A program made the position numbers and the translations under genes. A stretch of DNA of 39,537 bases from a virus. A model generated the notes under the pieces. That model saw nothing but the letters and a program-made list of their open reading frames with translations. It ran no database searches and had not been told where the DNA came from. The DNA is taken from positions 1-39,537 of the IMG/VR virus record IMGVR_UViG_3300008113_000530; one strand, written 5' to 3'. This document shows positions 1-39,537 of the stretch, in pieces (positions within the stretch are counted from its first letter, which is position 1; every line of letters begins with the position of its first letter).

Positions 1-643
1 TATTAGTAATAATACCTAACTTTTTAACTTTTACCGGAGGACTGATATAGATAGGAGTTTTAAGTGTAAGTGTAGCTATGTCAATTGCAGAATTTGTACC
101 TGTTGGTACACTGCGAGAAGTAAATGCTACATCTTGTAATTCTAGCACACTTATAGAAGTCCAGTCAATGTAGTTGTCAGTAGTTTGCAATTCAAGACTA
201 GGGTTGAATAACACTAGTATTTGTTCTAGTATTTGTAATTTTTGTTCAGTACTAGTTGACCAAATGTCGACTTTAAGTGTTAGATCAAACGGAGTTGGCA
301 TTAATCTTTCGACTGTATAATTAGCACCTTCAGTATATACATAATCACCAGTAGCATCGTCGATGTCTCGTTCTCTTATGTGTAGTTTACTAACAAAACT
401 ACTGTCACTTAATCTATCTCTAGCTAGATCTAGGTCATTAACGTAAACAGAAATACGAGGAGCGGTTGATACAGTATTTTCGCTATTTTGATTTACAATA
501 AATGCAGCCTGTCGATCTTGATCTCCATACATTACAGGAACTCTAACTAATGTTCCGTCCCCGTATCGTACTACAAAGTTACTAAGCATTCTAATAACTT
601 GTGTAAGATATCTTCTTATTTGTCCGTCGTAAAAATATTGCAT
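1..643 (-). CDS. gp15: gp15-like tail sheath stabiliser / tail completion protein (3' part missing)
   Basis: My translation of the minus strand from the ATG at 643 stays open to the window edge, about 214 residues. It begins MQYFYDGQIRRYLTQVIRML and continues with VRYGDGTLVRVPVMYGD and PRISVYVNDL. The layout (FYxxxIRRY start, RVPVxYG, then PRI) matches T4 gp15, the protein that caps the tail sheath and joins tail to head. T4 gp15 is about 270 residues, so most of the protein is here. The start codon overlaps the stop of the upstream gp14 gene as TAATG, which implies translational coupling. The C-terminus lies beyond position 1. Confidence 0.8.
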   Translation of the reverse strand, partial: MQYFYDGQIRRYLTQVIRMLSNFVVRYGDGTLVRVPVMYGDQDRQAAFIVNQNSENTVSTAPRISVYVNDLDLARDRLSDSSFVSKLHIRERDIDDATGDYVYTEGANYTVERLMPTPFDLTLKVDIWSTSTEQKLQILEQILVLFNPSLELQTTDNYIDWTSISVLELQDVAFTSRSVPTGTNSAIDIATLTLKTPIYISPPVKVKKLGIITN

Positions 644-1815
644 TAGAAATCTGCCCTAGGTTTAAGTGCTTTAGAAAGACTCTGACGTTCTTGAATATTA
701 TCTCCAGCAATAACTGCTGAATTAGTGTTATTAATAAATCCAGTTTTTTGAGTATTTCTATTATCTGTATTAGTAATTGTGTGTCGAACTGCATCTTCAA
801 CTTTGATCCAACGTTTACCGTCATACCTAAACAGCCTGTTAGGCATAAGATCAGTACGTAAAAAGAAATCATCTTTTAGTGCCGAGTTAGGAAATTGTAT
901 ACCAAACCCAAAATCAGCACCATTAGGTGGAATCCCATCACCAATCAAATAACCACTGTATCCGGCACGTTTTGCACGTTCGTTCATTAAACTGGCATCT
1001 AACGTGATTGCACTAGCATCAATGTCAGTTTCGTCTGCTGTTCTTAAAGCAGGGTTGCCGTTTTCGTCTAAGGCCAGTGTGTAATAATGTTGTGTCTCAA
1101 AACCGCTCTTAGGCACATCTGCTTCCGCTTGAGCAATTACTGCATCGTTAATTTGAAGCTGTTTATTATAGTTACTTAGTACATCTCTTAATGTTTGATT
1201 AGTAGCTTCCCCAGTAACTGGATTTACAATAGCTTTGTCAAAAATTTCTTTATACTGTTGACTATCTATTATTTTTCTTAATTTTAATCTGTATAAATGT
1301 GGATACCATGTACGGCTAAATCCTTCAGCAGCACGACCTACTTCTTCAATAACAAAGTATCTAGGCAGTGCTACATCAAAGTCGTTAAGAGCAAACTCGT
1401 CACGTAAATGCGGAAGTTCTATAACATCTCCCGCTAAAGGTTTACGTCCGATCATACTGACAAAATCATTAATATGTACAGTCATAAAAACTGTATCATT
1501 GTCAATCATAAGTCCAAATTGACTTAAATTAAAATCAATATCGGAAACATTATAGATACCTCTAAGAGTATAAATGCTAGTATCGTATTTTCTATCACGA
1601 TTTTCTAACAGCAGCAGATCTTGTATGTTAGTTTCTTTTACAGCGTCATACCTGGGTTGGTCTGCTGTAGCTTCTTCTAAACTAGGGTTTCTAGGGCCTA
1701 GATATTTGTGCAGATATACGTCAGTTCCGCCAACTTGAAACATCTCAGAAATATTACGATCTAAGAACTTGTAATCAGCACCTTTTTCTGGCTTGTAAAT
1801 TGATAAACGGGGCAT
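643..1815 (-). CDS. gp14: gp14-like neck protein
   Basis: 390 residues starting MPRLSIYKPEKGADYKFLDR. The segments FQVGGTDVYLHKYLGP, LLLLENRDRKYD, FDLSQFGL-type FNLSQFGLMIDNDT and GFSRTWYPHLYRLKLRKI follow the T4-like cyanophage gp14 pattern. gp14 forms the neck with gp13 and helps complete the head before tail joining. It is longer than T4 gp14 (about 256 residues). The extra C-terminal part after about residue 190 is rich in Asn, Asp and Ala and is the least conserved. It is the first gene of a leftward unit with gp15 and is divergent from gp13, as expected for neck genes transcribed together late. Confidence 0.85.
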   Translation of the reverse strand: MPRLSIYKPEKGADYKFLDRNISEMFQVGGTDVYLHKYLGPRNPSLEEATADQPRYDAVKETNIQDLLLLENRDRKYDTSIYTLRGIYNVSDIDFNLSQFGLMIDNDTVFMTVHINDFVSMIGRKPLAGDVIELPHLRDEFALNDFDVALPRYFVIEEVGRAAEGFSRTWYPHLYRLKLRKIIDSQQYKEIFDKAIVNPVTGEATNQTLRDVLSNYNKQLQINDAVIAQAEADVPKSGFETQHYYTLALDENGNPALRTADETDIDASAITLDASLMNERAKRAGYSGYLIGDGIPPNGADFGFGIQFPNSALKDDFFLRTDLMPNRLFRYDGKRWIKVEDAVRHTITNTDNRNTQKTGFINNTNSAVIAGDNIQERQSLSKALKPRADF

Positions 1816-1822
1816 AGTCTAA

Positions 1823-1839
1823 TATTTAGCGAATAAATA
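1823..1839. promoter_or_regulatory. Back-to-back late promoter boxes between gp14 and gp13
   Basis: The 39-nt divergent gap holds AATAAATA on the plus strand (1832-1839, 15 nt before the gp13 ATG, followed by a GGGAG ribosome site). On the minus strand it holds CTAAATA (1829-1823, 7 nt before the gp14 ATG). Both are one- or two-base variants of the T4 late box TATAAATA. Assignment rests on motif and position only. Confidence 0.6.
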
Positions 1840-1854
1840 CATAGGGAGATTGGA

Positions 1855-2616
1855 ATGTCAGATAATCCGCAAGCCGTTAAACAAAAAGTATTCGATTATT
1901 GTCGCACTATGCTAGGTGACGGCATGATCGACGTTGAGCTCGATCCTATTCATTATGAAACAGCACTAGAAAAAGCACTAACTCGCTTTAGACAGCGTAG
2001 TCCTAACAGTGTAGAAGAAAGTTACATGTTCTTAGAATTAGAAAAAGATCGCAATGATTATATTCTTCCTCAAGAAGTTATTAATGTACAAAGTGTTTTT
2101 AGACGAACGCTAGGATCTAGGACAGGCGGCGGCACCGGCACAAACTTTGAACCATTTAACTTAGCCTATACTAACACATACCTATTAAATTCAACTATGT
2201 TAGGTGGCATTGCTACATATTTTATGTTTGCTAGCTATCAAGAAACAATTGGTAAAATGTTTGGTAGCTACATTGAATTTCAATGGATCCAGTCTAGTAG
2301 AACTTTGCGAATTTTACAACGTCCATTTACAGAAGGCGAAACTATAATGTTACGCTGCCAAAATTACAGACCCGATTATGTTATCATTGAAGATCTGTAT
2401 GCAAGACAATGGATTAAAGATTATACACTTGCAAACTGTAAATTAATGTTAGGTGAAGCTCGTAGCAAGTTTTCAAGTATTGCAGGCCCGCAAGGCGGCG
2501 GCAGTTTGAATGGCGGCGACCTTAAAGCTGACGGAAAAGCTGAAGTTGAAAAATTAGATAAAGAACTTGAAACTTTAATTTCTGGCGGAACTGGATATAC
2601 ATTTATTATAGGCTAA
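1855..2616 (+). CDS. gp13: gp13-like neck / head completion protein
   Basis: 253 residues. The N-terminal part VKQKVFDYCRTMLGDGMIDV followed by YETALEKALTRFRQRSPNSV, then LPQEVINVQSVFRR, is typical of gp13 of marine T4-like phages. gp13 works with gp14 at the head-tail neck. A Gly-rich stretch (residues about 87-95) and another near residue 205 probably form loops. GGGAG at 1844-1848 is a suitable ribosome site. T4 gp13 is 309 residues, so this is a somewhat short member. The stop at 2616 is one base before the next ATG. Confidence 0.82.
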   Translation: MSDNPQAVKQKVFDYCRTMLGDGMIDVELDPIHYETALEKALTRFRQRSPNSVEESYMFLELEKDRNDYILPQEVINVQSVFRRTLGSRTGGGTGTNFEPFNLAYTNTYLLNSTMLGGIATYFMFASYQETIGKMFGSYIEFQWIQSSRTLRILQRPFTEGETIMLRCQNYRPDYVIIEDLYARQWIKDYTLANCKLMLGEARSKFSSIAGPQGGGSLNGGDLKADGKAEVEKLDKELETLISGGTGYTFIIG

Positions 2617-2617
2617 T

Positions 2618-2995
2618 ATGAAAATCTACGAAGTTATTACAGAAGTACGTCAACCTAAACCTACTAAACGTCAAAGTCAATCTAGTAGAGGATTAACTAT
2701 ATATGGCGATTCTGAACGTGCTAACAGTGACTATGTAGCTTTTAAATTAGGACAAGCAATGGCCAGTACAGATGGCAAAACTAAACCAGACATTGATGGC
2801 AAAAGCTGGCACGGTAAAAAGAAAACAATTCATCCCTATACAGAAGTTGAACATGAAATGTTCAAACAGGCTGCTAAAGTAGTAGGTGCAGACTATCAAG
2901 ATCTAAACAAAGGCGATATGCGTAGTCTAGAGCTCGAAACTACAAACATAACAAGTCCAGTTGCAAAGCCCAAACGCAACAAATATGGCGTATAA
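2618..2995 (+). CDS. Small basic protein with a capsid-targeting-like N-terminus
   Basis: 125 residues, Lys/Arg-rich, no membrane segment. The N-terminus MKIYEVITE resembles the capsid targeting sequence of T4 internal proteins (MKTYQEFIAE). Both have MKxY, a hydrophobic core, and a Leu/Ile-x-Glu site of the kind cut by the prohead protease gp21 (here I-T-E, residues 7-9). I infer an internal head protein packaged with DNA, or a protein ejected into the host. The rest (GRSWHGKKK-like basic patch at 65-72, then a helical region) gives no recognised domain. It sits between gp13 and an early promoter and starts one base after the gp13 stop. Confidence 0.55.
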   Translation: MKIYEVITEVRQPKPTKRQSQSSRGLTIYGDSERANSDYVAFKLGQAMASTDGKTKPDIDGKSWHGKKKTIHPYTEVEHEMFKQAAKVVGADYQDLNKGDMRSLELETTNITSPVAKPKRNKYGV

Positions 2996-3001
2996 TCACT
3001 A

Positions 3002-3030
3002 TTGACAAACTTGTAAAAATCGTGTAATAT
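3002..3030 (+). promoter_or_regulatory. Sigma-70-type early promoter for the dNMP kinase gene
   Basis: TTGACA (3002-3007), a 17-nt spacer and TAATAT (3025-3030). It lies 7 nt after the stop of the previous gene and 22 nt before the kinase ATG. The consensus -35 and ideal spacer make this a strong candidate for the host sigma-70 holoenzyme, so an early promoter inside a late block. Confidence 0.75.
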
Positions 3031-3053
3031 ATAGTATCACTGGGGGATACTAT
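3031..3053 (+). promoter_or_regulatory. Hairpin presenting the ribosome site of the dNMP kinase gene
   Basis: ATAGTATC (3031-3038) pairs with GATACTAT (3046-3053), leaving the loop ACTGGGG, which is the Shine-Dalgarno sequence. The stem overlaps the start codon at 3052. Folding should affect initiation. The same arrangement occurs at 35811-35831. Confidence 0.6.
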
Positions 3054-3653
3054 GATTGTTGGCTTTGTTGGTTTTATTGGTTCAGGCAAAGATACTGCCG
3101 CAGATTACTTGGTAAATTTTCATGGATATCGACGAGACTCGTTTGCTAACACACTTAAAGATGCAGTAGCTTGTGTTTTTGGATGGGATCGAACCTTACT
3201 TGAAGGGCGTACTAAAGAAGCCCGTGAATGGCGAGAGCAAGTTGACATGTGGTGGGCAGAACGCCTAGGTATGCCTAACCTAACACCTCGTTGGGTTTTA
3301 CAATATTGGGGTACAGACGTGCTTCGCAAAAGCTTTCACCTAACGAAATTCAAGCAATTCATAATGCAGGCGGCATTGTTGTTCGTATCAAACGCGGTGA
3401 TGACCCTGAATGGTATCAAGACGCTGTTAATATGAACGAAGGAAGCGGTAATATGAGCTGGCTGCTTAGTACCGATAAATTAAAACGTCTAGGGATACAC
3501 GCTAGTGAAACTAGCTGGGTTGGCGGGGATATTGATCATACTATTTCTAACAATTCTACCATAGATGAACTGTTTGAACAAATTAGAAATCTGGTAGAAG
3601 ATCGCCACGACGCCACTGAAACCCTTCTTTATGTAACAGCCTCTGGCAATTAG
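3052..3653 (+). pseudogene. gp1: Deoxynucleoside monophosphate kinase (T4 gp1 type), frame-disrupted by an internal deletion
   Basis: The first 96 or so residues (3052 to about 3338) read MIVGFVGFIGSGKDTAADYL with a P-loop GFIGSGKDT, then FANTLKDAV, LLEGRTKE and RWVLQYWGTDVLR, all typical of phage dNMP kinase. The frame then leaves the family and stops at 3435. The family resumes in another frame at 3339 with PNEIQAIHNAGG, IVVRIKRGDDPEWY and ELFEQIRNLV, to 3653. About 30-40 residues that normally join the halves, including the aspartate-arginine region before PNE, are absent. A simple ribosomal frameshift would not restore them. The last 20 codons run antisense through the end of the HNH gene. 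Either the gene is inactivated or the assembly lost about 100 bases. Confidence 0.75.
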
Positions 3654-3924
3654 CACATACAGACTTTAAATTACTGTGACGAGTATTATTGAGATTGCCG
3701 TCTATGTGATAAACATTAAACTGTTCTTTGTATTTTGATTTAAAATTACATTTGTCGCAAACAAGCTTTATGCGATAACCATCTTGATACCATTTAGGCA
3801 GTCCTTTAGCAGTACCTCCGTACCTAAGACAAGATTCGCACTTAGATCTGTAATAAATCTTTCCTGCTTTTTGATAGTTTATCGCCGCGGGTCTCAACCC
3901 GCATGTACATAATGGTCTAGTCAT
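3583..3924 (-). CDS. HNH-type zinc endonuclease-like protein
   Basis: 113 residues starting MTRPLCTCGLRPAAINYQK. Two CxxC pairs occur near the N-terminus (C6/C8 and C29/C32) and again at CDKC (56-59) and CANC (90-93). Between the last pairs is VYHIDGNLNNTRHSNLKSVC, an H-x-D-G-N...N...H/N-L arrangement of HNH nucleases. The ending WRRGDLLPDF matches a small family common in marine T4-like phages. The role is unknown: a free-standing homing-type nuclease, or a packaging or recombination nuclease. Its 3' end overlaps the end of the broken kinase by 71 nt, tail to tail. It has its own TATAAATA box 5 nt before the ATG. Confidence 0.72.
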   Translation of the reverse strand: MTRPLCTCGLRPAAINYQKAGKIYYRSKCESCLRYGGTAKGLPKWYQDGYRIKLVCDKCNFKSKYKEQFNVYHIDGNLNNTRHSNLKSVCANCQRLLHKEGFQWRRGDLLPDF

Positions 3925-3929
3925 AAAGC

Positions 3930-3937
3930 TATTTATA
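3930..3937 (-). promoter_or_regulatory. Late promoter box of the HNH gene
   Basis: A perfect TATAAATA on the minus strand ends 5 nt before the ATG at 3924. T4 late transcripts start about 6 nt after this box, so the mRNA would begin at the start codon. No Shine-Dalgarno sequence is possible in the gap. Confidence 0.75.
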
Positions 3938-3995
3938 ACTGCCCTTTTTGATCCCTTTTTGGTCTGTTATTACTAGGTATTTTTTGATACTTTCC

Positions 3996-4003
3996 AATAA
4001 ATA
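3996..4003 (+). promoter_or_regulatory. Late promoter box of the tail sheath gene
   Basis: AATAAATA, one base off the T4 late consensus, 32 nt before the gp18 ATG. It is followed by a normal ribosome site TAGGAG (4022-4027). This is a leadered late promoter, in contrast to the leaderless ones nearby. Confidence 0.65.
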
Positions 4004-4035
4004 CTAGTAGAACAAAAACCTTAGGAGATTCCAAG

Positions 4036-7000
4036 ATGGCATTAAGTTCACCAGGCGTAGAAGTCAAAGTAATTGACGAATCGTTTTATACACCAGCAGC
4101 TCCTGGCACAGTACCACTAGTAATTGTTGCCTCTGCTGAAAACAAAGCAAACAGCGGAGGTACCGGAACCGCCCCGGGCACACTTAAAGCCAACGCTGGA
4201 GAAGTTTATCTTCTAACAAGTCAGCGTGATTTAGGTGATGTATTCGGAGATCCAGTCTTTAAGACAGATTCAAATAACAATCCTATCCATGCTGGAGAGC
4301 AAAACGAATACGGTTTACAAGCCGCATATAGTTTATTAGGTGTTAGCAATCGTGCATTTGTTGTACGTGCTGATTTAGATCTAAATCAACTAGATGCTCG
4401 TGCTACAGAACCAGATTCAAATCCGGCCAATGGAACACACTGGCTAGATACAAGTACTACATCATTTGGTATCTTTGAATGGAACGGTGCACCTGTAACA
4501 ACACGTGGCGGCCAAAAGTTTACTAACAAAGTTCCTCGTGTAATTACTGATCCTACACAAGTAGATTCTGCTACTGGCGGACCTAAAGGATCAATAGGAG
4601 CAATAGGAGATTATGCTGTAGTTATGACGGAAGATGAGCTTGCAGACAATCCTCAACTTACAACTCTGCATCCAGGTAAACTATGGTACAGAAATAGATC
4701 CGGGGACTGGGTAGCAGTAGGTACAGCAGATTGGTTTAATAGTTGGCCAGCAGTTACAGGTTCTGCTATTAACCCTACTCTTGTATCAGGTAACACATTT
4801 ACTATAAATGGTGTAACAATAATGTCAGGAACAACTGTTGCATCTGTAGTTGCTGATATTAATACAAAAATGGCTGCTCAAGGTATTAGTGCAGCAGCGC
4901 CAAACGGAAAATTAGAAATTTATAGTGACGGTACTCAAGGCAATAACCCCGAAGATAGCACAAGCTCTAATAGTGTTGTAATTGCTAACGGAACAGGTTC
5001 ACTAGTTGGCACAGATGGTGGCGCACTAGGTATTAAAACAGGCACAATTTACTTTGCTCCTAGATTGCAAATTAGCAAACATACTCAAGTTCCACAGTGG
5101 AAACTAACAGGATCTGAAAGAAGACCTACAGGTTCTGTATGGATTAAAACAACTGAACCAAATTTAGGTTCTCGCTGGAGAGTTAAGCGTTGGAGCGATT
5201 CAACCTCTGCCTGGGAAAGAGTTGATTCTCCATTATATGCTAATGGACAATCGGCAATAAACGCACTTGACCCAGCAGGAGGCGGTGTGAATTTACCAGT
5301 TGGCACATTATATGTTCAAACAAATTATACTGAAGATAATGGTACTGACAATAGTCCAAGATTAGCTTCGTGGAAAATTTGGAGGAAAGGCGGCAACGAA
5401 ACCGCTACTGTTATTAAAACAGCTAAAATTGAAAACGGAACAGTAACAGCTCAAGCTAAATCGTTTATACTAGCCGAAAGCTTACAGGGATCAGATGCAC
5501 TTGCTGATTATTTTGATAACGGTTCTTATCTTCCAAAAACAGTTTCTTGGACCGCAGGCGGCACAATTGCTGATTCGACATTAATGGCTAACGCTATTAA
5601 TTCTGCAGGATTTACTAACATCGAAGCCGAAGTTGATTCACAAAATCGTGTTTTAATTAAGCACAGATTAGGCGGCGATTTTAGAATGACAGAAGGTGCA
5701 GGCGCCCCATTAGCTGACTATGGATTAGCAACCTGGAATTATGAACCAGGAGCAACAAATACAGGAAAAACACAATTCTTGTTTGCAGCACCGAACGGAG
5801 ATGTATTACATGATTACATTGCTAGTTCATGGGAACCTCTAGTATATGCAGCTAATGCAGATGCTCCTACACGTATTCCAGTAGACGGACGCCTATGGTA
5901 CAGTTCTGTAATTGACGAAGTTGATATTATGATCCACGACGGTGACAAATGGGTTGGATATCAAAACTATGCTGAATACGGAAATACTGATGCTGACGGA
6001 CCTATTGTAAGTGCAACAGCACCAGAGCTTCAAAGTGATGGTAATCCGTTAGTAACTGGTGATTTGTGGGTAAGCACAGCAGACATGGAAAATTTCCCTC
6101 AAATTTACAGATTTAATTTTGATCTAGCTAATTTACCAATTTCAAAACGTTGGGTATTACTAGATAAAACAGATCAAAGCACAGAAGACGGTGTATTATT
6201 TGCAGATGCTCGTTATAATACAAGCGGAACTAATAGTTACGAACAAGGCACTATTGCAAGTCTGTTATCTAGCAATTACGTTGACCCTGATTGTCCAGAT
6301 CCAGCACTATATCCAAAAGGTATGTTGCTATGGAACTTACGTAGAAGCGGTTATAACGTAAAAGAATTCAAACGTGATTATATTAATACTGCTGATGATA
6401 ACATTCGTTTCAACGGCGAAGCAATGGAACTATACTATCCACATCGTTGGACAACTGTAAGCGGAAACCAAGATGACGGTTCTGGAAGTTTTGGACGTAA
6501 AGCACAACGTAAAGTTGTTGTACAAGCCTTACAAGCTACAGTTAATAGTAATCAACAGATCCGTGACGAAGACGGACGTATCTTTAACTTAATTGCTTGC
6601 CCAGGTTATCCTGAGCTAATCGGCGAAATGGTTAACTTAAACTACGATCGCGGTCTAACAGCATTTGTTGTTGGTGATACTCCTGCTCGTTTAACACCTG
6701 ATGCAACCAGCTTGCTACGTTGGGGTAATAATGAGCTAATTGCTGTAGAAGATAACGATATCGGAGCAGCTAGCTTTGACGAGTACATGGCTATGTTCTA
6801 TCCATGGGGCTTCACAAGCGACAACTTTGGTAACAATGTTGTTATTCCTCCAAGCCATATGATGTTAAGAGTTATTGCTCTAAACGATCAAGTAGCTTAT
6901 CCATGGTTTGCACCAGCCGGTGTACGTCGTGGTGGCATCACTAACGCAACCGCAGTTGGCTATGTTAACAGCGAAGGCGAATTTAGAAGTGTAGCACTAA

Positions 7001-7434
7001 ACACAGGACAACGTGATACGCTATACGAAACAAAGGTTAATCCTATTACATTCTTTACAGGTACAGGATTAGTTAACTATGGTCAAAAGACACGTGCTCG
7101 CGCAGCCAGTGCTTTAGATCGTATTAACGTAGCTCGACTAATTGTTTACTTACGTAGACAACTAGCTGTTTTAGCTAAACCATATATCTTTGAACCAAAC
7201 GATAAGATTACTAGAGATGAAATTAAAGCAGCGGTTGAAGCTTTACTATTAGAACTAGTAGGACAACGTGCTCTATACGATTACCTAGTTGTATGTGACG
7301 AAAGTAACAATACACCTAACAGAATTGATCGTAATGAGTTATGGATTGACATCGCAATTGAACCAGTTAAAGCAGTTGAATTTATTTACATTCCACTACG
7401 CTTGAAGAATACTGGCGAAATTGCTGGCCTATAA
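4036..7434 (+). CDS. gp18: Tail sheath protein gp18, with a large inserted middle region
   Basis: 1132 residues. The N-terminus MALSSPGVEVKVIDESFYTP, then QRDLGDVFG, NEYGLQAAYSLLGVSNRAFV and VVRADLDL, is the conserved start of T4-like sheath proteins, which form the contractile outer tail. The conserved C-terminal part runs from about residue 735 (ARYNTSGTNSYEQGTIAS) to the end (EFIYIPLRLKNTGEI). T4 gp18 is about 659 residues, so roughly 450 are extra. The extra lies between about 130 and 715 and contains recurring short units of the form G-x-LW-(Y/V/I)-x(8-25)-W near residues 134, 214, 366, 422, 618 and 675. I infer surface-exposed decorations on the sheath. Confidence 0.93.
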   Translation: MALSSPGVEVKVIDESFYTPAAPGTVPLVIVASAENKANSGGTGTAPGTLKANAGEVYLLTSQRDLGDVFGDPVFKTDSNNNPIHAGEQNEYGLQAAYSLLGVSNRAFVVRADLDLNQLDARATEPDSNPANGTHWLDTSTTSFGIFEWNGAPVTTRGGQKFTNKVPRVITDPTQVDSATGGPKGSIGAIGDYAVVMTEDELADNPQLTTLHPGKLWYRNRSGDWVAVGTADWFNSWPAVTGSAINPTLVSGNTFTINGVTIMSGTTVASVVADINTKMAAQGISAAAPNGKLEIYSDGTQGNNPEDSTSSNSVVIANGTGSLVGTDGGALGIKTGTIYFAPRLQISKHTQVPQWKLTGSERRPTGSVWIKTTEPNLGSRWRVKRWSDSTSAWERVDSPLYANGQSAINALDPAGGGVNLPVGTLYVQTNYTEDNGTDNSPRLASWKIWRKGGNETATVIKTAKIENGTVTAQAKSFILAESLQGSDALADYFDNGSYLPKTVSWTAGGTIADSTLMANAINSAGFTNIEAEVDSQNRVLIKHRLGGDFRMTEGAGAPLADYGLATWNYEPGATNTGKTQFLFAAPNGDVLHDYIASSWEPLVYAANADAPTRIPVDGRLWYSSVIDEVDIMIHDGDKWVGYQNYAEYGNTDADGPIVSATAPELQSDGNPLVTGDLWVSTADMENFPQIYRFNFDLANLPISKRWVLLDKTDQSTEDGVLFADARYNTSGTNSYEQGTIASLLSSNYVDPDCPDPALYPKGMLLWNLRRSGYNVKEFKRDYINTADDNIRFNGEAMELYYPHRWTTVSGNQDDGSGSFGRKAQRKVVVQALQATVNSNQQIRDEDGRIFNLIACPGYPELIGEMVNLNYDRGLTAFVVGDTPARLTPDATSLLRWGNNELIAVEDNDIGAASFDEYMAMFYPWGFTSDNFGNNVVIPPSHMMLRVIALNDQVAYPWFAPAGVRRGGITNATAVGYVNSEGEFRSVALNTGQRDTLYETKVNPITFFTGTGLVNYGQKTRARAASALDRINVARLIVYLRRQLAVLAKPYIFEPNDKITRDEIKAAVEALLLELVGQRALYDYLVVCDESNNTPNRIDRNELWIDIAIEPVKAVEFIYIPLRLKNTGEIAGL

Positions 7435-7453
7435 TATAGAGGAGCATTAAAAA

Positions 7454-8080
7454 ATGGCAATCGCAACATTAACAAGATTTACAGTACCCCTAGCTAGCGA
7501 CCAATCTGCTAGCGCACAGGGTATGCTAATGCCTAAGCTCAAATATCGTTTTAGAATGATGTTTGAGAATTTTGGTGTTTCTACTCCTACAACAGAACTT
7601 ACAAAACAAGTTATGAACGTTGGTCGACCAAACTTACAGTTTGCAAACCAAGTAATTGAAACTTACAACAGTAAAATCAACTACGCCGGTAAGCACACAT
7701 GGCAAACTATTGCAGTTAGCCTACGTGACGACGCTACAGGACAAGTTGCTAAGTTAGTTGGTGAGCAAATGCAGAAACAGTTTGACTTTTTTGAGCAAGC
7801 TAGTGCTGCAAGTGCTATTGACTACAAGTTCATGTTAAGATTAGAAATGCTAGACGGTGGCAACGGAGCAAACACACCAAACGTCCTTGAAACATGGGAA
7901 ATGTATGGTTGCTATGTAACCGCAGTCAACTATCAATCATTAGCCTACGGTGACGCTGCACCAGTTCAGATTGATTTAACAATTCAACCTGATAACTGCT
8001 TACAGATTCCATCGGGCACTGGCGTTGGAGCCGCTGTACCAAGAACACTCGGTACTGCTGCAACAGGACCTGGTGTTTAA
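7454..8080 (+). CDS. gp19: Tail tube protein gp19
   Basis: 208 residues. LKYRFRMMFENFG (29-41), VGRPNLQFANQVIETYNSKI (57-76), YAGKHTWQTIAVSLRDD and LETWEMYGCYVTAVNYQSL match the gp19 family of T4-like phages, the inner tube through which DNA passes. The length is near that of T4 gp19 (163) plus short extensions. GAGGAG 9 nt before the ATG is a strong ribosome site, fitting a protein needed in many copies. It lies directly after the sheath gene, as in T4, and is followed by a terminator. Confidence 0.92.
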   Translation: MAIATLTRFTVPLASDQSASAQGMLMPKLKYRFRMMFENFGVSTPTTELTKQVMNVGRPNLQFANQVIETYNSKINYAGKHTWQTIAVSLRDDATGQVAKLVGEQMQKQFDFFEQASAASAIDYKFMLRLEMLDGGNGANTPNVLETWEMYGCYVTAVNYQSLAYGDAAPVQIDLTIQPDNCLQIPSGTGVGAAVPRTLGTAATGPGV

Positions 8081-8095
8081 TAAAACACAAAAAGA

Positions 8096-8117
8096 AGCAG
8101 CGAAAGCTGCTTTTTTT
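8096..8117 (+). terminator. Rho-independent terminator after gp19
   Basis: AGCAGC (8096-8101), GAAA tetraloop and GCTGCT, then a run of T to 8117. It ends the sheath-tube transcript before the next late promoter at 8151. Confidence 0.85.
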
Positions 8118-8150
8118 GTGATCCATTTTTATCTACGTAGATAATGGTAG

Positions 8151-8157
8151 ATAAATA
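8151..8157 (+). promoter_or_regulatory. Late promoter box before the tube-like gene
   Basis: GATAAATA, with core ATAAATA at 8151-8157, ends 5 nt before the ATG at 8163. There is no room for a Shine-Dalgarno sequence, so a leaderless late mRNA is expected. Confidence 0.65.
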
Positions 8158-8162
8158 ATTGT

Positions 8163-9191
8163 ATGTCAAGCTATTCTAATCGTCAATTTAATAGTGGTTC
8201 CGGTGGGTCACCTGTACTACGTGATTTCCAACATGCTGCTCGTTCTTTTGTCGACGGCGACTTTGCACTAGCTCCAAGGCTTAAATTTCAACATCATGTT
8301 GTTATAAGCACCTTAGGAGGCTCAAGCTCTCAACTTAGTGCTGTTATTAAAAGCATGGAAACTCCTAAAATTTCTGTCAATACAGAAGTAGCAAATCAAT
8401 ATAACAGACGTAATGTTATAATGTTAAATTTAAATTATCAGCAGGTAACATTAAAATTTTATGATGATAATTCTGGAGTAGCTAGAAAAGTTTTTGAAAG
8501 TTGGTACAGTTATACATTTGGCGACCATGGTGCAGCACAAGCTGGTCTATATGGTAAAAGTTTTGGTCCTCCATTGACTTCATATGGTTTAGAAAACGAA
8601 CCTGTAGTTCCTTTTGTAAATTATGTAAAAATTCATACATTTGCTAAACGCAAATGGCAAGGGTTTACATTAGTACACCCTGTTATTGTATCATGGAGTC
8701 ACGATACGTTTAACTGGACTGACACAAGTCCTGCAGAACACACTATGGTAGTAGCGTATGATGCTGTAACATATGATAGCGGTGGTGCAGGCCCTGGAAG
8801 TCCGCCAAACTTTGCATCTGCAAATTATGATCAAACTCCAAGTCCGTTAAAGTCGGGCGGTGGTGGAAGAAGTCCGTCGCCGGGTGTACAAGGTGGAGTT
8901 CTAAACGGTAAAGAACAAGTATTTGGATCTGCTGAAAGAAAAGTAGATCCTACTAGTGCTTACAAAAGTCCATTAACGGCTCTTTCAGCTAATCCTAATT
9001 CTGCTAAACAGTATATCGAAACTAAACCATTAACTAATCAAGGTCTAGCAAATTCTACAAAAAATTCACCTATTAGAAATCCGCAAAGAAGTTCAAACTT
9101 AGGACGTATTGGATTAAACGACACAGCATTCCCTGTTTACGACAAAGATAATACTGTGCCTACAACACAAAGAAGAATAACTGGTTTATAA
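8163..9191 (+). CDS. Second tail-tube-fold virion protein (gp19/gp54-like)
   Basis: 342 residues. The first 210 have the tube-family look: LAPRLKFQHHVVIST, SMETPKISVNTEV with YNRRNVIMLNLNYQQVTLKF, and a closing PAEHTMVVAYDAVTYDSG strand pair. The last 130 residues are low-complexity Gly/Ser/Pro/Asn and probably disordered. Candidate roles are the tail tube initiator (gp54) or another baseplate tube-cap protein. Assignment to one T4 gene is not possible from sequence alone. It lies between gp19 and gp4 in the late block and ends one base before the next ATG. Confidence 0.6.
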   Translation: MSSYSNRQFNSGSGGSPVLRDFQHAARSFVDGDFALAPRLKFQHHVVISTLGGSSSQLSAVIKSMETPKISVNTEVANQYNRRNVIMLNLNYQQVTLKFYDDNSGVARKVFESWYSYTFGDHGAAQAGLYGKSFGPPLTSYGLENEPVVPFVNYVKIHTFAKRKWQGFTLVHPVIVSWSHDTFNWTDTSPAEHTMVVAYDAVTYDSGGAGPGSPPNFASANYDQTPSPLKSGGGGRSPSPGVQGGVLNGKEQVFGSAERKVDPTSAYKSPLTALSANPNSAKQYIETKPLTNQGLANSTKNSPIRNPQRSSNLGRIGLNDTAFPVYDKDNTVPTTQRRITGL

Positions 9192-9192
9192 C

Positions 9193-9573
9193 ATGGCAGT
9201 CGAAAGAAAATATAATCTACCTAGCAAAGAAGTCACTGACAGCAGCGAAGAAGTAAGAAACTTCTTTGATAATTTTTTCCTACATCAAATTACATTCCCT
9301 AGCAATCAAATTGATGCTGTAATAGGTTTTTTCTTAAAAAGAGGATTTGATGAACAGGCAGCACGTAGCACTTGCATTGTACTATTAAATCAAGCTAGAT
9401 TAGAAAACATAAACCCTTTACAGCTATTAGATACACTAAAAGGCCTTAATGATATTAAACTTAGTGAGATAGTTACTGAAGTATTAAACACTTATCGTGA
9501 TAGACGATCTGCATTAGGTTATAAACTTACAGTGCTTGAAGAAACCCTAGAAAGCAGAAACATTGTTCAATGA
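9193..9573 (+). CDS. Conserved T4-like phage virion-associated protein
   Basis: 126 residues, mostly helical, no cysteine cluster or membrane segment. IGFFLKRGFDEQAARSTCIV, LLDTLKGLNDIKLSEIVTEV and the ending ETLESRNIVQ are shared with a conserved protein of cyanophages and pelagiphages found among structural genes. Its exact role is unknown to me. It is packed tightly between the tube-like protein and gp4 and overlaps the gp4 start by ATGA. Confidence 0.6.
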   Translation: MAVERKYNLPSKEVTDSSEEVRNFFDNFFLHQITFPSNQIDAVIGFFLKRGFDEQAARSTCIVLLNQARLENINPLQLLDTLKGLNDIKLSEIVTEVLNTYRDRRSALGYKLTVLEETLESRNIVQ

Positions 9574-10010
9574 GTCGCAGATTTGCTCAAGGAAAATATC
9601 AAGTTATTAATGCCGACAAATATGTAGGCACTCGCCAACCTACATATAGGAGCAGCTGGGAATGGAGCTTTATGAAGTTCTGTGACACTGACCCTAGAAT
9701 ACTAAAATGGGCAAGCGAATCTATCAAAATACCTTATCGAGATCCATTTACAGGTAAAGGTACAATTTACGTACCTGATTTTTTTATACAGTATGTAGAT
9801 AACAAAGGTAAAATGCAAGCCGAAATTATTGAAGTAAAACCACAAAATCAAACAGTGCTAGAAAAAGTCGGTAGGAATCGTAACAACCAAATACAGTATG
9901 CAAAGAATGTAGTTAAATGGCGGGCAGCTCAAGAGTTTTGTAATAAACAGGGCTTAAAGTTTCGTGTACTTAACGAACAAGACTTATTTCATAATGGTCG
10001 CAGAGGATAA
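9570..10010 (+). CDS. gp4: Head completion protein gp4
   Basis: 146 residues, close to T4 gp4 (150). Conserved blocks are YRSSWEWSFMKFCD (26-39), ILKWASESIKIPY, a YVPDFFIQY strand and IIEVKPQNQT. The arrangement E...PDF...EVK is that of a PD-(D/E)xK nuclease fold, as proposed for gp4, which finishes the filled head before tail attachment. The N-terminus overlaps the preceding stop as ATGA, so translation is coupled. Confidence 0.85.
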   Translation: MSRRFAQGKYQVINADKYVGTRQPTYRSSWEWSFMKFCDTDPRILKWASESIKIPYRDPFTGKGTIYVPDFFIQYVDNKGKMQAEIIEVKPQNQTVLEKVGRNRNNQIQYAKNVVKWRAAQEFCNKQGLKFRVLNEQDLFHNGRRG

Positions 10011-10018
10011 GTAGTATT

Positions 10019-10495
10019 ATGAAAAAACTTGAAGAAATCCTTAATTTGCCAGAAAGCAAGAAGACTATTAAAAAAGCTGAACGTCAAGAAGCTAAAGAAT
10101 CTGTCGCTCAACCGTTTTTAAGAGATATTTCGGAATTTGATAAAATCTCTAGTGCGTTACCGCAAGTAAAGGGTCTCGGCGATATAAGCGATAAAGAATT
10201 TGACGACCTAGCACAACGAGCAACAGATGCGTTTGATGATTTAATGGATTTAGGCATGAACGTAGAAGCTAGGTATAGCGGTCGTGTATTTGAAGTTGCT
10301 GGCGGCATGCTTAAGAATGCTATTGATGCAAAAGCAGCTAAAATTGATAAAAAACTTAAAATGATCGAGTTACAAATTAAAAAACAAAAACTAGATCAAG
10401 ATGCCGGTGAAGATAATGGCGTAGATGTTAGCGGTACTGGAGTTATTGTTACAGATCGCAATAGCCTTATTGAAAAACTAAAGAATTTGAAATAA
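10019..10495 (+). CDS. gp16: Small terminase subunit gp16
   Basis: 158 residues, close to T4 gp16 (164). It starts MKKLEEILNLPESKKT and is rich in charged helices. The core EFDDLAQRATDAFDDLMDLG and FEVAGGMLKNAIDAKAAKIDKKLKM forms the coiled-coil oligomerisation region. The tail GVIVTDRNSLIEKLKNLK resembles the conserved gp16 C-terminus. The small terminase recognises concatemeric DNA and stimulates gp17. It lies close to gp17 but is separated from it by two possible internal-protein genes. Confidence 0.8.
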   Translation: MKKLEEILNLPESKKTIKKAERQEAKESVAQPFLRDISEFDKISSALPQVKGLGDISDKEFDDLAQRATDAFDDLMDLGMNVEARYSGRVFEVAGGMLKNAIDAKAAKIDKKLKMIELQIKKQKLDQDAGEDNGVDVSGTGVIVTDRNSLIEKLKNLK

Positions 10496-10498
10496 ATA
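10491..10498 (+). promoter_or_regulatory. Possible late promoter box overlapping the gp16 stop
   Basis: AATAAATA contains the gp16 TAA stop and lies 19 nt before the ATG at 10518. It is a one-base variant of the late consensus in an AT-rich context, so support is moderate. Confidence 0.45.
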
Positions 10499-10517
10499 TA
10501 TTATCGGAATTTTGACC

Positions 10518-11129
10518 ATGAAATCATTTAAAGACTACCTCACTGAAAGCATAGAAGAAAAACTTTACTCTTTTAAGATTAAAGTTGCTGGAAAACTACC
10601 TGACAACTGCGAAGATGTCATGGAAAATGCTTTGAAAAAATATGAAATAGCTAAATTTGCTAAAGCTAGAACTGTACCTATTCAAGCTAAGGTGCCTGAT
10701 TTTCCAGAAATGGAAAACGTAGAAGTAACAGTTTTTGACGTGGATCTAAAGTATCCAACAACTAGTACAGTACTACACAGTTACATGACTGAACAAACTG
10801 GGCTAAAAGGATGCTGTATTAAAGTAAGAACCGCGCTTGAAGAGAATGAAGCAGAATTAAATCTTGAAGAAGAAAATGCAGAAACAAAAGGCGGAAAACC
10901 TTTAATTGGTCAATGTGATTTTCCTGCAAGCAATAATCAAAAAATAGTAGGCGAAAAACATGTTCTTAGTCTACTTAAAGAATTGTCAAAGAAAAGAAAT
11001 GAACCGCAACAATATAAAGGTGTTAATGACAGTTTGTTAGCTAAAAAAGCACCAAAAGAAAAAGCCGCTGAACTTGCTAAAGCTTCACCTGCTAAGAGCC
11101 CTATTAGCGGCAAAGGAAAAACAAAATGA
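10518..11129 (+). CDS. Possible capsid-targeted internal or core protein
   Basis: 203 residues from the ATG at 10518. An upstream in-frame TTG at 10512 is less likely because it places MT in front of the conserved start. MKSFKDYLTES is close to the T4 internal-protein targeting sequence (MKTYQEFIAE), with a Leu-Thr-Glu site for prohead protease cleavage at residues 8-10. A globular middle (about 20-105, VTVFDVDLKYPT) precedes an acidic helix (ALEENEAELNLEEENAE) and a Lys/Ala/Pro-rich tail. I recognise relatives in marine T4-like phages but not a defined function. It overlaps the next gene by ATGA. Confidence 0.6.
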   Translation: MKSFKDYLTESIEEKLYSFKIKVAGKLPDNCEDVMENALKKYEIAKFAKARTVPIQAKVPDFPEMENVEVTVFDVDLKYPTTSTVLHSYMTEQTGLKGCCIKVRTALEENEAELNLEEENAETKGGKPLIGQCDFPASNNQKIVGEKHVLSLLKELSKKRNEPQQYKGVNDSLLAKKAPKEKAAELAKASPAKSPISGKGKTK

Positions 11130-11740
11130 ATTTTCAAGAATTATTATCTCGCATCAACGAATTAGATCAGCCTATGATCGAAGAGCCTAATGAAGGCAAT
11201 GCTTATGGTCAGGCAGTTCAAAATACTCCACCAGGCGAAGAAATCAAAATAGACGGTAAAGGTACTGGCGATATTAAACGAGAAGAAGTTGTAGCAGACG
11301 GATGTGGTATGGGTCCTATGGGTTCTATGAATCCGCCACAACAAGATAATGTTAATATGAATGTTAGTATGAATGGTTCTGGTGCCGGTGGTATTCGTGA
11401 CTTGTTAGACATTCTAAAGAATTTAGATGGCGGCTCGGATGAGCATGGCGACGGGCATGACTTAGGTGACCTCATTGCCAAAATGGACGGTCCTGATGAA
11501 ATGCCAGCTCCTATGGCAATGAAAAAACCTATTGTTGTAGGTGATGATATACCAGTTGATGAATTTGCTAACGAGCCAGATGAAATGTATGCACCTGCTC
11601 AAGCAGTAACACCAACTGGCGACGATTTGCATAGCAAAGGCGGAGAAGCCCCAAAAGTTAACGGTGGCGGTAATCCGATGACTATGGAAAGTTTAGTTAA
11701 ACGCCTTGATAGTCTGTATCAAGAAGTTAAGTCTAGATAA
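11126..11740 (+). CDS. Acidic Met/Gly-rich protein, possible head core component
   Basis: 204 residues. MNFQELLSRINELDQPM starts the protein and offers an Ile-Asn-Glu site (10-12) of gp21 type. The middle has GMGPMGSMNPP and a run with NVNMNVSMNGSG. The rest is acidic, with repeated Asp/Glu/Gly/Met, and ends in a helix MESLVKRLDSLYQEVKSR. The composition and position next to the terminase genes fit an internal or scaffold-like protein. No enzyme motif is visible. It is followed by a strong terminator. Confidence 0.55.
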   Translation: MNFQELLSRINELDQPMIEEPNEGNAYGQAVQNTPPGEEIKIDGKGTGDIKREEVVADGCGMGPMGSMNPPQQDNVNMNVSMNGSGAGGIRDLLDILKNLDGGSDEHGDGHDLGDLIAKMDGPDEMPAPMAMKKPIVVGDDIPVDEFANEPDEMYAPAQAVTPTGDDLHSKGGEAPKVNGGGNPMTMESLVKRLDSLYQEVKSR

Positions 11741-11757
11741 TAAAAACTGACACCTAA

Positions 11758-11781
11758 AACGGGCCATAGGCCCGTTTTTTT
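11758..11781 (+). terminator. Rho-independent terminator before gp17
   Basis: AACGGGCC (11758-11765), loop ATA, GGCCCGTT (11769-11776) and a T-run to 11781. It separates gp16 and the internal-protein genes from the gp17 transcript. Confidence 0.9.
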
Positions 11782-11784
11782 ATT

Positions 11785-11791
11785 GTAAATA
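11785..11791 (+). promoter_or_regulatory. Late promoter box of gp17
   Basis: TGTAAATA, with core GTAAATA at 11785-11791, ends 4 nt before the ATG at 11796 and lies directly after the terminator T-run. The gap cannot hold a ribosome site. Confidence 0.55.
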
Positions 11792-11795
11792 CAAT

Positions 11796-13391
11796 ATGGC
11801 AACAAAAAGTTTAGACGGCGTTTTAACCAAAAAAGCCCATACTAAAGAAACATTTACAGAGCAACAGATTGCTGATTTGCTCAAGTGCAGTTCTGACGAC
11901 GGGTATCATCATTTCTGTAGTACCTTCTTTTATATACAGCACCCTGTTAAAGGTAAGATGCTGTTTGAACCATTTGAGTATCAAACACGGTTATTAGATG
12001 CTTACCACGGACATAGATTTAATATTAACATGTTACCTCGACAGATGGGTAAAACTACCTGTGCTGCTGGTTACTTGTTATGGTATGCCATGTTCCACCC
12101 GGATCAGACAATATTAATTAGTGCTCACAAATATACTGGTTCGCAAGAAATTATGCAGCGTATTAGATACGCTTATGAATTATGTCCTGACTACATTCGT
12201 AGTGGGGTAGTAAACTACAATAAAGGGAGTATAGAATTTGATAATGGATCACGTATTGTCTCTACAACTACTACTGGCAACACAGGTCGTGGTATGTCTA
12301 TTTCCCTACTATACTGTGACGAGTTTGCATTTGTTCCGCCTAATATTGCAGACGAATTCTGGACTTCAATTTCGCCAACACTAGCAACTGGTGGTAAAGC
12401 AATCATTACTTCAACACCGAACAGTGACGAAGATACATTTGCTACTATATGGAAAGAAGCTAATAAAAAATTTGACGAGTTTGGTAACGAGAAAGAAACG
12501 GGTGTGAACGGATTCTTTCCGTTCACATGCTCTTGGAGTGAACATCCAGATAGAGATGATGCATGGGCAACAACAGAAAGGGGTCGTATTGGTGAAGAAC
12601 GATTCCGTCGAGAATACAATTGTGAATTCTTAGTATTTGACGAAACACTAATTAACAGTATTCATCTTGCTGGCATGGAAGGGCGAAACCCTATAATGAA
12701 TTTGGGACAAGTCCGTTGGTATAAAGAAATTAAAAAAGACATGTTATATGCAGTAAGTTTAGATCCTAGTTTAGGCACCGGCGGAAATAGATCTGCTATT
12801 CAAGTTGTTGAATTGCCCTCATTTATACAGGTTGGCGAATGGCATCATAATCTTACACCTATACAAGGTCAAATAAGAATTCTTAAAGAGATACTACAGT
12901 ATATTCAAACTCAAATAGGTGACGAAAGTAGTAACAGCCTTTACTGGAGTATTGAAAATAATAACATTGGCGAAGCTGGTTTAATTTGTATTAAAGACAT
13001 AGGTGAAGATCAGTTTCCTGGGTTGTTTGTCAGTGAGCCTATACGAAAAGGGCATGTACGCAAATTCCGTAAAGGGTTTAATACTACACATAAAGCTAAA
13101 ATTAGTGCCTGTGCTAGATTGAAATACCTAATCGAATCAAACAAAATGACCATTAACAGTAAACCTTTAATTACTGAACTAAAATCTTTTATAGCACAGG
13201 GTGTAAGTTTTCAGGGTAAAATGGAAGAGCCTGACGATTTAGTTAGTGCTATGCTATTAATTATACGTATGACACAGGTATTAGCTGACTGGGATGCAAG
13301 GGTATTTGATAGCTTTAGTACTAATGACGGAATTAATGACGAAGATTACGAAATGCCTATGCCCATTTATGTTTCGTCAACCCTAGCATAA
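11796..13391 (+). CDS. gp17: Large terminase subunit gp17 (packaging ATPase and nuclease)
   Basis: 531 residues, shorter than T4 gp17 (610). The N-terminal ATPase has LPRQMGKTTCAAGYL (Walker A, about 79-93) and LLYCDEFAFVP (Walker B with catalytic Glu, about 171-181), followed by ITSTPNSDEDTF coupling motif. The C-terminal RNase-H-like nuclease has SLDPSLGTGGNRSAI (about 320), SIENNNIGEAG (about 384) and EEPDDLVSAMLL (about 478), which supply its acidic residues. gp17 cuts concatemers and drives DNA into the prohead. Confidence 0.95.
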   Translation: MATKSLDGVLTKKAHTKETFTEQQIADLLKCSSDDGYHHFCSTFFYIQHPVKGKMLFEPFEYQTRLLDAYHGHRFNINMLPRQMGKTTCAAGYLLWYAMFHPDQTILISAHKYTGSQEIMQRIRYAYELCPDYIRSGVVNYNKGSIEFDNGSRIVSTTTTGNTGRGMSISLLYCDEFAFVPPNIADEFWTSISPTLATGGKAIITSTPNSDEDTFATIWKEANKKFDEFGNEKETGVNGFFPFTCSWSEHPDRDDAWATTERGRIGEERFRREYNCEFLVFDETLINSIHLAGMEGRNPIMNLGQVRWYKEIKKDMLYAVSLDPSLGTGGNRSAIQVVELPSFIQVGEWHHNLTPIQGQIRILKEILQYIQTQIGDESSNSLYWSIENNNIGEAGLICIKDIGEDQFPGLFVSEPIRKGHVRKFRKGFNTTHKAKISACARLKYLIESNKMTINSKPLITELKSFIAQGVSFQGKMEEPDDLVSAMLLIIRMTQVLADWDARVFDSFSTNDGINDEDYEMPMPIYVSSTLA

Positions 13392-13394
13392 ATA
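13388..13394 (+). promoter_or_regulatory. Late promoter box of the 2OG oxygenase gene
   Basis: CATAAATA, core ATAAATA at 13388-13394, overlaps the gp17 stop and ends 5 nt before the ATG at 13400. A leaderless late mRNA is predicted. Confidence 0.65.
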
Positions 13395-13399
13395 TAACT

Positions 13400-13981
13400 A
13401 TGATGATATTTGAAGACCTAATAGACGAGCAAACTCAAGATTTAATCGAAGAAGATATTTTATCTCAAGATTTTCCTTGGTTTTTTTGCCCCTATACTAT
13501 TGACCTTACAAATGCTACTGACTTAGAAAAAACTTTTGTATACGAACAAGGATTAAATCCTAATCAATTTGTTCATCTTGTTATCAGCGAAAGTAAAGTA
13601 AACAGTCAAAAGATAGAGCTTATAAGACCAGTGCTACAAAATTTAGCAGAAAAAATGCAAAAAAACATTTACGTTGAAAAAGCCAAATTTAATTTTTTAC
13701 CACAAGCTATTTCAGATGATTATCATTATCCCCATGTTGATATTAAATCAGATAGCGACGATATGATGTCAATGATATACTATGTAAATAATTGCGACGG
13801 TGATACATACTTTTTTGATGATATAGGCCCTAAAACTAAAACCTATACAACTGTAGTTGATAAAGTAACTCCTAAAAAAGGTAAAGCCGTTATATTTGAA
13901 TCTAAACAATTCCATTCTGGATCTAGTCCTGTAGTCTCGGAAAAAAGAATTGTATTAAACGTAGTTTTTAAAACGATATAA
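13400..13981 (+). CDS. 2-oxoglutarate/Fe(II)-dependent oxygenase
   Basis: 193 residues. The double-stranded beta-helix iron site is visible as YHYPHVDIKSD (H-x-D, about residue 113), the distal histidine in FESKQFHSGSSP (about 175) and the 2-oxoglutarate-binding Arg in KRIVLNVVF near the C-terminus. This is the prolyl-4-hydroxylase-like type found widely in marine T4-like phages. Such enzymes hydroxylate proteins, nucleic-acid bases or small molecules, and the substrate cannot be told here. It starts with ATGATG (13400 or 13403), without a ribosome site, just after gp17. Confidence 0.8.
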   Translation: MMIFEDLIDEQTQDLIEEDILSQDFPWFFCPYTIDLTNATDLEKTFVYEQGLNPNQFVHLVISESKVNSQKIELIRPVLQNLAEKMQKNIYVEKAKFNFLPQAISDDYHYPHVDIKSDSDDMMSMIYYVNNCDGDTYFFDDIGPKTKTYTTVVDKVTPKKGKAVIFESKQFHSGSSPVVSEKRIVLNVVFKTI

Positions 13982-13983
13982 TT

Positions 13984-15882
13984 ATGGAACTAAATTTAGA
14001 AACAACTGCTGAAGAACTATTTGGGAAATTAAGAACACAATTTCCACAAATTAAACTAGGCGATGCTAACAATAATGTAACAGATACTCCTAAGGATGCT
14101 AGATTTTTTGAATTTGATTTTGTTAAAAAAGGACAAAACTTAGGAACTGTTACTGTAGATATTTCTGAGGATGACGGATTAGTTGTTATTTACAGCAACG
14201 ATATTGCTGATCAGGGATCTACCGGAATAACACAACAGTGGTATAATTTTTTAAAAGAGCTTAGAGAATTTGCCAAACAACACAGAATGAAATTTAGTGC
14301 TAGAGATACAACCAAATCAAATTTAGATAAAAGAGATTATAACTATCTAGCTAATAAGCACGGAGAAGCTGCAATGAGTGAAAGTAAATTATGGGGTACT
14401 TCCAAAACAAGTTTTCAAGACATGGGAGAAGCCAAACTTATCGTTAAACATACAAAGCCTGTTAACTACGATCTACCTGCTGGTAGAACTATGCACATTG
14501 ACAGCATCTATGTTGAAAATGCCGACGGAGAACGATTTAAGTATCCGTACAAGCATCTAAACGGAGCTAGAGCACTAGCACAACACGTTGCACACGGTGG
14601 TAACAGTTACGATTCTATTGGTCAACACATTATTGGTCTTTCAGAAGAATTAAACAAGTTACGCATGTTTAAAGGCTATGTTGATCGTAATGAAATGGTC
14701 AGCGAAGCTATGGGAGAAATCAATAGCAAAGTTTACGAACGTATTGATCAGGTTAAAAAAGAAATTCATAGTTTACAAAATGTAAATTATTACAAATCAT
14801 TTGCTGAGTCATGGACTGATCCAGAAGAAATTTTTATTCCAGAAGACGTAGTTAGTGACTGGGTAGATAGATTAACTATTCGCAGTTTTAATGAAGAATT
14901 AAAAAATGTGTTTCCATATATTTTTAAACTAGTTGGTGAAAATGTTGCCCCAGTAAAAGAAATTATGCCTAGTGATTTGTTTACAGATATTGAAGAAGAA
15001 TCTCAATACGATCCAGTAAAAGAAATTGACGAACTTGTTAACTATGAAACATACTTAAATCAAATTGTTGGAGAAAGCAATGATTTGTTTAGTAATAATC
15101 CAGAATCTCAAAGTGTAGCGTTGCAAAAATTAAATGCATTAATGAGTCAAGAATTACCAGGCGGCGCCGATGGTACTAATGTTATTCAAAGCCTAAAAGG
15201 TGTAATTGATGATCCAGAATTAACAAAAGCGTTAAAATTTGTTAGTGCATTAAATCCAGAAAGTGATGTTAGAGACATCATTGTACAATATTTAAAAGCT
15301 AAAGATGAAGAAACTGGTACTGATCTAAGTAGTCAAATTCAATTTGATAAAGGCGCAGCACCTGCACCAGCAGCGGCACCTACACCTGCACCAGCAGCGG
15401 CACCGGCAGCACCTACACCAGAACCGACTGAGCCTCAACCAGGTGTACCAGTAGCAGAAAGATTTATGCGAGCTATAGAAAAAGCTCGTCAAGCAGGTGC
15501 GACACAAGAAACTATTATTAGATTTAGTGGCAAAGATTTAACTATTAGAGAAGCAGCCAAACTTGCTAAAGTTGATGTTGGTACTATTTTTGCAGAAGAT
15601 TCGATGAGTAGTAAACAAGAAGAAGTAGTTGAGTTTATTAAATCTATGTACGACGAGCAAACTGGTTCTTTCCCCAAAGGTGAAACTGGTGTAATGATAG
15701 CAGTTGAAAAACAATTTGGCGAAGATGTTACTGAACTAGCATCAACGGTTATTAAAGAACTAAGCGCCATTTACGAATCAAAACGCCTTCGTCAATTGGC
15801 TGGTATTACTGAACACGGTCTTCAAAAACCACAAGCTAGTGTTGCCGAGATGTTTAAAGCTTTGAACGCAAGACTTCAATAA
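13984..15882 (+). CDS. Large probable virion protein with an Ala/Pro linker
   Basis: 632 residues. The N-terminal part (1-130) is a small alpha/beta region. ESKLWGTSKTSFQ, AKLIVKHTKPVNYDLPAGR and ERFKYPYKHLNGARAL (about 132-200) belong to a family I recognise from marine T4-like phages. A long helical section follows. Residues about 458-488 are almost only Ala and Pro, in three near-repeats, a flexible linker. The C-terminal domain has SFPKGETGVMIAVEKQFG and ESKRLRQLAGITEHG. The function is unknown; its position in the late block suggests a virion or ejected protein. It begins 2 nt after the oxygenase stop. Confidence 0.55.
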   Translation: MELNLETTAEELFGKLRTQFPQIKLGDANNNVTDTPKDARFFEFDFVKKGQNLGTVTVDISEDDGLVVIYSNDIADQGSTGITQQWYNFLKELREFAKQHRMKFSARDTTKSNLDKRDYNYLANKHGEAAMSESKLWGTSKTSFQDMGEAKLIVKHTKPVNYDLPAGRTMHIDSIYVENADGERFKYPYKHLNGARALAQHVAHGGNSYDSIGQHIIGLSEELNKLRMFKGYVDRNEMVSEAMGEINSKVYERIDQVKKEIHSLQNVNYYKSFAESWTDPEEIFIPEDVVSDWVDRLTIRSFNEELKNVFPYIFKLVGENVAPVKEIMPSDLFTDIEEESQYDPVKEIDELVNYETYLNQIVGESNDLFSNNPESQSVALQKLNALMSQELPGGADGTNVIQSLKGVIDDPELTKALKFVSALNPESDVRDIIVQYLKAKDEETGTDLSSQIQFDKGAAPAPAAAPTPAPAAAPAAPTPEPTEPQPGVPVAERFMRAIEKARQAGATQETIIRFSGKDLTIREAAKLAKVDVGTIFAEDSMSSKQEEVVEFIKSMYDEQTGSFPKGETGVMIAVEKQFGEDVTELASTVIKELSAIYESKRLRQLAGITEHGLQKPQASVAEMFKALNARLQ

Positions 15883-15906
15883 ACGGCTAAAATAAATCAT
15901 AATTAA

Positions 15907-15965
15907 GCAAGATTTCTCTTGCAAACATAAATAAAAACGCATACAATAACATGTATGCGTTTTTT
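15907..15965 (+). terminator. Terminator ending the structural block, before gp32
   Basis: A small hairpin GCAAGA-TTTC-TCTTGC (15907-15922) is followed by a strong one: AAAACGCATAC (15934-15944) pairs with GTATGCGTTTT (15953-15963) and runs into Ts to 15965. It separates the late virion transcript from gp32. Confidence 0.85.
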
Positions 15966-16032
15966 GTTTAGTAGGTTCTAAACAAATAAAGGCAAATACA
16001 ATAGGCTATTAAAATTTATTAGGAGGCTCATT

Positions 16033-17019
16033 ATGGCATCATTAGCTGAAATTCGCGCAAAATTAAAGGAACAAGAAACACGCTCAACAGGCGACGGTAA
16101 CAGAACAGGTGGAGATAATTCCATTTATCCGTTCTGGAACTTAAAGGAAGGTTCCGAATCAACAGTCCGTTTTCTTCCTGACGGAAATTCCGATAACACA
16201 TTTTTCTGGGTAGAACGTGCAATGATCAAATTGCCATTCCCTGGAGTTAAGAACTCGACTGATAGTAAACAAGTTACTGTCAACGTCCCTTGTATGGAAA
16301 TGTATGGCGAAAGCTGTCCTATCCTTAACGAAGTACGTGGTTGGTTCAAAGATCCTACTTTAGAAGATATGGGTCGTAAATACTGGAAGAAGCGTTCATA
16401 CATCTTCCAAGGATACGTTGTTGAAGACGGTTTGAAAGAACAAGAACGTCCAGAAAATCCTATCCGTAGATTTATTATTGGACCACAAATTTTTCAACTT
16501 ATCCGTGGCGCATTGCTAGATCCAGAAATGGATGACTTGCCAACTGACGCAGTTAACGGTGTTGACTTTAAATTGATCAAAACTTCAAAGGGTGGTTATG
16601 CTGACTATTCTACTAGCAAGTGGAGTCGCCGTACTCGTCCGCTCGACGATGCGGAAACTGCCGCTTTAGAACAACATGGTTTGTTTAGTCTTAAGGATTA
16701 CTTGCCTAAGAAGCCTTCAGACGTAGAAGTTAAAGTTATCAAAGAAATGTTCGAAGCTTCTGTTGCAGGCGAACCGTTTGATATGGACCGTTGGGGGCAA
16801 TACTTTAAGCCAGCAGGTATGAGTTCTGCTACTGGTGATCCTAATACTGTTAAGGCTGCTCCAAAGGCTGCTCCTGTTGTAGCCGATGAAGACGAAGCTC
16901 CATGGGAACAACCTGCCGCTAAGGCAGCACCTGCTCCTAAAGCAGAAGAATCAAAACCTGCCGCAGGCGGTAGCAAGGCAGAAGATATCCTTGCTATGAT
17001 TCGTAATCGAAACAAGTAA
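16033..17019 (+). CDS. gp32: Single-stranded DNA-binding protein gp32
   Basis: 328 residues. The N-terminal basic cooperativity segment (LAEIRAKLKEQE) is followed by the OB core: YPFWNLKEGSESTVRFLPDG, FFWVERAMIKLPFPGV and NVPCMEMYGESCPIL. Only two Cys (about 87 and 95) lie where T4 gp32 has a three-Cys/one-His zinc site, so the zinc site looks altered. The C-terminus is Ala/Pro/Glu-rich and acidic, ending EDILAMIRNRNK, for partner binding. A perfect AGGAGG at 16021-16026 precedes the ATG, fitting high expression. It coats ssDNA in replication and recombination. Confidence 0.95.
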   Translation: MASLAEIRAKLKEQETRSTGDGNRTGGDNSIYPFWNLKEGSESTVRFLPDGNSDNTFFWVERAMIKLPFPGVKNSTDSKQVTVNVPCMEMYGESCPILNEVRGWFKDPTLEDMGRKYWKKRSYIFQGYVVEDGLKEQERPENPIRRFIIGPQIFQLIRGALLDPEMDDLPTDAVNGVDFKLIKTSKGGYADYSTSKWSRRTRPLDDAETAALEQHGLFSLKDYLPKKPSDVEVKVIKEMFEASVAGEPFDMDRWGQYFKPAGMSSATGDPNTVKAAPKAAPVVADEDEAPWEQPAAKAAPAPKAEESKPAAGGSKAEDILAMIRNRNK

Positions 17020-17031
17020 TAAGTAACACGG

Positions 17032-17060
17032 CTCGGGCCTTGCGCCCGAGTTCTCTTCTC
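17032..17060 (+). terminator. Hairpin between gp32 and uvsX (terminator or attenuator)
   Basis: CTCGGGC (17032-17038), loop CTTGC, GCCCGAG (17044-17050), then TTCTCTTCTC, a T-rich but broken tract. It would stop part of the gp32 transcripts before uvsX and so keep gp32 in excess. Confidence 0.65.
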
Positions 17061-17073
17061 TTAAGGATATTAT

Positions 17074-18138
17074 ATGGCAACAAAGGCATTTGATTTATCA
17101 AAATTTAGAAAAACATTAACAAAAAGCATTGACGGACTAGGAGTAGGTTTTAATGATCCTACAGACTGGATATCGACAGGTAATTATGCTCTTAACTATC
17201 TTATTTCGGGAGACTTTCACAAAGGTGTACCGCTAGGTAAGGTTACTGTATTTGCTGGAGAATCTGGCGCAGGAAAGAGTTTTATTTGCTCAGGAAATCT
17301 TGTTCGTAATGCACAAAAAGACGGAATCTATGTAATCCTAATCGACTCAGAAAATGCATTAGACGAAGAATGGCTTAAAGCATTAGGTGTAGATACCGCA
17401 GAAGATAAGCTTCTTAAACTCAATATGGCTATGATTGATGACGTAGCTAAAACTATTAACGAGTTTATGAAAGAATACAAAGCAATGGCAGAACGTCCTA
17501 AAGTTTTGTTTGTGCTAGATAGCTTAGGTATGTTGTTAACACCGACTGATGTTAATCAATTCGAAGCAGGTGACCTAAAAGGTGACATGGGTCGTAAACC
17601 TAAAGCTCTTACCGCACTAGTTCGTAATTGTGTCAACATGTTCGGATCGTATAACGTGGGACTGGTAGCAACAAATCATACCTATGCTAGCCAGGATATG
17701 TTTGACCCAGATGACAAAATTAGTGGCGGACAAGGTTTTGTTTACGCTAGTTCTATTGTTGTAGCTATGAAGAAACTCAAGCTCAAAGAAGATGAAGACG
17801 GCAACAAGATCTCAGAAGTTCGAGGCATTCGTGCAGCCTGTAAGGTTATGAAAACTCGTTATGCAAAACCATTTGAAAGTGTACAGGTTAAGATTCCTTA
17901 TGAAACAGGTATGAATCCATATAGTGGATTAGTTGACCTTTTCGAAGGCAAAGGATTCTTGCAAAAAGATGGCAATCGACTTAAATACGCTGGGTCGGAA
18001 GAGCTCAAGTTCTATCGTAAAGAATGGGAGCGAAATGAAGAAGGTGCATTGGACAAAGTCATGATAGACTATGCTAAGAATCCTAATGTAAAATCTAACA
18101 TCGACCTTGAAACTGGGGAAATTGTAGAACATGAATGA
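17074..18138 (+). CDS. uvsX: UvsX recombinase (RecA family)
   Basis: 354 residues (T4 UvsX 391). Walker A is FAGESGAGKSFICSG (about 61-75), Walker B KVLFVLDSLGML (about 144-155). GLVATNHTYASQDMFDPDD and ISGGQGFVYASSIVVAMKKL carry the RecA-family DNA-binding loop region. The C-terminus is shorter and acidic. UvsX forms the filament for strand exchange and recombination-dependent replication, loaded with gp32 and a mediator. AAGGA 9 nt upstream is the ribosome site. The stop overlaps the next gene by 8 nt. Confidence 0.95.
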   Translation: MATKAFDLSKFRKTLTKSIDGLGVGFNDPTDWISTGNYALNYLISGDFHKGVPLGKVTVFAGESGAGKSFICSGNLVRNAQKDGIYVILIDSENALDEEWLKALGVDTAEDKLLKLNMAMIDDVAKTINEFMKEYKAMAERPKVLFVLDSLGMLLTPTDVNQFEAGDLKGDMGRKPKALTALVRNCVNMFGSYNVGLVATNHTYASQDMFDPDDKISGGQGFVYASSIVVAMKKLKLKEDEDGNKISEVRGIRAACKVMKTRYAKPFESVQVKIPYETGMNPYSGLVDLFEGKGFLQKDGNRLKYAGSEELKFYRKEWERNEEGALDKVMIDYAKNPNVKSNIDLETGEIVEHE

Positions 18139-18379
18139 AAATCAAATTGGTGATATCTGGTTATTGTTTAAAGAGTACGTTGATAAAAAAGTCTTAGATG
18201 TACTTGCAGAACGTTATGTTGATCTATTAGCAGACCACGGCATTAGTGATAAGGTCATGGCTGGTGCTAGCGGTATTGATGAGGATTTAGATAACGCTAT
18301 AGATTTCTATCTCGATCAAGATGTTGAAGAAGAAGTCGATGAAGAAAACGACTGGGATTCTTACGAAGACGAAGAATGA
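18131..18379 (+). CDS. Acidic small protein between uvsX and a UvsY-like gene
   Basis: 82 residues, starting MNENQIGDIWLLFKEYVDKK and ending in a dense Asp/Glu tail (DVEEEVDEENDWDSYEDEE). It has a helical N-terminal half without known motifs. It overlaps uvsX at its start and the following gene at its stop (ATGA), so it is translationally coupled to recombination genes. Relatives occupy the same place in other marine T4-like phages. The acidic tail could mimic DNA or the gp32 C-terminus, which is inference only. Confidence 0.65.
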   Translation: MNENQIGDIWLLFKEYVDKKVLDVLAERYVDLLADHGISDKVMAGASGIDEDLDNAIDFYLDQDVEEEVDEENDWDSYEDEE

Positions 18380-18831
18380 ACTGGTATACTCAAATCTCTA
18401 AGGATATTAGTAATATCCCCGACGCTGTAGAATATTACGAAGCTGAATTACAGGCAGCAAAATATGAATGCCGTATAACGGGAAATATAGAAAAGGCCGC
18501 TGCCAATATGCCTGGTGTTGTAGAAGTGAGATTTGGGCAACTTCAAGAAATTGAAGCAATATTAGAGTACTTGAACATTGAATGTCGTAGACTTAAAAGT
18601 CAACACTTTAGAAAGTATCTTGAAAATTATCAACGAGCACTAAGTAGTCGAGACTGCGAACGTTATGTAGAAGGCGAATCCGATGTTGTAGATTTTGAAA
18701 AAATCATCAACGAGTTCGCCTTACTACGTAATAAATGGTTAGGTATTACTAAAGCCCTTGATCAAAAACAATGGCAATTAACTAACATTGTCAAACTTAG
18801 AGTGGCCGGGATGGAAGATGCGTCGATATAG
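18376..18831 (+). CDS. Possible UvsY-type recombination mediator
   Basis: 151 residues, all-helical by composition, close to T4 UvsY (137). MNWYTQISKDISNIPDAV, VRFGQLQEIEAILEYL, LRNKWLGITKALDQKQWQL and the ending VKLRVAGMEDASI show no catalytic motif. The coupled position two genes after uvsX and the size suggest the mediator that loads UvsX onto gp32-coated DNA. Sequence resemblance to T4 UvsY is too weak for certainty. The 3' end overlaps the convergent gene by 35 nt. Confidence 0.45.
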   Translation: MNWYTQISKDISNIPDAVEYYEAELQAAKYECRITGNIEKAAANMPGVVEVRFGQLQEIEAILEYLNIECRRLKSQHFRKYLENYQRALSSRDCERYVEGESDVVDFEKIINEFALLRNKWLGITKALDQKQWQLTNIVKLRVAGMEDASI

Positions 18832-19486
18832 TACGCATACGCTGTATTGGTGGTCTATCTGCTCGTAGGGTATTAACAAAAAATACCATTGTTAATCTAG
18901 CATTTTCTCTCTCAGCAGTAAATTCGTGCGGTGCATGATGCATATGGCCGTCATATGCAAGTAATCTGTTATACACGTTACTAACTCTTACTGTTTCTGT
19001 AAACTCTGTTGCTACTTTTTTCCTATAAGATTCTGCATCTTCTAAGGTTTTGTCGCCGCCCTTGTAAAAATCAATCTTAGTCATAATAGATTCCATTTTA
19101 TTCGGAGCAAAGATAGCCTCGTTCGTTCTAGCATAAATTGAAGTACCGCTATGACTATCCCCGTCTGGCGACAAGTAAACTAATCCGGCTAGCCTGCATA
19201 GCTCGTCTTGATGTATCCATCCTGTTCCGTATGTTTTATCAATTTGTTGAAAACATACATCCATAGACCATTGTACATTATCTTTTTCAAAATCAAAAAA
19301 TAAAGAAAAAAACTTGTTAGCAAAATAATCTACAAAATCTGGATTTATCTCGTGTAACGCTTTAGTTCTTGCTCCAGGCCATCGTCCGAGTTCGTCTGTG
19401 TAATAAGGTAAACTTAACGCCCATTTTCGTATACTGTCTGGGTTGTCAAAAAACTTATCAACTATAGTTAGAGGTATAATGTGCAT
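18797..19486 (-). CDS. DUF6445-like putative iron oxygenase
   Basis: 229 residues. GTGWIHQDELCRLAGLVYLS gives an H-x-D pair (about residue 92), a GTSIYARTNE segment follows, and NRLLAYDGHMHHAPHEF plus ARLTMVFFVN supply a distal His and the Arg. This is the jelly-roll 2OG-Fe(II) layout of the DUF6445 type seen in phages and marine bacteria. Substrate is unknown. It flanks the sugar-transferase island and is divergent from it, with a perfect TATAAATA box 4 nt from the ATG. Confidence 0.65.
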   Translation of the reverse strand: MHIIPLTIVDKFFDNPDSIRKWALSLPYYTDELGRWPGARTKALHEINPDFVDYFANKFFSLFFDFEKDNVQWSMDVCFQQIDKTYGTGWIHQDELCRLAGLVYLSPDGDSHSGTSIYARTNEAIFAPNKMESIMTKIDFYKGGDKTLEDAESYRKKVATEFTETVRVSNVYNRLLAYDGHMHHAPHEFTAERENARLTMVFFVNTLRADRPPIQRMRTISTHLPSRPL

Positions 19487-19490
19487 ATGA

Positions 19491-19498
19491 TATTTATA
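19491..19498 (-). promoter_or_regulatory. Late promoter box of the DUF6445-like gene
   Basis: Perfect TATAAATA on the minus strand, 4 nt before the ATG at 19486. Together with the box at 19517 it forms a divergent pair of perfect late promoters in 42 bp. Confidence 0.78.
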
Positions 19499-19516
19499 TT
19501 CTTAAAGTACATAGTT

Positions 19517-19524
19517 TATAAATA
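19517..19524 (+). promoter_or_regulatory. Late promoter box of the sugar-transferase island
   Basis: Perfect TATAAATA, 4 nt before the ATG at 19529. The five genes after it overlap or abut on the same strand, so one late transcript probably covers 19529 to 23675. Confidence 0.78.
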
Positions 19525-19528
19525 AAGA

Positions 19529-20209
19529 ATGATTCCAGTTTTCATAGGTTACGATCCAAGAGAAGCAGCGGTATTTCATGTTTGTGCAAATAGTATTATT
19601 CGTAATGCTAGCCAGCCTGTACAAATTATACCGGTAGCACTTAATCTTTTTAAAGATTATAAAGAAATACACCAGGACGGTAGTAACCATTTTATATACA
19701 CTAGATTTCTTGTTCCTTATCTGATGGACTGGACTGGTCATGCTATCTTTATTGATGGCGACATGATTGTACGAGATGACATTACTAAACTTTGGTCTAT
19801 GAGAGACCCGTCTAAGGATGTACAGGTAATCAAGCATGATTATCGAACACGTATGCCTGTTAAGTATATGGGCGCAAAAAACGAAGACTATCCTCGTAAA
19901 AATTGGTCTAGTGTGATTATATGGAACTGTAACAGTTTTCCTAATCGTAGACTAACTCCTGACTATGTTATGAAATCTACAGGTAAACATCTGCATAGAT
20001 TTGAATGGTTAGATGATGCTCGTATAGGTGAGCTGCCGATTGAATGGAACTGGCTACCGGACGAATTTGGTCCTAACGAAAATGCTAAATTATTACACTA
20101 TACTCTAGGAGCACCTTGCTTTCATGAGTTTGTTGATACTCCTATGAACGAAGTCTGGCATAAAGAAAGAGAACTAACTAACTACTGTCAACAGAGAGAT
20201 ATCGAATGA
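19529..20209 (+). CDS. Glycosyltransferase (GT-A, GT8-like)
   Basis: 226 residues. IPVFIGYDPREAAVFHVCAN is a typical start of this family, followed by TRFLVPYLM and the DxD motif in HAIFIDGDMIVRDDI (about 73-87). PRKNWSSVIIWNCN and a late LLHYTLGAPCF complete a GT8-like nucleotide-sugar transferase domain. It would move a sugar from a UDP- or similar donor to an unknown acceptor in the host cytoplasm. It overlaps the next gene by ATGA. Confidence 0.8.
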   Translation: MIPVFIGYDPREAAVFHVCANSIIRNASQPVQIIPVALNLFKDYKEIHQDGSNHFIYTRFLVPYLMDWTGHAIFIDGDMIVRDDITKLWSMRDPSKDVQVIKHDYRTRMPVKYMGAKNEDYPRKNWSSVIIWNCNSFPNRRLTPDYVMKSTGKHLHRFEWLDDARIGELPIEWNWLPDEFGPNENAKLLHYTLGAPCFHEFVDTPMNEVWHKERELTNYCQQRDIE

Positions 20210-20862
20210 TAGACGATTTAAACTTGGAATATCGAGAAAGTCGCCGTCATCCGGGAAAGTGGTTATGGCCAAAAGAAGATATATGGGCATGGAAATGGCT
20301 TAATAAGATTGGTCACTTTGATTTACCGATACAAATAAGCAAACTACTTACATCAACAGATTTAGTAATACAAGCCGGAGGAAACTGCGGCCTTTATCCA
20401 AAACAGTATAGTAAAATTTTTAATAATGTTGTAACATTAGAACCTGATAGTAGAAATTTTTTCTGCCTATGTGAAAATGTTAAAGAAACAAATGTAATAA
20501 AATATCAAAAGGCATTGGGGGACAAACATGGGTTTGTAACTCTTAATACTAATCCACGATGGAACGAAACAAATACTGGTGCATTAAAAATATCAGGCGA
20601 AGGAACTATTGAACAAATAACTATAGATTCGTTGCATTTGTCTCCGTCGCTAATTCATTTAGATATCGAAGGATTTGAAGGACCTGCATTATTAGGAGCG
20701 AAAGAAACTATTATCAATCACACACCACTAATAGTGTTAGAAACAAACGGTAGTGGCGATGAATACGGATGGCCGCAAGAACGCATAGATGATTTATTAT
20801 TTTCGTTAGGCTATAAAATTATTCAAAAATGGGGGCATGATACAGTTTATGAGAAATATTAA
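20206..20862 (+). CDS. FkbM-family methyltransferase
   Basis: 218 residues. DLVIQAGGNCGLYPKQYSKI (about 51-70) is the SAM-binding glycine-rich motif, NVVTLEPDSRNFFCLCENV follows with the acidic SAM-ribose residue, and IDSLHLSPSLIHLDIEGFEG is the FkbM signature. Such enzymes O-methylate sugars. In this island it probably modifies the same glycan as the neighbouring transferases. It overlaps both neighbours. Confidence 0.8.
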   Translation: MIDDLNLEYRESRRHPGKWLWPKEDIWAWKWLNKIGHFDLPIQISKLLTSTDLVIQAGGNCGLYPKQYSKIFNNVVTLEPDSRNFFCLCENVKETNVIKYQKALGDKHGFVTLNTNPRWNETNTGALKISGEGTIEQITIDSLHLSPSLIHLDIEGFEGPALLGAKETIINHTPLIVLETNGSGDEYGWPQERIDDLLFSLGYKIIQKWGHDTVYEKY

Positions 20863-21388
20863 ACAATTAAAAGAAGATTTTTTAAATTTAAAAATAAAAC
20901 CAACAGCATGGCTGGGGGATAGTCCATCGAGGTTTGATACATACAAAAAATATGCATCAATGGTAGATACTATTGTTGAATTTGGCGTTTACACCGGATT
21001 AAGCACTACTGCATTTTTAGCAGGAAATCCAAAAAAATTAAGAAGCTATGATATAACAGATATTAATTTATCTATACTACCAGAATTATATAACTATGCA
21101 ACCGATAATAATATTGATTTTAAATTTATAATAGGGAATAGTTTAGAAGTTGACATAGACAATACTGATTTACTGTTCATAGATACAGTTCATAAGAAAA
21201 AACATACAGAAGCAGAATTACAACGTCATTTTAAAAATGTAAACAAGTATATTATTTTTCATGATACAACAGCGTGGCCCGATGTGTTTGAGGCTGCGGT
21301 TGAATTTTTAATTAACAACAACGATTGGTTTATTGTAGAACATTGTAATAAAAATTCTGGATTATTGGTTTTAAAAAAATATGATTAA
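20837..21388 (+). CDS. Class I SAM-dependent methyltransferase
   Basis: 183 residues. VDTIVEFGVYTGLSTTAFLA (about 43-62) is the SAM motif, and LLFIDTVHKKKHTEAELQRH and YIIFHDTTAW resemble the methyltransferase_24/cephalosporin hydroxylase group with metal-binding Asp and His. It starts at 20837 or, in frame, at 20849; neither has ideal spacing to the GGGGG at 20831-20835. It overlaps the FkbM gene and the next gene. Confidence 0.72.
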   Translation: MIQFMRNIKQLKEDFLNLKIKPTAWLGDSPSRFDTYKKYASMVDTIVEFGVYTGLSTTAFLAGNPKKLRSYDITDINLSILPELYNYATDNNIDFKFIIGNSLEVDIDNTDLLFIDTVHKKKHTEAELQRHFKNVNKYIIFHDTTAWPDVFEAAVEFLINNNDWFIVEHCNKNSGLLVLKKYD

Positions 21389-22022
21389 TATAGTTTGTGT
21401 ATTGAGACAAGGTGGCAAAGTAGGTTATAATGCATCGTGGGTTGAAAAATTACATAATTCTATAAAGAGAAATGTTTCTCTTCCTTTTAAATTTACTTGT
21501 TTAAGCGATTGTAGTGTACCGTGTGACCGTATCGAATTAGATATGACCGACGACGGTTTTTGGTCAAAAATGCAATTATTTAGGCCTGGACAATTTGTAG
21601 GCCCAGTATTGTACATTGATTTAGATACTGTCATTTGTAACAATATAGACGAAATTTTAACATTGTGTAAGACTGAAAAGTTTGTAATGTGGTTAGAAAA
21701 AGACAAAAATATTCATTCCAGTGCGTTAATGTATTGGGACGGAGATTATAGTAGCCTGTGGAACTTATATAAAAGTAAACCATTAGAATACTGGAAATCT
21801 TTATATTCTGCACCTCCGCTTTACGGTGATCAAGCAATAGTTAGCGAACATGTTGAGCATAAAACATTTTTAGATATTTGCCCGAATGATTGGTTTCATA
21901 TTGTTTCCAAACACGACGATGCTCTTGATTTAACAAATGTTAAAATGTTAATGTTTAGAAAAGCTCATACAAAGCCGTCGACAATGTTGTCGCATCCGTT
22001 AGTATCAACTCATTGGAAATAA
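21381..22022 (+). CDS. Glycosyltransferase (GT-A type, DxD)
   Basis: 213 residues. INIVCVLRQGGKVGYNASWV is followed by WSKMQLFRPGQFVGPVLYID and the DxD in YIDLDTVICNNIDEI (about 78-92). A YGDQAIVSEHV motif (about 149) is frequent in small phage and bacterial transferases of this type. The substrate is unknown. It overlaps the upstream methyltransferase by 8 nt, and the next ATG follows directly. Confidence 0.72.
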   Translation: MINIVCVLRQGGKVGYNASWVEKLHNSIKRNVSLPFKFTCLSDCSVPCDRIELDMTDDGFWSKMQLFRPGQFVGPVLYIDLDTVICNNIDEILTLCKTEKFVMWLEKDKNIHSSALMYWDGDYSSLWNLYKSKPLEYWKSLYSAPPLYGDQAIVSEHVEHKTFLDICPNDWFHIVSKHDDALDLTNVKMLMFRKAHTKPSTMLSHPLVSTHWK

Positions 22023-22023
22023 A

Positions 22024-22767
22024 ATGAAAGCATTTATAATATATCTTCCTTCAAGAAATCATAGCGTTAATCACTCTAAAATTATGTTAGAGCAATTAAA
22101 GTCTTACAATATCGATGCTCGTCTTTGGCCAGGTACGCCCGGTGATGTTGCTGTAGAGAGAGCAAAAAAACAAAAACGTACTCTTTATCCTTATAGCATT
22201 AAAAATCAAGAACAAACCATGGAAGATATTAAGGATTACATAGTACCAGAAAAATACGAAGAATTCTTAGAAACACATTTTTTAAAAATTATAAAAAGGA
22301 TTCCTATAGGTGACGATAAGGGAAAATTATCTATGCCGGGAGTGATAGGATGCTTTTATAGTCATTATGACTTATGGAGAAAATGTATCGAGTTAGATGA
22401 GCCTATCATGATTTTTGAAGACGACGTAAAATTTTTTAGAGGTTGGGAACCTATAGACTGGGACGATGTATTAGTGTTATCGTTAGGTAAAAGTTCTTTT
22501 TTAAACGAGCCGTGGCAAACATACTTAGAAAATCCCAGCGGAAGTCCTCAGCCAATAACTTGGAGGGGATTTAGTATGCCCGGTGCCAGCGGTTATGCTA
22601 TAAAACCAAATGCTGCAAAAACTTTAGTAAAGTTCTATAATCGATATTTCGCAGATAATGCAATAAACCAATATCTTGTAAAAATACAAACACATAATCA
22701 CCTCATGGGGCGTAATACTTTACCAGATGAAGGCAATATATCAATGACAAGATCAAAGGATTGGTAA
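22024..22767 (+). CDS. Glycosyltransferase family 25-like protein
   Basis: 247 residues. LSMPGVIGCFYSHYDLWRKC, then ELDEPIMIFEDDVKFF with a DD metal pair, is the classical GT25 (LPS galactosyltransferase/LgtB-like) core, and MPGASGYAIKPNAAKTLV is the conserved later block. GT25 enzymes add sugars to lipopolysaccharide or to hydroxylysine, so host glycan or protein modification are both possible. The stop overlaps the next ATG as TAATG. Confidence 0.75.
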   Translation: MKAFIIYLPSRNHSVNHSKIMLEQLKSYNIDARLWPGTPGDVAVERAKKQKRTLYPYSIKNQEQTMEDIKDYIVPEKYEEFLETHFLKIIKRIPIGDDKGKLSMPGVIGCFYSHYDLWRKCIELDEPIMIFEDDVKFFRGWEPIDWDDVLVLSLGKSSFLNEPWQTYLENPSGSPQPITWRGFSMPGASGYAIKPNAAKTLVKFYNRYFADNAINQYLVKIQTHNHLMGRNTLPDEGNISMTRSKDW

Positions 22768-23675
22768 TGAAAGTAGGAATATTTTATAATTCTATTTCAA
22801 ACCCTGGAAAGTTTTCTAATAAGGTTATGCTTATGGATAACTTTAAAGCAGGTGTGGTTGCCTGCGGAGATGAAGTTATAGATTATAATTTTAATAAATT
22901 ACCTATAGAAAAATTAGATGTTGGATTTGTATTAGGATATACATTAGAAGATAACTTTAGAAAAAAAATAATAGATCAACTTAGACTTCAAAAAACTCCT
23001 CAAGTATTTGTAGATAGTAATATCTTACATTATTCAAGAAAAGAACACGAATGGCATCGCTATAGTTTAAATTCCGTTTATCCCAACGACGGAATTTATT
23101 TCTTTGATGCATTAGATAAAAATAAATGGACAAATTATAGTCAATGGCACAATGCTGAACTAAAGCCTTGGCGAACAAGCGGCAATCATATTTTAATATT
23201 GGCTCAACGACCAAAAGGATTTAATATGTTTACTGATCAAGACGAATGGTTAGCAAACACAATCGCCACTATTAGAAAATACAGTCAACGTCCTATTATG
23301 GTTCGTATGCATCCGGGCGACGGTACACGTTTTAAACAAATTGAAAAATTACAAAAACGCTACGGAACTAGTATTACAATTTCAGAACACGAAGGCATCA
23401 GAGAAGCATTAGTAAACTGCTGGTGTTCTGTAGGATATTCATCAACACCTAATGTAGTTAGTGCCATTGAAGGTGTGCCAGTTTATGTAGAAAAACCTAC
23501 TAAAAGCTGGGCACAAGATGTTTGTTTTAATAACTTGTCACTGATTGAAACACCACCTATGCCAGATCGATCAGAATGGATTCATAAAATTGCAAATATT
23601 CACTGGAGCAACGAAGAAGTTTGTCAAGGCAAACTATGGACTGCAATTAAGTCGTATATTTTGACTTCTCGTTGA
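22767..23675 (+). CDS. GT-B-like putative glycosyl- or glycerophosphotransferase (paralogue A)
   Basis: 302 residues from the ATG at 22767; an upstream TTG at 22761 is disfavoured because the ATG overlaps the preceding stop. KPWRTSGNHILILAQRPKG (about 132-150), TIRKYSQRPIMVRMHPGDG and VGYSSTPNVVSAIEGVPVYV follow the GT-B layout of capsule-type transferases, where the donor phosphate is bound near HPxD/G and SSxxxxA. It shares this architecture with the gene at 24342, so the two are diverged duplicates. The 3' end overlaps the opposing gene by 29 nt. Confidence 0.6.
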   Translation: MKVGIFYNSISNPGKFSNKVMLMDNFKAGVVACGDEVIDYNFNKLPIEKLDVGFVLGYTLEDNFRKKIIDQLRLQKTPQVFVDSNILHYSRKEHEWHRYSLNSVYPNDGIYFFDALDKNKWTNYSQWHNAELKPWRTSGNHILILAQRPKGFNMFTDQDEWLANTIATIRKYSQRPIMVRMHPGDGTRFKQIEKLQKRYGTSITISEHEGIREALVNCWCSVGYSSTPNVVSAIEGVPVYVEKPTKSWAQDVCFNNLSLIETPPMPDRSEWIHKIANIHWSNEEVCQGKLWTAIKSYILTSR

Positions 23676-24324
23676 GAAAAACATCAAGATCTTTATCCTG
23701 ATCTAATCCCCAGTGTATTTTGTCATTTTTAATATAGTTTTCTAATAGATCACCATACTGATGAAAAAAGTCAAAATTTTCACCAGTGTAAAAAATTCCT
23801 CCAGCTAAGTATCTAGCTTTTTTACCAGAGATGTGATGAATATAAAAATCTTTTCCTCCTAATAGAGGAAAATTATTTCGAACAATGGCATCAACATCAA
23901 TAGCAAGAAATTTTTGACGAGGATTAACAAAGTCTTTTAGGCGTATAAATCTAGCACAGGCAAAATAGGTTTTTCTTAATCTTTCTCTTAGAGATTTATC
24001 ACCGCCTTTGGTCATTGCTGTAGTAATTCTTAATTTTTGAGATTTTAATACTTCATCGGTATCACTGTTATCAAATTTTTGTGTTGCCTGGTCAAAGAGT
24101 TCTAGCGGAATATATTCGGCAGTCCACGTAATATCATTATTTTGACAAAATTCAAGTTGATCTGGTCTAGGATTGTATAAATGTAAGTGAAGAGAGTAAA
24201 CGGTATTATTTTTTATACTTCTTGCTAGGGCAGGAACAAACTCGTCAAAGTAATGTTCATCAGCAGCTGAGTAAATAAAAAAGTCTTTTTGGCAAAATTT
24301 GCCTTGTACGGATGGTGTCTGCAT
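23647..24324 (-). CDS. GT8-like glycosyltransferase on the opposite strand
   Basis: 225 residues from the ATG at 24324 (MQTPSVQGKFCQKDFFIYSA). A longer frame to 24408 would run into the divergent gene and adds no conserved sequence. ADEHYFDEFVPALARSIKNN, YFACARFIRLKDF and the DxD in KFLAIDVDAIVRNN (about 138-151) are typical of nucleotide-sugar transferases. It converges on paralogue A and is divergent from paralogue B. Confidence 0.7.
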   Translation of the reverse strand: MQTPSVQGKFCQKDFFIYSAADEHYFDEFVPALARSIKNNTVYSLHLHLYNPRPDQLEFCQNNDITWTAEYIPLELFDQATQKFDNSDTDEVLKSQKLRITTAMTKGGDKSLRERLRKTYFACARFIRLKDFVNPRQKFLAIDVDAIVRNNFPLLGGKDFYIHHISGKKARYLAGGIFYTGENFDFFHQYGDLLENYIKNDKIHWGLDQDKDLDVFLNEKSKYTT

Positions 24325-24326
24325 AG

Positions 24327-24338
24327 TTAAATATTTAA
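24327..24338. promoter_or_regulatory. Palindromic late-promoter-like element in a 17-nt divergent gap
   Basis: TTAAATATTTAA is a perfect palindrome, giving a TTAAATA box on each strand 7 nt (minus, ATG 24324) and 8 nt (plus, ATG 24342) from a start codon. It could serve both genes as a shared bidirectional late promoter. It has a two-base mismatch to TATAAATA, so support is moderate. Confidence 0.45.
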
Positions 24339-24341
24339 GCA

Positions 24342-25199
24342 ATGAAATTTTCACTTTTCCCCAATCATGGCGCACTAAACAGCAAACCGGTATTTGAAGC
24401 GTTTGCACAAGGCGTTAAAAATTTAGGACACACTGTGGTCTTTCACGACCTAAATGCAGATTGTTATGTCATATGGTCAGTGTTATGGCAGGGACGTATG
24501 CGTGGTAACCAAGAAATTTGGAATTTTGCAAAAAAAACAAAAAAACCGGTAATAATTCTTGAAGTAGGTACACTGGTAAGAGGCACTACATGGAAATTAG
24601 GACTCAGCCATGTTAACGCTCTCGGATATAATTTTGAAAAATTTGATATTGATTACACTAGATCACAAAAATTAGGATTGTCCTTAAAACCATGGAAAAA
24701 ATCAGGTCAAAATATTGTAATTTTTGGTCAACACAGCCAAAGTGAACAATGGTCAACAAGGCCGCCTGTTGATGAATGGTTAAAAAATTTAGTTACAATC
24801 ATACGCCGTTACTCAGACAGACCTATAATTTATAGACCTCATCCTCGAGACAGATTTTTTCAAAAAATTGACGATTTTTCAACCTCTATACCTATAAAAA
24901 TTCCCGACAGTCACGATGTCTACGATCATGAGCGTGAACTGGAAACTACCTGGTGTGCTATCAACGCTTGCTCCGGTGTAGGTGTGCAAGCAGCAATTAA
25001 TGGTATACCAATTTTTTGTGAAAAAGATAGTTTAGCCTGGCCTGTTAGTATTGAAAATTTAGCAAATTTAGAAAATCCATTAACACCTGACAGAGCGGTA
25101 TGGTTTGAAAAAATTTGTAACACCGAATGGACTATCAACGAAATAGCATCAGGGCAACCTATCAAAAATTTGTTGAAAAACTTGACAATTTTTGACTAA
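24342..25199 (+). CDS. GT-B-like putative glycosyl- or glycerophosphotransferase (paralogue B)
   Basis: 285 residues. KPWKKSGQNIVIFGQHSQ, VTIIRRYSDRPIIYRPHPRD and INACSGVGVQAAINGIPIFC align block for block with paralogue A (302 residues), with identical spacing of the HP motif and the small-residue donor loop. It has no membrane segment. Duplication followed by divergence suggests two linkages or two donors. The -35 box of the next promoter lies inside its last codons. Confidence 0.6.
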   Translation: MKFSLFPNHGALNSKPVFEAFAQGVKNLGHTVVFHDLNADCYVIWSVLWQGRMRGNQEIWNFAKKTKKPVIILEVGTLVRGTTWKLGLSHVNALGYNFEKFDIDYTRSQKLGLSLKPWKKSGQNIVIFGQHSQSEQWSTRPPVDEWLKNLVTIIRRYSDRPIIYRPHPRDRFFQKIDDFSTSIPIKIPDSHDVYDHERELETTWCAINACSGVGVQAAINGIPIFCEKDSLAWPVSIENLANLENPLTPDRAVWFEKICNTEWTINEIASGQPIKNLLKNLTIFD

Positions 25200-25210
25200 G
25201 AGTGTAAAAT
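25182..25210 (+). promoter_or_regulatory. Sigma-70-type early promoter of the uvsW operon
   Basis: TTGACA (25182-25187), exactly 17 nt and TAAAAT (25205-25210). The -35 is inside the end of the preceding gene. The -10 ends 6 nt before the ATG at 25217, so transcription should start at the start codon. Confidence 0.78.
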
Positions 25211-25216
25211 TAAAGT

Positions 25217-26392
25217 ATGAATAGCACAGATAACATTCTCATTGATCTTTACTCTAGTTCACCTACAAGCGTCCAACAAACTGTTCCGGTTAGGGATAGA
25301 AAAATTCTAGTTAGTCTTTTTAGACAAATTAGTAGTGGGCATTTTTTGACCGAAAATCAGGGAAAATTACTGGTAAAAATTTTTAATGAAAACATTGATA
25401 ATTTAGAATTTAAAGATCCTGAAATTTTATCTTTAATTGAATCACCGATCTGGTCAAAGCCCTTCCGCCAGATTGAATACGTAAAAAAGATTTACCTTAG
25501 TGACAGTGAAGAAAAGCACATAATTATAGAATTTACCTTTAATAAACGTATTAGGGACCAGATTTCTAAAATATCTAAAGACCTCGACGGTGCTTTGATA
25601 TCTATCGGTAATAAGAAGCACACATTACCATTAACAGAAAAAAATATATTAACTCTTGTTAAGGGTTTAAAAAACTTTCGATTTGAAATTGATGAAAAAC
25701 TTCAGAATTTTTACCATGAAATTTTAGAAGTTTTATCAACTAAAGAAAATATTTTCGATCTAAAAAATATCGAAAGTAAAAAATTGTTAGACAGTTTGTA
25801 TGCAGATATCGGTGTAGAAAATAGTGAAAATCATCTATTATTAGCCGATAGAAAAATTCGGTATCAATACCAAATTTTTAGTGATTTTGCACCGGGTACA
25901 TTAACTGATAAAATTGCCTATCGAAGAACATCTAAATTATATCTTGATAAGAATCAAGTTAGTTTAACAGACATTATACATTCGCTGAACGAACTTAACC
26001 GATTACCTGTACTTTTTATTTTTTCAAGCCATGACATTAAAGATTCTATAACTGATCTCAAAAATATGGCAACTGCACTTGAATCAAATTCGATTGCCGA
26101 TGTAGGGATTTATTTTAGATTTGACAATACAACTGAGCAGAATAAAATTTTTAATGATTTGATTAACACCTTAAAATATAATTTGAAGTTAGATAAAAAT
26201 ACAAAAATTGTAGGATTAGCTAACAACAAACTACCAAAATTTCTTGTTAAAGATCAATGGAAGCCAAACAGTATTATATCGTTCACAAACAATTTTAAAA
26301 ATAACAAAACTAGTGTATACTGTGATGATGTAGATCTTATCATCTACTATCATGACAAAGCACCGTTAGGAGATATTGATGCCATCATGTAA
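25217..26392 (+). CDS. Unknown 391-residue protein coupled to UvsW
   Basis: No recognised domain. Lys/Ile/Asn-rich alpha/beta protein without signal peptide or membrane segment. SSGHFLTENQGKLLVKIFNE (about 39-58) resembles a short module seen at the start of some phage helicase-region proteins, a weak resemblance. RLPVLFIFSSHDIKDSI (about 262-278) looks like a Rossmann-type strand. It is the first gene of an early unit with its own promoter and overlaps the uvsW start by 14 nt, so it probably acts with UvsW in fork remodelling. That role is inference. Confidence 0.55.
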   Translation: MNSTDNILIDLYSSSPTSVQQTVPVRDRKILVSLFRQISSGHFLTENQGKLLVKIFNENIDNLEFKDPEILSLIESPIWSKPFRQIEYVKKIYLSDSEEKHIIIEFTFNKRIRDQISKISKDLDGALISIGNKKHTLPLTEKNILTLVKGLKNFRFEIDEKLQNFYHEILEVLSTKENIFDLKNIESKKLLDSLYADIGVENSENHLLLADRKIRYQYQIFSDFAPGTLTDKIAYRRTSKLYLDKNQVSLTDIIHSLNELNRLPVLFIFSSHDIKDSITDLKNMATALESNSIADVGIYFRFDNTTEQNKIFNDLINTLKYNLKLDKNTKIVGLANNKLPKFLVKDQWKPNSIISFTNNFKNNKTSVYCDDVDLIIYYHDKAPLGDIDAIM

Positions 26393-27839
26393 ACTTGTAA
26401 TTAAAGATGAAGTCAATATTAAATTAGAAGGACTTTCAGTAGAAATTCGTAGAAAACTATCTAATACGTTTAAGTATGAAGATCCTACTGCTAGATATAG
26501 ACCCGCATTTAAATTAGGAAGATGGGACGGTACTGTTACATTATTTGGATTAGGTGGTAGCGGTTACTTACACCAACTTCCTAAAATATTAGAAGTGCTA
26601 GAATCGAGTGGCGTTGATGTTGAAGATGTTGAAGATTTTAGATCTAATGTCGAAATTAAATTTCCAGAGATTACTACAGATTTTTGGGGAGAAAAGACCT
26701 GGCCTAAGGGACATAGATACGAAGGCAATCCTATTAGGCTTAGAGAAGATCAAGTAAGTGTCATTAATAAATTTTTACAAAATCCTCAATGCCTACAAGA
26801 AATTGCTACAGGATTTGGTAAAACTATTACCACAGCAACACTGAGTAAATTATGTGAACCATACGGTCGAACAATTTGTATTGTACCTAACAAAAGTCTT
26901 GTTGAACAGACTGAAGAAGATTTTATTAACTGTGGTCTTGATGTTGGAGTCTATTACGGCGATCGAAAAGAATTAGGTCGTACACATACTATTTGCACTT
27001 GGCAGAGTCTCAATATACTCGATAAGAAATCAAAAAATCAAGAAGCTGAAATTGTAACACTTGCAGAGTTTCTTGATGGTGTAAAAACTGTAATGGTTGA
27101 CGAAGTACATATGGCTAAAGCTAATGTATTAAAAAATTTATTAACACAAAATTTATGTAATGCCCCTATACGTTGGGGTTTAACTGGTACAATTCCTAAA
27201 GAAGATTTTGAAAATCAAGCAATCTTTGCTAGCCTAGGACCAGTTGTTAACAAAGTGTCAGCACATGAATTACAAGAAGCAGGAGTGCTTAGTAACTGTC
27301 ACGTTAACATTACTCAATTAATAGATTTACCGGAATTTAAAAGTTATACAGACGAAGTTAAGTATCTAGTAACTAACAAAGATAGAATGACCTTTGTGTC
27401 AAAGTTAATCAAAGGAATCGCAAATTCTGGCAACACCCTAGTATTAGTAAACCGGATTGATACTGGCAATCTTCTAACAGAACAAATTGAGGACAGTGTG
27501 TTTATTTCCGGTGAAGTAAAAACTAAAGATAGAAAAGAAGAATACGATGAAATTGCGATTGCTGATAACAAGATTATTGTGGCGACTTATGGTGTGGCCG
27601 CTGTGGGTATTAATATCCCTAGGATTTTTAATTTGGTTCTTTTGGAGCCCGGAAAGAGCTTTGTCCGGGTTATACAAAGCATTGGGCGAGGTATTAGAAA
27701 AGCTGAAGATAAAGACTTCGTCCAGATCTGGGACATAACTTCGACTTGCAAATATGCAAAAAAGCATTTAACAGAACGTAAAAAGTTTTACAAGGAGGCC
27801 AAATACCCCTTCACAATAGATAAAGTAGATTGGAATTAA
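26379..27839 (+). CDS. uvsW: UvsW DNA helicase (SF2)
   Basis: 486 residues from the ATG at 26379; a TTG just upstream is not preferred. An N-terminal small domain (KLVIKDEVNIKLEGL, FKYEDPTARY, KLGRWDGTVTLF) precedes the helicase. Q-like LREDQVSVINKFL, Walker A EIATGFGKTITTAT (about 141-154), DEVH in VMVDEVHMAK (about 239-248), motif III GLTGTIPK and motif VI VIQSIGRGIRK are all intact. T4 UvsW (about 500) remodels stalled forks and unwinds R-loops, switching replication to the recombination mode. Confidence 0.93.
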   Translation: MPSCKLVIKDEVNIKLEGLSVEIRRKLSNTFKYEDPTARYRPAFKLGRWDGTVTLFGLGGSGYLHQLPKILEVLESSGVDVEDVEDFRSNVEIKFPEITTDFWGEKTWPKGHRYEGNPIRLREDQVSVINKFLQNPQCLQEIATGFGKTITTATLSKLCEPYGRTICIVPNKSLVEQTEEDFINCGLDVGVYYGDRKELGRTHTICTWQSLNILDKKSKNQEAEIVTLAEFLDGVKTVMVDEVHMAKANVLKNLLTQNLCNAPIRWGLTGTIPKEDFENQAIFASLGPVVNKVSAHELQEAGVLSNCHVNITQLIDLPEFKSYTDEVKYLVTNKDRMTFVSKLIKGIANSGNTLVLVNRIDTGNLLTEQIEDSVFISGEVKTKDRKEEYDEIAIADNKIIVATYGVAAVGINIPRIFNLVLLEPGKSFVRVIQSIGRGIRKAEDKDFVQIWDITSTCKYAKKHLTERKKFYKEAKYPFTIDKVDWN

Positions 27840-27840
27840 C

Positions 27841-28347
27841 ATGATGATATTAACCTTAGATAACAAGGCATTTGACCTTAATAATTTACCCGAAGAGGTA
27901 GATGAAAATATGCGATTTAGTGTGCTAGATAACAGTGATTACCACAATCCAGATTTCTTTTTTATGCCACTAATCTTTTTAGAAAGCTTTAACAGTCCGG
28001 CAATGGTACTACGTATAGGCGACGATGAGGTAACTATGCCCATTGACTGGTCAATTGCTGTGGGAGATAGTTCTAGCAGTTGTGATTTAGAGATACTACC
28101 CTTAACAAGTTTAAACGATAGAGGTTTTGAAGCATTGTGTTTTAATCCTATAAATGGATTTAGAATAGAATTTAAAAAGATTGAAATCGTTAATTTTTAT
28201 AACGATGTTAAATGGTATTTTCCTAAAATGAAAACAGGACAGTTGTTATCTGTTCCTTTAAATAAACAACATAAACCTCTTTGTTCGTTTTTTGTCAAAG
28301 AAATTAATAGACAAAGTGAAATGATCGATTTAAGCAAATTACTATAA
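27841..28347 (+). CDS. Conserved T4-like phage protein after uvsW
   Basis: 168 residues. FFFMPLIFLESFNSPAMVLR, VTMPIDWSIAVGD, ILPLTSLNDRGFEALCFNP and DVKWYFPKMKTGQLLSVPL are strongly patterned and recur in marine T4-like phages in this place. It is probably a beta-rich soluble protein. I know of no defined function. It follows uvsW by one base. Confidence 0.65.
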   Translation: MMILTLDNKAFDLNNLPEEVDENMRFSVLDNSDYHNPDFFFMPLIFLESFNSPAMVLRIGDDEVTMPIDWSIAVGDSSSSCDLEILPLTSLNDRGFEALCFNPINGFRIEFKKIEIVNFYNDVKWYFPKMKTGQLLSVPLNKQHKPLCSFFVKEINRQSEMIDLSKLL

Positions 28348-28348
28348 T

Positions 28349-28621
28349 ATGGGCAATCTTAAACCTGGCGCAACCTACATATATGAACGCAATGGCGACA
28401 AAGTATATGCTAGAGAATTTGGGGAATCAGAACGTAAATTAATTGGATATAAGCATACCCCTGATCCTAGAACTCCAGATGGAAGACCGCTACACGAACA
28501 CTTACTTGAAGACAAGATGTGGGGTGAAATCCGTCGAGCTGCACGGACCAATACCGCTTTACAAAAAACCTTAGATCGTGCTATAATGATATATAGATTA
28601 AGCAAGGACAAACCATTATGA
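28349..28621 (+). CDS. Small conserved phage protein
   Basis: 90 residues. A beta-hairpin-like start (LKPGATYIYERNGDKVYARE) is followed by HTPDPRTPDGRPLHEHLLED and a helical C-terminus. Similar short proteins are seen in the replication region of marine T4-like phages. No catalytic residues stand out. It overlaps the next gene by ATGA. Confidence 0.6.
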   Translation: MGNLKPGATYIYERNGDKVYAREFGESERKLIGYKHTPDPRTPDGRPLHEHLLEDKMWGEIRRAARTNTALQKTLDRAIMIYRLSKDKPL

Positions 28622-28917
28622 GTAAAGAAGAAGATAAATTCAAACACTCAAAGCGTTTGCTTAAAGATGAAAACGCTATTGCTAAACAGGTTAAGATAGC
28701 CAAAGAGCATGGGTTAACTGAAAAAGACAAAACAATTAAAGAACCGCATCGACTAGCAAAACATCATGCAATGGACTGTGGTAATCCTGATTGTTATCTA
28801 TGCGGGAATCCTCGTAAGACGCATAAAGACAAATTAACAGCACAAGAAAAAAGACTGTTTCAAGACCTCGATTCTGTGCGAGATACACACAGTAACGGAT
28901 TAAAAAATAATGAGTGA
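28618..28917 (+). CDS. Small basic protein with a Cys/His zinc-like motif
   Basis: 99 residues. The core IKEPHRLAKHHAMDCGNPDC (about 40-59) continues as YLCGNPRKTHKD, giving H44, H49/H50, C55, C60 and C63, probably a zinc-binding knuckle. KDKLTAQEKRLFQD follows. The same H...CGNPxC..C pattern is widespread in phage and bacterial small proteins of unknown role. It may bind DNA or be structural. It is translationally coupled on both sides. Confidence 0.65.
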   Translation: MSKEEDKFKHSKRLLKDENAIAKQVKIAKEHGLTEKDKTIKEPHRLAKHHAMDCGNPDCYLCGNPRKTHKDKLTAQEKRLFQDLDSVRDTHSNGLKNNE

Positions 28918-29392
28918 CAAAATTGAACTTAAAGAAAAACTGGCAGCAGTAGATTTAAATCTCAAAAATTTGTGGGATGAGATTAACGATGATCAAAGAA
29001 AAAATCTCAAACAGGAATTCTTTATTTTAAACAGGTATATCAGTAATGTTTCTTCTAATAAAAGAGACTTGCAAGAGCATTTTGTATTAACAGTTAATGA
29101 ATATTTTAATAAGCACTGGAATACTTTACAGAAACATCCTAAATTATTATGGCAACTACTTTGTATGTGTAGTCATGAAAGTAGACAGATTTTTTTCCAT
29201 CAATGGATTGGTTTTAAACGCAAAGAAAAAGAAAGCGGAAATAAGATATACAAATTCTTATTAGAAATTTATCCTAATCGAAAAGCTGATGAGATAGAAT
29301 TAATGAGCAAATTAATAACGTTCAAAGAAGCTAGAGAACTTGCTGAACGTTACGGGTACGATCAAAAACAAATTGATAAAATTTTTAAATAA
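28910..29392 (+). CDS. Conserved helical protein, possible clamp-loader small subunit analogue
   Basis: 160 residues, all helical. FFILNRYISNVSSNKRDLQE, HPKLLWQLLCMC, FFHQWIGFKRKEKE and the C-terminal ARELAERYGYDQKQIDKIFK are visible. The R/K-rich middle and the C-terminal helix recall gp62 of cyanophages, but T4 gp62 similarity cannot be shown by eye. gp44 and gp45 are not in this window, so the context cannot decide. I would otherwise call it hypothetical. The start overlaps the preceding stop by 8 nt. Confidence 0.4.
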   Translation: MSDKIELKEKLAAVDLNLKNLWDEINDDQRKNLKQEFFILNRYISNVSSNKRDLQEHFVLTVNEYFNKHWNTLQKHPKLLWQLLCMCSHESRQIFFHQWIGFKRKEKESGNKIYKFLLEIYPNRKADEIELMSKLITFKEARELAERYGYDQKQIDKIFK

Positions 29393-30087
29393 TGTTAACA
29401 CTCAAGGTGGATAAAAAATATCAGTGTCAATTTTGTGGTTCGAAGTATATGCAAGAAAAAACTCTTGCTGTACACATGTGCGAACAAAAACGTAGACACT
29501 TTGCCAAAGATGAAAAACATGTAGTTGTTGGTTATACTGCTTTTAATAAATTTTATCAGCTGACCCAAAAACAAGGTCAAAACAAAACTTACGATGAATT
29601 TGCACATAGCCCATATTATAATGCTTTTATCAAGTTTGGCAGTTATGTACACAACATCAATCCATTATATCCCGACAAGTACATTGAATATGTAATAAAA
29701 AGCGGAGTAAAATTAGATCACTGGTGTAAAGATTCTCTTTACGAAAAATATGTATTAAATCTTATTCACACTGAAGCTGTTGAAACTGCATTAGAACGCA
29801 GTGTAGCACATATGGAGCAATGGGCTAAAGACAATAACAGTCAATGGAATCATTATTTTAAATATTCTAATACTAATAGATCTGTATATGATATTAAAGA
29901 TGGTAAGGTGAGTCCTTGGTTATTACTACTATCTAATACCGGTAAAGAAATGCTAACTTCTCTTAGAGATGATCAATTATCGGCTATAAGTAGTATTATA
30001 GATCCTGTAGTTTGGTCAAAAAAGTTTAAAAAACAAACATTTGACGTAGAGCTAGTTAAGGCTGTAATCAAGGAGGCCAACCTATGA
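29392..30087 (+). CDS. N-terminal C2H2-like zinc finger protein
   Basis: 231 residues. YQCQFCGSKYMQEKTLAVHM (about 10-29), then CEQKRRHFAK, places C12, C15, H28 and C30 or H35 as a zinc finger at the N-terminus. The rest is a helical domain (YTAFNKFYQLTQKQGQNKTY, YIEYVIKSGVKLDHWC) conserved among marine T4-like phages. It probably binds DNA or RNA, role unknown. It may be a regulator or a repair factor. Start overlaps the preceding stop as TAATG. Confidence 0.62.
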   Translation: MLTLKVDKKYQCQFCGSKYMQEKTLAVHMCEQKRRHFAKDEKHVVVGYTAFNKFYQLTQKQGQNKTYDEFAHSPYYNAFIKFGSYVHNINPLYPDKYIEYVIKSGVKLDHWCKDSLYEKYVLNLIHTEAVETALERSVAHMEQWAKDNNSQWNHYFKYSNTNRSVYDIKDGKVSPWLLLLSNTGKEMLTSLRDDQLSAISSIIDPVVWSKKFKKQTFDVELVKAVIKEANL

Positions 30088-30266
30088 CACAAGTAAGTTC
30101 AGCTGATATCTGTGAACTAGATTTAGAAGTTATCCTAAGCGAGGATGACAAAACAGTATATGTAAAATTGACAGGCTTTGATAACGTAGAAGATGCTGAT
30201 AAATACGCATCTTACTTAGTTGAAAATTTACCGTTAATGTTATTTGAATCAGAGGTCATACACTAA
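30084..30266 (+). CDS. Small acidic conserved protein
   Basis: 60 residues. LDLEVILSEDDKTVYVKLTG and NVEDADKYASYLVENLPLML suggest a single alpha/beta unit with an exposed acidic face. It has a GGAGG ribosome site (AAGGAGGCC 7 nt upstream) and overlaps the genes before and after it. Nothing points to a defined function. Confidence 0.6.
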   Translation: MTQVSSADICELDLEVILSEDDKTVYVKLTGFDNVEDADKYASYLVENLPLMLFESEVIH

Positions 30267-30844
30267 TGCCAGACATTGATATAGATTTTGCCAATAGAGA
30301 ACATGCTTTAGAAAAGATTGAGCATATCACAGCTAGTATTTGTGATAATGGTACTTTTAAAAAGCATAACACTGGCATATACTGTACTTCTGTGCCGTAC
30401 AATCCTTTTACTGGTCAAAGTACATTAGATTATAAAGAAGCTGAAGAAAGAGGCTACTTTAAAATTGATATGCTAAATGTAAGCGTGTACAAAGATGTTC
30501 AAAATGAAGATCATCTCAAAACTTTGATGGAGACCGAACCACTATGGGACCTTTTAGAGCAGGACGATTTCAGCAGTTTACTTTTTCACGTAAACGGTCA
30601 CGGCAGCATACTACGTCAGATGAAGCCGACGAGTATACTCCAACTAGCGGCCGTTTTGGCTATGATACGACCCGCCAAGAGACACTTGATTGGGAAGGAC
30701 TGGACGACAGTGATGACGACTATTTGGACAAAGCCCGAGGATGGTGAATACTACTTTAAGAAGGCCCACGCAGTTGCGTATGCAATGGCGGTAGTAGTTC
30801 AGATGAATTTAATCTGTGAAAAGATCAGCTACGGGTACAGTTAA
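30266..30844 (+). CDS. DnaE-like fragment (bacterial DNA polymerase III alpha-like protein)
   Basis: 192 residues. MPDIDIDFANREHALEKIEH begins with the PDxDxDF motif, the metal-binding active-site strand of DnaE. ERGYFKIDMLNVSVY (IDxLxL-like), SILQLAAVLAMIRPAKRHLIG, and YFKKAHAVAYAMAVVVQMNL (the FxKSHAxAYA-like block) are other landmarks of the C-family palm and fingers in the right order. DnaE itself is over 1100 residues, so this is a small fragment with landmarks kept and the rest lost. Relatives occur in cyanophages and pelagiphages that use a family B polymerase. Role unknown. Confidence 0.75.
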   Translation: MPDIDIDFANREHALEKIEHITASICDNGTFKKHNTGIYCTSVPYNPFTGQSTLDYKEAEERGYFKIDMLNVSVYKDVQNEDHLKTLMETEPLWDLLEQDDFSSLLFHVNGHGSILRQMKPTSILQLAAVLAMIRPAKRHLIGKDWTTVMTTIWTKPEDGEYYFKKAHAVAYAMAVVVQMNLICEKISYGYS

Positions 30845-31218
30845 CGCTTAGTTGATCTAATTAACTGTACAGATTTACGTTTGACTCTTTTTAAGGTCAT
30901 GTTTAATAAATTTACAGTTGGTCCTAACACAATTCTAACATCTTTGCTGTTAAAGGTCTTAACAGCATATTTAAAAGGCTCAATTTCTTTACGACAAAAA
31001 ATACTAATGGGTATTTGACGATTTGATTCCCACCACCATATTTCGCCTATTTCTAAAAAGATGGTTTTTTCTTCTGGGGTTCGGATTAATTCAAGGTCGT
31101 AAAAACTAGTTACGTGCTGATCTTGATTAATGACTATTCCTACATATTCTTCTTCCCCGTAATGTAGTACAGTAATAAATGGTAGTTGTTCTTGTATGTT
31201 ATCTCTTAATTTAGCCAT
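30841..31218 (-). CDS. Conserved T4-like phage protein, opposite strand
   Basis: 125 residues from the ATG at 31218 (MAKLRDNIQEQLPFITVLHY). A longer frame to 31275 would enter the divergent gene. YVGIVINQDQHVTSFYDLEL, IGEIWWWESNRQIPISIF, SKDVRIVLGPTVNLL and RVKRKSVQLIR are conserved in marine T4-like phages. The WWWESNR signature is striking. Function unknown. Its stop overlaps the stop region of the DnaE-like gene by 4 nt, tail to tail. Confidence 0.68.
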   Translation of the reverse strand: MAKLRDNIQEQLPFITVLHYGEEEYVGIVINQDQHVTSFYDLELIRTPEEKTIFLEIGEIWWWESNRQIPISIFCRKEIEPFKYAVKTFNSKDVRIVLGPTVNLLNMTLKRVKRKSVQLIRSTKR

Positions 31219-31225
31219 ATAAATA
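31218..31225 (+). promoter_or_regulatory. Late promoter box of the structural gene at 31245
   Basis: Perfect TATAAATA whose first base is the last base of the start codon complement of the opposite gene. A GAGG ribosome site (31231-31234) follows before the ATG at 31245, so this late mRNA has a leader of about 14 nt. It puts a late gene inside an early block. Confidence 0.75.
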
Positions 31226-31244
31226 CAGTTGAGGCTTTTAACCA

Positions 31245-32051
31245 ATGCAAAAAATTTCAAGTTATTTATATTCAAATCGGATTCCGGTAAATTTAGATTT
31301 GACTACCTCACCTCTGGAGTGGAGAATCGTGTATCAAAGAACTGTTAAAATTTACAAGGGCTATGACAATGTCATAGAATTAGATATTAAAAATGCTGAA
31401 CAAAGACGATTTGATGTTAGCAGTCTTACTCTTAAATGCTTGATTATGGACGAATTAGGGCAGGAAATATACACTGCGCCTGTAGTACACACTGCCACTT
31501 TAGGTATTAGTAAATTTACTATTCCTAAAGTTGAACTTGATTATCTTGAGCCTCAATTTTTACGTTATGTAATCTATAAGCAAAACAACGACGGTACACG
31601 TAACGTTATCTACGGAGATACACAATTTGAAGCTGGTGGTCGTATGGATCTGTTAGGTTCAGCTCAAATTATAACACCTGCTCCAAAGATCATTGATACA
31701 TTTACCTATCTGCACAGTACAATAGACGATGCTACTAAGACATATTACAGTGAAGCAGTCGAAGTTAATCCGCCAAATGACATTGTTGAAGCTACTACAA
31801 TGAATTTGGAATTTTGGTGCGATAATGTAGAAGCCACAGTTAATGTTCAAATTACTACAGATCAAGTAGTGAGCACAGGCACTGACTGGGATACCCTGGA
31901 AACCTTTACTGTAGCATCAACTACCAATCGTGTATTCAAAACTTATAACAGCATAACTGATTTTAGCAACAACATAAGTTGGCTAAGAATTACCTACGAA
32001 TTACTAGGAAACAACACCGGAAAAATTGACAGAGTCATCGTTAGAGTATAA
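31245..32051 (+). CDS. Virion structural protein, late, inside the replication block
   Basis: 268 residues, beta-rich. MQKISSYLYSNRIPVNLDLT, VYQRTVKIYKGYDNVIELDI and KNAEQRRFDVSSLTLKCLIM are typical of a conserved structural protein of marine T4-like phages, with a baseplate-type immunoglobulin/BppU-like first half and a second sandwich domain (CDNVEATVNVQITTDQ onward). It is preceded by a perfect late box. It sits between the DnaE-like gene and gp61, out of place for a structural gene. Confidence 0.7.
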   Translation: MQKISSYLYSNRIPVNLDLTTSPLEWRIVYQRTVKIYKGYDNVIELDIKNAEQRRFDVSSLTLKCLIMDELGQEIYTAPVVHTATLGISKFTIPKVELDYLEPQFLRYVIYKQNNDGTRNVIYGDTQFEAGGRMDLLGSAQIITPAPKIIDTFTYLHSTIDDATKTYYSEAVEVNPPNDIVEATTMNLEFWCDNVEATVNVQITTDQVVSTGTDWDTLETFTVASTTNRVFKTYNSITDFSNNISWLRITYELLGNNTGKIDRVIVRV

Positions 32052-32054
32052 AAT
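32026..32054 (+). promoter_or_regulatory. Sigma-70-type early promoter of the gp61-gp41 operon
   Basis: TTGACA (32026-32031) lies within the last codons of the structural gene, then a 17-nt spacer and TAAAAT (32049-32054). The -10 ends 6 nt before the gp61 ATG at 32061, predicting a leaderless early mRNA. Confidence 0.78.
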
Positions 32055-32060
32055 AACTAG

Positions 32061-33044
32061 ATGAATCTGATCATTGACACTGTCAATACCCACTTGCCAC
32101 CTAGACGCAAAACTACACCTAGTGGATGGGTAAGCTTTAATGCTGTCTGTTGCCACCATAATGGTGAAAAAGCAGATACACGTCAGCGTGGCGGTATCAT
32201 GCTCAATGAAGGTGTTAGTTATCATTGTTTCAACTGCGGCTTCAAAGCCAGTTGGCAACCTGGTAGAAAAATATCGGCTAAATTCAAACGACTGTTAAAA
32301 TGGATTAATGTATCCGACGAGCTCATTACCAAATGTAGCATAGAGGCCATGCGTATAGAAGAAGTCGAAGGTTATACCAGCGAACGACTAGATCAGATCA
32401 CGTTTATTGATAAGGCACTACCACGCGGTAGTGAACCAATAACGTCATACTTAGATAATGTACCCGATGAACTAGTACCAGTGTTAGCATACTTACAAAG
32501 TCGTAATTTATATTTAGAAGACTATGATTTCCACTGGACTGATGAAGAAGGATTTACCAATAGACTGATTATACCATTTCGCTATCAAGGGCGCATTGTA
32601 GGTTATACAGCTAGAAAAATCACAGAAGGCAAACCAAAGTATATCAGTGAACAACAACCAGGATATGTGTTTAATCTAGACAGACAGCTGGTAGATCGCA
32701 AATATGTGTTTGTAGTTGAAGGTCCTATTGATGCTATATCTATTGACGGAGTAGCACTGACTAGTGCAGAAATTAATCAAACACAACGCAAATTGATCGA
32801 GCAACTGGGCAAACAGATAGTGGTAGTTCCTGACCGAGATCAACCAGGATATAGACTAGTCGAGCAAGCACTGGAATTTGGTTGGGGCCTAAGTTTTCCT
32901 GAATGGCCCGAAGGCGTCAAAGACATCAATGAAGCACAACAACAATTAGGCCGACTGGCCGCACTATACTTGATTGTACAGGGTATAGAAACTAATCAAT
33001 TAAAACAACAACTACGAGCTCGAGCGTGGTTTAAAGGACAATAA
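32061..33044 (+). CDS. gp61: DNA primase gp61
   Basis: 327 residues (T4 gp61 342). The N-terminal zinc ribbon is formed by C30/C31-H32/H33 and C56-x2-C59 (SYHCFNCGF). The TOPRIM domain has FVVEGPIDAISIDG (about 217-230) with the catalytic Glu, and VVVPDRDQPGYRLV (about 255) with the D-x-D pair. NRLIIPFRYQGRIVGYTARK is the RNA-polymerase strand region. It makes primers on the lagging strand together with helicase gp41, two genes downstream. The start is leaderless by promoter placement. Confidence 0.92.
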   Translation: MNLIIDTVNTHLPPRRKTTPSGWVSFNAVCCHHNGEKADTRQRGGIMLNEGVSYHCFNCGFKASWQPGRKISAKFKRLLKWINVSDELITKCSIEAMRIEEVEGYTSERLDQITFIDKALPRGSEPITSYLDNVPDELVPVLAYLQSRNLYLEDYDFHWTDEEGFTNRLIIPFRYQGRIVGYTARKITEGKPKYISEQQPGYVFNLDRQLVDRKYVFVVEGPIDAISIDGVALTSAEINQTQRKLIEQLGKQIVVVPDRDQPGYRLVEQALEFGWGLSFPEWPEGVKDINEAQQQLGRLAALYLIVQGIETNQLKQQLRARAWFKGQ

Positions 33045-33781
33045 TGTTTTGGTCAAAACCTAAAGTAACTTTTCATTGTAAACTACCAGAGGTATTAGAA
33101 AGATATCCTATTGTGCCTGCTGGTAGTCTACGTCATAACTGGTGGCGGCAAAGCGCATTAGAATACAAACGCAAAGTAGAACAAATAGGCCATCGTGAGC
33201 ATGTGGCAGGCACAGTAAAATGTCCAGGCATAGTCAATATCATGCAACGTGGTTGGATCTTAAACAGCTGGTTTGATTTGACTATATTAACCGGTTCTGA
33301 ATCAGATCGATTTGAATTTGCTATTCCTCCTGCACTACAAGAATATCTTAAAGAATCTCAGTACACGCCCAAACTGCTCAGTTGGTTTAGTGAAAATGAA
33401 CCTGCGCTTAGAGTACCTGTGCAAGATAACAGTCTAAAAACACTGATTAAGATCAATACACCGTGGACCATGTCTGTGCCCAAGGGACTAAATGTATTGA
33501 TGATGCCCATACCCTATTCCGACCATAAAGATTTTAGCGCACAGCCAGGCATATTAAACCCTGGCAAATATTATGATGTCAGTCCTATTATTGAGATACA
33601 TAAAAAGCCAGGAGAACTTTTTATTCCTGCAGGTACGCCCTTAATGCAGATTATTGTGTTAGAAGGCACTGAGTCTGAGATTACACAACAGGCTCAAACA
33701 AAACAAAACTGGTTAGATGGACTAAAATCGAGATTCAGAACCACACATACATTTACCACAAGAGACCATAATGACAACTAG
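33044..33781 (+). CDS. Conserved protein between primase and helicase
   Basis: 245 residues. MFWSKPKVTFHCKLPEVLER, IVPAGSLRHNWWRQSALEYK, PWTMSVPKGLNVLMMPIPYS and ELFIPAGTPLMQIIVLEG form a beta-rich jelly-roll-like pattern also seen in other marine T4-like phages here. It recalls DUF6065-type proteins, but that is a weak impression. It has the P-rich turns of a cupin without clear metal ligands. The start overlaps the primase stop (TAATG) and the end overlaps gp41 by 11 nt. Confidence 0.6.
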   Translation: MFWSKPKVTFHCKLPEVLERYPIVPAGSLRHNWWRQSALEYKRKVEQIGHREHVAGTVKCPGIVNIMQRGWILNSWFDLTILTGSESDRFEFAIPPALQEYLKESQYTPKLLSWFSENEPALRVPVQDNSLKTLIKINTPWTMSVPKGLNVLMMPIPYSDHKDFSAQPGILNPGKYYDVSPIIEIHKKPGELFIPAGTPLMQIIVLEGTESEITQQAQTKQNWLDGLKSRFRTTHTFTTRDHNDN

Positions 33782-35225
33782 ACAAAATGCAGATTATGGA
33801 TTTGACATCCAGAAACTATACTTAGAAATGATGCTGACAGACGCAGAAACGTTTGTACGCTGCCAATCAATATTTGATCACGAACTGTTTGATCGCAAGC
33901 TACAGCCCGCAGCCAAATTTGTCAATGACTATGTAGTAGAACACAATGTATTGCCCACACAGGAAATTGTCAAGGCCACTGTGGGTCTAGACCTAAGCAA
34001 TTTGCAAGAACTCAAAGAAGCACACTATGACTGGTTGCTGAGTGATTTTGAAACTTTTATCAGACACAAAGGTCTAGAGCGAGCTATTCTAAAGTCAGCA
34101 GATCTACTGGAAAAGGGTGAATATGGTCCTGTAGAAGATTTGGTCAAATCAGCAGTACAGATCGGCTTGAACAAGGACATGGGCACAGACTACTTTGCTG
34201 ATCCTCGTGCTAGACTGTTACGCATCAAGGACAAGAACGGACAGATTAAAACTGGTTGGGAAACTGTGGACAAGAAGCTGTTCGGTGGTATGAATCGCGG
34301 AGAGCTCAATATCTTTGCAGGTGGAAGTGGTGCAGGTAAAAGCTTGTTCCTAGCCAACTTAGGTGTTAACTGGGTATTACAGGGTCTTAATGTGGTCTAT
34401 GTTACACTGGAGTTGTCAGAAGAACTGGTCAGTATGCGTGTAGACTCGATGGTCACAGAAATCCCTGCTAGAGAAGTGTTTAGACAAATTGATGAAGTAG
34501 AAATGCGAGTGCGGGTCACAGGCAAAAAAGCAGGATCCTATCAGGTCAAATATATGCCTAGTGGTAAGACTGCCAACGATCTACGCAGTTATCTCAAAGA
34601 GTATGAAATCAAACTGGGTCGTAAGGTTGATATTCTCTTAGTGGACTACCTGGACTTGTTAATGCCGATCAGCAAAAAGATCTCAGCAGAAAACTTGTTT
34701 ATCAAGGACAAGTATGTGTCAGAAGAGTTGCGTAACCTAGCTGTAGAAAAGAACTGTGTGTTGGTAACTGCGGCACAGCTGAACCGTGGTGCTGTTGAAG
34801 AAGTTGAGTTTGATCATAGCCATATTTCAGGTGGATTATCAAAGATTCAAACAGCAGACAACGTGTTCGGTATCTTTACATCAAGAGCCATGCGTGAGCG
34901 CGGCAAGTATCAGATACAGTTAATGAAGACACGTTCATCAAGCGGTGTAGGACAAAAGATTGATCTAGACTTTGATTTGGACACACTACGCATTACAGAC
35001 CCCGGCGAAGAAGATCAAGGCCACGCACCTACAACCAAGGGCAGCTCAATACTGCAAAATCTACAGCGTACCAGCACAACTGCTTCAGAACCCTGGGAAC
35101 GAGCACAGCCTAAAAATGGCATTGATCCCCTAACAGGACAGCCAGCGCCCAAAAGCTCTGCACAGGTAGAATCATCAAAACTGCGACAGCTAATTAATAA
35201 TCTAGGGCAAAATGACGATGTGTAA
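33771..35225 (+). CDS. gp41: Replicative DNA helicase gp41 (DnaB family)
   Basis: 484 residues (T4 gp41 475). An N-terminal helical domain precedes GGMNRGELNIFAGGSGAGKS (about 171-190), the RecA-like Walker A. VDILLVDYLDLLMP (about 285-298) is the Walker B strand, SISGGLSKIQTADNVFGIF-like HISGGLSKIQTADNV holds the conserved DnaB loop, and KTRSSSGVGQKIDLDFD the arginine finger region. The C-terminus is Pro/Ser/Gln-rich and unstructured. It unwinds the fork 5' to 3' and forms the primosome with gp61. Confidence 0.93.
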   Translation: MTTRQNADYGFDIQKLYLEMMLTDAETFVRCQSIFDHELFDRKLQPAAKFVNDYVVEHNVLPTQEIVKATVGLDLSNLQELKEAHYDWLLSDFETFIRHKGLERAILKSADLLEKGEYGPVEDLVKSAVQIGLNKDMGTDYFADPRARLLRIKDKNGQIKTGWETVDKKLFGGMNRGELNIFAGGSGAGKSLFLANLGVNWVLQGLNVVYVTLELSEELVSMRVDSMVTEIPAREVFRQIDEVEMRVRVTGKKAGSYQVKYMPSGKTANDLRSYLKEYEIKLGRKVDILLVDYLDLLMPISKKISAENLFIKDKYVSEELRNLAVEKNCVLVTAAQLNRGAVEEVEFDHSHISGGLSKIQTADNVFGIFTSRAMRERGKYQIQLMKTRSSSGVGQKIDLDFDLDTLRITDPGEEDQGHAPTTKGSSILQNLQRTSTTASEPWERAQPKNGIDPLTGQPAPKSSAQVESSKLRQLINNLGQNDDV

Positions 35226-35284
35226 TCAAATTTTAACAGATAAAATGATAAGTACCTATATAATAACCCTACCTTTAGCCAGCC

Positions 35285-35710
35285 ATGTTGTACAGAATAG
35301 AAAACACACAAGACCCCCTATTTGACCTAGTCAAAGACGATCCAGTACGTCCAGCAATACCTCGAGATCTACGCACACACGAGTATGCAGATACCTTTGT
35401 GCTGTTAGATGGCACAAGACCTAGAGCAGTGACCTGTGTGGCCTATCTAGATCAAGTGCCACGCACAGAACGTGAACTGGGCATACATGGCCGTCAAGTG
35501 GCAGCTTTTTACACCATATGGAGTTATGATGCAGGTGCAGGGCGTGAACTGATACAACAGGCACAGCTATGGATCAAACAGAATCATAACTCCATAACCA
35601 GATACGTAACGCTGAGTCCCAAAACAGAAATGGCTCGCAGATTCCATCATAAAAACGGTGCAGTCACACTCAGTGACAACGATGACACCGTAAACTACGA
35701 ATATAGATAA
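35285..35710 (+). CDS. GNAT-like conserved phage protein
   Basis: 141 residues. AFYTIWSYDAGAGRELIQQA (about 78-97) is an acetyl-CoA-binding-like RxGxG/A turn, followed by YVTLSPKTEMARRFHHKNGA with the closing NYEYR strand. The fold fits a small N-acetyltransferase-like protein conserved after gp41 in marine T4-like phages. Substrate unknown, and acetyltransferase activity is an inference. It has no good ribosome site; a TATAAT-like hexamer lies at 35259-35264. Confidence 0.55.
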   Translation: MLYRIENTQDPLFDLVKDDPVRPAIPRDLRTHEYADTFVLLDGTRPRAVTCVAYLDQVPRTERELGIHGRQVAAFYTIWSYDAGAGRELIQQAQLWIKQNHNSITRYVTLSPKTEMARRFHHKNGAVTLSDNDDTVNYEYR

Positions 35711-35712
35711 CA

Positions 35713-35736
35713 TCGCGAAGCGCAAAAAATTCGCGA
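35713..35736 (+). other. Hairpin after the GNAT-like gene
   Basis: TCGCGAA (35713-35719) pairs with TTCGCGA (35730-35736) across a 10-nt loop rich in A. There is no T-run, so it may be a processing or attenuation site rather than a terminator. The next 40 nt repeat GCG/AGCGG pieces. Confidence 0.45.
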
Positions 35737-35802
35737 CAGCGCAAGCGGTAAAGCGGTTTTAGAGTCAGTAATATACGCATATTTCAAAATAGTTCTAGCC
35801 AA

Positions 35803-35831
35803 AATAAATAATCATACTAGGAGAGTATGAT
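35803..35831 (+). promoter_or_regulatory. Late-like box plus hairpin with the ribosome site in its loop
   Basis: AATAAATA (35803-35810) is followed by ATCATACT (35811-35818), loop AGGAG (35819-35823) and AGTATGAT (35824-35831), an 8-bp stem. The loop is the Shine-Dalgarno sequence, and the ATG at 35832 follows the stem directly. It mirrors the arrangement at 3031-3053. Confidence 0.6.
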
Positions 35832-36254
35832 ATGGAATTAATGGTTCGCGAATTCACACGTATACTCACAGACACTAATGAACTAATGGGCTGGGCAATA
35901 CCTGAATATGTTATAGCATACGAAAGCCGCATATTTGCCAGCAAAGTAGAACAGCCTAACTGGCAACCTGAACCTAGCTATGCAGAACGCTATCTAAGCA
36001 TACGCACCAGTGAGCAAGCACTGAATTTGGCCAATACCTGTTGGTTTACACGATCAATATTTCCTGAACTGGGCTCAAGAAAAGGCATTAACGAAAGCTA
36101 CTATGTACAACTGGGTCAAAGCTGTTATGATCGTGCGCTACGTGATCAAGAATCACCAACTGTGGAAATCATGCGTGATCACTTTGAATTTCTAGCTGAA
36201 ACTGCATATACTGCCATACGCCACTATGGCAAGTTTAGATCAATGTGGGAATAA
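35832..36254 (+). CDS. Unknown 140-residue protein
   Basis: MELMVREFTRILTDTNELMG starts a mixed helical protein. YLSIRTSEQALNLANTCWFT, GINESYYVQLGQSCYDRALR and FEFLAETAYTAIRHYGKF show long amphipathic helices. Two Trp and many aromatic residues suggest a compact fold. I recognise no family. It has a loop-presented ribosome site, an unusual control arrangement. The end overlaps the next small gene by 10 nt. Confidence 0.6.
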   Translation: MELMVREFTRILTDTNELMGWAIPEYVIAYESRIFASKVEQPNWQPEPSYAERYLSIRTSEQALNLANTCWFTRSIFPELGSRKGINESYYVQLGQSCYDRALRDQESPTVEIMRDHFEFLAETAYTAIRHYGKFRSMWE

Positions 36255-36460
36255 GACTAAAAACACTGACACAAACAGCCACAGGATATACATGTGAGCT
36301 TGAAGGTGCTATGGGCTGTATACTGGTACAAGATTTGGTTTGGATGGAAGATCGTGAAGATCTAAAGGATATACTGTACAGTCAAGCGTGGGCAGTGTTA
36401 CAGGGCAGTTTTCACTGCTGTCTTAGCCTTCCGGGCAAGGTACAACTGTTGACCCAGTAA
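36245..36460 (+). CDS. Possible small protein with a GTG start
   Basis: 71 residues from the GTG at 36245 (VGIRLKTLTQTATGYTCELE). It overlaps the previous gene and shows mixed composition with three Cys. A clear ribosome site is missing. The final 63 nt are antisense to the membrane protein at 36398-36628. Coding status is uncertain; if real it would be translated by coupling. Confidence 0.35.
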   Translation: MGIRLKTLTQTATGYTCELEGAMGCILVQDLVWMEDREDLKDILYSQAWAVLQGSFHCCLSLPGKVQLLTQ

Positions 36461-36628
36461 CAACCATGGTGACAAGTGTGCTAGACTCATTAGAATCCAC
36501 ATTATGAGCATGGTATCTATATGAGCTGTGCTAGTGCATACAGAATGTGTCTCATGATATTGATAAACAGCCATTATGGCAAATATAGGTGTGGGGAATA
36601 GATTAAAAAACTGATAAATTCTGTACAT
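36398..36628 (-). CDS. Small membrane protein
   Basis: 76 residues. Two hydrophobic segments are evident: IYQFFNLFPTPIFAIMAVY (about 4-22) and MLIMWILMSLAHLSPWLLLG (about 40-59), followed by a positively charged tail (LARKAKTAVKTAL), an inside C-terminus by the positive-inside rule. The PTP turn and SLAHLSPW look like a specific family rather than chance. A TTAAATA box lies 4 nt upstream of the ATG. Function unknown: holin-like or membrane-modifying are possible but not shown. It overlaps the uncertain gene at 36245. Confidence 0.55.
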   Translation of the reverse strand: MYRIYQFFNLFPTPIFAIMAVYQYHETHSVCTSTAHIDTMLIMWILMSLAHLSPWLLLGQQLYLARKAKTAVKTAL

Positions 36629-36632
36629 GCTG

Positions 36633-36639
36633 TATTTAA
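36633..36639 (-). promoter_or_regulatory. Late-like box of the small membrane protein gene
   Basis: TTAAATA on the minus strand ends 4 nt before the ATG at 36628. It has the same spacing as the leaderless late promoters elsewhere in the window but one more mismatch. Confidence 0.45.
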
Positions 36640-36640
36640 G

Positions 36641-36690
36641 CCCGAAATGGGTCCTGCAGGGTAAAAAAATTGCCGCGCAAAAAATTTTAC
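36641..36690 (+). repeat. Direct repeat, copy 1
   Basis: CCCGAAATGGGTCCTGCAG, then TAAAAAAATT and a GC-containing spacer before AAAAAATTTT. Matches copy 2 at 36743 over nearly 50 bases with few differences. It contains the palindrome CTGCAG and A-tracts. Confidence 0.75.
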
Positions 36691-36742
36691 AAGCTACTAA
36701 ATGCTGAGGCCGGGGTTGTTTTTACAGTGAGAATACAGTGTG

Positions 36743-36790
36743 CCCAAATGGGTCCTGCAGCCTAAAAAAAATTCTGCGTAAAAAATTTAG
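36743..36790 (+). repeat. Direct repeat, copy 2
   Basis: CCCAAATGGGTCCTGCAG, then TAAAAAAAATT and AAAAAATTTAG, matching copy 1 with one base deleted and several substitutions. The start-to-start distance of the copies is 102 nt. Confidence 0.75.
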
Positions 36791-36812
36791 GTGGAGTACT
36801 TTTCTTTTCAAG

Positions 36813-36830
36813 GTGGTGATTTAGCACCAC
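36813..36830 (+). other. Hairpin with a 6-bp stem
   Basis: GTGGTG (36813-36818), loop ATTTAG, CACCAC (36825-36830). No T-run follows on either strand, so termination is not indicated. It lies between the direct repeats and the AT-rich stretch. Confidence 0.5.
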
Positions 36831-36916
36831 TAAGCTGTAATAAGTTAGTATTAATAATAATAATATAAAGCCCCGACCCCTCTCATCTATCGCCCCGACC
36901 ACCGAACCCCTCGGCC

Positions 36917-36962
36917 AAAAAAAATCCTAACCTACCGGGAGCGATTCGGATCAGTTAGGATT
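36917..36962 (-). terminator. Rho-independent terminator of the leftward early transcript
   Basis: On the minus strand AATCCTAAC (36962-36954) pairs with GTTAGGATT (36931-36923), a 9-bp stem with a 22-nt loop, and is followed by a T-run (36924-36917). It would end transcripts coming from the AAA+ gene at 37062 after an untranslated tail of about 140 nt. Confidence 0.78.
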
Positions 36963-37026
36963 CAAAACACCCCGGAGAGTGTTTATAGGGTTAGCCTGCT
37001 AAATACTTTGCCGGGAGCGAATCGGA
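36935..37026. repeat. CCGGGAGCGAWTCGGA motif, two copies 76 nt apart
   Basis: CCGGGAGCGATTCGGA at 36935-36950 lies in the loop of the terminator hairpin, and CCGGGAGCGAATCGGA at 37011-37026 follows the AAA+ gene end. Fifteen of 16 bases agree. It is partly reminiscent of a tRNA T-arm, but no cloverleaf forms. Confidence 0.65.
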
Positions 37027-37039
37027 CTTACAGAGTACT

Positions 37040-37058
37040 AACAGGGCCTAGCCCTGTT
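37040..37058 (-). other. Hairpin directly after the AAA+ gene
   Basis: AACAGGGC (37040-37047), loop CTA, GCCCTGTT (37051-37058), a GC-rich 8-bp stem. It starts 3 nt after the stop of the minus-strand gene. Without a T-run it is more likely a 3'-end protection or processing element than a terminator. Confidence 0.55.
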
Positions 37059-37061
37059 ACG

Positions 37062-37973
37062 TTATGCTCTACGCATACACGTAACCTCTGCAACAGCACG
37101 CCAGTTGCCGGGCATGCTCTTCTTCAAGTCTGCTATTTTTAGTACTGTACGCAATGACAGTTCCCGCAGCTTCTTCTTGTTGTCATCCACAAAGTCAATC
37201 AACACTTCCTTCTCCAAGTCCGTGAACTCGTAGTCGTCTAGCATGCCGCACTCAGTAACCACTTGCTTGATGCGCAAGATCTTCTCACGCTCTGTGTCAA
37301 TGGTCAAGTCCAAGTAGTGGCAACGGCTCTCAAGTGCTTCCAAGTGATCACGTAACTTCTTGCTCTTGACATTGTCAAACTTGATGTTGGTGATGAAGAT
37401 CGCACCGCCCTGGAACTCGAATGAGTTGGGCACACCTTCTGAACGCAGAAGTCTGCTGTCTGTGTTCCAGTGAATGGTACGCTTCTTAGAGCTGTCCAGT
37501 GCTGCCTTGAGAATGTTCAAGCTCAAGTCGTCTAACAGTACTGAGTCACAGTCATCAAACACTAGAATACACTTCTTGTCTGAGTATTCGTAGAGCTTAC
37601 TGTACAAGCCGATGGCACTCATAGCACCCTTGACCACTTCGTACTTCTTGAGCTTTGAGTCGTTGGCAACGTTAGCAAACACATCGTGACGGCTCAATAC
37701 AGCTTCTACACCAAAGCTCTTGCCTACACCTGGGGGACCTGTTACGATCATAGCACGTACATCACCCTTCTTGACAGCACGGGTCATGTCGTCCAGAATA
37801 GTAAAGCGGCTACGCAGACGCTCCATGATCTCTTCATCTGTTACACCCTTGAGCTCACGCTCTTTGGCCTTGATTGCATCAGTGTCAATGCCAAAACTGA
37901 CAACTGATTCCTTGCTGGCTTTCTTCATGTTAGAAACCGTCTCCAAATTTAGTACTTTATAGCCTTTAGTCAT
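37062..37973 (-). CDS. AAA+ family ATPase
   Basis: 303 residues from the ATG at 37973 (MTKGYKVLNLETV). An in-frame TTG at 37985 is rejected because its codons are the GGAGCGA ribosome site. Walker A is VTGPPGVGKSFGVE (about 91-104), Walker B CILVFDDCDSVLLDD (about 142-156), and IFITNIKF is a sensor-1-like Asn strand. The C-terminal lid is helical. Such phage ATPases could act on the replisome, a protease or a regulatory target; no T4 counterpart is recognised. It is the last gene of the leftward early unit. Confidence 0.78.
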   Translation of the reverse strand: MTKGYKVLNLETVSNMKKASKESVVSFGIDTDAIKAKERELKGVTDEEIMERLRSRFTILDDMTRAVKKGDVRAMIVTGPPGVGKSFGVEAVLSRHDVFANVANDSKLKKYEVVKGAMSAIGLYSKLYEYSDKKCILVFDDCDSVLLDDLSLNILKAALDSSKKRTIHWNTDSRLLRSEGVPNSFEFQGGAIFITNIKFDNVKSKKLRDHLEALESRCHYLDLTIDTEREKILRIKQVVTECGMLDDYEFTDLEKEVLIDFVDDNKKKLRELSLRTVLKIADLKKSMPGNWRAVAEVTCMRRA

Positions 37974-38005
37974 TGCTCGCTCCAATGTTGTTTAAGTAAG
38001 TGTAT

Positions 38006-38034
38006 ATTATACTATCAAGCGTACTCGTTGTCAT
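38006..38034 (-). promoter_or_regulatory. Early promoter of the AAA+ ATPase gene
   Basis: ATGACA (38034-38029), 17-nt spacer, TATAAT (38011-38006), minus strand. The -35 is within the D-D-N codons and the stop TGA is in the spacer of the upstream gene. The -10 is 33 nt from the ATG, the same as the other leftward promoters. Confidence 0.72.
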
Positions 38035-38308
38035 CCACTTTGGTTAACATGTTAGCAGGCACTCGCCACAGTCCACCTAAGGTCTTAACAGTGACGTATT
38101 TGATAGCAATCTTGGTCACAAAGCCAGTCATGTTCTGTCCAGTCTTAGTGCTGGTAAAGTTCACGTTATCACCTAGTGCCAAACTGGCTTTGGTCAGTTT
38201 GGCCAGTGTGGTGCGCTTCCATTTGACTGCATCAATGATTGAGTGCAGGTCTGTGTTAGACAAGTCACTAAACATGATTGCCTGGTTGATCTCTTGTACT
38301 GTACGCAT
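38015..38308 (-). CDS. Conserved small phage protein with a KOW/SH3-like half
   Basis: 97 residues. The N-terminal helix (MRTVQEINQAIMFSDLSNTD) is followed by GDNVNFTSTKTGQNMTGFVT, KIAIKYVTVKTLGGLWRVPA and NMLTKV, a beta-barrel-like pattern (G-V-F...T-G...V-T-K-I...V...WRVP) widespread in phage small proteins. Nucleic-acid binding is plausible. It has a GGAGCGA ribosome site 6 nt upstream and its own promoter. Confidence 0.7.
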   Translation of the reverse strand: MRTVQEINQAIMFSDLSNTDLHSIIDAVKWKRTTLAKLTKASLALGDNVNFTSTKTGQNMTGFVTKIAIKYVTVKTLGGLWRVPANMLTKVDDNEYA

Positions 38309-38339
38309 AGTGTCGCTCCTATTTGTTGTTTAAGTTTAG

Positions 38340-38368
38340 ATTATAACAGCTTTAGCACCAGCTGTCAA
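38340..38368 (-). promoter_or_regulatory. Early promoter of the 97-residue protein gene
   Basis: Consensus TTGACA (38368-38363), 17-nt spacer, TATAAT (38345-38340). The -35 is in codons V-D-S and the TAA stop in the spacer of the upstream gene. -10 to ATG is 32 nt. Confidence 0.82.
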
Positions 38369-38735
38369 CCATCATAACGGGCTTCTTCATAACCCGTTTT
38401 ACAAAGTCCTCGGGCTCGTCGTCGCAACGTACCATCATAAAGCCCATGCTCTCTACAAGGTCTACCTCGCAGATCTGCAGGTCCAGAGCAGCCGCCTCAA
38501 AGGCAATGTTCATCTTAGTTAGTGCATACTTAACGCCTGCTTGGAAGGCCTCGTACTCGCCATTGCCTACATCTTCAAAGTCAAACTCGGACTCCATAAT
38601 GTGTGCGTACTCTTGTCCATCTGCTACGATGAACTTGCCGATCTTCTTCCAGTTGCTCTGCTTCTCACTGTCAAAGTGGTCACAGCACTCGTTAATGTCA
38701 AAGCTGGCAAACTTGTCATAATTTACTTTAGTCAT
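38352..38735 (-). CDS. Unknown early protein, 127 residues
   Basis: MTKVNYDKFASFDINECCDH starts an acidic protein with Cys-rich spots (C17, C18, C107-like residues). EFDFEDVGNGEYEAFQAGVK, ALTKMNIAFEAAALDLQICE and VKRVMKKPVMMVDSWC are seen. The high acidic content and early, consensus promoter fit a host-takeover or antirestriction type protein, but this is not supported by a family match. Ribosome site GGGAGCGA. Confidence 0.6.
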   Translation of the reverse strand: MTKVNYDKFASFDINECCDHFDSEKQSNWKKIGKFIVADGQEYAHIMESEFDFEDVGNGEYEAFQAGVKYALTKMNIAFEAAALDLQICEVDLVESMGFMMVRCDDEPEDFVKRVMKKPVMMVDSWC

Positions 38736-38766
38736 TTCTCGCTCCCTTTTGTGTTAATATGTATGT

Positions 38767-38795
38767 ATTATAGCACCAAATAATAACCCTGTCAA
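38767..38795 (-). promoter_or_regulatory. Early promoter of the 127-residue protein gene
   Basis: Perfect TTGACA (38795-38790), 17-nt spacer, TATAAT (38772-38767), minus strand. The spacer GGGTTATTATTTGGTGC is identical to that of the promoter at 39021-39049, so the two are copies of one element. Confidence 0.88.
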
Positions 38796-38803
38796 CCGAT
38801 GGG

Positions 38804-38971
38804 TTATAGCCACTGTTTATAGTCACCATGCTCTTCGTTGTCGTCGTAGCCTGCATTATAGGCTTCTACTTCGTCAGGTGTCATGTCTTTGTATGTGACA
38901 CGCGGTGAGCTACCAGTGTCGCCCATGTAATAGTGTGGAGTGCGACCTCTGCGGTAGTAGCTGTCTGCCAT
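38804..38971 (-). CDS. Small acidic early protein, 55 residues, with an uncertain start
   Basis: MADSYYRRGRTPHYYMGDTG, SSPRVTYKDMTPDEVEAYNA and GYDDNEEHGDYKQWL. The aromatic pattern (YDRGMADSYYRR, VEAYNAGY) looks like a real phage small protein. The ribosome site AGGAG is 26 nt upstream of this ATG but 6 nt from another ATG at 38993 in a different frame. Upstream in-frame codons read IEYDRG, so one base removed near 38990 would fuse the two. Either a one-base error or a real frameshift, or a weak internal start. Its promoter is at 39021-39049. Confidence 0.6.
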   Translation of the reverse strand: MADSYYRRGRTPHYYMGDTGSSPRVTYKDMTPDEVEAYNAGYDDNEEHGDYKQWL

Positions 38972-39020
38972 GCCGCGATCGTACTCTATACATCTCTGCT
39001 CCTTGCTTGTCTATGTGTTA

Positions 39021-39049
39021 ATTATAGCACCAAATAATAACCCAGTCAA
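39021..39049 (-). promoter_or_regulatory. Early promoter of the 55-residue protein gene
   Basis: TTGACT (39049-39044), 17-nt spacer identical to the copy at 38767, TATAAT (39026-39021). The distance from -10 to the ATG at 38993 is 28 nt and to 38971 is 50 nt, where the other leftward promoters have 32-33. Confidence 0.82.
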
Positions 39050-39057
39050 CCGTAGGG

Positions 39058-39348
39058 TTACCAGGCAAGCTCTTTTGCTGGAAAGCGGATCTTGCCCTCG
39101 TACTCCAACTGATCCTTCTCAAACTCTGTGAGGTAGTCGTTGGCTACAACTTCCCAGCCCAGGATGTACTCGCGATAGAACTCATTGTCGCACTCGATCT
39201 GTGAGCGCAAGGCCATCACAGTCTCTGTGACCTTGTTGACATTGATCTTCTTGACCACGTAGTCACTGCCACCTTTTGGCTTCCAGTAGGGCTCGTCTGC
39301 GCTACCGTAGTTCTCGTACACTTGGGTGGTAATCAATAGTTTAGCCAT
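39058..39348 (-). CDS. Conserved small phage protein
   Basis: 96 residues. MAKLLITTQVYENYGSADEP, YWKPKGGSDYVVKKINVNKV and YILGWEVVANDYLTEFEKDQ match a small protein family in many phages (starting LLITTQVYENYG). No function is known to me. Ribosome site GGAGCGA 7 nt upstream and its own consensus promoter at 39381. Confidence 0.7.
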   Translation of the reverse strand: MAKLLITTQVYENYGSADEPYWKPKGGSDYVVKKINVNKVTETVMALRSQIECDNEFYREYILGWEVVANDYLTEFEKDQLEYEGKIRFPAKELAW

Positions 39349-39380
39349 TTGGTTCGCTCCTTGTTGCTGTCTATGTGTCT

Positions 39381-39409
39381 ATTATACTGTCTTTGGGCTA
39401 GAGTGTCAA
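39381..39409 (-). promoter_or_regulatory. Early promoter of the 96-residue protein gene
   Basis: Perfect TTGACA (39409-39404), 17-nt spacer, TATAAT (39386-39381). The TGA stop of the upstream gene is made of bases 2-4 of the -35 hexamer. -10 to ATG is 33 nt. Confidence 0.88.
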
Positions 39410-39537
39410 GCCAGTTCGCGTTGTTTTTTAACAACAGCCGCCATGCTGTCGATAAAGCCCTTTTGCTCGCGCTTGCTCATCAGCGCCAGCATCTGCACAG
39501 CCATGCTCTCCAAGTAGCCAGCGGCATAGGCGTGTGA
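39406..39537 (-). CDS. C-terminal end of a gene entering from the right
   Basis: The minus strand reads SHAYAAGYLESMAVQMLALM, SKREQKGFIDSMAAVVKKQR and ELA, then stops in the -35 hexamer at 39406-39408. It is a helical, basic C-terminus in the same composition class as the other leftward early genes. The start lies beyond the window. Confidence 0.6.
   Translation of the reverse strand, partial: SHAYAAGYLESMAVQMLALMSKREQKGFIDSMAAVVKKQRELA

Follow-up and report, generated by a model that had tools for sequence, protein, structure and literature searches.

The viral DNA analysed here, an entire contig of 39,537 bp from IMG/VR (hereafter the window), raises the question of whether a single T4-like phage makes two kinds of mRNA, leaderless and leadered, according to how far each promoter lies from the start codon. 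The window is a fragment of such a phage and holds genes for sheath, tube, terminase, a gp32-like and a uvsX-like protein, helicase and a gp61-like primase. Among named phages, the Pseudomonas phage PA5oct is nearest to its gp17 (55.7% identity), and a megablast of the whole window against phages gave no DNA-level match to any named phage. A first-pass annotation had placed seven late-type boxes 4–5 nt, and the −10 elements of two σ70 promoters exactly 6 nt, from an ATG, had found the Shine-Dalgarno (SD) sequence missing at all nine genes, and had set these against SD-led genes in the same DNA. All of these features are read directly in the sequence, and we consider it very likely that they reflect a conserved leaderless programme running on gp55-type late and host σ70 promoters alongside SD-led genes.

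From promoter geometry, the mRNAs of all the close-promoter genes are predicted to be leaderless (‘late’ and ‘early’ being assigned here by promoter type, not by expression). On the minus strand, late box TATAAATA (3930–3937) lies 5 nt before the ATG of an HNH endonuclease gene (3583–3924; PHROG HNH, E 3e-4), and the box is close in 10/10 of this family. Relatives (e.g., L046, L058, L083) conserve AAAAGG-type repeats upstream of the HNH late box, on the HNH strand; these lie in the divergent region that also contains the gp18 leader (3925–4035 in the window). Box GATAAATA (8150–8157, plus strand), found also in relatives L164–L172, lies 5 nt before the ATG of a second tail-tube-like gene (8163–9191, plus strand; PHROG tail tube, E 1.7e-9); this diverged gene follows gp19, with a palindrome-like stretch between terminator and late box. 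An intrinsic terminator of the operon upstream (hairpin and T-run; 11759–11781, plus strand) ends 14 nt before the ATG of gp17, the terminase large subunit gene (11796–13391, plus strand; PHROG, E 2.4e-123), and is followed by box TGTAAATA (11784–11791, plus strand), 4 nt from that ATG; nearly every relative with this box has the terminator too. The end of gp17 is overlapped by box CATAAATA (13387–13394, plus strand), which lies 5 nt before the ATG of a 2OG-Fe(II) oxygenase gene (13400–13981, plus strand; Pfam PF13640). The genes for DUF6445 (18797–19486, minus strand; Pfam PF20043) and glycosyltransferase family 8 (GT8; 19529–20209, plus strand; Pfam PF01501) are divergent, with starts 42 nt apart, and each has its own late box 4 nt before its ATG (TATAAATA in both cases; 19491–19498, minus strand, and 19517–19524, plus strand). 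In L121, two divergent predicted leaderless starts (15280–15495, minus strand; 15507–16163, plus strand) are 11 nt apart, and each box lies inside the opposite ORF. Box CTTAAATA (36633–36640, minus strand), which has no confirming relative, lies 4 nt before the ATG of a putative membrane protein of 76 residues, called from its ORF alone (36398–36628, minus strand) and matching no family in Pfam or PHROG.

Both σ70 promoters read TTGACA, 17 nt, TAAAAT, 6 nt, ATG. The first (25182–25210, plus strand; −35 at 25182–25187, −10 at 25205–25210) precedes the ATG at 25217 of a predicted leaderless early gene, an ORF (25217–26392, plus strand) for a 391-residue protein with no match in Pfam or PHROG. 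The second (32026–32054, plus strand; 32026–32031 and 32049–32054) precedes the ATG at 32061 of the gp61-like DNA primase gene (32061–33044, plus strand; PHROG primase, E 1.3e-37), and its −10 overlaps the stop of the preceding gene.

Most of the close-promoter genes leave little doubt about their start codon: a second Met is lacking in the HNH ORF and comes only at codon 284 in the 391-residue protein, 65 in the tube-like protein, 55 in gp17 and 47 in gp61. The absence of SD sequences is partly forced, because the box fills the SD position. SD-like sequences are present at gp18, gp19, gp32 and four leftward genes at 37–39 kb, as had been claimed, and late boxes also occur in leadered settings: AATAAATA (3996–4003, plus strand) lies 32 nt before the ATG of gp18 (4036–7434), with the SD AGGAG in between, and a further TATAAATA (31218–31225, plus strand) lies 19 nt before the ATG at 31245 of a gene for a 268-residue protein.

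For comparison, 80 terminase loci, 80 primase loci and 9 further tube-gene loci were taken from IMG/VR, together with an additional relative of 364 kb (G001); the pooled set comprises about 190 related DNA pieces with 2,506 non-redundant genes in 798 families. ORFs were picked by a simple selection of our own. Single-linkage blastp defined the families, which makes the counts approximate, and family counts are reported because many contigs are akin to one another. A search for the host by way of relatives in genome_contigs found none; going by metagenome collections, our impression is that the group with close promoters is freshwater. Wrong starts arising from stop-codon recoding were considered and dropped, since reading through TAG leaves the coding coverage of the window unchanged (0.82 and 0.82). 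In G001, TAG readthrough adds open coverage chiefly in the two final pieces (L238, 0.25 to 0.39; L239, 0.13 to 0.44); this relative carries 24 clustered tRNA genes (L233, 4208–11964) and, apart from these, a tRNA whose anticodon is CUA (L238, 10196–10271), a possible amber suppressor.

Where, then, would the RNA begin? The −10 element of a σ70 promoter covers positions −12 to −7, and with this geometry the modal 6-nt spacer sets +1 at the A of the ATG. The T4 late box covers −13 to −6 (PMC2988020), so that here it is the modal 5-nt spacer which sets +1 at that A. This geometry supports the proposal that RNA starts at or next to the ATG. For the 4-nt spacer strict T4 geometry yields the U of the AUG, and the start would have to move some 1 nt, to the purine. 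It is possible, if rather unlikely, that the promoters are real and RNA starts 2–5 nt before the AUG, yielding very short leaders and leaderless-like translation, a reading that would be more a variant of the best explanation than an alternative to it. Spacers do range from 4 to 7 nt, and the environmental relatives on the PA5oct side exhibit a second peak at 7 nt; however, the modal spacers of 5 nt (late) and 6 nt (σ70) differ by 1 nt, as expected from the two geometries if +1 is the A. In those relatives (L265–L344), the late-box peak at 5 nt holds 75 and that at 7 nt holds 37 of 1,003 genes, and the 7-nt peak perhaps represents a different start-site habit.

The arrangement of transcription units bears on whether the close promoters matter for translation. 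Some leaderless genes located behind other genes may also be read from longer transcripts, and gp61, the oxygenase gene and the 391-residue gene indeed sit 8–17 nt after another gene. Yet it is improbable that translation proceeds mainly from longer operon transcripts, with the close promoter as a minor supplement: terminators are located just upstream of gp17 and of the tube-like gene, and 20 of the 47 close late families start divergently from the neighbouring gene. The gp17 layout, that is, a hairpin and T-run terminator, NNTAAATA, 4–5 nt and the ATG, recurs in 67 of 76 listed relatives, a count made by eye that includes some near-duplicate contigs. The other nine have gp17 directly behind another gene, with neither terminator nor box; AAAGGAAG, which is SD-like, is present in seven of them and AAGG in L078, with nothing clear in L041.

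Close and leadered late boxes share the same logo and flanks around TAAATA, the core being itself fixed by selection, and thus look like one promoter type; the 12 nt that the logo covers before TAAATA show no conservation. Eight of nine relatives have a gp55-like sigma (phrog_234), with strong matches in seven (E about 1e-24); none was seen in the window, which is a fragment. The gp55-like ORFs of G001–G006 and G008 have 277–285 residues, compared with 185 for T4 gp55. The gp33 profile PF16805 matched T4 and Syn9 and none of the relatives; the gp45 profile PF02916 matched T4 alone, missing Syn9 and the relatives, and is hence uninformative. RegB, the T4 RNase that cuts SD sequences, was rejected as the cause of leaderlessness: it is detected in T4 and absent in the nine relatives.

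A/U-rich sequence around start codons generally helps initiation, and one might take TAAATA near the ATG for an element of this kind, not a promoter, with RNA starting further upstream. Consistently, genes of the close class are A-rich after the ATG, the only feature of base composition after the start to stand out. This reading is nevertheless very improbable, because a box with the same logo is found 16–32 nt upstream, before the SD, in leadered genes, where it could have no role in initiation, because the gp17 box directly follows a terminator, and because the early class exhibits complete −35/−10 promoters at matching spacing.

The statistical case for leaderless promoters is one of position. 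Within the window the late octamer per se shows no enrichment (5 exact copies versus 5.6 expected; 93 versus 107 with at most one mismatch), so that the count of boxes is unremarkable and position alone carries the significance. The claim that the distances cluster had been offered for refutation by shuffled upstream regions, and it withstood that comparison: the window has 7 TAAATA at 4–5 nt from a start, versus a mean of 0.22 and a maximum of 2 starts in 300 dinucleotide-preserving shuffles. G001 likewise has 15 versus 1.7 in shuffles, and among the 2,506 genes TAAATA lies at 4–5 nt in 203 genes from 47 families, versus 10.3 genes and 9.2 families; 65 genes are left in the peak when the seven largest leaderless families are dropped. 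By family, the distance of the late box is bimodal, with 26 families at 4 nt and 30 at 5 nt, a valley at 8–14 nt and a second mode at 16–25 nt. When only the −10 is counted in the window, the two σ70 cases are not significant (2 versus 0.53); they become so because the relatives provide 95 genes from 13 families with complete σ70 promoters whose −10 lies at 5–7 nt, versus 0.77 genes in shuffles. TATAAT alone at 5–7 nt is not significant by family (15 versus 10.3 families). Offsets of the complete promoters are again bimodal (5, 10 and 5 families at 5, 6 and 7 nt; second mode at 29–33 nt). Both promoter classes thus have a close mode without SD, SD-like sequences being seen at 9% (late) and 3% (σ70) of close-promoter genes, and a leadered mode in which most genes have an SD. 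A test free of gene calling gave the same picture: 260 of 287 ATGs located 4–5 nt after TAAATA open at least 70 codons, compared with about 13% at 0–3 nt, and GTG and TTG, unlike ATG, show no peak at 4–5 nt.

The split had been called systematic, and this is borne out across families, in which promoter class is kept by ortholog. A close late box precedes 48 of 56 non-redundant gp17 orthologs and 41 of 45 members of the tube-like family; the gene after gp17 is close in 39/47 cases in relatives, though not in the window, where the oxygenase gene intervenes. Close σ70 promoters are found by a strict rule at 41 of 64 gp61 orthologs, and at 27 of 44 orthologs of the 391-residue gene, which were found by blastp among the fetched loci; a peptide-pattern search for relatives of this protein confirmed none. 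Conversely, the sheath gene gp18 is leadered with SD in 25/27 orthologs and the 268-residue gene in 44/63. G001 repeats this division: promoters are close at gp17, the gene that follows it, the tube-like gene, gp61 and the 391-residue gene, and an SD is present at gp18, gp19, gp32, uvsX and a gp23-like capsid gene. For gp61, a −10-like hexamer lies 5–9 nt from the ATG in 46 of 47 listed relatives (52–71% protein identity; the exception is L155), most of those keeping it with a TTGAC-type −35. Coding constraint of the overlapped gene could explain part of this conservation, yet in L115, L124, L127, L128, L134 and L144 the promoter is retained although it apparently lies behind the upstream stop codon. 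Although the octamer as such is not enriched, shuffles, family counts, the caller-free test and conservation refute the idea that the pattern arose by chance or from the way start codons were chosen in an AT-rich genome, and leave that idea with a negligible probability.

According to the leaderless programme that we favour, this group of phages would make two kinds of mRNA. At leaderless genes the promoter, either a T4-type late box served by a gp55-like sigma or a host σ70 promoter, would stand directly at the start codon, RNA polymerase would initiate on the A of the AUG or a few nucleotides from it, and ribosomes, probably 70S with fMet-tRNA, would begin at the 5′-terminal AUG without SD pairing. 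In E. coli it is accepted that 70S ribosomes bind a 5′-terminal AUG directly (PMC9031893); for the genes considered here we infer both this route and the exact RNA start. Leadered genes (sheath, tube, gp32, uvsX, capsid) would be SD-led, with a late box about 16–32 nt upstream or a place within an operon. Structural genes with high expression retain SD sequences, and among the leaderless genes are enzymes, small genes and a tail protein; it is tempting to speculate that the split tunes protein dosage. It is likely that we are dealing with a dual programme in which the distance between promoter and AUG assigns genes, stably in evolution, and for which a T4-type late sigma was adapted on a genome scale.

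The close late box characterizes a broad uncultured set, not T4-like phages in general. No gene belongs to the close late mode in T4, Syn9, KVP40 (140 kb), CBB (200 kb) or Atu_ph07 (200 kb), and PA5oct has one gene with a close late box, i.e., no mode beyond chance; scanning it with an exact pattern gave three σ70-like matches whose −10 is near an ATG. The mode is present in the environmental relatives on the PA5oct side, whose gp17 is 53–59% identical to that of PA5oct. In T4, whose late transcription is standard textbook matter, the late transcripts bear leaders with SD. The late promoters described here resemble those of T4 (gp55/gp33/gp45; PMC2988020, PMC7892883) in that a TATAAATA-like octamer drives structural genes, in that no conserved sequence is seen in the 12 nt before TAAATA, and in the gp55-like sigma of the relatives; they differ in having a close mode, which T4 lacks, and in that gp33 was not detected in the relatives. 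In Deinococcus-Thermus, −10 elements likewise lie a few base pairs from the start codon at constrained spacing, and adjoining the ORFs in this way they yield leaderless mRNA (PMC12340547); that system is cellular and uses a host sigma, whereas here a phage would use two promoter types, one with a phage-encoded late sigma. The cI mRNA of phage lambda also begins at the AUG and is translated without SD (PMC9031893), as is predicted here, but it is an isolated regulatory case, in contrast to the dozens of families, including terminase, primase and structural genes, encountered in the present group.

Our searches of the open-access literature brought up no account of leaderless late mRNAs in T4-like phages. 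A T4-type promoter is here conserved, across dozens of gene families, at a distance predicted to remove the leader. Such phages offer natural, matched sets of leaderless and leadered genes within each genome, with which the purpose of leaderless initiation, be it dosage, timing or escape from changes in the translation machinery, may be tested. Finally, the spacing offers a practical guide by which promoters, start codons and temporal class may be called in an abundant, uncultured and apparently freshwater group of phages.
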